A stretch of DNA of 36,221 bases, from contig JASGUU010000062.1 in the NCBI GenBank assembly GCA_030057555.1, forward strand, positions 1 through 36,221. Reading direction: 5' to 3'. The translations under genes and the position numbers were made by a program. The notes beneath the pieces were generated by a model, which worked only from the letters and a program-made list of their open reading frames with translations, did no database searches and was not told the origin of the DNA. Origin of the DNA: Bacillota bacterium (GTDB taxonomy: Bacteria > Bacillota > Clostridia > Saccharofermentanales > Fastidiosipilaceae). This document shows, one piece after another, positions 1 to 36,221 of this stretch. Numbering within the stretch: position 1 is the first letter of the stretch; the number at the start of each line of letters is the position of its first letter.

Positions 1-214
1 CCTCCGCCTCGAAGCGGAACTTCGGCATATAGATGAAGCCGTGGTCGTCGGTGTTGTATTTGCCGCCAAAAGCCTCGAGCTTCTTCGCATTCAGCGCACG
101 CTTGGCCCGGTTCAGCGCCCTGAGGCGCCCCTTAGTTTCAGCTGTCAGCGGGCAGCGCCGGGCGTCCCGATCCGTCAGATTGATGGTCATCGCTTCGTTC
201 ATGTTGTCTTCCAT
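1..214 (-). CDS. Hypothetical protein, N-terminal fragment (runs off left edge)
   Basis: This is the first 71 codons of a minus-strand gene whose remainder lies outside the window. The ATG at 214 is preceded by GGAGG (225-229) at about 8 nt spacing, which favours it over the in-frame ATG at 202. The visible peptide begins MEDNMNEAMTINLTDRDARR and continues with a basic helix rich in Arg, Lys and Ala (RLRALNRAKRALNAKK), then a segment with IYMPKFRF. It shows no signal peptide or membrane segment. I do not recognise the family from this fragment. A plausible sigma-A promoter lies about 190 nt upstream at 400-427. Confidence 0.6.
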   Translation of the reverse strand, partial: MEDNMNEAMTINLTDRDARRCPLTAETKGRLRALNRAKRALNAKKLEAFGGKYNTDDHGFIYMPKFRFEAE

Positions 215-399
215 GTTGTCTTCCTCCACCAGAGACCCGCCGCATTTCTTTCTCACGGGTAACCCCAGAGGTAAACTTTTCAGTTTTTCGCCTCAAGAAG
301 AGCAGAGTGAAAAACGCCTGTCTTCTCGACACCCTGCAACTCATGCAGTAACCCATGCATATACTAAGCATACTTTAAAATTGCGGAAGGTTAACAAAC

Positions 400-427
400 A
401 TCATATGATAAAATCGAAATAAGTCAA
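400..427 (-). promoter_or_regulatory. Candidate sigma-A promoter for the left-edge gene
   Basis: On the minus strand, TTGACT (422-427) and TATGAT (400-405) are separated by 16 nt in an AT-rich stretch. Transcription would run leftward into the partial gene at 214 with a leader of about 180 nt. This is a consensus match only. Confidence 0.45.
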
Positions 428-678
428 TCAATATGAACAAAAACACCAAGGATTGCTTTTGCTTCCAGTGGGAATGACTGTCGATTGCGCGGACATGTGA
501 TCATCCAACCCGAGAGCCATCTATATATTTCCAGCTTGACGACATCGGGAGAGTATCTTCCCGGCTTCTCTCGGTGAACTCTTTCGATCCCGCCCAGGAC
601 CAGCTATTTCACATGTCAGCGTACAAATCAGATAGTCGCCTCCGGGAAATGGCACGGCAACGACTTGATAAGGTGCCG

Positions 679-703
679 GACACAAGTTTACTCACTTTGT
701 GTC
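679..703. promoter_or_regulatory. Inverted repeat with TTTGTGT half-sites (site 1)
   Basis: GACACAA (679-685) and TTGTGTC (697-703) form perfect 7-bp arms around an 11-nt centre. The half-site resembles that of the second palindrome, about 200 bp closer to the fucosidase-like gene. It is a candidate repressor operator. Confidence 0.4.
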
Positions 704-868
704 AAGGCGTTACCGTCACCGCCACGAGCTCCAAAGTCAGAAGAAAAATGTTCGACGGTTCGATATCACGTCTACCTTCTACGCTTATCACCCAGCGTTG
801 TTGTGATTTGCGAATGACCGCCATGGACGATTTCTGCTTTCCAGCATGTCAACTAATCAAATCCCGGT

Positions 869-896
869 TTGAAATGCTGTACTATCAGGCTACACA
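869..896 (+). promoter_or_regulatory. Weak candidate promoter of the fucosidase-like gene
   Basis: TTGAAA (869-874) and TACACA (891-896) are separated by 16 nt on the plus strand. The -10 is poor. Its interest is that the palindrome at 892-912 would cover the -10 and start site, which is where a repressor would act. Confidence 0.25.
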
Positions 897-912
897 AACG
901 ATCAGTTTGTGT
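892..912. promoter_or_regulatory. Inverted repeat with TTTGTGT half-sites (site 2)
   Basis: ACACAAAC (892-899) and GTTTGTGT (905-912) form perfect 8-bp arms around a 5-nt centre, 27 nt before the ATG at 940. The 21-bp length and symmetry fit a LacI- or GntR-type operator. It could alternatively be an RNA hairpin in the leader. Together with the site at 679-703 it would allow DNA looping. Confidence 0.45.
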
Positions 913-939
913 GGTCAGCATCCCCTCAGTACATAGACT

Positions 940-2901
940 ATGGCAGGTACTACGATGAAACTGAAACGAAAAGACAGCTACTGGGGTCTGCACTTCGACT
1001 TCCATGCCGGACCGGATTGTACGGAAGTCGGTAAGCGTGTCACAGCCGACATGATCGATGCGATTATCGATGCCGCCAAACCTGACTTCATCCAGTGTGA
1101 CTGCAAAGGCCATCCCGGATTCTCATCGTATATGACGAAAGTGGGTCATCCGGCACCGGGATTCGTCCACGATCAGCTCCGAACATGGAGAGAGCGCACG
1201 GCGGCACAGGATGTGGCACTGTACATGCACTATTCGGGGGTATGGGACGCTGAAGCTGTCAGACATCATCCCGAATGGGCCGTGGTGCATGCTGACGGCA
1301 GCGTTGATGACCAGATCACGTCGGTGGTCAGCCCCTATGTCGCTGAACTGTTGATTCCGCAGCTGAAGGAACTCGTTGACGAGTACGGAGTTGACGGCTT
1401 CTGGATTGATGGCGAGTGCTGGGCAACCAGGGTCGACTACTCCGAGAGAATGAAGGAGAGCTATCTCGCCGAAACCGGGGCGGACAAGGTGCCGCTGCCC
1501 GACGATGAGGACTACCCCGCCTATCTGGAACATGGGCGCAGGAAGTTCAAGGAGTATGTCGCACACTATCTGGAAGTTCTTCACAGTCACAGTCCCGACG
1601 TTCAGATTGCCAGCAACTGGGCTTTCAGCGGCTCCCACATGCCGGAAGAGGTCAGTCTGGACGTCGATTATCTCTCCGGAGACTATACGCTCTACAACAG
1701 CGTGAACTCCGCGCGTTTTGAAGCACGCTATCTCGCCAAACAGGGGAAACCCTGGGATCTGATGGCCTGGGGCTTCAGCGGCCGGCACGGTGAACACGGT
1801 CATTCAACCAAAACCGTAGTCCAGCTGAGCCAGGAAGCGGCGATTGTCCTCTCACAGGGAGGCGGCTTCCAGTGCTACTTCACTCAGAAGCGGGACGGAT
1901 CCATTCCGCTCTGGCAGACAAGCGTCTTCTCCGGGCTTGCTGAATTCGTCCGCGCGAGACAGGCCTACTGTCACAAACACGAGACCAAAGCCGACATGGC
2001 ATTGTTTTTCTCCACGGATGACTATTACCGCCGGCTGCCATCCATCTACTCCCCCGGGGGTGAGCTCCAGGAACGCCTGCGCGGAACACTGACCTCTATT
2101 ATTGAAGCGCAGTACACGGTGGACCTGGTGTCGGAGCACAATTTCGCCGAACACTATCAGGCAGTCGTTATCCCCGATTGTCACTACCTTTCGCCCGCCA
2201 CTCTGGACAGACTTGACAGATATGTGAGAAGCGGAGGCAATCTCCTGCTTCTCGGCCCCCATACGATCAACACCCTGGGCGGTATCTTCAATCTGAAAGC
2301 TGAAACACGGGAAGAAAAGCTCGTCTGGCTGAAAGTCGGGGACAGGTTTGGCGTCTGTCATGGCCAGTGGGCCGATCTGACCAGTGTCCCCGGTGAAGTT
2401 CTGGGATCGATGTACCTCGAGAATGATGACATCGGCGAAGCGTATCCGTCAGCAGTGCTGCTCCGGCACGGATCGGGCTCGGTTATCGCTCTGGCCCACG
2501 ACATCTCCTATACCTACATGCAGCGGCAGACGGACGTCCTGAAGCATTTTCTGGAAGGAATATTCGCGCGGCTGGTACCGGCGCGCACGGTAGAAGTTGT
2601 CAACATGAAGCCGGATCAGAAAGCGCAGCTGGATGTTGTGGTTTCCGAGAAAAACGGCACCCGTTATGTACACCTCGTCAACACGGCAGGTCCCCACGCC
2701 AATATCAACATCCTGACAAACGACCATATCCCTCCCGCCAAAGACATAAAGGTTCTGGTCCGCTGCGATCCCACCGCAGCCGTCAGGCAGGTGATCGAGA
2801 GACCCGGCAACCGCATTCTGAAGCACGAGTTCAAGGATGGCATTCTGTCATTCGAGGTTGAGCGGATCGACATCTACTCCATCTTCGAAATCGTCACATA
2901 G
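940..2901 (+). CDS. Alpha-L-fucosidase-like glycoside hydrolase (GHL6/GH151-like)
   Basis: The product has 653 aa and no signal peptide, so it is probably cytoplasmic. The N-terminal half reads as a TIM-barrel glycosidase of the hypothetical-glycosyl-hydrolase-6 / GH151-like type: HFDFHAG near residues 18-24, QCDCKGHPGF near 52-61, and GVDGFWIDGECW near 150-161, where the Asp is a plausible catalytic nucleophile. The middle (about 370-560) resembles the class I glutamine-amidotransferase-like, beta-galactosidase trimerisation-type domain, with VVIPDCHYLS and YVRSGGNLLLLGP. The C-terminus would be a beta-sandwich. The first ATG (940) has no Shine-Dalgarno sequence. The second (955) follows a weak AGG, so the true start may be 955 (648 aa). 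It converges on the sugar-uptake locus and would act on an imported oligosaccharide. Fucose specificity is inferred from family resemblance; other deoxyhexosides or galactosides are possible. Confidence 0.6.
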   Translation: MAGTTMKLKRKDSYWGLHFDFHAGPDCTEVGKRVTADMIDAIIDAAKPDFIQCDCKGHPGFSSYMTKVGHPAPGFVHDQLRTWRERTAAQDVALYMHYSGVWDAEAVRHHPEWAVVHADGSVDDQITSVVSPYVAELLIPQLKELVDEYGVDGFWIDGECWATRVDYSERMKESYLAETGADKVPLPDDEDYPAYLEHGRRKFKEYVAHYLEVLHSHSPDVQIASNWAFSGSHMPEEVSLDVDYLSGDYTLYNSVNSARFEARYLAKQGKPWDLMAWGFSGRHGEHGHSTKTVVQLSQEAAIVLSQGGGFQCYFTQKRDGSIPLWQTSVFSGLAEFVRARQAYCHKHETKADMALFFSTDDYYRRLPSIYSPGGELQERLRGTLTSIIEAQYTVDLVSEHNFAEHYQAVVIPDCHYLSPATLDRLDRYVRSGGNLLLLGPHTINTLGGIFNLKAETREEKLVWLKVGDRFGVCHGQWADLTSVPGEVLGSMYLENDDIGEAYPSAVLLRHGSGSVIALAHDISYTYMQRQTDVLKHFLEGIFARLVPARTVEVVNMKPDQKAQLDVVVSEKNGTRYVHLVNTAGPHANINILTNDHIPPAKDIKVLVRCDPTAAVRQVIERPGNRILKHEFKDGILSFEVERIDIYSIFEIVT

Positions 2902-2924
2902 AGCCCCGTGCATAGGATATCAGA

Positions 2925-2962
2925 AGCCAGGTCGGGCATTGCCCCGGCCTGGCTCTCCTTTT
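2925..2962 (+). terminator. Rho-independent terminator between convergent genes
   Basis: AGCCAGG (2925-2931) pairs with CCTGGCT (2948-2954), with an inner G/C stem and an ATT loop, followed by TTTT at 2959-2962. It lies 24 nt after the fucosidase-like stop and touches the stop codon of the convergent gene. On the minus strand the hairpin is followed only by TTCTG, so it is better suited to the plus strand. Confidence 0.65.
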
Positions 2963-3845
2963 ACCATGTCCGGATACTCTGATCGAGCCTGTCCATGTCT
3001 GCTCTGCTGAAGGGCACATCGGGCTGCCGGTCCAGCCAGTCGTAAAAGTCGTCTTGAATCTCGTCGGACCATTTCCCGTCAATCTGACCGGGAGTATAGG
3101 TGCGCGTCCGCATCCGCTCCACACTGAACTGATCACGGTAGACCTCTATCATGCCTGAAAAAGCGGTGTATTCCGCCAGATGGGGCGGTATGAAGACGAC
3201 GCAGCCGCCCTCGGCCAGAACCACATCGCCCGGCATGATCGTAATGTCATCCATCCTCATCGGACAGTTGATCCCCAGCAGCATGATCGTTTCCGGCGAA
3301 GCATGTGTGGGGTCAAAGCCACGGTGGTAGACATTCATTCCCGTGATTCGCTCAATGGCATCCAGATCTCTGACGGCTGCGTTGTGTACCACGCCATTGG
3401 ACGAGTTGGCAAAGATGGATGACGCCAGTCTCTCCCCGATAATCGGGCCGTCCACCAGCTTCCCAAACACGTCCGCCACATACACGTCGCCTTCGACCAG
3501 GCGATCGATCGGCCACGAGATCATGTCGCCGATCTCGCCCGCTTCATGGCCATGGGCGAGCATCAGCTGCCGCAGGTCGGGTCGCTTGGGAACATAAAGG
3601 GCTGTGACGGCACGACCGACCATCTTCCCGCGCGGCAGCGTGGACTCAAAGCCCCGCAGGAACTGCCACCTGTAGCCATGGCCCTTCAGGACGCCCCACG
3701 CGAAGGTCAGGGAAACGTATTTCCGGACGGCTTCCAGCACTTCGTCGGACACCCGCGGCCGGCCGTCGCTGAAGCGCTCACCCTGCCACTCCGGCGTGAA
3801 GTGGATCAGTTCCTCGGGACTCAGGTCATAGGGCAGGTATTTCAT
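2961..3845 (-). CDS. RraA-family (HMG/CHA aldolase-like) protein
   Basis: The product has 294 aa. It carries the RraA-like core: GERLASSIFANSS (about 137-149), then NGVVHNAAVRD (about 150-160), matching the family pattern G-V-(I/V)-x-x-(G/A)-A-V-R-D with the conserved Arg-Asp pair, and GDVVLAEGGCVVFIPP further on. RraA-like proteins include metal-dependent aldolases that cleave 4-hydroxy-2-oxo acids to pyruvate, and also RNase E inhibitors. In this sugar locus an aldolase or lyase role is more likely (inference). At 294 aa it is longer than the roughly 160-230 aa typical of the family, with an extra N-terminal part. The ATG at 3845 has AAAGG 8 nt upstream; a GTG six bases earlier is too close to that site. 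It is the last gene of its cassette, 15 nt after the preceding stop. Confidence 0.7.
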   Translation of the reverse strand: MKYLPYDLSPEELIHFTPEWQGERFSDGRPRVSDEVLEAVRKYVSLTFAWGVLKGHGYRWQFLRGFESTLPRGKMVGRAVTALYVPKRPDLRQLMLAHGHEAGEIGDMISWPIDRLVEGDVYVADVFGKLVDGPIIGERLASSIFANSSNGVVHNAAVRDLDAIERITGMNVYHRGFDPTHASPETIMLLGINCPMRMDDITIMPGDVVLAEGGCVVFIPPHLAEYTAFSGMIEVYRDQFSVERMRTRTYTPGQIDGKWSDEIQDDFYDWLDRQPDVPFSRADMDRLDQSIRTW

Positions 3846-3860
3846 CGTCACAGCCTTTCT

Positions 3861-5903
3861 TCACACAGGATCATAGACAGCGTGATGGTAGCTGGGCCTG
3901 TTCGCGAACCTCTTCATGCCCAGCCTGATCGAGAGTAAGCTGCCCGGACCCAGGTCAACATGAAGCCTGTTTGTATCGACGACATGCTCATCTCCCCATG
4001 TCCGCGATTCGGCTTCCCGGTTTTGCTCCTGTCCCGTCGCCTTCAGCTGCCATGAGCTGAACTGATGCTCGCCGTAGGCTCCCGCCAGTATCGTCAGGGA
4101 ACGCTTCTCCATGGGATGCAGATTGACCAGATCGAGTTCGATGGAATCGGACTCGATGATGCTCACCAGCGCGGCAACATCCGGAGGCAGTCCCGGCCGC
4201 CGCCGTATCCTGTCAAAGTAGCGCACGCTGACCAGCAGCAGTCCGCCGTTGTACAGCGGCAGAGGACCGCCCATGGTCAGATGCACCAGGCCCTCTGTCG
4301 TGATCGGATTCCGCCGCTGCAGATAGTCGTCGTTGTAGGTAGACGGATCGACCCTGTCCTCCCGCATTTCCTTCAGGCGCCGGTACACCTGGTTGATGTT
4401 GTACTGCATCATCACGGCAGGGTAGTCGGGGAAGCAGCCGTCATGGTAGCCGATCAGGGCATGGTCCTGTCCGCCGAGATACTTGAGCGCGGACGGATAG
4501 TACTGATAGCCCTGCTCCGGACCTCCGAAGATCTCCATGCATCTCCGGTCGATCTGCTCGTGGCTGGGCACATCATGATGCCGCGCTTTCCGGAGCATCT
4601 CGAGATCATCAGGGTGCCAGGCGGAGAACCAGGCATGTGTCAGGGGCTGGGGCAGCAGGGGGGCGAACTCGAACCAGCCGTTCACCTGACGCTTGCGCGA
4701 GAAATCCTCCCGGCTGGTGACCCGGTCGGGACGCGTCATCACATTGTCGTTGTGGATGCTGTATTCGAGGATGGAGTCATCGTCGGCATACTTCTGGGGA
4801 ATGTAGAGCATGCTGTTTATGTCGACACCCATGCTCAGCAGATGTGCCGTCTGCCTGCGCAGGTGGGAAAAGTAGTCACTGTTACCGGTCAGAAGGCAGA
4901 CGTTTTCCGCCGCTACGGCGGCCGCTTCGGCGATGAAGCTGAAACCATGTGGCCAGGTCCAGCCATAGTGTCCTCCCCACCATCTGCCGCCCATGTTTTC
5001 GCCAACCACGCCGCCGGGCCCGCAGTTGTCCGGAATGATGCCGTCATTGCCTTCTATGCGTTTCTGCCACGCCCCGGCATAGGCCAGCACCCAGTCCCTG
5101 TACTTGTCCTCTCCCGTATGCAGGTAGGCATTCATGATCAGCGATGTGGAGAGCAGATTGACGAAGGTGTCGCTGCGCGACTGGCGCTCCTGTATGGCCT
5201 CTCCCATGCGCCTCGCGTTCACGGGATCCTTCAGATCCAGAACCGTGGTGACGCCGGGAATGTCCTGAAACGGGAGCCCGTAGAAATCCATCCAGTCCCC
5301 GTAGCCCCATGTGGGCTCTTTCGACAGCTCTGCCGGGCCCATGGAGCCGGATGACGGCGAGGTCATCACCTGGTGCACCGGGTCAAAGTTGGGTATGGCG
5401 ATGGACGGATCTTCATTCAGGAAAAAGCCTGCAAAGCGCGAGGACAGCTGCTGCAGCTCCTCGTCATCCGGATCCGCGAGGTTCAGATGATAGAAGAACT
5501 GGTTTCCCTCGCCCTGATGCATCCAGTCGGCCCGCGAGTAGTAATCCTTTTCAACGGTTTTATTCCCTCTGCCATCCGAATAATGTGAGAACTGCTCGTT
5601 GACGACACGGAACTGCTGCTTGGCGAGCTGCAGGAAGCGGTCGTCACCGCCCAGAACGTAGAAGAGCGGCCAGCTGTGAAAGCTCTCGTAGACATCGTCC
5701 ATGCTGCCCACGCTGATTCCGCTACCGGGACTCTGCGCAGGCCAGAGGAATTCCCCGTTGGGACGCAGGTAGTTCTCGAGAACCATGTCGATCGCGCTGT
5801 TCATGGCATCGATCAGCGACCTCTGCAGAACGGCCCACAACGGGACCTCCCTGGTCGGTCGCTCGTATGTAATCAGCGGAACTTTCTCATCCTTCAGTGC
5901 CAC
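3861..5903 (-). CDS. Large predicted (alpha/alpha)-barrel protein, copy 1, unknown function
   Basis: The product has 680 aa and no signal peptide. Helix-rich segments with repeated aromatic/Gly motifs suggest an alpha/alpha toroid such as that of glycosidases, epimerases or lyases, but I do not recognise the family. Landmarks are DWMHQGEG (126-133), NFDPVHQVMTSP (172-183), GIIPDNCGP (288-296) and WWGGHYGWTWPHG (308-320), with a beta-rich C-terminal region. All of these recur in the gene at 12662-14575, its paralogue. The start is GTG at 5903, preceded by AGGAGGAAGG, and it overlaps the end of the amidohydrolase gene by 17 nt, so the two are co-translated. Position in the operon suggests it acts on the imported saccharide or its oxidised product. 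Confidence 0.6.
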   Translation of the reverse strand: MALKDEKVPLITYERPTREVPLWAVLQRSLIDAMNSAIDMVLENYLRPNGEFLWPAQSPGSGISVGSMDDVYESFHSWPLFYVLGGDDRFLQLAKQQFRVVNEQFSHYSDGRGNKTVEKDYYSRADWMHQGEGNQFFYHLNLADPDDEELQQLSSRFAGFFLNEDPSIAIPNFDPVHQVMTSPSSGSMGPAELSKEPTWGYGDWMDFYGLPFQDIPGVTTVLDLKDPVNARRMGEAIQERQSRSDTFVNLLSTSLIMNAYLHTGEDKYRDWVLAYAGAWQKRIEGNDGIIPDNCGPGGVVGENMGGRWWGGHYGWTWPHGFSFIAEAAAVAAENVCLLTGNSDYFSHLRRQTAHLLSMGVDINSMLYIPQKYADDDSILEYSIHNDNVMTRPDRVTSREDFSRKRQVNGWFEFAPLLPQPLTHAWFSAWHPDDLEMLRKARHHDVPSHEQIDRRCMEIFGGPEQGYQYYPSALKYLGGQDHALIGYHDGCFPDYPAVMMQYNINQVYRRLKEMREDRVDPSTYNDDYLQRRNPITTEGLVHLTMGGPLPLYNGGLLLVSVRYFDRIRRRPGLPPDVAALVSIIESDSIELDLVNLHPMEKRSLTILAGAYGEHQFSSWQLKATGQEQNREAESRTWGDEHVVDTNRLHVDLGPGSLLSIRLGMKRFANRPSYHHAVYDPV

Positions 5904-6732
5904 AGCTGCCTTCCTCCTTCGCGTAGATTCGTCGAGCGTTTAGATGTGTAATTCTGTTTCTCTCCCGCCCGCCAAGCTTCCGGACCCAGCTTGCGATTAC
6001 GCTGTAGTTGTCGAGATAGTTCCCGTAGAGCCTGATCACGGGCCAGTCGGAGCCATAGAGCAGGCGCTCCGGGCCAAAGAGATCGAGCAGCCTGTCAAGC
6101 ATCGGATCCCATATATGCTGATTCTCCGGCAGATTGCGGCTGACGCTCAGCATGGCGGACAGTTTCAGATGGCTGTTGGGAAACTCCGACAGCGCCTCCA
6201 TGACTTTCCAGTAGCCATCCGGCAATTCATTGTCTACGAGCCAGGGAATGGCGAAGTGATCGATGACGAAGCGCAGGCCCTCATGTCTTCTGATATAGGG
6301 AAAGACAGCGGGAAGCCTGTCCCAGGGCAGAAGCAGATCGGCCATCCGGACATCCTCCCGGAGCATGGTTGCCAGACTGGCATGCACCGCTGCAGATTCT
6401 TCCAGCAGCGCTGCGCCAAAGCGCAGGCCGGCGAACTTGGCGTATGCCTTGAATTTCTGCAGCGTGTGCGGGAACGTGTCCGCTCGCGGATCGATATTCC
6501 CCGTCACAGCAATGGCGCGTTCGTCTCTCTGACAGATCTCCATCGTCCTGAGACCCGCTGCGACATTGCTGGTGCATTCGATGACGACCGCCCGGGTGAC
6601 GCTTGTGCCGGCCACGGCGGCTGCGAAATCATCCAGCATCACCCTGCCGTAGAGCACCGGCTCCTCCGGGCCCGGCCAGCTGACACCCGGCCACGACACA
6701 TCGTAAATATGTATATGGCTGTCGATCCACAT
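5887..6732 (-). CDS. COG3618-type amidohydrolase (sugar-lactonase-like)
   Basis: This 281-aa protein belongs to the Amidohydro_2 family. The N-terminus MWIDSHIHIYD gives the HxH metal motif (H6, H8). Further metal or catalytic candidates are H159 (FVIDHFAIPW), K190 (HLKLSAM) and D229 (LLYGSDWPV). Known relatives include L-fuconolactone and L-rhamnonolactone hydrolases and 2-pyrone-4,6-dicarboxylate lactonase. A lactonase acting after a sugar 1-dehydrogenase fits the neighbouring aldo/keto reductase. The ATG at 6732 has AAAGGAG at 8 nt. It occurs only in the cassette nearer the fucosidase-like gene. The substrate is inferred. Confidence 0.75.
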   Translation of the reverse strand: MWIDSHIHIYDVSWPGVSWPGPEEPVLYGRVMLDDFAAAVAGTSVTRAVVIECTSNVAAGLRTMEICQRDERAIAVTGNIDPRADTFPHTLQKFKAYAKFAGLRFGAALLEESAAVHASLATMLREDVRMADLLLPWDRLPAVFPYIRRHEGLRFVIDHFAIPWLVDNELPDGYWKVMEALSEFPNSHLKLSAMLSVSRNLPENQHIWDPMLDRLLDLFGPERLLYGSDWPVIRLYGNYLDNYSVIASWVRKLGGRERNRITHLNARRIYAKEEGSCGTEG

Positions 6733-6762
6733 TCTTGCGACTCCTTTGGCAGGACAGGCGAT

Positions 6763-7734
6763 CTAGTGCTGCAGATCGCGCTGAATGAACGAGTATGGAT
6801 CCCTGTTCTGTATCCGGAAGATCTCGGCCCATATCTCGGGCCTGACCACGCGGCTCATGGCGGCGATTGTTGATTCCAGATTCGAGATCCGGTGGATGCC
6901 ATTGAGGAAAATGTCAACGTCCGGATCGAGCAGTGAATACTGCAGAGCGGGATCCAGTATGCTGATCCCTTCCTTCCGGCAGAGATCCTGAATCTGCTTC
7001 GTGATCCGCTGCAGATGCTCCCAGTGCGAGGGCAGAGGCACACCCTCTCTCCAGCCGGAGCGGTAGTGCAGCGGGTCCTGGCTCTTGACCAGGCCAAAAT
7101 GCAGCACCGAGGCGTTGATAAAGGCGCAGCCCTGCTCCCGGCACAGGCGGATCAGGGGCGCGGCGGCGCGCGTCAGAATGCTGTAGTTCTGGTAGCTCAG
7201 CACCGAGTCGACACGTCCGCTGAGAACCGCCAGCATCTCGGCGTTGATGGATCTGGTGCCGATCCCGATGTAGCGAATCCGTCCCCGTCTCTTCTGTTCT
7301 TCGAGGAAGGGTATGACCTGATGTTCGCAGCTCTCAAAGTGGTCCGTGTCGTGGATCTGATAGAGGTCGATGACATCAATGCCCAGACGCTCAAAGCTCT
7401 GTTCAAACGTGGAAACGAACTGCGAGAAGGCATCGGCGGAAGTGCGCCAGGGGAAGTAGGATTTCGTCGCGACAAAGACCGTGTCCCGGGGGATCTGCTT
7501 CAGAAAGAGCCCGACGATGACCTCGCTCTGTCCGTAGTCGGCAGATGTATCATAGAATCTGAAGCCTTTTTCATAGGTTTTCAGGAGGACATCGACATCC
7601 TCATCCTGTCTGACCAGTTGGCCGTTTTCACTGCTGCCCAGGTAGGCACAGCCGACTCCCACCCGCAGAGAGCGCCTGTCCTCTGTTTTCCAGATATAGT
7701 TCCCGATCTCGGCCTTTAGACTCGTAGCTGTCAT
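6763..7734 (-). CDS. Aldo/keto reductase, putative sugar 1-dehydrogenase, copy 1
   Basis: This 323-aa protein has the complete AKR catalytic tetrad: D62 and Y67 (RFYDTSADYG), K91 (VFVATKS) and H128 (DLYQIHD). The N-terminal GVGCAYLG resembles the D-threo-aldose (fucose) 1-dehydrogenase branch of COG0667. It would oxidise an aldose to its lactone using NAD(P) in the cytosol, just before the amidohydrolase/lactonase that follows it 30 nt downstream. The ATG at 7734 has only a weak purine site (GAAGAGAA). Its paralogue is at 14629-15660. The substrate is not determined by the sequence. Confidence 0.75.
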   Translation of the reverse strand: MTATSLKAEIGNYIWKTEDRRSLRVGVGCAYLGSSENGQLVRQDEDVDVLLKTYEKGFRFYDTSADYGQSEVIVGLFLKQIPRDTVFVATKSYFPWRTSADAFSQFVSTFEQSFERLGIDVIDLYQIHDTDHFESCEHQVIPFLEEQKRRGRIRYIGIGTRSINAEMLAVLSGRVDSVLSYQNYSILTRAAAPLIRLCREQGCAFINASVLHFGLVKSQDPLHYRSGWREGVPLPSHWEHLQRITKQIQDLCRKEGISILDPALQYSLLDPDVDIFLNGIHRISNLESTIAAMSRVVRPEIWAEIFRIQNRDPYSFIQRDLQH

Positions 7735-7847
7735 TTCTCTTCATTGTCCAATCTACTGTTGTCAGCTGCCTGGTGTCTGTCCCCGCGCTGCCCGGCACAG
7801 GCGCAGGGCGGAAGCAGCCTGGGCCGGCTGCCATCCCGTAACGAGCA

Positions 7848-7875
7848 CAGGAAGCACCCGTCAGGGTGCTTCCTG
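7848..7875 (-). other. Intercistronic RNA hairpin after the first solute-binding protein gene
   Basis: CAGGAAGCACCC (7848-7859) and GGGTGCTTCCTG (7864-7875) form a perfect 12-bp stem with a 4-nt loop, 31 nt past the stop of the binding-protein gene. No U-tract follows on the minus strand, so it is probably an mRNA 3'-end stabiliser or processing site rather than a full terminator. A similar hairpin occupies the same place in the second cassette. Confidence 0.6.
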
Positions 7876-7906
7876 CCACTTCAATCAAACATGCAGTGCT
7901 TCGGAC

Positions 7907-9499
7907 TCAGGATTTGTTATTCTCCCACCATTCGTCAAGCTGCTTCTGCGCCTCGGCAATCAGTGTGTCAATGCCGGCCTGCTGCAGCTTGGCCACGAAC
8001 TCCTCGTAACGGGTTTCGTAGTCATCTTCGTACTGCCAGTTTTCAAATTCCTTCTTCACGGCGGAGATGTTCGCGATCTCCGTGGTCACGCCCTCGATGT
8101 TGAACGAGAAACCATTGATCGGGGTGATCTCGGCTTCGCGGTTCAGTTTGTCCGTGGCTTCCCAGATGCCATCTTCCTGGTCCTCCAGCAGGATGGCGTT
8201 GAACTGGTTGCCGATGGCCCAGGCGGCGTTGTAGAAGTAGCCGGACTCGTCGATGAGGTGAATCTTCCCTTCGTCCGTCAGCTCATAGTTGGTTCCCTCA
8301 ACACCGAAGTTGAGCATGTTGAAGATCTCGGCATCGGTGTTGAGAATCTCGAGCATGCGCAGCGCCTCTTCCGGGTGCTTCGAGAGTGCGTTGACCGCGG
8401 TCATGGCGGAACGGGAGGCCACAGAGGTGGTGAAGGGCTCCTGCACGCCAACCTGGACCCAGTCATAGTTTGCCGACTTCTTCTTCCGCTCGGCTTCGCC
8501 GCCCGGCTTGATCACGCCGGAAATCGAGGCGAATCTGCCGGCCGCATCGTCAGCACTCTGATCCTCTACGGTGGCAATGTCCTCACGCAGATAGCCATTC
8601 TCCCAGGCCTTGCGGTCCTGCAATCCCGTATACCAGAAACCCATCCCGGTCTTTTCGGACTCTTCCTTATCCAGATACATGGAGATCATGTGGTCCGGAT
8701 CGTCGCTGTCAAAGAAGAGATCATCGACGCCGACGGGGATATACTGATTGCGCACATTGGCGAATGCGCCATAGGTTGCGTTGGTCGGGAAGAGCTCGGG
8801 ATGATTCTCCTTGACGAACTGCCAGAAGGGCTCGGCCTCCCAGTATTCCTTGATATTCTGATACTCGAAGCCGCTCTCTTCGATCAGGTCCTTGCGGAAG
8901 AGAAAGCCCCACTGCGAATAGGTGATCTGGTAGTTGGGCACCGCGTAGATTTTCCCGTTGATACGGGCCTGTTCGAAGAGGAATTCCGGCAGCGCGTCCC
9001 TCAGGGCAGCGTAGTTGGGCAGATAATCGTCCAGAGCCAGGAAGGCTCCCTTGCCGACCTGGGCGGGGTACTTGTTGACCCAGGCCTGAGAGGTGAAGCA
9101 CAGGTCGTAGTCCTCACCGGATGAGATGATCATGTTCATCTTCTCATCGTACATGCCCCAGTCAAAGGTGCGGAAATCCAGCTGGATATTGTGTTTCTCA
9201 GCCAGAATCCGATTCAGCTCTGCGTAGACAGGACCGGAACCTGTCTGTTCACCGGGGGTGCCACTGTACCAGATCACTGTAGCCATCTCCCCGGCTGGTT
9301 TGGCATCTGTCTCCGGCGCAGCCTCCGTAGCCTTCCCGCTGTCACTCTCCGGTGCCGGCTCGGGTGCGTCGGTCTTCTTGGCTGCGGCGGTTGTCGGGGC
9401 TGCGGTTGTAGCGTCTGTCTTCTGGCAGCCCACAGCCAGGCTGCTGATGAGAGCCAGAACGGCCAGCACAGCGATCAGTGATTTCCATTTTCTCCTCAT
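7907..9499 (-). CDS. Sugar ABC transporter substrate-binding lipoprotein, copy 1
   Basis: The product has 530 aa. A lipoprotein signal peptide (MRRKWKSLIAVLAVLALISS) ends in the lipobox LAVGC, with the lipidated Cys at 25. A low-complexity Thr/Ala/Pro/Glu linker runs to about residue 70. The mature part is an extracellular solute-binding protein of the LplA type used with oligosaccharide importers of the CUT1 class. It would be anchored on the outer face of the membrane and deliver a saccharide to the two permeases encoded just upstream. The ATG has AAGGAGGAGGG upstream. The transcript hairpin at 7848-7875 may raise its expression relative to the downstream enzymes. The ligand is unknown. Confidence 0.88.
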   Translation of the reverse strand: MRRKWKSLIAVLAVLALISSLAVGCQKTDATTAAPTTAAAKKTDAPEPAPESDSGKATEAAPETDAKPAGEMATVIWYSGTPGEQTGSGPVYAELNRILAEKHNIQLDFRTFDWGMYDEKMNMIISSGEDYDLCFTSQAWVNKYPAQVGKGAFLALDDYLPNYAALRDALPEFLFEQARINGKIYAVPNYQITYSQWGFLFRKDLIEESGFEYQNIKEYWEAEPFWQFVKENHPELFPTNATYGAFANVRNQYIPVGVDDLFFDSDDPDHMISMYLDKEESEKTGMGFWYTGLQDRKAWENGYLREDIATVEDQSADDAAGRFASISGVIKPGGEAERKKKSANYDWVQVGVQEPFTTSVASRSAMTAVNALSKHPEEALRMLEILNTDAEIFNMLNFGVEGTNYELTDEGKIHLIDESGYFYNAAWAIGNQFNAILLEDQEDGIWEATDKLNREAEITPINGFSFNIEGVTTEIANISAVKKEFENWQYEDDYETRYEEFVAKLQQAGIDTLIAEAQKQLDEWWENNKS

Positions 9500-9560
9500 A
9501 ATTCCCTCCTCCTTTTCAACTGTTCAGGTGTATGTTTCAACTGCTCTTTTTCCACACCTC

Positions 9561-10451
9561 CTAACCCTTTATGGCTCCTACCGTCAGGCCGGACACGAAA
9601 TGCTTCTGGAACAGCGGGAACACCACCAGCATGGGACCGGTGGCAATCACGGCCATGGCCATGAGCAGGTTTTCCCCGGGTACGTCCTCGATGGGAATGG
9701 CTCCCATGCCGGAGGTGGTAAAGTCCATCGCCGCCAGCAGAGCCTGTATATTGCGCTGGATGCTGTAGAGCAGGTATTGCAGGGGGTACAGCCTGGCATC
9801 GTTCAGATAGTAGAGACCGGTCGTCCAGTCGTTCCACTTGCCCATGGCGGTAAAGAAGGCCACGGTGGCCAGCACAGGCTTGGACAGCGGCAGGGCGATT
9901 CGGAAGAAAATGACAGCTTCGGAGGCACCGTCGATCTTGGCGGACTCGAAGATGTCAGACGGGAGCTGCTGGAAGAAGGTTCGGATCATGAAGACGTAGA
10001 AGACATTGATCAGACTGGGGATAATCATGACCCGGTACGTATCCTGCAGCTTGAGATACTGGGTAATCCATATGTAGGACGGGACAATGCCGCCGGAAAA
10101 GAGCATGGTAAAGAAGAAATAGAAAGACAGGGCCCCCCTGAAGGCGCAGTTCCTCCGCGAGAGCGTATAGGCCGCCATCGACATGAACAGCAGACCAAAG
10201 AACACGGTAACAACGGTAACAAATATGGTCACCGCGTAGGACCTGCCAATCACGGCGGGATTTCGGAAGACCGTCTCGTAGGCGTTCAGGCTCAGCGGCG
10301 AGGGAATGAGCTTGTAGCCTGCCTGACTCAGATCAATGGGCCGTGAGAGAGAGGCCGACACAACAATGACAAAGGGAATGATACAGAGGAGCGAATAGAC
10401 GATCCCGATGCCATTCAGCAATATCTGCGGTCTTTTCTTTTTCACCATCAT
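9561..10451 (-). CDS. Sugar ABC transporter permease, LplC-type, copy 1
   Basis: This 296-aa protein has about six membrane segments and the permease EAA loop near FESAKIDGASEAVIFFRIALP, then IALPLSKPVLA. It ends VGAIKG, typical of LplC/YtcP-type permeases (COG0395). The start is set by GAGGA (10459-10463), which overlaps the stop codon of the preceding permease, 7 nt before the ATG at 10451. A longer open frame to 10499 would overlap that permease without a ribosome site. It pairs with the LplB-type permease upstream. No ATPase is encoded nearby, so a shared MsmK-type ATPase elsewhere is expected. Confidence 0.88.
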   Translation of the reverse strand: MMVKKKRPQILLNGIGIVYSLLCIIPFVIVVSASLSRPIDLSQAGYKLIPSPLSLNAYETVFRNPAVIGRSYAVTIFVTVVTVFFGLLFMSMAAYTLSRRNCAFRGALSFYFFFTMLFSGGIVPSYIWITQYLKLQDTYRVMIIPSLINVFYVFMIRTFFQQLPSDIFESAKIDGASEAVIFFRIALPLSKPVLATVAFFTAMGKWNDWTTGLYYLNDARLYPLQYLLYSIQRNIQALLAAMDFTTSGMGAIPIEDVPGENLLMAMAVIATGPMLVVFPLFQKHFVSGLTVGAIKG

Positions 10452-10461
10452 GACTTCGTCC

Positions 10462-11409
10462 TCAGAACAGCGCGTAGTCGGCGTCAATGCGCTTGACAAT
10501 CAGATTGGTAGCGAGGATCAGAACGAAACCGACCACCGACTGAAACAGTCCCGCCGCAGAGGACATGCCAATATCGCCGAGCTTCATCAGCGCACGGTAG
10601 ATGTAGGTGTCAATCACGTCCGTCGTCGGATAGAGCGGGCCCGCGTCCCGAGTGACATTGAAGAACAGGCCGAAGTCGGCTCGGAAAATATTCCCTATGG
10701 CCAGTATCTGCATGATGATGATCAATGGCAGCAGATGCGGCAGGATAATATAGCGCAGCTCGTGCCACCTGTTTGCCCCTTCAAGGGCGGCTACTTCAAA
10801 GTAGTCATGCTCAATCCCCATGAGGCTGGCAAAATAGAACAGGCTCCCGTAGCCGACTCCGCGCCAGAGATTGATGATGACCAGAAGGGCAGGCCATTTA
10901 TAGGGCTCCGAGTACCATTTGACCGGAGTCCCGCCAAAGAAGGTGATGATCTGATTGATGATCCCGCCACTGGGCTTCAGCAGGGCATAGACGAGATAGC
11001 CGACCACAACCCAGGACAGGAAACTGGGAATGATGGTAATGGTCTGGTATGTCTTGATGGCTCTCCTGCTCCTCAGGTAATAGCATAAGAGCGCGAAGGC
11101 GATGTTGCAGATGAGACTCGACACGATCAGCAGGAAATTCATGCCCAGTGTGTTTCGTATCGTCCTCCAGGCGTCAGCCGATTTGAAAAAGAACTCGAAG
11201 TTTTTGAAGCCAACCCATGGGCTGCCAAAAACGCCTTCGGTCACGCGAAAGTGTTTGAAGGCGATGACAATTCCGGACATGGGTATGTAGGCAAAGACAA
11301 AGAGAAGAGCCGCTGCCGGCAACGCCAGAAACGCGAAATGGATGTTGTCTACGATCTTGCTTGCATGCAGGCTTGATGTTTTGAGTCTGTTTCGTTTTAC
11401 GCCAGCCAA
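10462..11409 (-). CDS. Sugar ABC transporter permease, LplB-type, copy 1
   Basis: This 315-aa protein has about six membrane helices and the EAA-type loop YFEVAALEGANRWHELRYI. It also has the FGSPWVGFKNFEFFF periplasmic segment characteristic of LplB/YtdP-associated permeases (COG4209). Translation starts at TTG (11409) with AAGGGGG about 5 nt upstream. It is the first gene of the downstream cassette and follows a good promoter at 11474-11502. Confidence 0.87.
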   Translation of the reverse strand: MAGVKRNRLKTSSLHASKIVDNIHFAFLALPAAALLFVFAYIPMSGIVIAFKHFRVTEGVFGSPWVGFKNFEFFFKSADAWRTIRNTLGMNFLLIVSSLICNIAFALLCYYLRSRRAIKTYQTITIIPSFLSWVVVGYLVYALLKPSGGIINQIITFFGGTPVKWYSEPYKWPALLVIINLWRGVGYGSLFYFASLMGIEHDYFEVAALEGANRWHELRYIILPHLLPLIIIMQILAIGNIFRADFGLFFNVTRDAGPLYPTTDVIDTYIYRALMKLGDIGMSSAAGLFQSVVGFVLILATNLIVKRIDADYALF

Positions 11410-11473
11410 GTCGACCCCCTTTTTGTTAAATTGTCATCAGTTGAAGTGTGAATAAGGCGGAAACTTAGTACAT

Positions 11474-11502
11474 AATATATATTACGCAAGGTTATTTGTA
11501 AA
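11474..11502 (-). promoter_or_regulatory. Promoter of the downstream sugar cassette
   Basis: On the minus strand, TTTACA (11497-11502) and TATATT (11474-11479) are separated by exactly 17 nt, inside the palindrome TAATATATATTA. Transcription would start near 11467 and give a leader of about 58 nt before the TTG at 11409. This is the clearest promoter in the locus and suggests the two cassettes are at least partly separate transcription units. Confidence 0.6.
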
Positions 11503-11519
11503 GTGGAATGCGGTTATTT
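11490..11519 (-). promoter_or_regulatory. Direct repeats AAATAACC around the -35: candidate activator site
   Basis: AAATAACC occurs twice on the minus strand, at 11512-11519 and 11490-11497, 22 bp apart (two helical turns), and runs into the -35 box. Same-face direct repeats are typical of AraC-family activators, which commonly govern Lpl-type importers. A related ACATAACC pair lies upstream of the other cassette. Confidence 0.4.
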
Positions 11520-11617
11520 CCACCTCTCTTTTTCTACTCTTTTTTCTCTGCTTTTCGACCATATGCAGCTGCAGGTACTGCTCTATCCGGCTCTGGCTGC
11601 TCTCACCACCACATTCG

Positions 11618-12526
11618 TCAGCAGCCGGACGGTTCCAGCTTTTCCATAAGCTTGACCATTTCACGGGCCTGCTGTTCTTGAGCGGGCGACAGGCGGCTGA
11701 TTGGACTGCGGACATATGGCGACGTGATGATCCCCCGGGATACGAGTATCTGTTTCAGAACCGGGATGAACGGTGAAGCCACATCGTAGATCTTCATCAG
11801 TCTGTTGAACAGCCTCTGCACTCTGGCAACTTCGCTCAGATTCCCGGCTTCAAACGCCTGTGTCCATGCGCTGCAGAGATGGGGCACAACGTTCGACAGC
11901 GCTCCGATGGCGCCGGCGCCTCCCGACAGGACGCAGCTGGCAAAGTTGTTGTCATAGCCGCAAAAGACCTCAAAGTCCGGATACAGAGGCGAGAGGGACT
12001 CAATCAGCTCCACAGCATGTGTAACGCTGGGAACGGAATCCTTGTACCCGACGATGTTGGCATGTCTGCTCAGCAGCTTCGCTGTGACTTCCAGACGGAG
12101 GTCATGACCGGTTCTGGCGGGGTAGTTATAGAGATACACGGGACCGTCTATCTGCGCGATCACCTGATCAAAGTAGGACTCGATGAGTCGGGGTTCCAGA
12201 TCGATATAGAACGGGCCCACGATCATGACCCCGTCAGCCCCCATCGCCAGTGCTTCTCTGGAGAGCCGTATGGTTTCGGCGGCGGTCAGACAGCCCGTCC
12301 CGATGATAAGAGGCACGCGCCGGCGGACATGTTCCACCGCGTTTCGAATCACCTGCTGCTTTTCGCCATCATCGAGAGCGAAGAACTCGCCGGCACTGCC
12401 CAGCACCAGTAGTCCGTCAATCCCGTTTGCGATCAGGTAATCGTAAAGACGATTGTTCTCACTGTTGTCGGGTGCTCCCGTTTCGGTAAACAGAGTGAGG
12501 CAGGGGCAGTAGTACCTGGCATTCAT
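11618..12526 (-). CDS. DapA/NanA-family aldolase or lyase
   Basis: This 302-aa protein belongs to the class I, Schiff-base TIM-barrel family (COG0329). It carries VLGSAGEF (41-48) in place of the usual GTTGE, the catalytic-type Tyr133 in YLYNYPARTG, and the Schiff-base Lys162 in GYKDS. Members include dihydrodipicolinate synthase, N-acetylneuraminate lyase and 2-keto-3-deoxy-sugar-acid aldolases. A lysine-biosynthesis role is unlikely here because it closes a sugar-transport operon; cleavage of a 2-keto-3-deoxy acid to pyruvate plus an aldehyde is the better inference. The ATG at 12526 has GGGAG 6 nt upstream. It holds the place in the upstream cassette that the RraA-like protein holds in the downstream one. 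Confidence 0.8.
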   Translation of the reverse strand: MNARYYCPCLTLFTETGAPDNSENNRLYDYLIANGIDGLLVLGSAGEFFALDDGEKQQVIRNAVEHVRRRVPLIIGTGCLTAAETIRLSREALAMGADGVMIVGPFYIDLEPRLIESYFDQVIAQIDGPVYLYNYPARTGHDLRLEVTAKLLSRHANIVGYKDSVPSVTHAVELIESLSPLYPDFEVFCGYDNNFASCVLSGGAGAIGALSNVVPHLCSAWTQAFEAGNLSEVARVQRLFNRLMKIYDVASPFIPVLKQILVSRGIITSPYVRSPISRLSPAQEQQAREMVKLMEKLEPSGC

Positions 12527-12661
12527 CGTGGTCTCCCTTCAATCTCAGAATGGTTCATCATCTCCCATAAATGCAGTTGGGCTGCATTCGCCGGGAAGCT
12601 CCATAGCGGTCTGTGCTTTGCCCAAACCATACCGGTCTCATCCCGGATTCGCCTGGCGGCG

Positions 12662-14575
12662 TCATGCTTCGTCCATTTCGATCTGACGCTGCCTGATCCG
12701 TTGCGGCCAGTCCTTCTCCTCCATCCAGGGAGTGCGGTAATCCGGCTTTCCCGTGTAGCGCTGCATGTCGAGCCGCAGGCGAATGCCCGCTCCCGCATCG
12801 AGCTCAACCGCCAGCCATCTTGAACTCTGAGGAAAGATCCGGCTGCCATTTTCGCCGGCGTCCAGAACCTGACAGGCGCTGAAGAGATGCTCGCCGAAGC
12901 AGCCTCCCTGAATGATGAACCTGCAGCTGTCGGAGCTGCCGTTATGGTATTGGACGACAACGTGATCGGGTGCAATGGCTTCAACCAGAGCGCCGACATC
13001 CCGCGGCAGGCCGGGACGTCCGTCATGGAAATAGCGCAGTGCGGTGTGCATCAGGCCGCCGTGATAGATGTTGGTTGAACCGCCGAGCATCAACTGTACG
13101 AGCGCTTCGCAGATAACGGGGTTTTTGTCCTGCCAGTGGTGAATATCCTCACCGGACACGTCGTCCGCGTCGTTCTTGATGTCGTTCACTCTCTCTTCCA
13201 CCGCTGCGATATTGGCCTCGAGGATGGCCTCGGGATAGGCCGGATTCAGGCCCTGAACATAATGGTACCAGGGATGTATCGCCATGCGGTTGCCCTTCTC
13301 GACAACCGTCGGCACGGCACTCCAGGTATCCTGATTCGGCAGCCGGGCGATGCGCGCCAGATCCCCGCCGTCCTGACTGACCGACCACAGATAGACCGGC
13401 CATTTCGTGTTCTCGGGCCTGTAGTCGGCCCAGCCGGTATCAAAATGCCTCTGCGGCACCAGCGGGATGCCTGTTTCATCGAGTTTATGGAGATCATAGA
13501 GGCGGTCCATCTGCGAGCGGGCCAGCTCCAGATGGCGTCTGTCGCCGGTCAGCAGAAGGGCATTGATGCCTGCCGTCAACGTCGGTTCAATGATGGTCAG
13601 AGCGCCATGCGGCCAGCGCCAGCCATAGTAGCCTCCCCACCATTTACCCTCCATCCGGCTGCCGATGACGCCATCCGGTCCGATATTGTCGGGGATGATG
13701 CCGCCGTTCAGGCGTGTGCGCTCCAGCCAGGCGTCGAGGTACTCGACCACCCTGTCCCGATACCGCTCGTCGCCCGTATAGAGGTAGGCATGGGTGAGCA
13801 GGGAGGTGGCATTCAGGTTCAGCGGGACATCGCCCGCCGCCATGCGCTCATTGATCGCAGCCAGGATCGTGCGGTAGGTGGCATCCCCCGACCAGTCGCA
13901 GCGCCTCATCACAAACGGAATCCCCGGCAGATCCTCAAAGGGCGGCAGATAGTGGTCCAGCACCGCGCGGTGCGTCTCCCAGTCCTCCGCACTGTGGCGC
14001 AGCCTCGGACCGCCGCTGCCGTTGATCGGACTTAGCATCATCCGTTTCTCAGGGTCGTAATTCTGCACTGCGCTGTCGCTGCCATCATAGAGAGCGGCGA
14101 AACGGAGCGTGCGGGTCAGAAATTTCAGCGACCCGGGATCGGCGAGACCCATGTAATAGAGGAACAGACTGCCTTCGCCGTGGTGCATCCAGTCGTACCA
14201 CAGGAAGAATTCCTGATGCAGCTGGCCGTACTCCGTCCACTGCCAGGCCACGGAGTCCCACTGCTGATGCGAGAGCCCGAGCAGCCGGGCTGAAGCGCCG
14301 AGAGCATAGAAGAGCGGATAGTTCTGAAAGGCCTCGAAAGCATCATCGGCGCCGTCCATGCCGGGCCAGTAGTCACGCCAGCGCAGTGTCCCATCATCGC
14401 GGACGTACTTGTCCATGAACACGTCGACGGCCGCTTCCATGTTGCGCATCAGGACCCACTCCAGTTCAGCCCAGCGCGGACGCTGCATTTTCCGGCTGCC
14501 CTGGATGAGGGGCATATCCCTCTCCGCAGGATTGGTTGCGGATTCTGTATTCCTGGTGATCGTCTCTTCCTGCAT
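12662..14575 (-). CDS. Large predicted (alpha/alpha)-barrel protein, copy 2, unknown function
   Basis: This 637-aa protein has no signal peptide. It is a clear but divergent paralogue of the product at 3861-5903, sharing DWMHHGEG (128-135), NYDPEKRMMLSP (172-183), PPFEDLPGIP (211-220), GGIIPDNIGP (291-300) and WWGGYYGWRWPHG (312-324). Invariant Asp, His, Glu and Trp residues in these motifs are candidate catalytic or sugar-binding positions. The family is not one I can name; helical toroid folds of this size occur in glycosidases, polysaccharide lyases and sugar epimerases. The ATG at 14575 follows AGGAG at about 9-10 nt. A 135-nt gap separates it from the downstream DapA-family gene. Confidence 0.6.
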   Translation of the reverse strand: MQEETITRNTESATNPAERDMPLIQGSRKMQRPRWAELEWVLMRNMEAAVDVFMDKYVRDDGTLRWRDYWPGMDGADDAFEAFQNYPLFYALGASARLLGLSHQQWDSVAWQWTEYGQLHQEFFLWYDWMHHGEGSLFLYYMGLADPGSLKFLTRTLRFAALYDGSDSAVQNYDPEKRMMLSPINGSGGPRLRHSAEDWETHRAVLDHYLPPFEDLPGIPFVMRRCDWSGDATYRTILAAINERMAAGDVPLNLNATSLLTHAYLYTGDERYRDRVVEYLDAWLERTRLNGGIIPDNIGPDGVIGSRMEGKWWGGYYGWRWPHGALTIIEPTLTAGINALLLTGDRRHLELARSQMDRLYDLHKLDETGIPLVPQRHFDTGWADYRPENTKWPVYLWSVSQDGGDLARIARLPNQDTWSAVPTVVEKGNRMAIHPWYHYVQGLNPAYPEAILEANIAAVEERVNDIKNDADDVSGEDIHHWQDKNPVICEALVQLMLGGSTNIYHGGLMHTALRYFHDGRPGLPRDVGALVEAIAPDHVVVQYHNGSSDSCRFIIQGGCFGEHLFSACQVLDAGENGSRIFPQSSRWLAVELDAGAGIRLRLDMQRYTGKPDYRTPWMEEKDWPQRIRQRQIEMDEA

Positions 14576-14628
14576 GGTGTTTCGTCTCCTGTTGTGTCTT
14601 CAGCCAGAGAGCTTTCTGTCTGCGGGAG

Positions 14629-15660
14629 CTAAAGCAGATCATCCTGTGTGCGCAGGCAGGGGTCCTGATTCTGCAGCTGGTAGATGCGTGCCCACTGTTC
14701 AGGGTGGATGACCTGTCTCATCGCTGCCAGCGTGGCCTCCAGATTCGCCTGGCGCCGTATGCCGTTAAGCGTCATGGTGACCCCGGGTTCAAAGAGGCCG
14801 TACTGCAGCGAAGCAACGACCGGATCGATGCCCATTTCACGGCACAGGTCGCGCATGGCCGCAGCTCGAATATAGGTTCTGCGGATGTATCCCTGTTTGC
14901 CGGCCGCGGCTGTCAGGGGATCCGGCTCCTTGATCGCACCGAAATGGAGCAGGGAAGCGTTGACAAACGAAGCTCCGATATCATGCGCCAGCCTGATGAC
15001 CGGCTCGGCGGAGCGTTTCAGCAGGGAGAAATTCATATAACTGAGTACGGAATCAATCTCGCCGCTGAGCAGAGCCAGTTCCAGCGCGTTCAGCGATCTC
15101 GTGCCGATGCCGATGTAGTCGATCAGGCCCCTGCTGCGCTGCTCGATAAGAAACGGCATCACCTCCGCCTCGCAGATGTTGAAGCTGTCGGTATCATGAA
15201 TCTGAAACAGGTCGATATGATCTGTCTGCAGGCGCTCGAAGCTGCGGTAGAAATTGTCTTTGAAAACAGAAAAGCCCTTTTGTTCTCGAAAGGGATACAT
15301 GGACTTTGTCGCCAGAAAGATAGTCTTCCTGTCAATGCGGCGAATGAATTCACCGACAACAACCTCGCTTTCATGATAGGTCCGCGAAGTATCGTAGTAG
15401 CGCATCCCTGATTCGTAGGATCGCATCAGCAGATCCAGCTCGTCTTTTTGGCTGTAATCGCTTCTCCCGGTATTTCCCAGATGAGCGCAGCCGAAGCCCA
15501 GGGGGATGGAGCGCCCATCGAGAGACCAGCTGAACGAGCGAACCCGCGGGACAATGGGCTTTCTGTTGCTTGTGGTCTCAGCTCTGTCTGCGGCAGGGGA
15601 CTGTATGCTGCTCAAATGCTCAGGGATGTTCTGGTAGCGATGAGATGTTTCGACAGACAC
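14629..15660 (-). CDS. Aldo/keto reductase, putative sugar 1-dehydrogenase, copy 2
   Basis: This is a paralogue of the product at 6763-7734 with the full AKR tetrad in RYYDTSRTYH (Asp, Tyr), FLATKS (Lys) and DLFQIHD (His), and GFGCAHLG at the start of the barrel. The start is uncertain. An open frame reaches a TTG at 15687, but that codon abuts a strong hairpin and lacks a ribosome site. The GTG at 15660 has GGAGAG (15668-15673) 7 nt upstream and is chosen (343 aa). About 40 residues of low-complexity N-terminus precede the barrel and are absent from copy 1. It probably oxidises a sugar at C1; the substrate is not known. Confidence 0.72.
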   Translation of the reverse strand: MSVETSHRYQNIPEHLSSIQSPAADRAETTSNRKPIVPRVRSFSWSLDGRSIPLGFGCAHLGNTGRSDYSQKDELDLLMRSYESGMRYYDTSRTYHESEVVVGEFIRRIDRKTIFLATKSMYPFREQKGFSVFKDNFYRSFERLQTDHIDLFQIHDTDSFNICEAEVMPFLIEQRSRGLIDYIGIGTRSLNALELALLSGEIDSVLSYMNFSLLKRSAEPVIRLAHDIGASFVNASLLHFGAIKEPDPLTAAAGKQGYIRRTYIRAAAMRDLCREMGIDPVVASLQYGLFEPGVTMTLNGIRRQANLEATLAAMRQVIHPEQWARIYQLQNQDPCLRTQDDLL

Positions 15661-15689
15661 TTGTTGACTCTCCGGTGGCGTATTCAAGC

Positions 15690-15715
15690 CGGGGGATGAC
15701 TCCTGTCATCCCCCG
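15690..15715 (-). other. Intercistronic RNA hairpin after the second solute-binding protein gene
   Basis: CGGGGGATGAC and GTCATCCCCCG form a perfect 11-bp stem with a 4-nt AGGA loop (minus strand), about 67 nt past the binding-protein stop and 30 nt before the GTG of the next gene. No U-tract follows. Its place matches the hairpin at 7848-7875 although the sequence differs. Confidence 0.6.
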
Positions 15716-15781
15716 CTTGCAGTCCTTCTCTAAGATCACAGTTAGGCAAAGTGCTTTACCGGCCTGCTACTCGTCTGCTGT

Positions 15782-17731
15782 TCATGGCTTCCTGATGTTC
15801 ATGGTTTCCAGAACCTCTTTATTGGCCTGGAATATGGGAGTCTGACCCTCCAGCAGACCGGCAACATCGAAGCTTTCGTGCATGATCTCCAGCGCGTCGT
15901 TCCATTTCTGCTCAAACTCTTCATCATCCTTTGCAACGAGTGCGAGTTTGAAGGCATCCTCCCAGACCGCTCTGGTCTGGAACATGGTGTTCACCTGCGG
16001 CAGGTGGGCGTAGTCCGGTGCCCATGACTGGAAGGCGGGAACAATCGGCACGTCTTTTGCATACTCGCTGTCGAACGAGAATTTCATGAATGCGTCCTGC
16101 TGGGTGATGGGTTTGGTTGCCCGCCAGATGAATGCGGGAGCATTCGGGCTGCCGGCATAGGGTGCGATGGTAAAGTTACAGTTGTTGGCCCGGTTGTAGT
16201 TCAGGAGACCTCTGCATTCTTTCCAGTCGATACTGGTATCGCCTTCCACAATCGCCCTCTGCAGCGTTTCGTCCGTAAACTCAGGCAATCCATCCGCATT
16301 GATGGTGTAAAGACCCGCAGACTCCGGCCCCCAGTAGCGAACCTTGTCCCACTCGTCCGTAAACTGGGTGTCCACCCAGTACAGCCAGTGTTTCATCTTT
16401 TCTTCGTCCATTGTGACCATGGGCACCAGGAACTGACTGCAGGCGCCGGCAATGCGGACCTGATTGACAGCGGGATAGTCTTCCAGATTGGGCACCTGCG
16501 TGAGGAACGGCACGTAGCGGAATGGTTTTCCGTTCTTCTCCAGCTCGGAGTTCAAAACGTCGAAGCTTCCGTAGCCGATCATGTTGCCGCCCATGGTGCT
16601 GATAACGCCATACTGTCCGTTCAGGTATTTTTCTCTGTACTTTTCAATTGTATGGACAATCGATTCCGGATCGATGACATCATCTCTGATCATCTGGTTC
16701 TGCAGCTGGGCAGCCTGCTTGACCATGGGCAGATCAAATCCGAACTCCAGCTTGTCCTCCGTAAAGTTGTACACGGTCATGTACTCGAGTGTCTTGTAGC
16801 CGACCATCTCTCCGCCCAGAGCGGTCAGGGCCATCCAGTTGTCGCCCTGGACATAGCCAAAGGCATAGACCGGCTTTCCGTTTTCCATCAGATTGAGAGC
16901 CTTGATGTCATAGAACACCTTGACGAATTCATCCGTGCTGTAGACAGGAAGAACAAATTTCTCAACCACAGGCTTGTTTGTCTTCTGAGCTTCAGCCCAT
17001 GCCGTCTCGAAATCCACGGCATCGGGGAAAAGCTCCTTCAGTATGTCGTCACGTATGGCAAAGTACTGGCCGGTCGTCCAGGTCAGCCGCGTAACAGCGG
17101 TTGAGTAAAAGTCGAGATAGCCTTCGGGCATGGTCTCCGGGTCAACAAACCTTGCATTGAGTCCGGTAGGGACGCCATAGATCTTTCCGTTTCTGGTGAC
17201 AACATCCCAGCTGGACTTGGGAACAATGCGCCACGCGTTCGGGGCGTACGTCTGGATGAACTCCGGAGTCATGGCATATGCCTGCTCTGTCTCGACAGCA
17301 CGATCGAAACCTTCAAAGTTGTATGTCACTCCAAAGTCGGGCAGTGTTCCCGCAGCGATCATCGTCTCAAGCTTGACATTTGGTCCCATGCCGCCGTTGC
17401 CGAAGCCTTCTTCGACGTATGCCATGGTCTTCTCGCGCAGCCAGGCATCGGGAACATTCTCAATGGGCGTCTCAATTGTTGGAATGTCCGCGTCATTCAT
17501 CCACCAGTATCTGAAGCTGACCTCGGAGGTGGGCTGATATTCGCTCACTTCACCGGCTTCATCCGATTTTCCCGCTTCCGTTTCAGGTGCCTCTGTCTGC
17601 TTCTGAGCTTCCGTCTTCCCCGCCGTTGCCTTCTCTGTTGATTCAGTAGAAGCCGATGTGGAACAGGCAGCTGCCAGCAGCATGAGCATGCACAGTAGAA
17701 TGGATACCAGTCTGGTTCTCTTCCTCCTCAT
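15782..17731 (-). CDS. Sugar ABC transporter substrate-binding lipoprotein, copy 2
   Basis: The product has 649 aa. The signal peptide MRRKRTRLVSILLCMLMLL leads to the lipobox LAAAC with Cys23, followed by a Ser/Thr/Glu linker. It is an extracellular solute-binding protein of the LplA/YtcQ type, about 120 residues longer than copy 1 and quite divergent from it, so the two probably bind different ligands. The ATG at 17731 has GGGAGG about 8 nt upstream. An extension to 17824 lacks a ribosome site and would bury the signal peptide. Confidence 0.87.
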   Translation of the reverse strand: MRRKRTRLVSILLCMLMLLAAACSTSASTESTEKATAGKTEAQKQTEAPETEAGKSDEAGEVSEYQPTSEVSFRYWWMNDADIPTIETPIENVPDAWLREKTMAYVEEGFGNGGMGPNVKLETMIAAGTLPDFGVTYNFEGFDRAVETEQAYAMTPEFIQTYAPNAWRIVPKSSWDVVTRNGKIYGVPTGLNARFVDPETMPEGYLDFYSTAVTRLTWTTGQYFAIRDDILKELFPDAVDFETAWAEAQKTNKPVVEKFVLPVYSTDEFVKVFYDIKALNLMENGKPVYAFGYVQGDNWMALTALGGEMVGYKTLEYMTVYNFTEDKLEFGFDLPMVKQAAQLQNQMIRDDVIDPESIVHTIEKYREKYLNGQYGVISTMGGNMIGYGSFDVLNSELEKNGKPFRYVPFLTQVPNLEDYPAVNQVRIAGACSQFLVPMVTMDEEKMKHWLYWVDTQFTDEWDKVRYWGPESAGLYTINADGLPEFTDETLQRAIVEGDTSIDWKECRGLLNYNRANNCNFTIAPYAGSPNAPAFIWRATKPITQQDAFMKFSFDSEYAKDVPIVPAFQSWAPDYAHLPQVNTMFQTRAVWEDAFKLALVAKDDEEFEQKWNDALEIMHESFDVAGLLEGQTPIFQANKEVLETMNIRKP

Positions 17732-17820
17732 TACAGGTCCCTCCCAATCGCTGTTTCTACCGTATTCACGGATACGGCAGCCTGTCAGCTTGCTGTCACA
17801 CTCCCGCCGTGACGGGTTTC

Positions 17821-18771
17821 TCACTCCTTGATTGCCCCGATCATGATTCCTTTGACAAAGTATTTCTGGAGAAACGGGTAGACTACGACAATCGGTATGG
17901 TCGATACCATCAGGGTGGCGGCTTTCAGCGATTCCGGCGTTATCTTGGGAACATCCTCGCCTGAGGCCAGCCCCTGACGGGCACGGTCGGCGGCGATCTG
18001 CATCATGACTTCCGATTCCTTCAAAAGCCGGTACATCATGAACTGCAGGGTATGCAGGCTTTTGGATTGCACGTACAGGAGGGTGGACGTCCAGTCATTC
18101 CAGTGAAAAACAGCCATCCACAGAGCAATCGTAGCGATAACCGGCATGGACAGAGGCACGTAGATTCGGAACATGATGTCAACACTGTTTGCCCCATCCA
18201 GCATGGCCGACTCCTCCAGCGATTCCGGTATGGTGCGGAGGAAGGTGCGGATGATAATCATGTTATAGAAGCCAAACAGATAAGGCAGGATATACACGGG
18301 GAATTTGTTCATCAGCCCCATCATCCGGTACAGGATAAAGGTGGGAATCATTCCGCCTGAAACGAACATCGGAATCAGCAGTACGGTGGTAAAGAAAGCT
18401 CTTCCGGGCAGACTCTGTTTCGACAGCGCATAGGCAGCTGAATAGGTGACGAACAGGCCCGACAGGCAGCCCACGATGACACGTACAACGGAGACAAAAA
18501 GTGCGCTGGTGAACATGCTGTTCGAAAACACCATGTTATAGTTTTCAAACGTAATCACGCGCGGATAAACCGTAATACCGCCCAAAGCGGTATCGTTGGA
18601 ATCGTTCAGCGAAACCGCCAGCTGATTAACATACGGGTAGATAAAGATGATGCAGAGCAGGATCATCAAGGTAATGTTGAACACATTGAACACACGTTCA
18701 CTGGTTTTCCAGCGTCGGCCACGGGAAGGGCTGGACGAGTAATTCGCTGTTTCCTGTTCGTTCCCTGACAT
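17821..18771 (-). CDS. Sugar ABC transporter permease, LplC-type, copy 2
   Basis: This 316-aa protein has six predicted helices and the EAA-type loop LEESAMLDGANSVDIMFRIYVP. It ends MIGAIKE, matching the C-terminal pattern of copy 1. The ATG at 18771 has GGAGAGAG upstream, 14 nt after the stop of the LplB-type permease; a start at 18801 would overlap that gene without a ribosome site. It forms the importer with the adjacent LplB-type permease and the lipoprotein downstream. Confidence 0.88.
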   Translation of the reverse strand: MSGNEQETANYSSSPSRGRRWKTSERVFNVFNITLMILLCIIFIYPYVNQLAVSLNDSNDTALGGITVYPRVITFENYNMVFSNSMFTSALFVSVVRVIVGCLSGLFVTYSAAYALSKQSLPGRAFFTTVLLIPMFVSGGMIPTFILYRMMGLMNKFPVYILPYLFGFYNMIIIRTFLRTIPESLEESAMLDGANSVDIMFRIYVPLSMPVIATIALWMAVFHWNDWTSTLLYVQSKSLHTLQFMMYRLLKESEVMMQIAADRARQGLASGEDVPKITPESLKAATLMVSTIPIVVVYPFLQKYFVKGIMIGAIKE

Positions 18772-18784
18772 GTCTTTCTCTCTC

Positions 18785-19726
18785 CTACCAGACACCGACA
18801 CCGCTGAGTGATTTTGAGATCCGGTTCACGACAAACATGATGATGAATGAAACAACTCCCTGCGTGAGGCCAAATGCCGTTGCCAGCGAAAATTTGCCCT
18901 GCTGAAGACCGTAGCGATACACAATTGTGTTGATCACCTCGGAAGATTCTCTGGTGTACAGATTCTGCAGACCAATGATCTGCTCAAAGTTCGCATTGAG
19001 CAGTCCGCCTGCCTGCATGATGAAGAGGATCACGATTGTGGGCATGATTCCGGGAAGGGTGATATGCAGGACCAGTCTGAAGCGTCCGCAACCATCCACA
19101 ACGGCCGCTTCATACAGTTGACCATCGATTCCCGATATGGCAGCGAGGTAGATAATCGTTCCCCAGCCAATTTCCTTGTATACGTGCGACCAGAACATGA
19201 TGCCGGTGAAATACCTGGGTTCCATCAAAATGTTGACCCGCGGCGTATCCGGCCCGAACAATCGCAGGCGAAGGTCATTCAGTGGACCATACAATTCGAA
19301 GAACGAATAAAAGAGCGAGACGACTGCTATCCAGGAAAGAAAATAGGGAAGGTAGCTGACAGTCTGAACAATGCGTTTGAAGGTCATATTCGTCAACTCA
19401 TTCAGTAGAAGGGCGAATATAATCGTCAGGGGAAAGGCGAAGAATAATTTGAGAACACTGTAATAGATGGTGTTAACAATCGCTCTGCGGAGCGGGTCTA
19501 TACGAAACATTTCAATGAAATGTTTGAATCCGACCCAGGGACTGCCTCTGAAACCCTTTATGATGTCAAAATCCTGAAAGGCCATGACTATCCCTGCCAT
19601 GGGCAGAAACTGAAACACAAGAGTCCAGACCAGGGCAAAGCCGATGAGGACATAGTAGAGGGCGTGCTGACGAATGCGAATCATCAGTTTTCGCCGATTC
19701 ATGTACTTTGATGGTGTCGCACTCAT
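18785..19726 (-). CDS. Sugar ABC transporter permease, LplB-type, copy 2
   Basis: This 313-aa permease has about six membrane helices, FRGSPWVGFKHFIEMF after the first helix, and the EAA loop LYEAAVVDGCGRFRLVLHI. The ATG at 19726 follows GAGGT at 7 nt. It is the first gene of the whole leftward locus. Its upstream region (19727-20150) holds repeated ATAACC motifs and a long palindrome. Confidence 0.88.
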   Translation of the reverse strand: MSATPSKYMNRRKLMIRIRQHALYYVLIGFALVWTLVFQFLPMAGIVMAFQDFDIIKGFRGSPWVGFKHFIEMFRIDPLRRAIVNTIYYSVLKLFFAFPLTIIFALLLNELTNMTFKRIVQTVSYLPYFLSWIAVVSLFYSFFELYGPLNDLRLRLFGPDTPRVNILMEPRYFTGIMFWSHVYKEIGWGTIIYLAAISGIDGQLYEAAVVDGCGRFRLVLHITLPGIMPTIVILFIMQAGGLLNANFEQIIGLQNLYTRESSEVINTIVYRYGLQQGKFSLATAFGLTQGVVSFIIMFVVNRISKSLSGVGVW

Positions 19727-19786
19727 GGTATTGACCTCATATAAATCAGCCGTCAGCCAGATCAGCTACAGAATCGCAGTTGGAGA

Positions 19787-19819
19787 GCTGAACGATATTT
19801 CACATGAAAATCGTTCAGC
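19787..19819. promoter_or_regulatory. Long palindrome upstream of the sugar locus
   Basis: GCTGAACGAT (19787-19796) and ATCGTTCAGC (19810-19819) are perfect 10-bp arms. The centre adds TTTCA-CA-TGAAA, leaving one bulged A, so the stem is about 15 bp. It starts 61 nt upstream of the ATG at 19726. It could be an operator for a dimeric repressor or a stem-loop in the mRNA leader; no U-tract follows. Confidence 0.5.
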
Positions 19820-19884
19820 CGGCAGGGATCATCTGTGATTATCACCCACGTTTATTAAAGCTTGTTTATCATGTGCAGTTTACC

Positions 19885-19919
19885 AGTTATCTGACGGTTA
19901 TGTCTCGAACAGGTTATGT
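19885..19919 (-). promoter_or_regulatory. ATAACC repeats upstream of the upstream sugar cassette
   Basis: On the minus strand ACATAACC occurs at 19912-19919 and 19896-19903, with a weaker AGATAACT at 19885-19892. Spacings are 16 and 11 bp. The core ATAACC matches the pair at 11490-11519 next to the other cassette promoter, suggesting a common activator. No convincing -35/-10 pair was found downstream, which fits an activator-dependent promoter. Confidence 0.35.
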
Positions 19920-20010
19920 AATTTATCTGGGAGTTCCTCCTGTAAACGAGACGCAGCCTTAGACAGGAGAGAAGGCCAGATGAGGACCCGCCGTGGTTTC
20001 CGGACTCTGC

Positions 20011-20061
20011 TGCCTGAGACGATCTCCTGATTTCGTAACTCAGCACAGGAGATATCAGGCA
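20011..20061. repeat. Imperfect long inverted repeat of unknown role
   Basis: TGCCTGA (20011-20017) pairs with TCAGGCA (20055-20061), and ATCTCCTG (20022-20029) pairs with CAGGAGAT (20046-20053). A 4-by-1 internal loop lies between the stems and a 16-nt loop closes it. No U-tract follows on either strand. It could be an RNA element or a protein-binding site. Confidence 0.45.
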
Positions 20062-20151
20062 GAGGCTGGCACAACCTGTCGGTGCGTGTTTGCTGTCGAG
20101 TCCCTTCTGGACTGCAGCATGACGACGATGGCTGAATACGGGCCAGGGCAT

Positions 20152-20191
20152 GAAAAGAAACCACCTCATGCATTCACATGAGGTGGTTTCT
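20152..20191 (-). terminator. Terminator of the tRNA-Arg transcript
   Basis: AGAAACCACCTCATG (20156-20170) and its perfect 15-bp complement (20177-20191) flank a 6-nt loop. On the minus strand the stem is followed by TTTCAT, giving a U-rich run TTTCTTTTC through the end of the stem. It begins at the last base of the tRNA CCA end. Confidence 0.8.
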
Positions 20192-20265
20192 GGTACCCCG
20201 GGCGGGGATCGAACCCACATGTACAGCTCCGGAGGCTGTCGCCTTATCCATTAGGCCACCAGGGC
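20191..20265 (-). tRNA. tRNA-Arg (anticodon CCG), CCA encoded
   Basis: The acceptor GCCCTGG pairs with CCGGGGT (with G-U pairs at the first and fifth positions), followed by discriminator A and an encoded CCA. The anticodon stem ACAGC/GCTGT holds the loop CTCCGGA, anticodon CCG, reading CGG. The T-arm is GTGGG-TTCGATC-CCCGC and the variable loop has 4 nt. Its own terminator follows immediately. It lies 35 nt after the stop of the upstream acyltransferase-like gene and at an apparent base-composition boundary. Confidence 0.93.
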
Positions 20266-20300
20266 AGGGGAGGCTGCGTCTGGTTCGCAGCCAACCATCA

Positions 20301-21308
20301 TTATACTACGAAATCCGTCTGGGCGCGGACGACCGTGGACGCACGCAGGGGACCGCCGGCGTCGCCGAGCTGGCCGCCGCTGAGGAGATGCCGCCTGGCA
20401 GCGCGTTGAAGTGAGGTGTTCCCGGGCAGCTCTTCGAGCGTTTTCGCACCGACGCCAAAGAGCCAGAGCTGGTGGGACGTGGATTCCGGCGTGGAGCGGG
20501 TCAGGATGTAGTCGTCGGCGAAGCGGCGGATGCCGGAGTCGGCGGGGAGGAGGCTGTAGAGACCGGGGGCGAGGAGCCAGGTATAGCAGGCGATGAAGCT
20601 GACAGGCAGGGGATAGCGCTCTGGATGTTCGGCGTGGAGACGGTCAAAGACGGCAATAGCCCGGGCATAGGAGGCGTCGAGCTCGGCGCGGGTCAGGCGG
20701 GCGTCCGAGGGAATGTGGACGGAGAGGCAGGCATAGCCGGGAGAGTCGGGGGCGAGGGCCGCAGCACTGCCGGGACGGCACCAGGCGGCATCGGGGAGGG
20801 GGAGGTAGCGGGAGTCGGGCCAGTCTTTGCCTGGATCAGAAGGATCAGGGCGCTGCAGCTGATACTCGAACTCGAGAGTGCCGAGGCGGATGATGAGGAG
20901 GGCGGTCTGACGCCAGGACCAGAAGCCGCGATCGTAGGTCCAGCTGCCGTAGTTGCGGTGGGTCTCGCGGAGGAAGCGGGAGAAGGCGGCCATGGTCGCC
21001 GTCCAGATCCCGTCGTCGAGGCCGAGGGCGGGATAAATGGAACAGACGAGAGCGGCGGCGAGGAGCTGGCCGGTGAGAATGCCCATGCCGTTGTCGGTGT
21101 CCTGGGGCAGGAGTTCTGCGAGGCGCTGATGGGCCGCCCCGGCGGTTTCGGCCGAGGTCAGCTGAGTGGCGATATTGAGCAGGGTGGTCCAGTCCAGCCG
21201 GGACTGAAGCTCCTCGAGCCGGGCGAGGACGGCCGGGTCGCAGCCAATGGCACGGGCCGTTTCGAGGACAAGCGCCGGACAGGCCTCGGGGGCGGGGTGG
21301 TCAATCAT
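20301..21308 (-). CDS. Acyltransferase-domain protein (NAT_N/GNAT_C-like), short form
   Basis: This 335-aa protein matches the pattern of the Bacillota NAT_N plus GNAT_C-like proteins (annotated acyltransferase or DUF5596). An N-terminal helical part is followed by GSWTYDRGFW, then IRLGTLEFEYQL, then LSVHIPSDARLT, and near the end ACYTWLLAPGLYSLLP and NTSLQRAARRHLLSGG. The reaction and substrate are unknown; GNAT folds transfer acyl groups from acyl-CoA. The ATG at 21308 has GGAGG at 8 nt. An open frame continues to 22097 but would run antisense through the GH4 gene. A second family member lies at 29237-30538. It is divergent from the GH4 gene. Confidence 0.7.
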   Translation of the reverse strand: MIDHPAPEACPALVLETARAIGCDPAVLARLEELQSRLDWTTLLNIATQLTSAETAGAAHQRLAELLPQDTDNGMGILTGQLLAAALVCSIYPALGLDDGIWTATMAAFSRFLRETHRNYGSWTYDRGFWSWRQTALLIIRLGTLEFEYQLQRPDPSDPGKDWPDSRYLPLPDAAWCRPGSAAALAPDSPGYACLSVHIPSDARLTRAELDASYARAIAVFDRLHAEHPERYPLPVSFIACYTWLLAPGLYSLLPADSGIRRFADDYILTRSTPESTSHQLWLFGVGAKTLEELPGNTSLQRAARRHLLSGGQLGDAGGPLRASTVVRAQTDFVV

Positions 21309-21349
21309 GGAAGGTACCTCCACGGGTTGTGCTGGGGGCAGTCTAGCAC

Positions 21350-21359
21350 GTTCCGGAAC
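21350..21359. promoter_or_regulatory. Small palindrome in the divergent intergenic region
   Basis: GTTCCGGAAC is a perfect 10-bp palindrome in the 162-nt gap between the divergent acyltransferase-like and GH4 genes. It could be an operator shared by both, but 10-bp palindromes arise often by chance. Confidence 0.25.
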
Positions 21360-21470
21360 TTTATAGCAGATATGGGCAGGACAGGCGTTTCCGGCGGGAT
21401 CAGGGACTACAATGGAAGCTGACAGCAGCGGAAAGCCGTCCCGGACGGCGGCAGAAACAGGGGGAGAGAC

Positions 21471-22937
21471 ATGGCGTTCAAGGTGACATTTATCGGAGCG
21501 GGATCGGTGGGCTTCACCCGTCGCCTGCTGACGGACCTGCTCAGTGTGCCGGAGTTTCATGACATCCAGGTCAGCTTCACGGACATCTCGGAGCCGAATC
21601 TCGCGAAGGTGACGGAGCTCTGCCAGCGCGATATCGATCACAACGGACTGGGGATCCGGATCGAGGCGACAACGGACCGGAGGCAGGCGCTCGAGGGTGC
21701 GCGCTATGTCATCGTCTGCGTGCGCATCGGCGGACTCGAAGCATTCCGCTCGGACATTGATATCCCGCTGAAATATGGGGTCGACCAGTGTGTGGGCGAT
21801 ACGCTGGCGGCGGGCGGCATCATGTACGCCCAGCGCGGGATCCCGGCGATGCTGGACTTCTGCCGCGACGTGCGCGAGGTCGCCGAGCCCGGTGCCCGCA
21901 TCCTGAACTACGCCAACCCCAATGCCATGATGACCTGGGCGGCAAATGTCTACGGCGGCGTCGAGACCATCGGACTCTGCCACGGCGTGCAGGGTGGCCA
22001 TCATCAGATCGCGAAGGCGCTGGGGCTGCCGAAGGAAGAGGTCGACATCGTCTGCGCCGGGATCAACCACCAGACCTGGTACATCGAGATCCGGCACAGG
22101 GGCGAGGACATGACCCCGAAGCTGCTCGCGGCCTATGAGGCGGATCCCGAGCTCATGCAGACGGAGAAGGTGCGTATCGACCTGCTGCGCCGCTTCGGCT
22201 ACTACTCGACCGAATCAAACGGACATCTCTCCGAGTATGTGCCCTGGTACCGCACGGATCCGGAGCTGCTGAACGACTGGATCGACCTCGGCTCCTGGAT
22301 CAACGGGGAGACGGGCGGCTACCTGCGCGTGACGACCGAGGGACGAAACTGGTTTGACGAGGAGTTTCCGCGCTGGCTCGCCGAACCGCCGCAGCGCTAC
22401 GCCCCTGAGGAGCGCAGCGAGGAGCACGGCTCCTGGATCATCGAGGGGCTCGAGACCGGGCGCTGCTACCGCGGCCACTTCAATGTCATGAACCGCGGCT
22501 ACATCACCAACCTGATGGATGGCTGCGTCGTGGAGCTGCCGGGCTATGTCGACGGCAGCGGCATCTCGATACCCGTGGTCGGCGAGCTGCCGGACGGCTG
22601 CGCGGCCATCTGTTCACAGAGTATCTGGGTACAGAAGCTCGCGGTCGAAGCCGCGGTGAAGGGCGACCTCAGGCTGCTGCGGCAGGCGATGATGCTCGAT
22701 CCGCTGACCGGGGCGGTGCTCGATCCCAGGGCGATCGATCAGATGGTGGATGAGATGCTGCTCGCGAACGAGGCGCTGCTGCCGCAGTACGCAGGTGTCA
22801 TGGCTGAAGCCCGGAAGCGGCTCGAGAAGCCCTGGATGCAGACGCGGGAAGGCTACCGCGGTGCGGCACGCCTGCACACGAAGACGGTGGAGGAACAGAG
22901 GGCGGAGCGGGCTTTGCAGCAGATAAAAGAAGACTAG
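21471..22937 (+). CDS. GH4 family glycosidase (alpha-galactosidase/alpha-glucosidase type)
   Basis: This 488-aa protein belongs to the NAD+- and metal-dependent glycoside hydrolase family 4. It shows the Rossmann motif FIGAGSVGF (7-15), NYANPNAMM (146-154), the metal-binding Cys170-His171 in CHGVQGG, and His200 in AGINHQTW. GH4 enzymes oxidise C3 of the sugar, eliminate the aglycone, and act in the cytosol on alpha- or beta-linked sugars. The CHGV motif is more like the alpha-galactosidase (MelA) or alpha-galacturonidase branch than the 6-phospho branch (inference). The ATG is preceded by GGGGGAGAG at 4-5 nt. No transporter adjoins it. It converges on the Na/Pi cotransporter-family gene with only a 13-nt gap. 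Confidence 0.88.
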   Translation: MAFKVTFIGAGSVGFTRRLLTDLLSVPEFHDIQVSFTDISEPNLAKVTELCQRDIDHNGLGIRIEATTDRRQALEGARYVIVCVRIGGLEAFRSDIDIPLKYGVDQCVGDTLAAGGIMYAQRGIPAMLDFCRDVREVAEPGARILNYANPNAMMTWAANVYGGVETIGLCHGVQGGHHQIAKALGLPKEEVDIVCAGINHQTWYIEIRHRGEDMTPKLLAAYEADPELMQTEKVRIDLLRRFGYYSTESNGHLSEYVPWYRTDPELLNDWIDLGSWINGETGGYLRVTTEGRNWFDEEFPRWLAEPPQRYAPEERSEEHGSWIIEGLETGRCYRGHFNVMNRGYITNLMDGCVVELPGYVDGSGISIPVVGELPDGCAAICSQSIWVQKLAVEAAVKGDLRLLRQAMMLDPLTGAVLDPRAIDQMVDEMLLANEALLPQYAGVMAEARKRLEKPWMQTREGYRGAARLHTKTVEEQRAERALQQIKED

Positions 22938-22950
22938 ACACTGTTGTGGC

Positions 22951-24708
22951 TCAGGGGCTCTCGCCGAGGGCATAGCGCTCGCTGTACTCGGCCAGCAGTT
23001 CGTTGAAGCGGACACCCGCGGCACCCTCGCGGAGGCTGCGTGTGTACTCGTGTTGCTCCATGCTGCCGATCTGCTCCAGCTCGGTCAGACTGGCGGCGAT
23101 GTTCGAACAGTGGTCGGAAATGCGCTCGAGGTTGGTGAGCAGGTCGGTCAGGACAAAGCCCAGTTCGATGGTGCAGACGCCGCTCTGGAGTCGGGTGATG
23201 TGGCGGATCTTGATCTCGCTGCGCAGGCGGTCGACAACCTCCTCGAGAGGCTCAACACGCTCGGCGAGGATGTAATCGCCTTCTGTCAGGGCGGTGGTGG
23301 CCAGTTCCAGAACCTCGGCGACGGCGGCGCGGATGGTGGCCACCTCGCGGGTGGCTTCCGGAGAGAAGGCAATGCGCTTCGCGTGGATCTCCTCGGCGAC
23401 ACGGACGATGTTCACCGCGTGATCGCTGATGCGCTCGAGATCGCCGATGATGTGCAGCAGCCGGGCGACCTCGCGGCTGTCGGGCTGGGCGAGGTTGCGC
23501 ATGCTGACGAGGACGAGGTAGTTGCCGAGCTTGTCCTCGTAGAGGTCGACGCGTTCCTCGAGGGCATGGACGTGGTCGGCGGCGCGGGGATCGAAGCTGT
23601 CGAGCTGGGCCATCGCGGTGTCCACGGATTCGCGTGCCTTTTCGGCCATCTCGCAGGTCAGCTTATGGGCCTGCTCGATCGCGATCGAGGGGGTGGCGAG
23701 AAGGCGCTCGTCGAGTATCTCGAATACTTCGGCGCTTTTGTCATCGCGGATGGTCCAGATGGCAAGGCGCTCGAGGGCGCCGGCGAGGGGCAGCATGACG
23801 ATGGTGCCGAGGACGTTGAAGGTCGTGTGGATGAAGGCGATGCCGGCGGGGGTGATCGGGTCGTCCATGAAGGGGAAGTGGATGAAGCTGTTGATCAGGT
23901 AGTAGATGCTGAGAAAGGCCACCGTGCCGAGAATGTTGAAGTAGAGGTGGACGGCGGCAACGCGTTTGGCGTTTCTGTTGGCACCGATGGAGGAGAGAAT
24001 CGCGGTGATGCAGGTGCCGATGTTCTGGCCCATGATGATGGGCAGGGCGGTGGCGTGGGTGATCGAGCCGGTGGCGGCGATGGCCTGCAGGATGCCGACG
24101 GAGGCCGAAGAGCTCTGGATCAGGGCGGTGATGAAGGTGCCTACGAGGACGCCGAAGACGGGGTTCGAGAAGAGGACCATGAGACGCTGGAAGGAAGGAT
24201 CCGTTGCCAGGCCTGCGACAGCTGTCGACATGGTGCTCATGCCGTACATCAGAATGGCAAAACCGAGCAGGATGCCGGCCGTGCCGCGCTCGCGTCTGAC
24301 CGTAAAGATCATGATGATGCCGATGGCGGCGAGGATGGGCGAGAAGTTGTCGGGCTTCAGGAGGGCCACGATGACATTGTCACTTCGGAGGCCGGTCAGG
24401 GAGAGCAGCCAGGCCGTGACGGTGGTGCCGATGTTGGCGCCCATGACAACATAGATAGCCTGACGCAGCTTCATGATGCCGGAGTTGACGAAGCCGACGA
24501 CCATGACGGTGGTGGCGGAGGAGGACTGGATGATGGCCGTGACGAAGGTGCCGAGGAGGACACCGCGCAGCGGGCTGCTGGTCAGATGCTCGAGCAGGCG
24601 CTTCAGGCGCAGACCGGCGCGGCGCTCGAGAGACTCGCTGAGAAGGTGCATGCCATAGAGGAACAGGGCAAGGCCGCCTACAAGCTGTAGAGAATCAAGA
24701 AATGTCAT
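22951..24708 (-). CDS. Na/Pi cotransporter family protein with PhoU-like tail
   Basis: This 585-aa protein has the two inverted NaPi repeats typical of the family: QSSSATT at 61-67 and QSSSASV at 198-204, each followed by GANIGTT or GQNIGTC. These Gln-Ser-Ser-Ser motifs form the substrate and sodium site in NptA-like transporters. The last 230 residues are helical and PhoU-like, with two long heptad-rich segments (for example LLHIIGDLERISDHAVNIV and DLLTNLERISDHCSNIA). It sits in the membrane and probably imports or exports phosphate with sodium. The ATG has GGAG at 9 nt. Confidence 0.9.
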   Translation of the reverse strand: MTFLDSLQLVGGLALFLYGMHLLSESLERRAGLRLKRLLEHLTSSPLRGVLLGTFVTAIIQSSSATTVMVVGFVNSGIMKLRQAIYVVMGANIGTTVTAWLLSLTGLRSDNVIVALLKPDNFSPILAAIGIIMIFTVRRERGTAGILLGFAILMYGMSTMSTAVAGLATDPSFQRLMVLFSNPVFGVLVGTFITALIQSSSASVGILQAIAATGSITHATALPIIMGQNIGTCITAILSSIGANRNAKRVAAVHLYFNILGTVAFLSIYYLINSFIHFPFMDDPITPAGIAFIHTTFNVLGTIVMLPLAGALERLAIWTIRDDKSAEVFEILDERLLATPSIAIEQAHKLTCEMAEKARESVDTAMAQLDSFDPRAADHVHALEERVDLYEDKLGNYLVLVSMRNLAQPDSREVARLLHIIGDLERISDHAVNIVRVAEEIHAKRIAFSPEATREVATIRAAVAEVLELATTALTEGDYILAERVEPLEEVVDRLRSEIKIRHITRLQSGVCTIELGFVLTDLLTNLERISDHCSNIAASLTELEQIGSMEQHEYTRSLREGAAGVRFNELLAEYSERYALGESP

Positions 24709-25377
24709 GCAAGTTATCTCCGTGTAAGCCGACGGTTAGCTGATTGTTAATATCGTCAGACAGAATGCCAGTCCTGAGGCCGGTGTTCAAGGGTTTGAGG
24801 TAATTCTGTGTGGGCTGTGGGCCTGAAAACAGCCGAGAATGCGCAGGGATGGCGGCATATCTGATTATGTGTCTGCTGCGTGTGCGGATGTGTCTGCCAT
24901 GCGTGGAGCTGTTCCTGCCCCGGTGGGACAAATTTTCCGTTCCTGCCCCGGTTTGCGGGCAGCAGCGGAATTTTTGACCAAAGCGGGACAAATTTTCCGT
25001 TCCTGCCCCGGTTTCGGGGCAGCAGCGGAATTTTTGGCCAAAGCTGGGAGAATTTCGAGCTTCCACCAGCGGGACTGCATATAAATTCATGACTTTGCAT
25101 ATTTCGCTTTGTTTATGCAGGATCACGAATAAGTATGCAAGGAACAGACGTGAAAACTGCGGAAACTTGAAAAAATGTACACCCGACCGCTGTGGATTCT
25201 GGGCTGTGTGCCGGGTTTTCTTCATCCTGTGATTCTGTCCAGATGAAGCGGAAGGCCCGGGTGTAGAAAACAGCAGGGGGTCGGATAGACACGTGACAGT
25301 TTCGAATCCGGACCCTGTGCTAGACTCGGCTAAGCAGAGTTTGTTGATGTTAGGCCAGGGAGGTATCGAGACAGCAC
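24709..25377. other. Non-coding region upstream of lar genes
   Basis: No gene is supported in these 669 nt. Minus-strand frames are open in several phases because of a 60-bp repeat, but they lack ribosome sites. The stretch holds the tandem hairpin repeat (24911-25056) and an AT-rich part (about 25075-25140) with several TTGCATA/TATGCAA half-sites. I found no strong promoter for larE. Confidence 0.5.
24911..25056. repeat. 60-bp tandem repeat with internal hairpins
   Basis: Two nearly identical 60-bp units (24925-24984 and 24985-25044) are flanked by partial copies at 24911-24924 and 25045-25056. Each unit holds CTGCCCCG-type arms (CTGCCCCG-GTTT-CGGGGCAG in the second) nested within CGGAA/TTCCG arms, giving a long stem with a 3-by-3 internal loop. 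Loop bases vary between copies while the stem is largely kept. Confidence 0.75.
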
Positions 25378-26169
25378 ATGAAGCCGGATGGCAAAAGAAG
25401 CGCATCTGTTCCTGCCGAACTCGCTGCTGTATTAAGCCGTTTTGAGCGGGTGGCGCTGGCCTTTTCCGGCGGAGTTGACTCCGCCTATCTGCTCCATGCC
25501 GCCCTGGCAGTGGGTCTCGATGTAAAAGCCTACTATGTAGCGTCTGTGTTTCAGCCGGCCTTTGAGCGGGCGGATGCCAGGCGTCTGGTCTCGGAGCTCG
25601 GGGCTGATATGGCAGAGCTCGAACTCGATATGCTGTCGTGCGCTGCCGTGCGCCGCAACGGCCCCGAGCGCTGCTACTGGTGCAAGCGTGCGATTATGGG
25701 CAGGATTCAGGAGGCGGCGCGGGCGGACGGGCGGCAGGTGCTGTTTGACGGCTCGAATGCCAGCGATGATGCTGCTGACCGGCCGGGGATGCGCGCTCTC
25801 GCGGAGCTCGAGGTGCGCTCGCCGCTGCGGGAGGCGGGGCTGACGAAGGCCAGGATCCGGGAGCTGTCGCACGAGGCGGGGCTCTTCACCTGGGACAAGC
25901 CGGCCTATGCCTGTCTCGCCACCCGGATTCCGACGGGCCGGGAGATCACGGCGGAGCTGCTGGAACGCGTGGAGCGGGCGGAGTCGGCTGTGTTCGCACA
26001 GGGCCTGCGCGATTTTCGAGTCCGTGTGCTGCATGAAGCGGCGCGGCTCGAGGTGACGGCGGACGAACTGCCGTTGCTGCTGGAGCGGCGGGAAGAGATT
26101 CTGGCGCGTCTGGGAGAGGACTTCACGGCCGTGCTGCTGGACCTCAGGCTACGGGAGGGTGACGGATGA
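25378..26169 (+). CDS. larE: LarE, ATP-dependent sulfur transferase for NPN cofactor
   Basis: This 263-aa protein has the PP-loop FSGGVDSAY (29-37), which adenylates pyridinium-3,5-biscarboxylate mononucleotide before sulfur insertion. Three Cys stand out: C99 and C102 in RCYWCK and C179 in YACLATRIP. In the Lactiplantibacillus enzyme a single Cys (176) is sacrificed. Homologues with the extra CxxC pair are reported to hold a [4Fe-4S] cluster and take sulfur without self-destruction; this protein has that three-Cys pattern. GGAGG lies an unusually long 14 nt before the ATG at 25378. It overlaps larB by ATGA, so the two are coupled. Confidence 0.9.
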   Translation: MKPDGKRSASVPAELAAVLSRFERVALAFSGGVDSAYLLHAALAVGLDVKAYYVASVFQPAFERADARRLVSELGADMAELELDMLSCAAVRRNGPERCYWCKRAIMGRIQEAARADGRQVLFDGSNASDDAADRPGMRALAELEVRSPLREAGLTKARIRELSHEAGLFTWDKPAYACLATRIPTGREITAELLERVERAESAVFAQGLRDFRVRVLHEAARLEVTADELPLLLERREEILARLGEDFTAVLLDLRLREGDG

Positions 26170-26942
26170 ACGAGGCTGGACTGCGCGAGGTGCTGCAGCG
26201 CTTTCGCCGGGGAGAGCTGGATGAGGATGCGGCGCTTGCGGCGCTCGCTGAGAGCCAGGTCGCGGATCTCGGCTACGCCACGCTAGATCTGAGCCGGGCG
26301 CGGCGCCAGGGCGTGCCGGAGGTGATCTACGGGCGTTCGAAGACTGACGCACAGATACTGGGGATCGTCGACCGCTTCCATGAGCTCGGCGCCCGCGACA
26401 TCCTGATTACGGGCATGTCACAGAGCGCAGCCCGGGCGGTGGGGGAGAAGCACGATCTCGAGTACCATGCTTTGCCTGAACTGGGCATCGTGAACCGCGA
26501 CAGGGAGAAGGCGCTGGTCGGGTCGATCGTTGTCGTCAGCGGGGGCACCAGTGACATGGCGGTCTGTGAGGAGGCGGCACTGACGGCCGAGGTCCTCGGA
26601 AACCGGGTCAGCCGTATCTACGATGTCGGTGTGGCGGGGCTGCACCGCCTGCTGCGGCGCGTGGACGAACTGCGCGCGGCGCGGGTGATCATCGCGGTGG
26701 CGGGCATGGAGGGGGCGCTGCCGTCCGTGGTGGGCGGGCTGGTGGCCGCGCCCGTGGTTGCGGTGCCGACAAGTGTCGGTTATGGGGCGAACCTGGGCGG
26801 ACTGACGGCGCTGCACGCGATGCTGAACTCCTGCGCCTCGGGGATCGCAGTGGTGAACATTGACAATGGCTTCGGCGCGGCCTTCATGGCCAGCCGGATC
26901 AATCAGATGCCGGGGCTGGAGACGGAAACGGCCGGGAGCTGA
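26166..26942 (+). CDS. larB: LarB, carboxylase/hydrolase of NPN cofactor synthesis
   Basis: This 258-aa protein makes pyridinium-3,5-biscarboxylate mononucleotide from nicotinate adenine dinucleotide and CO2. Its C-terminal half is related to PurE: VVVSGGTSDMAV (122-133), RIYDVGVAGLHRL (150-162), PTSVGYGANLGG (201-212) and NSCASGIAVVNIDNGFGAA (221-239), where Cys223 matches the catalytic Cys of the family. The length is normal. Its ATG lies in an ATGA overlap with the larE stop. Confidence 0.92.
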   Translation: MNEAGLREVLQRFRRGELDEDAALAALAESQVADLGYATLDLSRARRQGVPEVIYGRSKTDAQILGIVDRFHELGARDILITGMSQSAARAVGEKHDLEYHALPELGIVNRDREKALVGSIVVVSGGTSDMAVCEEAALTAEVLGNRVSRIYDVGVAGLHRLLRRVDELRAARVIIAVAGMEGALPSVVGGLVAAPVVAVPTSVGYGANLGGLTALHAMLNSCASGIAVVNIDNGFGAAFMASRINQMPGLETETAGS

Positions 26943-27117
26943 GGCGCTGACGGCGGGATGCTGCCGAGGCAGTGTCCGAAAAGGGAAACGTGTCCGCCGT
27001 GGCGCAGCCGGCTCGAAGTGATGTCGAAGCGGATCAGGCTGCGGTGTGCCGGGTTCAGAACGTCCGGGTGTGAGTGCGTGGATGACAGCTGAGAAGACTC
27101 ATGAAAAGGAGAGAGAC

Positions 27118-28560
27118 ATGAAAGAAGGCATGACACTTTATATCGAGTGCAACATGGGAGTGGCCGGCGACATGCTGATGGCGGCCCTGCTGGAACTTCT
27201 TCCCGAGGCGGAGGCGGAGCGCTTTCTGGAGCGCATGAATACGCTGGGGCTCGAGGGTGTGGTGGTGACGCGTGAGGCTGCTGAGAAATGCGGGATCATG
27301 GGGACGCACATTGATGTGTCCATTCACGGCGAGCTGGAGCAGAGCGAGGATGTCGATCCGGCGCATGATCACGGAAACGATCATGAGCATTCACATGACC
27401 ATCACCATGGACATATCCACGGAGACCCTCACGACCATGATCACGACCATCACCACGATCATGAGCATTCACATGACCATCACCATGGACATATCCACGG
27501 AGATCCACACGACCATGATCACGGGCATTCGCACGATCATGATCATGAGCATGGCCATCACCATCATCACGACCACGATCACGACCACCATCACCATGGA
27601 CCGCACAGCCATATGGGCCTGGCGGAGGTCAACGCCGTTATCGACAGTCTGCCCGTCAGTGAGCGGGTGCGCTCTGATGCGCGCGCTGTCTATGCCCTGA
27701 TCGGAGAGGCTGAATCGAAGGCCCATGGCAAGGACCTCGATGCAGTTCATTTCCATGAGGTCGGCATGCTCGATGCGGTTGCCGATGTTGTGGGCGTCAG
27801 TCTGCTGATGGAACTGCTGGCTCCGGCGCGTGTCGTTGTGTCGCCGGTGCATGTCGGCAGTGGCCTGGTGCGTACACAGCACGGAGTACTGCCGGTACCG
27901 GCACCTGCGACGGCGCATATTCTACGCGATGTCCCGACTTATGCGGGGACGATTCGCGGTGAGCTCGCGACACCGACCGGAGCGGCCCTGCTGCGCCACT
28001 TCGCGACGGACTGGGGCAGCCAGCCGGCGATGACAGTTGAGACGATCGGCTATGGCATGGGGACGAAGGACTTTGCGGCGGCGAACTGCGTCCGCACCTT
28101 CCTCGGACGGGAGACGGCTGCCGCTGCCGTGGAAACGCCGGCGGAGGTGGTGGAGATCGTCTGCAACCTCGATGACATGACCGGTGAGGAGCTTGGGTTT
28201 GCGATGGAAGTGCTGCTCGGCGAGGGAGCCCTCGATGTCTGGCATACGCCGATCTTTATGAAGAAGCAGCGGCCGGCCTGGCAGCTGTCCTGTCTGGTGC
28301 GGGCGGAGGAGCGGGAGCGCTTCGAGCTCCTGATGCTGCGGCATACGACGAGCTTTGGTGTGCGCAGCCGTGGCTGGACGCGACGGGTGCTGGAACGGGC
28401 AGTGGAGACGGTTGAGACGAAGCGTGGCCCGGTTCGGCTCAAGCGCGGATGCGGTGCAGGCATTGAGCGCTGCAGTGTGGAGTATGAAGATCTCGCCCGC
28501 ATCGCGAAGGAGAGCGGCGAGTCCCTGGTGGATCTGCGCCGGGAGCTTGAGTCAATCTAG
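27118..28560 (+). CDS. larC: LarC, nickel-inserting cyclometallase with a giant His-rich insert
   Basis: This 480-aa protein inserts nickel, with CTP, into the dithio pyridinium to complete the NPN cofactor. It begins YIECNMGVAGDMLMAALLEL and contains DAVHFHEVGMLDAVADVVG, PVHVGSGLV, ELATPTGAALL and, in the C-terminal domain, CNLDDMTGEELGFAMEVLL. Between about residues 83 and 166 lies a stretch with roughly 45 His, mixed with Asp and Gly, including a 26-aa unit present twice. It probably stores or buffers Ni2+. Some lactobacilli split larC into larC1 and larC2 joined by frameshifting; here it is one frame. The ATG at 27118 has AAGGAGA at 5-6 nt; upstream in-frame starts lack a site. It lies 175 nt after larB. 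Confidence 0.92.
   Translation: MKEGMTLYIECNMGVAGDMLMAALLELLPEAEAERFLERMNTLGLEGVVVTREAAEKCGIMGTHIDVSIHGELEQSEDVDPAHDHGNDHEHSHDHHHGHIHGDPHDHDHDHHHDHEHSHDHHHGHIHGDPHDHDHGHSHDHDHEHGHHHHHDHDHDHHHHGPHSHMGLAEVNAVIDSLPVSERVRSDARAVYALIGEAESKAHGKDLDAVHFHEVGMLDAVADVVGVSLLMELLAPARVVVSPVHVGSGLVRTQHGVLPVPAPATAHILRDVPTYAGTIRGELATPTGAALLRHFATDWGSQPAMTVETIGYGMGTKDFAAANCVRTFLGRETAAAAVETPAEVVEIVCNLDDMTGEELGFAMEVLLGEGALDVWHTPIFMKKQRPAWQLSCLVRAEERERFELLMLRHTTSFGVRSRGWTRRVLERAVETVETKRGPVRLKRGCGAGIERCSVEYEDLARIAKESGESLVDLRRELESI
27382..27528 (+). repeat. 78-bp direct repeat inside larC
   Basis: The stretch beginning CATGAGCATTCACATGACCA at 27382 recurs at 27460 with few differences over about 68 bp. The 78-bp period encodes 26 residues, so the duplication lengthens the His-rich insert without breaking the frame. 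Confidence 0.85.
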
Positions 28561-28589
28561 TTTTTGCAGCTGAAATCTGGTTTTCGGAG

Positions 28590-28620
28590 GCGCCGCGGAC
28601 TGAAAAGTTCGTGGCGCTTC
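28590..28620 (+). terminator. Probable terminator of the lar genes
   Basis: GCGCCGCGGACT (28590-28601) and AGTTCGTGGCGC (28606-28617) form a 12-bp stem with two G-T pairs and a GAAA tetraloop, 29 nt after the larC stop. The following tract is only TTCTGG, so termination may be partial. Confidence 0.5.
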
Positions 28621-28638
28621 TGGTGTCATTCCCAGCAA

Positions 28639-29240
28639 TTAAAGGCAAAGGTCAAACAACTTACAAAAGGGGATAGCAAAAGTCGCAAGCTTACATCCGC
28701 CTGTTTTTCATGGAACGATTTTTAGAACGTATATCCCAATTGCCTTACAGCGAAAAGTTTATCCTGAAAGGCGGTCTGCTGATTGCTTCTCTGGTTGGTC
28801 TCGATTTACGCTCAACAATGGATAATGATTCTACTGTAAAAGGTCTTCCGCTAAATCTGGAAGTAGCTGAGCTTATTGTGCAGGAAATCATGAAATCACC
28901 GGTTGGTGGCGCTGTAAGTTATGTCATTGTCATAATCACGCAGATCATGGGAGAACACGACTATCCGGGGACTCGATTTGCGCTTCAGGGAAGCTTTGAT
29001 GGAATACGTCAGGCTATCAGAATCGACTTGTCAACGGTAATGACCCGCTGTTTTTCAATTCAGGCAGGCATTTCAGCTGCCTGCACGACATATCGCTATC
29101 TCGAATTCTGCTCTCCAGCCGGAGCCCCGAATGGCCGCCAGGATGGACACCTCCCAGATATGCCTCATCTGGCGGCTTTCGCATGTCTGACCTGCATGGC
29201 AGGATTCCTTGAGGCTGGAGCGCTTAAAAGCGCCATCTAG
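28639..29240 (+). pseudogene. Decayed AbiEii-type nucleotidyltransferase toxin
   Basis: Residues from the ATG at 28710 read MERFLERISQLPYSEKFILK, then GGLLIASLVGLDLRSTMDND, then EHDYPGTRFALQGSFDGIRQ and AIRIDLST, which is the AbiEii/AbiGii nucleotidyltransferase core (GG, then T-x-D-x-D). Upstream, LKAKVKQLTKGDS is in another frame and joins KSQAYIRLFF after the loss of one base near 28677-28681, so the N-terminus is frameshifted. Homology stops at about 29036 and the remaining 65 codons look unrelated. No cognate AbiEi antitoxin is present. The segment is visibly more AT-rich than its neighbours, a sign of transfer. Confidence 0.75.
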
Positions 29241-30538
29241 AGGGGGCGGCGGGGGTCGAGGCCGGCCTCCAGGTGACGGTCGCGGACCTGTTCAATCTCG
29301 TAGAGATCTGCGAAGGGCCGGTTGCGGTCGATGTCCGCGACCGGGAGGACCATCTGGCCGTCGTAGAGGCAGCCCCCCTGATCCAGCCAGTCGAGGGCGC
29401 GGCGGCGCAGGCGGTTGTCGCGCGGAGCCCGGCGGAGGTCGCCCGTGTGGTCGTCGAAGACGAAGGTGCGCCAGGACTCGTCGCCGGCCGTAGGGGCCAG
29501 GAGATAGCACTCCTGCTGCATGGCGACAATGCGGCTCTCCCGGGCATCGAAGAAGAGGCCGAGGAGGGGCGAGAAGAGCCAGGAGTAGCAGTCGATGGCG
29601 CGGATCTCGAGCTCCGGAAACCAGGTGGCGTAGGCAGCGAGGGCGGCGCGGAAGTCGGCCTTGACGTGGGCGGGTTCGTAGCGGTCGTCGCGGGGGATGT
29701 GAAAGGCGAGGGTGGTATCGCCGGCGCCGATCTCGCGCTCCCAGTCCCTGGTGTCGATGGTGACCGGCTCGGGGTCGGCGAAGCCGGAGGAGAAGAGACG
29801 GTGCGTATGGAGCAGATGGCCGTCGCGGTTGCGCTCACTCCGGAAGGAGCCACCGGCCGCCTCGTCGTCTCTCAGGCGGACGCCGGTCGGGGCGAAGCGG
29901 AGGCCCGGACAGGGCAGGACGAGGGCCCGGCCAGTGGAGCGGCTGCGCCAGACCTCGCAGTCGTTTGACCAGCTGCCGAGGTTGAAGTTGTGCGAACCCA
30001 CCCGCAGCAGGGTCATGGAGGCGGTGACGACCTGCCAGCCGAAGTTGGCGACGCCGAGGCGGCCTTCTGTGCGGTAGAAGCGGCCGATCTCTTCGCCCAG
30101 CCAGCCCAGGGGCAGACGGCGGATTTCATCCGGGATCGGGCGGCCGAGACTCGAGGCGTAGCTGCCCCCGGGGCCGGCCATGCCGGCGATGAGGACGAGA
30201 AGGGCGGGGGCGCCGAGATCGCGGCCCCAGGCGGGGGCGTCGAGGTCGATGTCATAGGCCTCCTCGCGCCAGCAGCGCTCCTCAGCGAATAGGGCCCAGA
30301 CCAGGAAGGCGAGGAGCCCGCGGGTTTCAGGGTCGGCCAGGGCACGCTCGTAGAGGGCCGTGATGCCGGGCATGCGGCTGCCGTCGGGATCGATCAGGAG
30401 GCGGATGGCCTCGAAGTCGGAGACCGGGGGAAGCGGCAGCTGCCGTGGTGCCCGGGACCAGAGCCGGCGGTAGCGACCCGTGAGCGGGCTCATGCCGAGG
30501 CGGCCGCTGAGTTCATCCAGATGTTTCATGGAGGGCAT
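29237..30538 (-). CDS. Acyltransferase-domain protein (NAT_N/GNAT_C-like), long form
   Basis: This 433-aa protein has the NAT_N plus GNAT_C-like layout: RLGVANFGWQVVT and LLRVGSHNFNLGSW in the middle, LAFHIPRDDRYEPAHV, then DCYSWLFSPLLGLFF and RLRRRALDWLDQGGCLYDGQ near the end. It is a distant homologue of the product at 20301-21308 and has about 100 more residues at the N-terminus and linker. Function is unknown beyond a possible acyl transfer. Neither ATG (30538 or 30529) has a ribosome site; a TATAAT overlaps the first and ends 7 nt before the second, which would suit a leaderless message from 30529. It is divergent from the Gfo/Idh/MocA gene and its 3' end overlaps the AbiEii remnant. Confidence 0.7.
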   Translation of the reverse strand: MPSMKHLDELSGRLGMSPLTGRYRRLWSRAPRQLPLPPVSDFEAIRLLIDPDGSRMPGITALYERALADPETRGLLAFLVWALFAEERCWREEAYDIDLDAPAWGRDLGAPALLVLIAGMAGPGGSYASSLGRPIPDEIRRLPLGWLGEEIGRFYRTEGRLGVANFGWQVVTASMTLLRVGSHNFNLGSWSNDCEVWRSRSTGRALVLPCPGLRFAPTGVRLRDDEAAGGSFRSERNRDGHLLHTHRLFSSGFADPEPVTIDTRDWEREIGAGDTTLAFHIPRDDRYEPAHVKADFRAALAAYATWFPELEIRAIDCYSWLFSPLLGLFFDARESRIVAMQQECYLLAPTAGDESWRTFVFDDHTGDLRRAPRDNRLRRRALDWLDQGGCLYDGQMVLPVADIDRNRPFADLYEIEQVRDRHLEAGLDPRRPL

Positions 30539-30597
30539 TATAGACCGCTGGACGCCTGTCTGCGGCTGCGGCAGTATGGGGGCGGGAGGTGAACAGG

Positions 30598-31641
30598 ATG
30601 GAACGGTTGAGAATGGCCGTGGTGGGCGCGGGCACGTGGGGGAAGAACCATGTGCAGATCTATCAGGCGCATCCCTTCGCCGAGGTGGTGGCGATTGCCG
30701 ACCCGGTGCCGGGAAAGGCGGAGGCGCTGGCCCGGGAGCTGGGCGTGCCGGCGTCGTTTACGGATGTCGAAACGATGCTCGACGGCTGCGACTGCGATGC
30801 GGTGGCGGTGGTGACGCCGGACTTTGCCCATGCAGAGGCCACGATTGCGGCGCTGAAGCGGGGACGCCATGTCCTCATCGAGAAGCCGATCGCGACGACG
30901 CGGGCGGACCTCGAGCGCATGACGGCAGCGCTGCGGGACAGCGACGTCCGGGTCATGGTCGACCTCCATAACCGCTGGAACCCGCCCTTTCACGAGGCCT
31001 GGCGCAGTGTGCGCACGGGCGCGATCGGGGAGGTGCAGTCGGCCTATATCCGCCTCAACGATACAAAGTGGGTGGCGACGACGCTTTTGCCCTGGGCGGC
31101 AGAGAGCTCGATCCTCTGGTTTCTTGGCAGCCACAGTGTCGATACGCTGCGCTGGATCGTGGGCAGCGAGGTGCGCCGCGTCTATGCGGTGAAGCGTGAG
31201 GGCGTGCTGCGGGAGCTCGGGGTCGACACCGTGGACCTCTATCTGACGACGCTGGAGTTCGAGAACGGCGTGGTGGCGCAGATGGAGAACGGCTGGATCA
31301 CGCCGGACAGCAACCCGAATGTCAACGACTTCCGCTGCTCCATTCTGGGCAGCCAGGGACAGATCAATATCAATGCCTCGAACCATCAGCTCATGGAGCT
31401 GTTCACGCCCGGGAAGCTGACGGTGCCGGACATTCTGGTGCAGAACCATGTTTTCGGCCGGCCGGCGGGCTTTGCCTATCAGAGCATCAGAAGCTTCGTC
31501 GACTGCCTGCTGACGGGTGAGGACTTCCACGTCACCGTGGGCGATGCGATCCGCGGGGTCGAGGTGATTCTCGCGATCATGGAGTCGGCGGAATGCGGCC
31601 TGCCGGTCGAGGTGGACTATCAGTATCCCGATTTCGCGTAG
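30598..31641 (+). CDS. Gfo/Idh/MocA-family oxidoreductase
   Basis: This 347-aa protein has an N-terminal NAD(P)-binding Rossmann fold, VVGAGTWGKNH (8-18), and the family motif EKP (95-97, in HVLIEKPIAT). A C-terminal beta-sheet domain includes LGSHSVDTLRW, whose His is in the usual catalytic position. Such enzymes oxidise or reduce hydroxyls on sugars, inositols and related compounds. The ATG at 30598 has GGAGGTGA about 8 nt upstream and is preferred to a GTG at 30589. The substrate is not evident. It converges on a URO-D-family gene. Confidence 0.85.
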   Translation: MERLRMAVVGAGTWGKNHVQIYQAHPFAEVVAIADPVPGKAEALARELGVPASFTDVETMLDGCDCDAVAVVTPDFAHAEATIAALKRGRHVLIEKPIATTRADLERMTAALRDSDVRVMVDLHNRWNPPFHEAWRSVRTGAIGEVQSAYIRLNDTKWVATTLLPWAAESSILWFLGSHSVDTLRWIVGSEVRRVYAVKREGVLRELGVDTVDLYLTTLEFENGVVAQMENGWITPDSNPNVNDFRCSILGSQGQININASNHQLMELFTPGKLTVPDILVQNHVFGRPAGFAYQSIRSFVDCLLTGEDFHVTVGDAIRGVEVILAIMESAECGLPVEVDYQYPDFA

Positions 31642-31691
31642 AGGCGCCTGCTGCGCCCGGGCCCGGGGAGGCTGCGCGCAGATGAGCGGGT

Positions 31692-32939
31692 TCAGCCGCG
31701 CCAGCGGCGATCGATGGTCTCGCGCAGGATCTCGACGTAGCGCCTGGCCTTCCCGGGATCGTGGTTGATCGTGTAGACGTCGCGCTGTGAGAATTCGAGC
31801 GTGCAGCCGATGGCGGCGGCGAGCGTCTCCTCGATGTGGGCGGTGAGGCCCTCCTCGTCGAGCGTGGTGCCCGTGCCGAGGTAGATCGGGCTTGGCTTGC
31901 GGTGGAAGATGGTGTGGCGGCCGGCGAGGCGCTCGCCCATGAAGCGCTGGTCGCACCAGGGGGAGATGCTGACTTTGCGCAAATGTTCAAGAGTGGTGAG
32001 GCAGCTGTCCCAGATGCTGTGGACGGGCTCGCAGCAGCCGTAGGAGAGCAGGCCGAAACGCGCGGCGAGGCGGCGGTAGGCTGGCCAGATGAGCTCGGCG
32101 AACATCGCGGGCGAGATGCCGACGCTCTCCTGTGAGTCCATGTAGCCCCAGATATCGGTGGTGTCGAAGGGGCGGCCGAGTTCGGCGCCGGGCAGTTCAT
32201 CGGTGAAGCAGTAGCTGCCCTGGGCGAGGTGTTCGTCGGCGGTGGTCGGCAGCAGCAGCCCTTCGGCGTGCAGCCACTCGAAGAAGGCGATGTACTCGTC
32301 GGCGATGCGCTCCATGAAGGCGCGGAAGGCCTCCGGATAGTCCATCGTGGCAAAGAGCATGTCCTTCATGCCCATCAGGTGCACGACATCCTGCGTCGGC
32401 GTGGCTCCGAGGCTGGATCCGACGAGCTTGACCGGGAGAATATCGCCGAAGGTTTCCGCGCAGACTTCGATGCGATGCAGGGTCTTTTCGCGCTCATAGC
32501 CCCAGGCGGAGGGGCCGAGAAGCGGGACATCCTCCTCGAAGTCATGGATGACCTGCTCGAAGCGGTGGCCGATCTCGCGGCCGGCGGAGTCGCGGCTGCG
32601 CTCGGTACGGATGTCGACGTCGAAGATGCGGAACCAGATGTCGCGGGTAACGGCGAAATGGGGCGGCACGACCTGGTCGTCATGGTAGACCATGTAGGGG
32701 ATCAGGGTGTAGAGGAAGTCGCGCTCGATGGCGCGGGCCTCCTCTCCCTCGCAGCGCATGCGCTCCGGGATGAGCTCGTCGCCGAAGGTCCAGAGCTCAA
32801 CGCGGATCATGGGACGGGAGCCGCGGAAGCTGTTGTGAGCCTGCCAGAGGGCGGTAGTCTTTTGCATCTCATCCGAGTGGGCGATATCGCGCTGCAGGCG
32901 CGCGAGTTCGCGCAGGCGTTCACGATCCCTGGCCAGCAT
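31692..32939 (-). CDS. Uroporphyrinogen decarboxylase (URO-D) superfamily protein
   Basis: This 415-aa protein resembles the URO-D / cobalamin-methyltransferase superfamily rather than a true HemE. It shows KLVGSSLGATPTQDVVHLMG, DYPEAFRAFMERIADEY, SPAMFAELIWPAYRRLAARF and SYGCCEPVHSIWD. The Cys/His cluster in the last could bind zinc as in MtaA/MtbA-type methyltransferases. No corrinoid protein is adjacent. The start is the ATG at 32939 with GGAGG at 6 nt; an extension to 33311 would run antisense through the FMN riboswitch. Role unknown; a methyl-transfer or demethylation step is a guess. Confidence 0.72.
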   Translation of the reverse strand: MLARDRERLRELARLQRDIAHSDEMQKTTALWQAHNSFRGSRPMIRVELWTFGDELIPERMRCEGEEARAIERDFLYTLIPYMVYHDDQVVPPHFAVTRDIWFRIFDVDIRTERSRDSAGREIGHRFEQVIHDFEEDVPLLGPSAWGYEREKTLHRIEVCAETFGDILPVKLVGSSLGATPTQDVVHLMGMKDMLFATMDYPEAFRAFMERIADEYIAFFEWLHAEGLLLPTTADEHLAQGSYCFTDELPGAELGRPFDTTDIWGYMDSQESVGISPAMFAELIWPAYRRLAARFGLLSYGCCEPVHSIWDSCLTTLEHLRKVSISPWCDQRFMGERLAGRHTIFHRKPSPIYLGTGTTLDEEGLTAHIEETLAAAIGCTLEFSQRDVYTINHDPGKARRYVEILRETIDRRWRG

Positions 32940-32988
32940 GGAGCACCTCCTCGCGGGTGTAGCTCGCGGGTGTAGAAGGAACATTTTT

Positions 32989-33017
32989 ACGATACGTGAA
33001 AGCGGAGGCCGCGACAA
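32989..33017 (-). promoter_or_regulatory. Candidate promoter of the URO-D-family gene
   Basis: On the minus strand TTGTCG (33012-33017) and TATCGT (32989-32994) are separated by 17 nt, about 50 nt upstream of the ATG at 32939. It is back to back with the ribU promoter. Confidence 0.4.
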
Positions 33018-33023
33018 GCACCA

Positions 33024-33053
33024 TTGACGCAAATCGCGGACAGGACGTATAGT
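33024..33053 (+). promoter_or_regulatory. Promoter of the FMN riboswitch-ribU unit
   Basis: TTGACG (33024-33029) and TATAGT (33048-33053) are separated by 18 nt, each one base from consensus. Transcription would start near 33060, just ahead of the riboswitch. Confidence 0.7.
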
Positions 33054-33076
33054 GTGAGGCACCAGACCACAGACAG

Positions 33077-33196
33077 TCTTCGGGGCGGGGTGAAAGTCCC
33101 CACCGGCGGTGATGCGTCCCCTGACGATGAGCCCGCGAGCCCAGAGCCGATCCGGTGCGAACCCGGAGCCGACGGTAGAGTCCGGATGAGAGAAGA
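33077..33196 (+). promoter_or_regulatory. FMN riboswitch (RFN element)
   Basis: The hallmark conserved segments are all present in order: CTTCGGGGCGGGGTGAAAGT, CCACCGGCGGTGATG, GAGCCCGCGAGC, GATCCGGTGCGAACCCGGAG, CCGACGGTAGAGTCCGGATG and AGAGAAG. TCTTC (33077-33081) closes with GAAGA (33192-33196) as the basal stem. Binding of FMN would favour the terminator that follows and lower expression of the riboflavin transporter gene. Confidence 0.96.
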
Positions 33197-33221
33197 ATGA
33201 CGTGCGGCACGCGTGTTCTGT

Positions 33222-33257
33222 CCCGTAGCACCCGTAGGGCGGTGTTGCGGGATTTTT
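33222..33257 (+). terminator. Riboswitch-controlled terminator
   Basis: CCCGTAGCACC (33222-33232) and GGTGTTGCGGG (33241-33251) form an 11-bp stem with two G-U pairs, followed by ATTTTT (33252-33257). It is placed between the FMN aptamer and the ribU start, as expected of the expression platform. Confidence 0.85.
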
Positions 33258-33311
33258 GCGTCGGGCCGGACGACCTCGAGACCGTCTCAAGTAAAAAGGA
33301 GGCGACCTCAA

Positions 33312-33875
33312 ATGAATCGTGGCATGGCAAAAACTCAGCTCCTGCGGCTGACCAGCATCGGCATCTTCGCTGCCCTGTCTCTCGTGATGCTGCTCGTGAT
33401 CCCGGGCATTCCCTTTCCTCCGGCACCCTTTCTGAAGTACGACATGGCTGATGTGCCAATCATCGTCGCGTCACTTTTATATGGACCCGTGGCGGGTGTC
33501 GTCATCCTGGTGATCGTGTCGGCGATCCAGGCCTTTGGGATCATCGGGGATGGCATCATCGGGTTTTTCATGCATGTCGTGGCCTCGTCGGTCCTGCTGC
33601 TGATTCCGTCCCTGATTCACCGGCGTCGTCCCGGGAAGCTCGCGATGTTCGTCGGTCTCGGTCTCGGAGCCGTCGGGATGGCGGTGGCCATGATCTTCTT
33701 CAATCTCCTGATCACGCCGCTCTACACCGGGCTCGAGCGACAGGTCATCGTGGGCATGCTGCCGCCGATCGTCCTGTTTAATCTGATGAAGGGTGGCCTC
33801 AACGCAGCCATCGCCGGCCTCGTCACCCTGGCACTGCGGCCGCTCATCCACAGCTTCGTCCGCCGCACGCTCTGA
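33312..33875 (+). CDS. ribU: RibU, riboflavin-specific S component of an ECF transporter
   Basis: This 187-aa integral membrane protein has about six helices and the RibU signature FLKYDMADVPIIVASLLYGP (40-59), followed by FFMHVVASS and LLITPLY. It binds riboflavin and uses the shared EcfA/A'/T energising module, which is encoded elsewhere. The ATG at 33312 follows AAGGAGG at 9 nt; an open frame upstream overlaps the terminator and is not used. Control by the FMN riboswitch agrees with the assignment. Confidence 0.95.
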   Translation: MNRGMAKTQLLRLTSIGIFAALSLVMLLVIPGIPFPPAPFLKYDMADVPIIVASLLYGPVAGVVILVIVSAIQAFGIIGDGIIGFFMHVVASSVLLLIPSLIHRRRPGKLAMFVGLGLGAVGMAVAMIFFNLLITPLYTGLERQVIVGMLPPIVLFNLMKGGLNAAIAGLVTLALRPLIHSFVRRTL

Positions 33876-33891
33876 GTCGAGGCGGGTGGCG

Positions 33892-33953
33892 GCCGGACTG
33901 CCGGAGTGGTCGGGCTGCCGGAGTGGCCGGACTGCCGGAGTGGTCGGGCTGCC
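33892..33953 (+). repeat. 17-bp tandem repeat, 3.6 copies
   Basis: Units alternate between GCCGGACTGCCGGAGTG and GTCGGGCTGCCGGAGTG at 33892, 33909, 33926 and 33943 (last partial). It lies between ribU and the next gene. The alternation implies an older 34-bp duplication of a 17-bp pair. Confidence 0.85.
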
Positions 33954-33968
33954 ATGCCGGCGTTTCGC

Positions 33969-33998
33969 TTGGCTTCACATGCCTCCCCGCGATACAAT
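33969..33998 (+). promoter_or_regulatory. Candidate promoter of the PH-domain/CapA pair
   Basis: TTGGCT (33969-33974) and TACAAT (33993-33998) are separated by 18 nt, about 54 nt before the ATG at 34053. Confidence 0.45.
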
Positions 33999-34052
33999 GC
34001 TGTCGAGTTAAGGGACCGCAGGAGCTGCGGACCGGCTGAAGGGGAGGAAAAA

Positions 34053-34475
34053 ATGCCTGAAGATAATGCCATTGACCGCGATCAGATCCTTTGGAAGGAC
34101 CGCAAGCGCCATTTCGGGATGCCAATATCGTTTACCCGCTATGAATTGACCTCGGTCTGTCTGACGGTGCGCCGCGGCTTCTTCAGCACGACCACGGATG
34201 AGACGATGCTGTACCGCATTCTCGACACCCGTCTGCACCGCACGCTGGGGCAGAAGATCTTCGGTGTCGGTACCATCATCCTTTATACGGCAGATCGCAC
34301 CTGCCCGGAGCTTCCCATCAGGAATGTGCGCAAGTCCGAGGAGGTGCACCGGCTGCTTGGCCACCTGATCGAGGCGGAGCGCGACCGCAAGGCCATCACG
34401 GCCCGCGAGCTCTACGGCAGTACTGACTACGGCGTCGACAGGGACGGGGACGGAATTCCGGATCATCTACAGTGA
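34053..34475 (+). CDS. Small PH-domain-like protein with Ca-loop-like tail
   Basis: This 140-aa protein reads as a bacterial PH-like domain (bPH_2 / YdbS type): WKDRKRHFGMPISFTRYELT, then LTVRRGFFSTTTDETMLYRI, then GVGTIILYTADRTCPELPIRN and an amphipathic helix EEVHRLLGHLIEAERDRK. It has no membrane segment. The last residues, DRDGDGIPD, match the DxDxDGxxD calcium-binding loop seen in thrombospondin-type-3 and dockerin-like repeats, which is unusual for a cytoplasmic PH-like protein. GGGGAGG lies 5 nt upstream of the ATG. The stop overlaps the start of the CapA-family gene. Role unknown. Confidence 0.65.
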   Translation: MPEDNAIDRDQILWKDRKRHFGMPISFTRYELTSVCLTVRRGFFSTTTDETMLYRILDTRLHRTLGQKIFGVGTIILYTADRTCPELPIRNVRKSEEVHRLLGHLIEAERDRKAITARELYGSTDYGVDRDGDGIPDHLQ

Positions 34476-35881
34476 AATCGAAAACGAATCTTTTGCTCGC
34501 CGTCATGGGCGGCGTGGTCCTGCTTCTGCTGGTTATCCTCATCGGGGTGCGCCTGAGTCAGAAGGCTCCGCGGCCGGCTGAACTGATTCCGGACACAGGG
34601 ACGTCCGGAGCGCGGCTGGAGCGGACGAACGGCCGGGAGACGACGAACGGCCGGGAGACGAAGGGCTCTGCCGGCATGACAACCCCCACCCCGACGACGA
34701 CGCAGCCGCCGACGACGACTACGGCCGAGCCGACGACCACCGAGCCGCTGCCCGGTGTGGGCGAGACCGTGACGGTCGTGGCGGGCGGCGATGTACTGAT
34801 GCATACCTGGCTGCTCAACGGCGGCCGGCAGAGCGATGGCAGCTACGACTACGACTACATGCTGAAGTACCTGAGACCCGTGACTGGGACGGCGGATGTA
34901 GCTCTCGCCGACATGGAGGGGACGCTGGCCGGGGAGCCCTATACCGGCTATCCGCAGTTCAGCTCGCCCGATGCCGTGGCGCGTGCGATTGCGGCGGGCG
35001 GCTTCAACCATGCGCTGAGTGCGAACAACCACGCGATCGACCGCGGGACAGCCGGGCTGAAACGGACGGCCGAGGTGCTGCGGGACGCGGGGCTGACGGT
35101 TGTGGGCACGAGAGCCGCGGCGGACTGGCCGCGCTATACGATCTCGGAGCACCGCGGGGTCAGGATCGGCGTGACCGGCTGGACCTATGAGACGGTGCGC
35201 CAGGGGGACAGGAGGGCGCTGAACGGCATCCTCATGCCCGAGGACGTGCTGGATCTGATCAACAGCTTCAGCATCGAAGATCCCTGGATGACCGAGGACT
35301 TCAACCAGATGGCGGCCATGGCCGCTGACATGCGCGAGGCCGGGGCGGATCTGGTGGTGTTCTTCCTGCACTGGGGCACTGAGTATCAGACGACGCCGGC
35401 GGGCTATCAGACAAATCTGGCGCAGCGGCTCTGTGACGCCGGGGTCGATCTCGTCATCGGCAACGGGCCGCACGTGATGCAGCCGATCCATGTGCTGACG
35501 TCGGAGGACGGCAGCCACGAGATGCTCTGTTACTACTCGGTGGGCAACATGGTGACGGATCAGTATTTCGATACTGCCAACAACCAGGGCTTTGCCGAGG
35601 ACGGGCTGCTCGCACATGCCAGCTTCACGAAGCAGGCGGACGGGTCGATGCAGATCGCGCGCATCGCCTATCTCGACTTCTACTGCTATAAGAACAAGTA
35701 CGCGTCCGCCGAGACGCTTAACACGCCGATCCCGATTACGGCGGGGCTCGAGTCGCCGGGCTCCTACGGGCTGAACAGCGACCAGCTCTGGATGCTGCGG
35801 AACTCAGCCGACCGGACGGCTTCGGTGATGGCCAGGAACGAGACGGGTGACTACGGGGTCGAGCGGCTAAGCGGGTACTGA
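34472..35881 (+). CDS. CapA-family (poly-gamma-glutamate capsule-type) extracellular protein
   Basis: The product has 469 aa. An N-terminal membrane anchor (about residues 7-27) is followed by a charged repeat (TNGRET twice) and a Thr/Pro-rich linker to about 95. A metallophosphatase-like CapA domain follows: VAGGDVLMHT (103-112), VALADMEGTLAG, LSANNHAIDRG, VFFLHWGTEY and LVIGNGPHVMQ. CapA/PgsA proteins take part in polyglutamate synthesis or act as surface hydrolases, but capB and capC are not visible, so capsule synthesis is not shown. The start is GTG at 34472, overlapping the previous stop by 4 nt with no good ribosome site, so it relies on translational coupling. Confidence 0.85.
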   Translation: MKSKTNLLLAVMGGVVLLLLVILIGVRLSQKAPRPAELIPDTGTSGARLERTNGRETTNGRETKGSAGMTTPTPTTTQPPTTTTAEPTTTEPLPGVGETVTVVAGGDVLMHTWLLNGGRQSDGSYDYDYMLKYLRPVTGTADVALADMEGTLAGEPYTGYPQFSSPDAVARAIAAGGFNHALSANNHAIDRGTAGLKRTAEVLRDAGLTVVGTRAAADWPRYTISEHRGVRIGVTGWTYETVRQGDRRALNGILMPEDVLDLINSFSIEDPWMTEDFNQMAAMAADMREAGADLVVFFLHWGTEYQTTPAGYQTNLAQRLCDAGVDLVIGNGPHVMQPIHVLTSEDGSHEMLCYYSVGNMVTDQYFDTANNQGFAEDGLLAHASFTKQADGSMQIARIAYLDFYCYKNKYASAETLNTPIPITAGLESPGSYGLNSDQLWMLRNSADRTASVMARNETGDYGVERLSGY

Positions 35882-36101
35882 GTGTTGTTGCCTGCCGGGC
35901 GGCGTTGTGGCCTGCCGGGCGGGGATTGTCTGGCCGAACTGTTGGCCTGATGATCTACATACTACATACGACTGACCACAGGTGATCTGCCTGTGGTCAG
36001 TTTCTTACCTTATCCATGATTTGAAGTGAATTTCGCCACATCCTGATCGCGGAGGGACGGCTTCTGGTCAGGATAACGAGAAATCCAAAAAAGAATTTGG
36101 C
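35882..36101. other. Intergenic region after the CapA-family gene
   Basis: It holds a duplicated GCCTGCCGGGCGG near the start, the terminator at 35971-36006, and small inverted repeats around 36045-36075 (CCTGA/TCAGG) and 36085-36100 (CCAAA/TTTGG) just before the intron-like sequence. No gene is visible. Confidence 0.5.
35971..36006 (+). terminator. Rho-independent terminator of the CapA-family gene
   Basis: ACTGACCACAGG (35971-35982) and CCTGTGGTCAGT (35990-36001) form a perfect 12-bp stem with a 7-nt loop, followed by TTCTT. Confidence 0.85.
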
Positions 36102-36221
36102 GTGCGCCAGTTCGGTGCAAGGGAGATAGTGAGGTGAAATTCCTCACCTGGTAAAGGGGTAGCGCCCAGCCGGTACATAGCCTTGGAGCCTTAGTCCGCG
36201 AGGACGGGTTTAAGCGTAGGC
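36102..36221 (+). mobile_element. Probable 5' end of a group II intron (cut by right edge)
   Basis: The sequence starts GTGCGCC, the usual GUGYG 5' end of group II introns. It continues with hairpin-rich, conserved-looking text: GTGAGG/CCTCAC, GGTAGCGCCCAGCC, CATAGCCTTGGAGCC and GGGTTTAAGCGTAGGC, as expected of ribozyme domain I. The intron-encoded reverse transcriptase and domains V-VI would lie beyond the window. The call rests on sequence style rather than a complete fold. Confidence 0.55.

Follow-up and report, generated by a model that had tools for sequence, protein, structure and literature searches.

Two gene cassettes, here called copies A and B, lie in parallel on the minus strand of the window (the whole 36,221-nucleotide stretch of DNA that was analysed). 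Open reading frames and Pfam matches gave the same order in both: an LplB-type ABC permease, an LplC-type permease, a binding lipoprotein, an aldo/keto reductase (AKR), an (alpha/alpha)-barrel protein (the barrel) and a C-C lyase. All the open reading frames named in an earlier, sequence-only reading of this DNA were found in place and on the expected strand. Its six-gene order holds for each copy, but an amidohydrolase gene in copy B had been overlooked.

In copy A the two permeases (18785-19726 and 17821-18801, minus strand as for all features below) matched BPD_transp_1 with 46.4 and 43.4 bits. The 680-residue lipoprotein (15782-17824) matched no Pfam family, and its N terminus, judged by eye, contains a cysteine and is lipoprotein-like. 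The AKR (14629-15687; Aldo_ket_red, 131 bits), a candidate aldose 1-dehydrogenase, had L-galactose dehydrogenase 7lh6 as its top PDB match (E 6.8e-18). It is followed by a barrel of 637 residues (12662-14575), modelled by AlphaFold2 as an (alpha/alpha)6 barrel with a C-terminal beta domain, and by a YagE-like aldolase of the DHDPS/NAL superfamily (11618-12526; DHDPS, 214.7 bits; top PDB matches YagE, 3n2x and 2v8z). The permeases, lipoprotein and AKR are 75% (LplB), 73% (LplC), 68% and 60% identical to those of locus L016.

Copy B begins with permeases at 10462-11409 and 9561-10499 (BPD_transp_1, 47.1 and 39.8 bits) and a lipoprotein with a C-terminal DUF3502 domain (7907-9499; 55.6 bits), which are 75% (LplB), 80% (LplC) and 66% identical to their counterparts at locus L100. 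Its AKR (6763-7734; Aldo_ket_red, 133.7 bits) is again a candidate aldose 1-dehydrogenase. Between this gene and the barrel sits the amidohydrolase, a candidate aldonolactonase (5887-6732; Amidohydro_2, 97.3 bits; PDB 4dlf, E 1.3e-14), for which L-fucono-1,5-lactonase was the top NCBIfam model, scoring 92.9 bits against a cut-off of 400; copy A carries no lactonase gene. The copy B barrel (680 residues, 3861-5903) belongs to the same family as that of copy A and is 54% identical to a partial barrel in L100. The cassette ends with an RraA-like protein (2961-3851; 57.9 bits; PDB 5x15, 3k4i and 3noj), a candidate class II aldolase.

The gap between the copies (11410-11617) contains a promoter-like site, TTTACA-17-TATATT (11502-11474, minus strand). 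This is a consensus match only, and a weak one because the region holds fewer such sites than its shuffles (6 against 10.1 expected). GC content is 55-57% in the cassettes and 63-64% to their right. A possible island at the tRNA-Arg gene was looked for, and the end of the tRNA is not repeated elsewhere in the window over 12 bases or more. In G001, a genome of the same genus, no match to the flanking Na/Pi gene was found.

The two copies were compared by BLASTP. Identities were 49.7% for the AKRs, 31.7% for the barrels, 34-35% for LplC and 32.3% for LplB, and the lipoproteins aligned at about 25% over 195 residues (E 1e-5), which bears out the earlier description of the paralogues as clearly divergent. 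As the order LplB-LplC-lipoprotein is common for this class of ABC transporter, the transporter part of the parallel says little. Each copy does end in a lyase, as had been read, but the DHDPS and RraA families are unrelated, so the two lyases are not paralogues. On these comparisons only the AKRs (50%) and barrels (32%) are specific paralogues between the copies.

The sequence-only reading had taken the parallel for an old module that was copied. A single ancestral cassette that duplicated within this lineage would account for the shared order and strand, and the two AKRs are closer to each other than to any other sampled barrel-linked AKR except that of L016. The unrelated lyases argue against such a duplication, as do the permeases, which are 32-35% identical between A and B as against 73-80% to their own counterparts elsewhere. 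Both copies have a separate counterpart in other Oscillospirales genomes, the L016 cassette for A and that of L100 for B. Trees were built for the barrel and the AKR, and kinship of the LplB, LplC and lipoprotein families was judged from identities alone. A first barrel tree of 38 rows included two very long plasmid rows, L096 and L098; these and some others were left out of the 31-row tree used for the AU test, in which the fairly long branch of copy B was kept. The copy A barrel fell among Oscillospiraceae relatives and the copy B barrel on its separate branch, and a clade uniting both with their orthologues was rejected (p-AU 1.1e-5 and 6.5e-5). The AKR tree, sampled from barrel and FAA hydrolase (FAA) loci only, placed A, B and a termite-gut relative in a group of three (SH-aLRT 97). 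The topologies are thus discordant, where block duplication had been expected to give matching ones, and two of the five shared families therefore have different histories. Block duplication is disfavoured and we regard it as quite improbable; the copies are better described as two separately assembled catabolic cassettes.

Neither barrel matched a Pfam model at E 0.001, the MR_MLE, GD_AH and ILVD_EDD models included, or an NCBIfam model at E 1, and sequence and profile searches of the PDB gave chance matches only. The AlphaFold2 model of the copy A barrel predicts the (alpha/alpha)6 barrel confidently (mean pLDDT 92.2, pTM 0.93), in support of the fold proposed earlier. Foldseek and VIA-align matched this model mostly to (alpha/alpha)6 glycosidases, all of them remote at TM ~0.3 and 8-13% identity: GH127 (E 2.1e-5), GH76 (Z 16.1 over 287 residues, rmsd 5.4) and GH88 (Z 14.7). 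In a search list that covers part of the families, helical models without a clear match already reach best Z scores near 14, so values of 14-16 are weak. The predicted overall fold is like that of GH127, which aligns over most of the length, GH76, GH88/GH105, GH47 and the cellobiose 2-epimerases; from all of these the barrel differs by its low similarity and by the lack of a Pfam, NCBIfam or PDB profile match. The family comprises at least 563 confirmed loci and was not recognised in the literature searched by title and the beginnings of abstracts, in which names are not searchable by sequence. It appears to be the new part of these cassettes: widespread, outside the Pfam and NCBIfam models and with no PDB sequence relative. 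Fused domains on some long barrel reading frames were dismissed by eye as run-on frames in GC-rich DNA.

The fold searches also matched structures of cellobiose 2-epimerase and the AGE type (Z 14.6; E 1.2e-4). If the barrel epimerised or isomerised the free sugar or the aldonic acid, and so supplied a shared oxidative pathway with one stereoisomer, loci that have a dehydratase and loci that lack one would both make sense. The PDB profile search found no sequence link to such enzymes, however, the C-terminal beta domain of the barrel is not known to be part of AGE-type structures, and this role does not predict the exclusion of UxaA/GarD-type dehydratases described below. We consider it unlikely.

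Among 80 barrel loci from other genomes, one AKR cluster was a neighbour in 25, an SDR in 20, a two-domain protein of 217 residues in 19, a lactonase-type amidohydrolase in 16, a GH88-like protein in 9, an FAA hydrolase in 7 and a RhaM-like protein in 6. The AKR cluster in 25 loci, and the 39 loci of the 80 where an AKR or lactonase gene lies no more than 7 kb from the barrel, make the association more than chance. The co-occurrence anticipated by the sequence-only reading was thus found, and barrels are also accompanied by LplB/LplC transporters and by genes for downstream C-C cleavage. At L016, the nearest relative of copy A, an SDR gene and a UxuA-like gene (128.7 bits) come after the cassette; UxuA was rejected as a recurrent neighbour, L016 being the only case in 160 loci searched.

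A published scheme for L-fucose and L-rhamnose runs through a mutarotase, a 1-dehydrogenase, a lactonase and a dehydratase, followed either by a 4-dehydrogenase and a hydrolase or by an aldolase; for L-fucose, non-phosphorylating routes 1 and 3 employ FucM, FucA, FucB, FucC and either FucH or FucF with FucG (PMC11199699, in the excerpt used here). At L075 (Cohnella terricola), consecutive genes encode RhaM, a lactonase, an SDR, an FAA hydrolase, a second SDR and the barrel. The top family models, both under their cut-offs, were 2,4-didehydro-3-deoxy-L-rhamnonate hydrolase for the FAA protein (PDB 8gsr) and L-fucono-1,5-lactonase for the amidohydrolase; for the second SDR, L-fucose dehydrogenase was among the best 25 models listed, though not the top one. 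The other genes fit the scheme, so the dehydratase alone is unaccounted for. Barrels occur with both endings of the pathway, an aldolase in the window and an SDR with an FAA hydrolase elsewhere, as would be expected if they acted on the pathway no later than the 2-keto-3-deoxy acid.

We therefore propose, at a probability of about 0.4, that the window encodes two non-phosphorylating aldose cassettes (route 1) in which the barrel is the aldonate dehydratase. The proposal draws on gene order, protein families, recurrent neighbourhoods, the fold prediction and the absence of known dehydratases from barrel operons with this pathway, and it gives every cassette enzyme a candidate activity and substrate from sequence and context. 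The importer would take up a sugar or short glycan. The AKR, by its kinship to L-galactose dehydrogenase and its gene position, may form a lactone by oxidising C1 of the free aldose, and the copy B amidohydrolase would open this lactone; copy A might rely on that lactonase or on spontaneous opening. The barrel, and this is the new claim, would turn the aldonic acid into a 2-keto-3-deoxy acid by dehydration. The DHDPS-type (A) or RraA-type (B) enzyme would split the product into pyruvate and an aldehyde, which from a 6-deoxyhexose would be L-lactaldehyde. The likeliest substrates would be L-fucose, L-rhamnose or a closely related sugar.

As far as the excerpted account of the L-fucose pathway goes (PMC11199699), the cassettes resemble it in their candidate 1-dehydrogenase, the candidate COG3618-type lactonase of copy B, a candidate aldolase of the DHDPS superfamily or another pyruvate aldolase, and the clustering of the genes. 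They differ in that the FucA-like enzyme is an AKR, the copy B lyase is RraA-like, and both have a barrel and no FucC of the enolase or altronate-dehydratase type. The chain of import, C1 oxidation and aldol split suggested earlier matches this scheme, so that the pathway logic, and with it the kind of pathway, is already published; to call the cassette previously unassembled was an overstatement, the barrel being the one element outside the known scheme.

A scan of the 14 cassette ORFs found no dehydratase Pfam family of the enolase, UxaA/GarD or ILVD type. The host genome has three MR_MLE matches over the cut-off and one to ILVD_EDD, all off this contig, and none of the UxaA/GarD type. We then examined 80 regions anchored on FAA genes, which have a match in 164 of 296 genomes: 79 of the best 85 matches, passing over the row of the query itself and G823, G712, G632, G718 and G548, plus the lower-ranked G578:C34, picked for its adjoining MR_MLE gene. 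Counts were taken from six-frame searches because a greedy gene caller had missed the barrel in 3 of the 80 barrel loci and FAA in several regions. A UxaA/GarD-type gene was present in 38 regions, MR_MLE in 4, ILVD_EDD in 5 and the barrel in 3; no region had two of these four types together. The remaining 30 regions had none of the four, a point against the dehydratase reading.

Among the 17 FAA regions with an AKR or lactonase, 13 had a UxaA/GarD-type gene, three the barrel and one none of the four types, so that a dehydratase was present in 0/3 with the barrel and 13/14 without it (Fisher p 0.006). With six barrel loci carrying FAA added, the other three dehydratase families were absent from 9/9 barrel operons and from 1/14 barrel-less ones (p 1.2e-5). 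Taking all barrel-less FAA regions as the comparison, a dehydratase was present in 47/77 (p 4.6e-4), or in 42/77 with a narrower distance (p 0.0025). The nine barrel operons with this pathway come from Paenibacillaceae, Bacillaceae and relatives, with few independent origins. When close relatives were merged by hand the counts became 0/4 and 8/9 (p 0.007), and when phylogeny was considered the exclusion was non-significant: the FAA tree has four changes of barrel state and yields two to four independent contrasts, in none of which both traits rise together. One FAA clade (SH-aLRT 99) contains two barrel operons (L144, L028) and five UxaA/GarD-type operons whose other genes are the same. UxaA/GarD aldonate dehydratases (PMC6336799, in the part drawn on here) thus fill the operon position that the barrel holds in related operons; the barrel has no GD_AH match at E 0.001 and its predicted (alpha/alpha)6 fold differs from theirs. 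Slightly more tentatively than the pathway itself, we suggest that these proteins form a new class of aldonate dehydratase that has no structural relation to the known ones and uses an (alpha/alpha)6 barrel as its scaffold. This class would span several bacterial phyla and the haloarchaea, change places in operons with the UxaA/GarD type, and serve twice in the window, on related substrates and alongside two different aldolases.

An intracellular glycosidase is nearly as likely a role for the barrel, given the operons with both a barrel and an enolase-family gene in Devosia, the UxuA-like gene at L016 and the glycosidase-like fold. A hydrolase or lyase of this kind could free a sugar, or a sugar and a uronic acid, from an imported oligosaccharide, for instance a piece of rhamnogalacturonan or a fucosylated fragment. 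The released product would then pass to the AKR, lactonase and aldolase, and the dehydratase would be encoded elsewhere. The LplB/LplC importer class suits oligosaccharides, and across 64 barrel members many Trp and Tyr residues, typical of glycan binding, are invariant, as are acidic ones. Pectin-type neighbours occur near barrels (GH88-like, beta-helix, heparinase-like, GH35, GH43 and GH95 genes, and pectate lyases in the haloarchaeal regions described below). Several minimal operons of AKR, barrel, lactonase and the 217-residue protein (L033 and L035, for example) have no transporter or other glycosidase inside, however, and other operons already have a GH88-like or GH95 gene able to free the sugar. 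A remote match to a common fold is no proof of function, and a glycosidase does not by itself explain why 9/9 barrel operons are dehydratase-less when 13/14 comparable operons have a dehydratase.

The family, unnamed as yet, recurs in deoxysugar and pectin-type catabolic operons. As a dehydratase it would add a new fold to the aldonate dehydratases and fill an annotation gap in fucose and rhamnose use by soil, gut and halophilic microbes; as a glycosidase family it would likewise be new, acting on pectic or fucosylated fragments after their import.

Genes of known dehydratase types were also sought around the barrels, with profiles built from three to seven sequences each, which may miss distant members. 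UxaA/GarD- or ILVD-type genes were found in 0/80 barrel loci, within the sequence available per locus. An MR_MLE gene lay within 10 kb of the barrel in 13/80, eight of them in Devosia, and adjoined it on the same strand at L042, L034 and L076; a glycosidase would account for such loci, as for L016 with its UxuA-like gene. Of 24 genomes checked, which included 21 with a barrel locus, 23 have a UxaA/GarD-type gene somewhere, and 39/39 barrel genomes have an MR_MLE match, so the dehydratase could come from elsewhere. Eleven of 17 plasmid matches were viewed, one of the bacterial records being without annotation. In the nine haloarchaeal regions among them, MR_MLE genes in three and a mannonate dehydratase gene in one lay within about 9 kb, and pectate lyases occurred in five.

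The window (GC 59%) is the entire contig C62 of a genome of 2.9 Mb. Both cassettes, copy A (19726-11618) and copy B (11409-2961), lie on the minus strand, and their genes follow the order proposed in the sequence-only reading: LplB-type permease, LplC-type permease, binding lipoprotein, aldo/keto reductase (AKR), predicted (alpha/alpha)6 barrel protein (12662-14575 in A, 3861-5903 in B) and lyase. Copy B also carries an amidohydrolase, absent from that reading's list, between the AKR and the barrel protein. The lyase is DHDPS/YagE-like in copy A and RraA-like in copy B. When the copies were compared by sequence, only the AKR (49.7% identical) and the barrel protein (31.7%) stood out; the permeases are 32-35% identical and the lipoproteins about 25% over 195 residues. 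A tRNA-Arg(ccg) gene (20191-20265, minus strand) lies directly upstream of copy A, and the cassettes (2961-19726) have a GC content of 55-57%, below the 63-64% of the DNA to the right. Together these features may mark an acquired island. Convergent with copy B is a glycosidase-like gene (940-2901, plus strand) whose product matches GHL6 and GH42M, with a sub-threshold match to alpha-L-fucosidase.

Five genes of copy A were compared with its nearest-relative cassette, locus L016, from what we take to be a termite-gut-type Oscillospiraceae; the identities were 75% (LplB), 73% (LplC), 68% (lipoprotein), 60% (AKR) and 61% (barrel). The counterpart of copy B, on contig C189 of genome G071, shares 75% (LplB), 80% (LplC), 66% (lipoprotein) and 54% (barrel, partial sequence); there the barrel gene directly follows the lipoprotein gene, with response regulator and histidine kinase genes upstream. 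In the barrel tree A clusters with relatives from Oscillospiraceae; B joins the G071 copy on a separate branch. A single clade of barrels A, B and their orthologues was rejected (p-AU 1.1e-5; 6.5e-5 after adding locus L017). The AKR tree places A, B and L016 together (SH-aLRT 97), apart from Paenibacillus AKRs. The earlier proposal that one old module was duplicated is thus not borne out, since the barrel tree rejects an A plus B clade whereas the AKR tree unites them. A single block duplication appears unlikely from these sequences, a judgement tempered by long branches and limited AKR sampling. The two trees suggest that barrel proteins came to be associated with AKRs from two or more lineages, which supports a putative functional link between the two.

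Neither barrel protein matched Pfam at E 0.001 or NCBIfam at E 1, and a PDB sequence search with the copy A protein alone or a 64-member profile gave no convincing match. Scanning one genome for each species yielded at least 563 relatives among 595 matching stretches. The best 80 loci, which were analysed, include Paenibacillus, Cohnella, Devosia, Actinopolymorpha, Chloroflexi, Armatimonadetes, Poribacteria and others; plasmid records gave 17 matches, mostly haloarchaeal. Closer to the window the family is rare: 2/188 genomes of the order (the window's own counted), 2/148 close relatives, and, among 398 genomes drawn from the phylum, the window's own alone; the same-genus genome G001 lacks it. 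The AlphaFold2 model is confident (pLDDT 92.2, pTM 0.93), with predicted (alpha/alpha) barrel helices spanning residues 34-497, followed by a beta domain (513-605). Its fold matches, GH127, GH76, GH88, GH47 and cellobiose 2-epimerases, are all remote. Across the 64 members Asp, Glu, His, Asn, Trp and Tyr are invariant at many positions, including D77, D78, E81, D128, H131, E134, D296, N297, W312, Y317, W321 and H323.

Clusters recurring in the best 80 barrel loci were AKR (25), SDR (20), a 217-aa protein (19), lactonase-type amidohydrolase (16), GH88-like (9), FAA hydrolase (FAA; 7) and RhaM-like (6). In locus L075 (Cohnella terricola) a transporter is followed by RhaM, lactonase, SDR, FAA, SDR and barrel genes in a row. 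The window cassettes look like route 1 of the published non-phosphorylating L-fucose pathway, which ends in an aldolase split; the L-rhamnose route is described as homologous (PMC11199699). The kind of pathway is therefore already known, and the role of the barrel protein is the testable point. The 217-aa protein had no Pfam match; its model is a two-domain alpha/beta fold (pLDDT 85.7). Calling it RhaM-like is a weak lead, because L-rhamnose mutarotases appear only at ranks 34 and 38 of the Foldseek list (E 0.03-0.04; TM by target 0.64 and 0.72). One member of this conserved family, whose proteins are about 215 aa long, is encoded at 12771-13415 of locus L033; the others occur in 18 further loci of the 80.

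FAA-anchored loci in the order that includes Cohnella terricola (80 regions) were searched for a known dehydratase or the barrel. UxaA/GarD-type genes were present in 38 (assignment checked by Pfam on three members), ILVD_EDD in 5, MR_MLE in 4, the barrel in 3 and none in 30; no region held two of these. Where an AKR or lactonase was also present (n=17), the counts were 13 for the UxaA/GarD type and 3 for the barrel, with 1 region having neither. FAA occurs in six barrel-anchored loci, none with another dehydratase. A known dehydratase was missing from 9/9 barrel operons with the pathway versus 1/14 barrel-less operons (p 1.2e-5; p 0.006 for FAA-sampled loci only). The barrel state changes 4 times on the FAA tree, which leaves just 2-4 independent contrasts; in none do both traits rise together, and the exclusion is not significant once corrected for phylogeny. 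The clearest example comes from one FAA clade, where two operons hold the barrel, five hold the UxaA/GarD type, and the other genes are the same. In locus L174 (1597-4299) and four relatives, AKR-lactonase-SDR-FAA operons begin with a gene for a 900-aa protein in which the UxaA/GarD-type dehydratase is doubled.

We tentatively read the barrel protein as the dehydratase of a sugar-acid pathway, at a probability of about 0.4. Several observations hold this figure down and keep an intracellular glycosidase or lyase as a reading that we hold to be nearly as likely. An MR_MLE gene lies within 10 kb in 13 of the best 80 barrel loci (Devosia accounts for 8), in some directly adjoining the barrel gene, and L016 has a UxuA-like gene two genes past it. 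In haloarchaea the barrel's neighbourhoods are of a pectin type, and 5 of the 9 regions viewed contain pectate lyases. Dehydratases are also encoded elsewhere in barrel genomes; the window's host has 3 MR_MLE genes over the cut-off and 1 ILVD_EDD. The cleavage role first suggested for the barrel is accordingly one of two live options.

At 7666-9870 of L016, the A-type cassette is followed by SDR and UxuA-like genes in place of the DHDPS aldolase. The product of the window cassettes is presumed to be lactaldehyde/lactate. A trio at 25378-28560 (plus strand) resembles nickel-pincer cofactor genes, with a LarB-like AIRC protein, a LarC-type Ni_insertion protein and a first ORF, without a Pfam match, that looks LarE-like; no LarA-like gene was noticed within the window. 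Two proteins with GNAT_C/NAT_N acyltransferase domains are encoded at 20301-22097 and 29237-30538 (both minus strand), and a short AbiEii-like nucleotidyltransferase fragment (38.8 bits) at 28710-29240 (plus strand).
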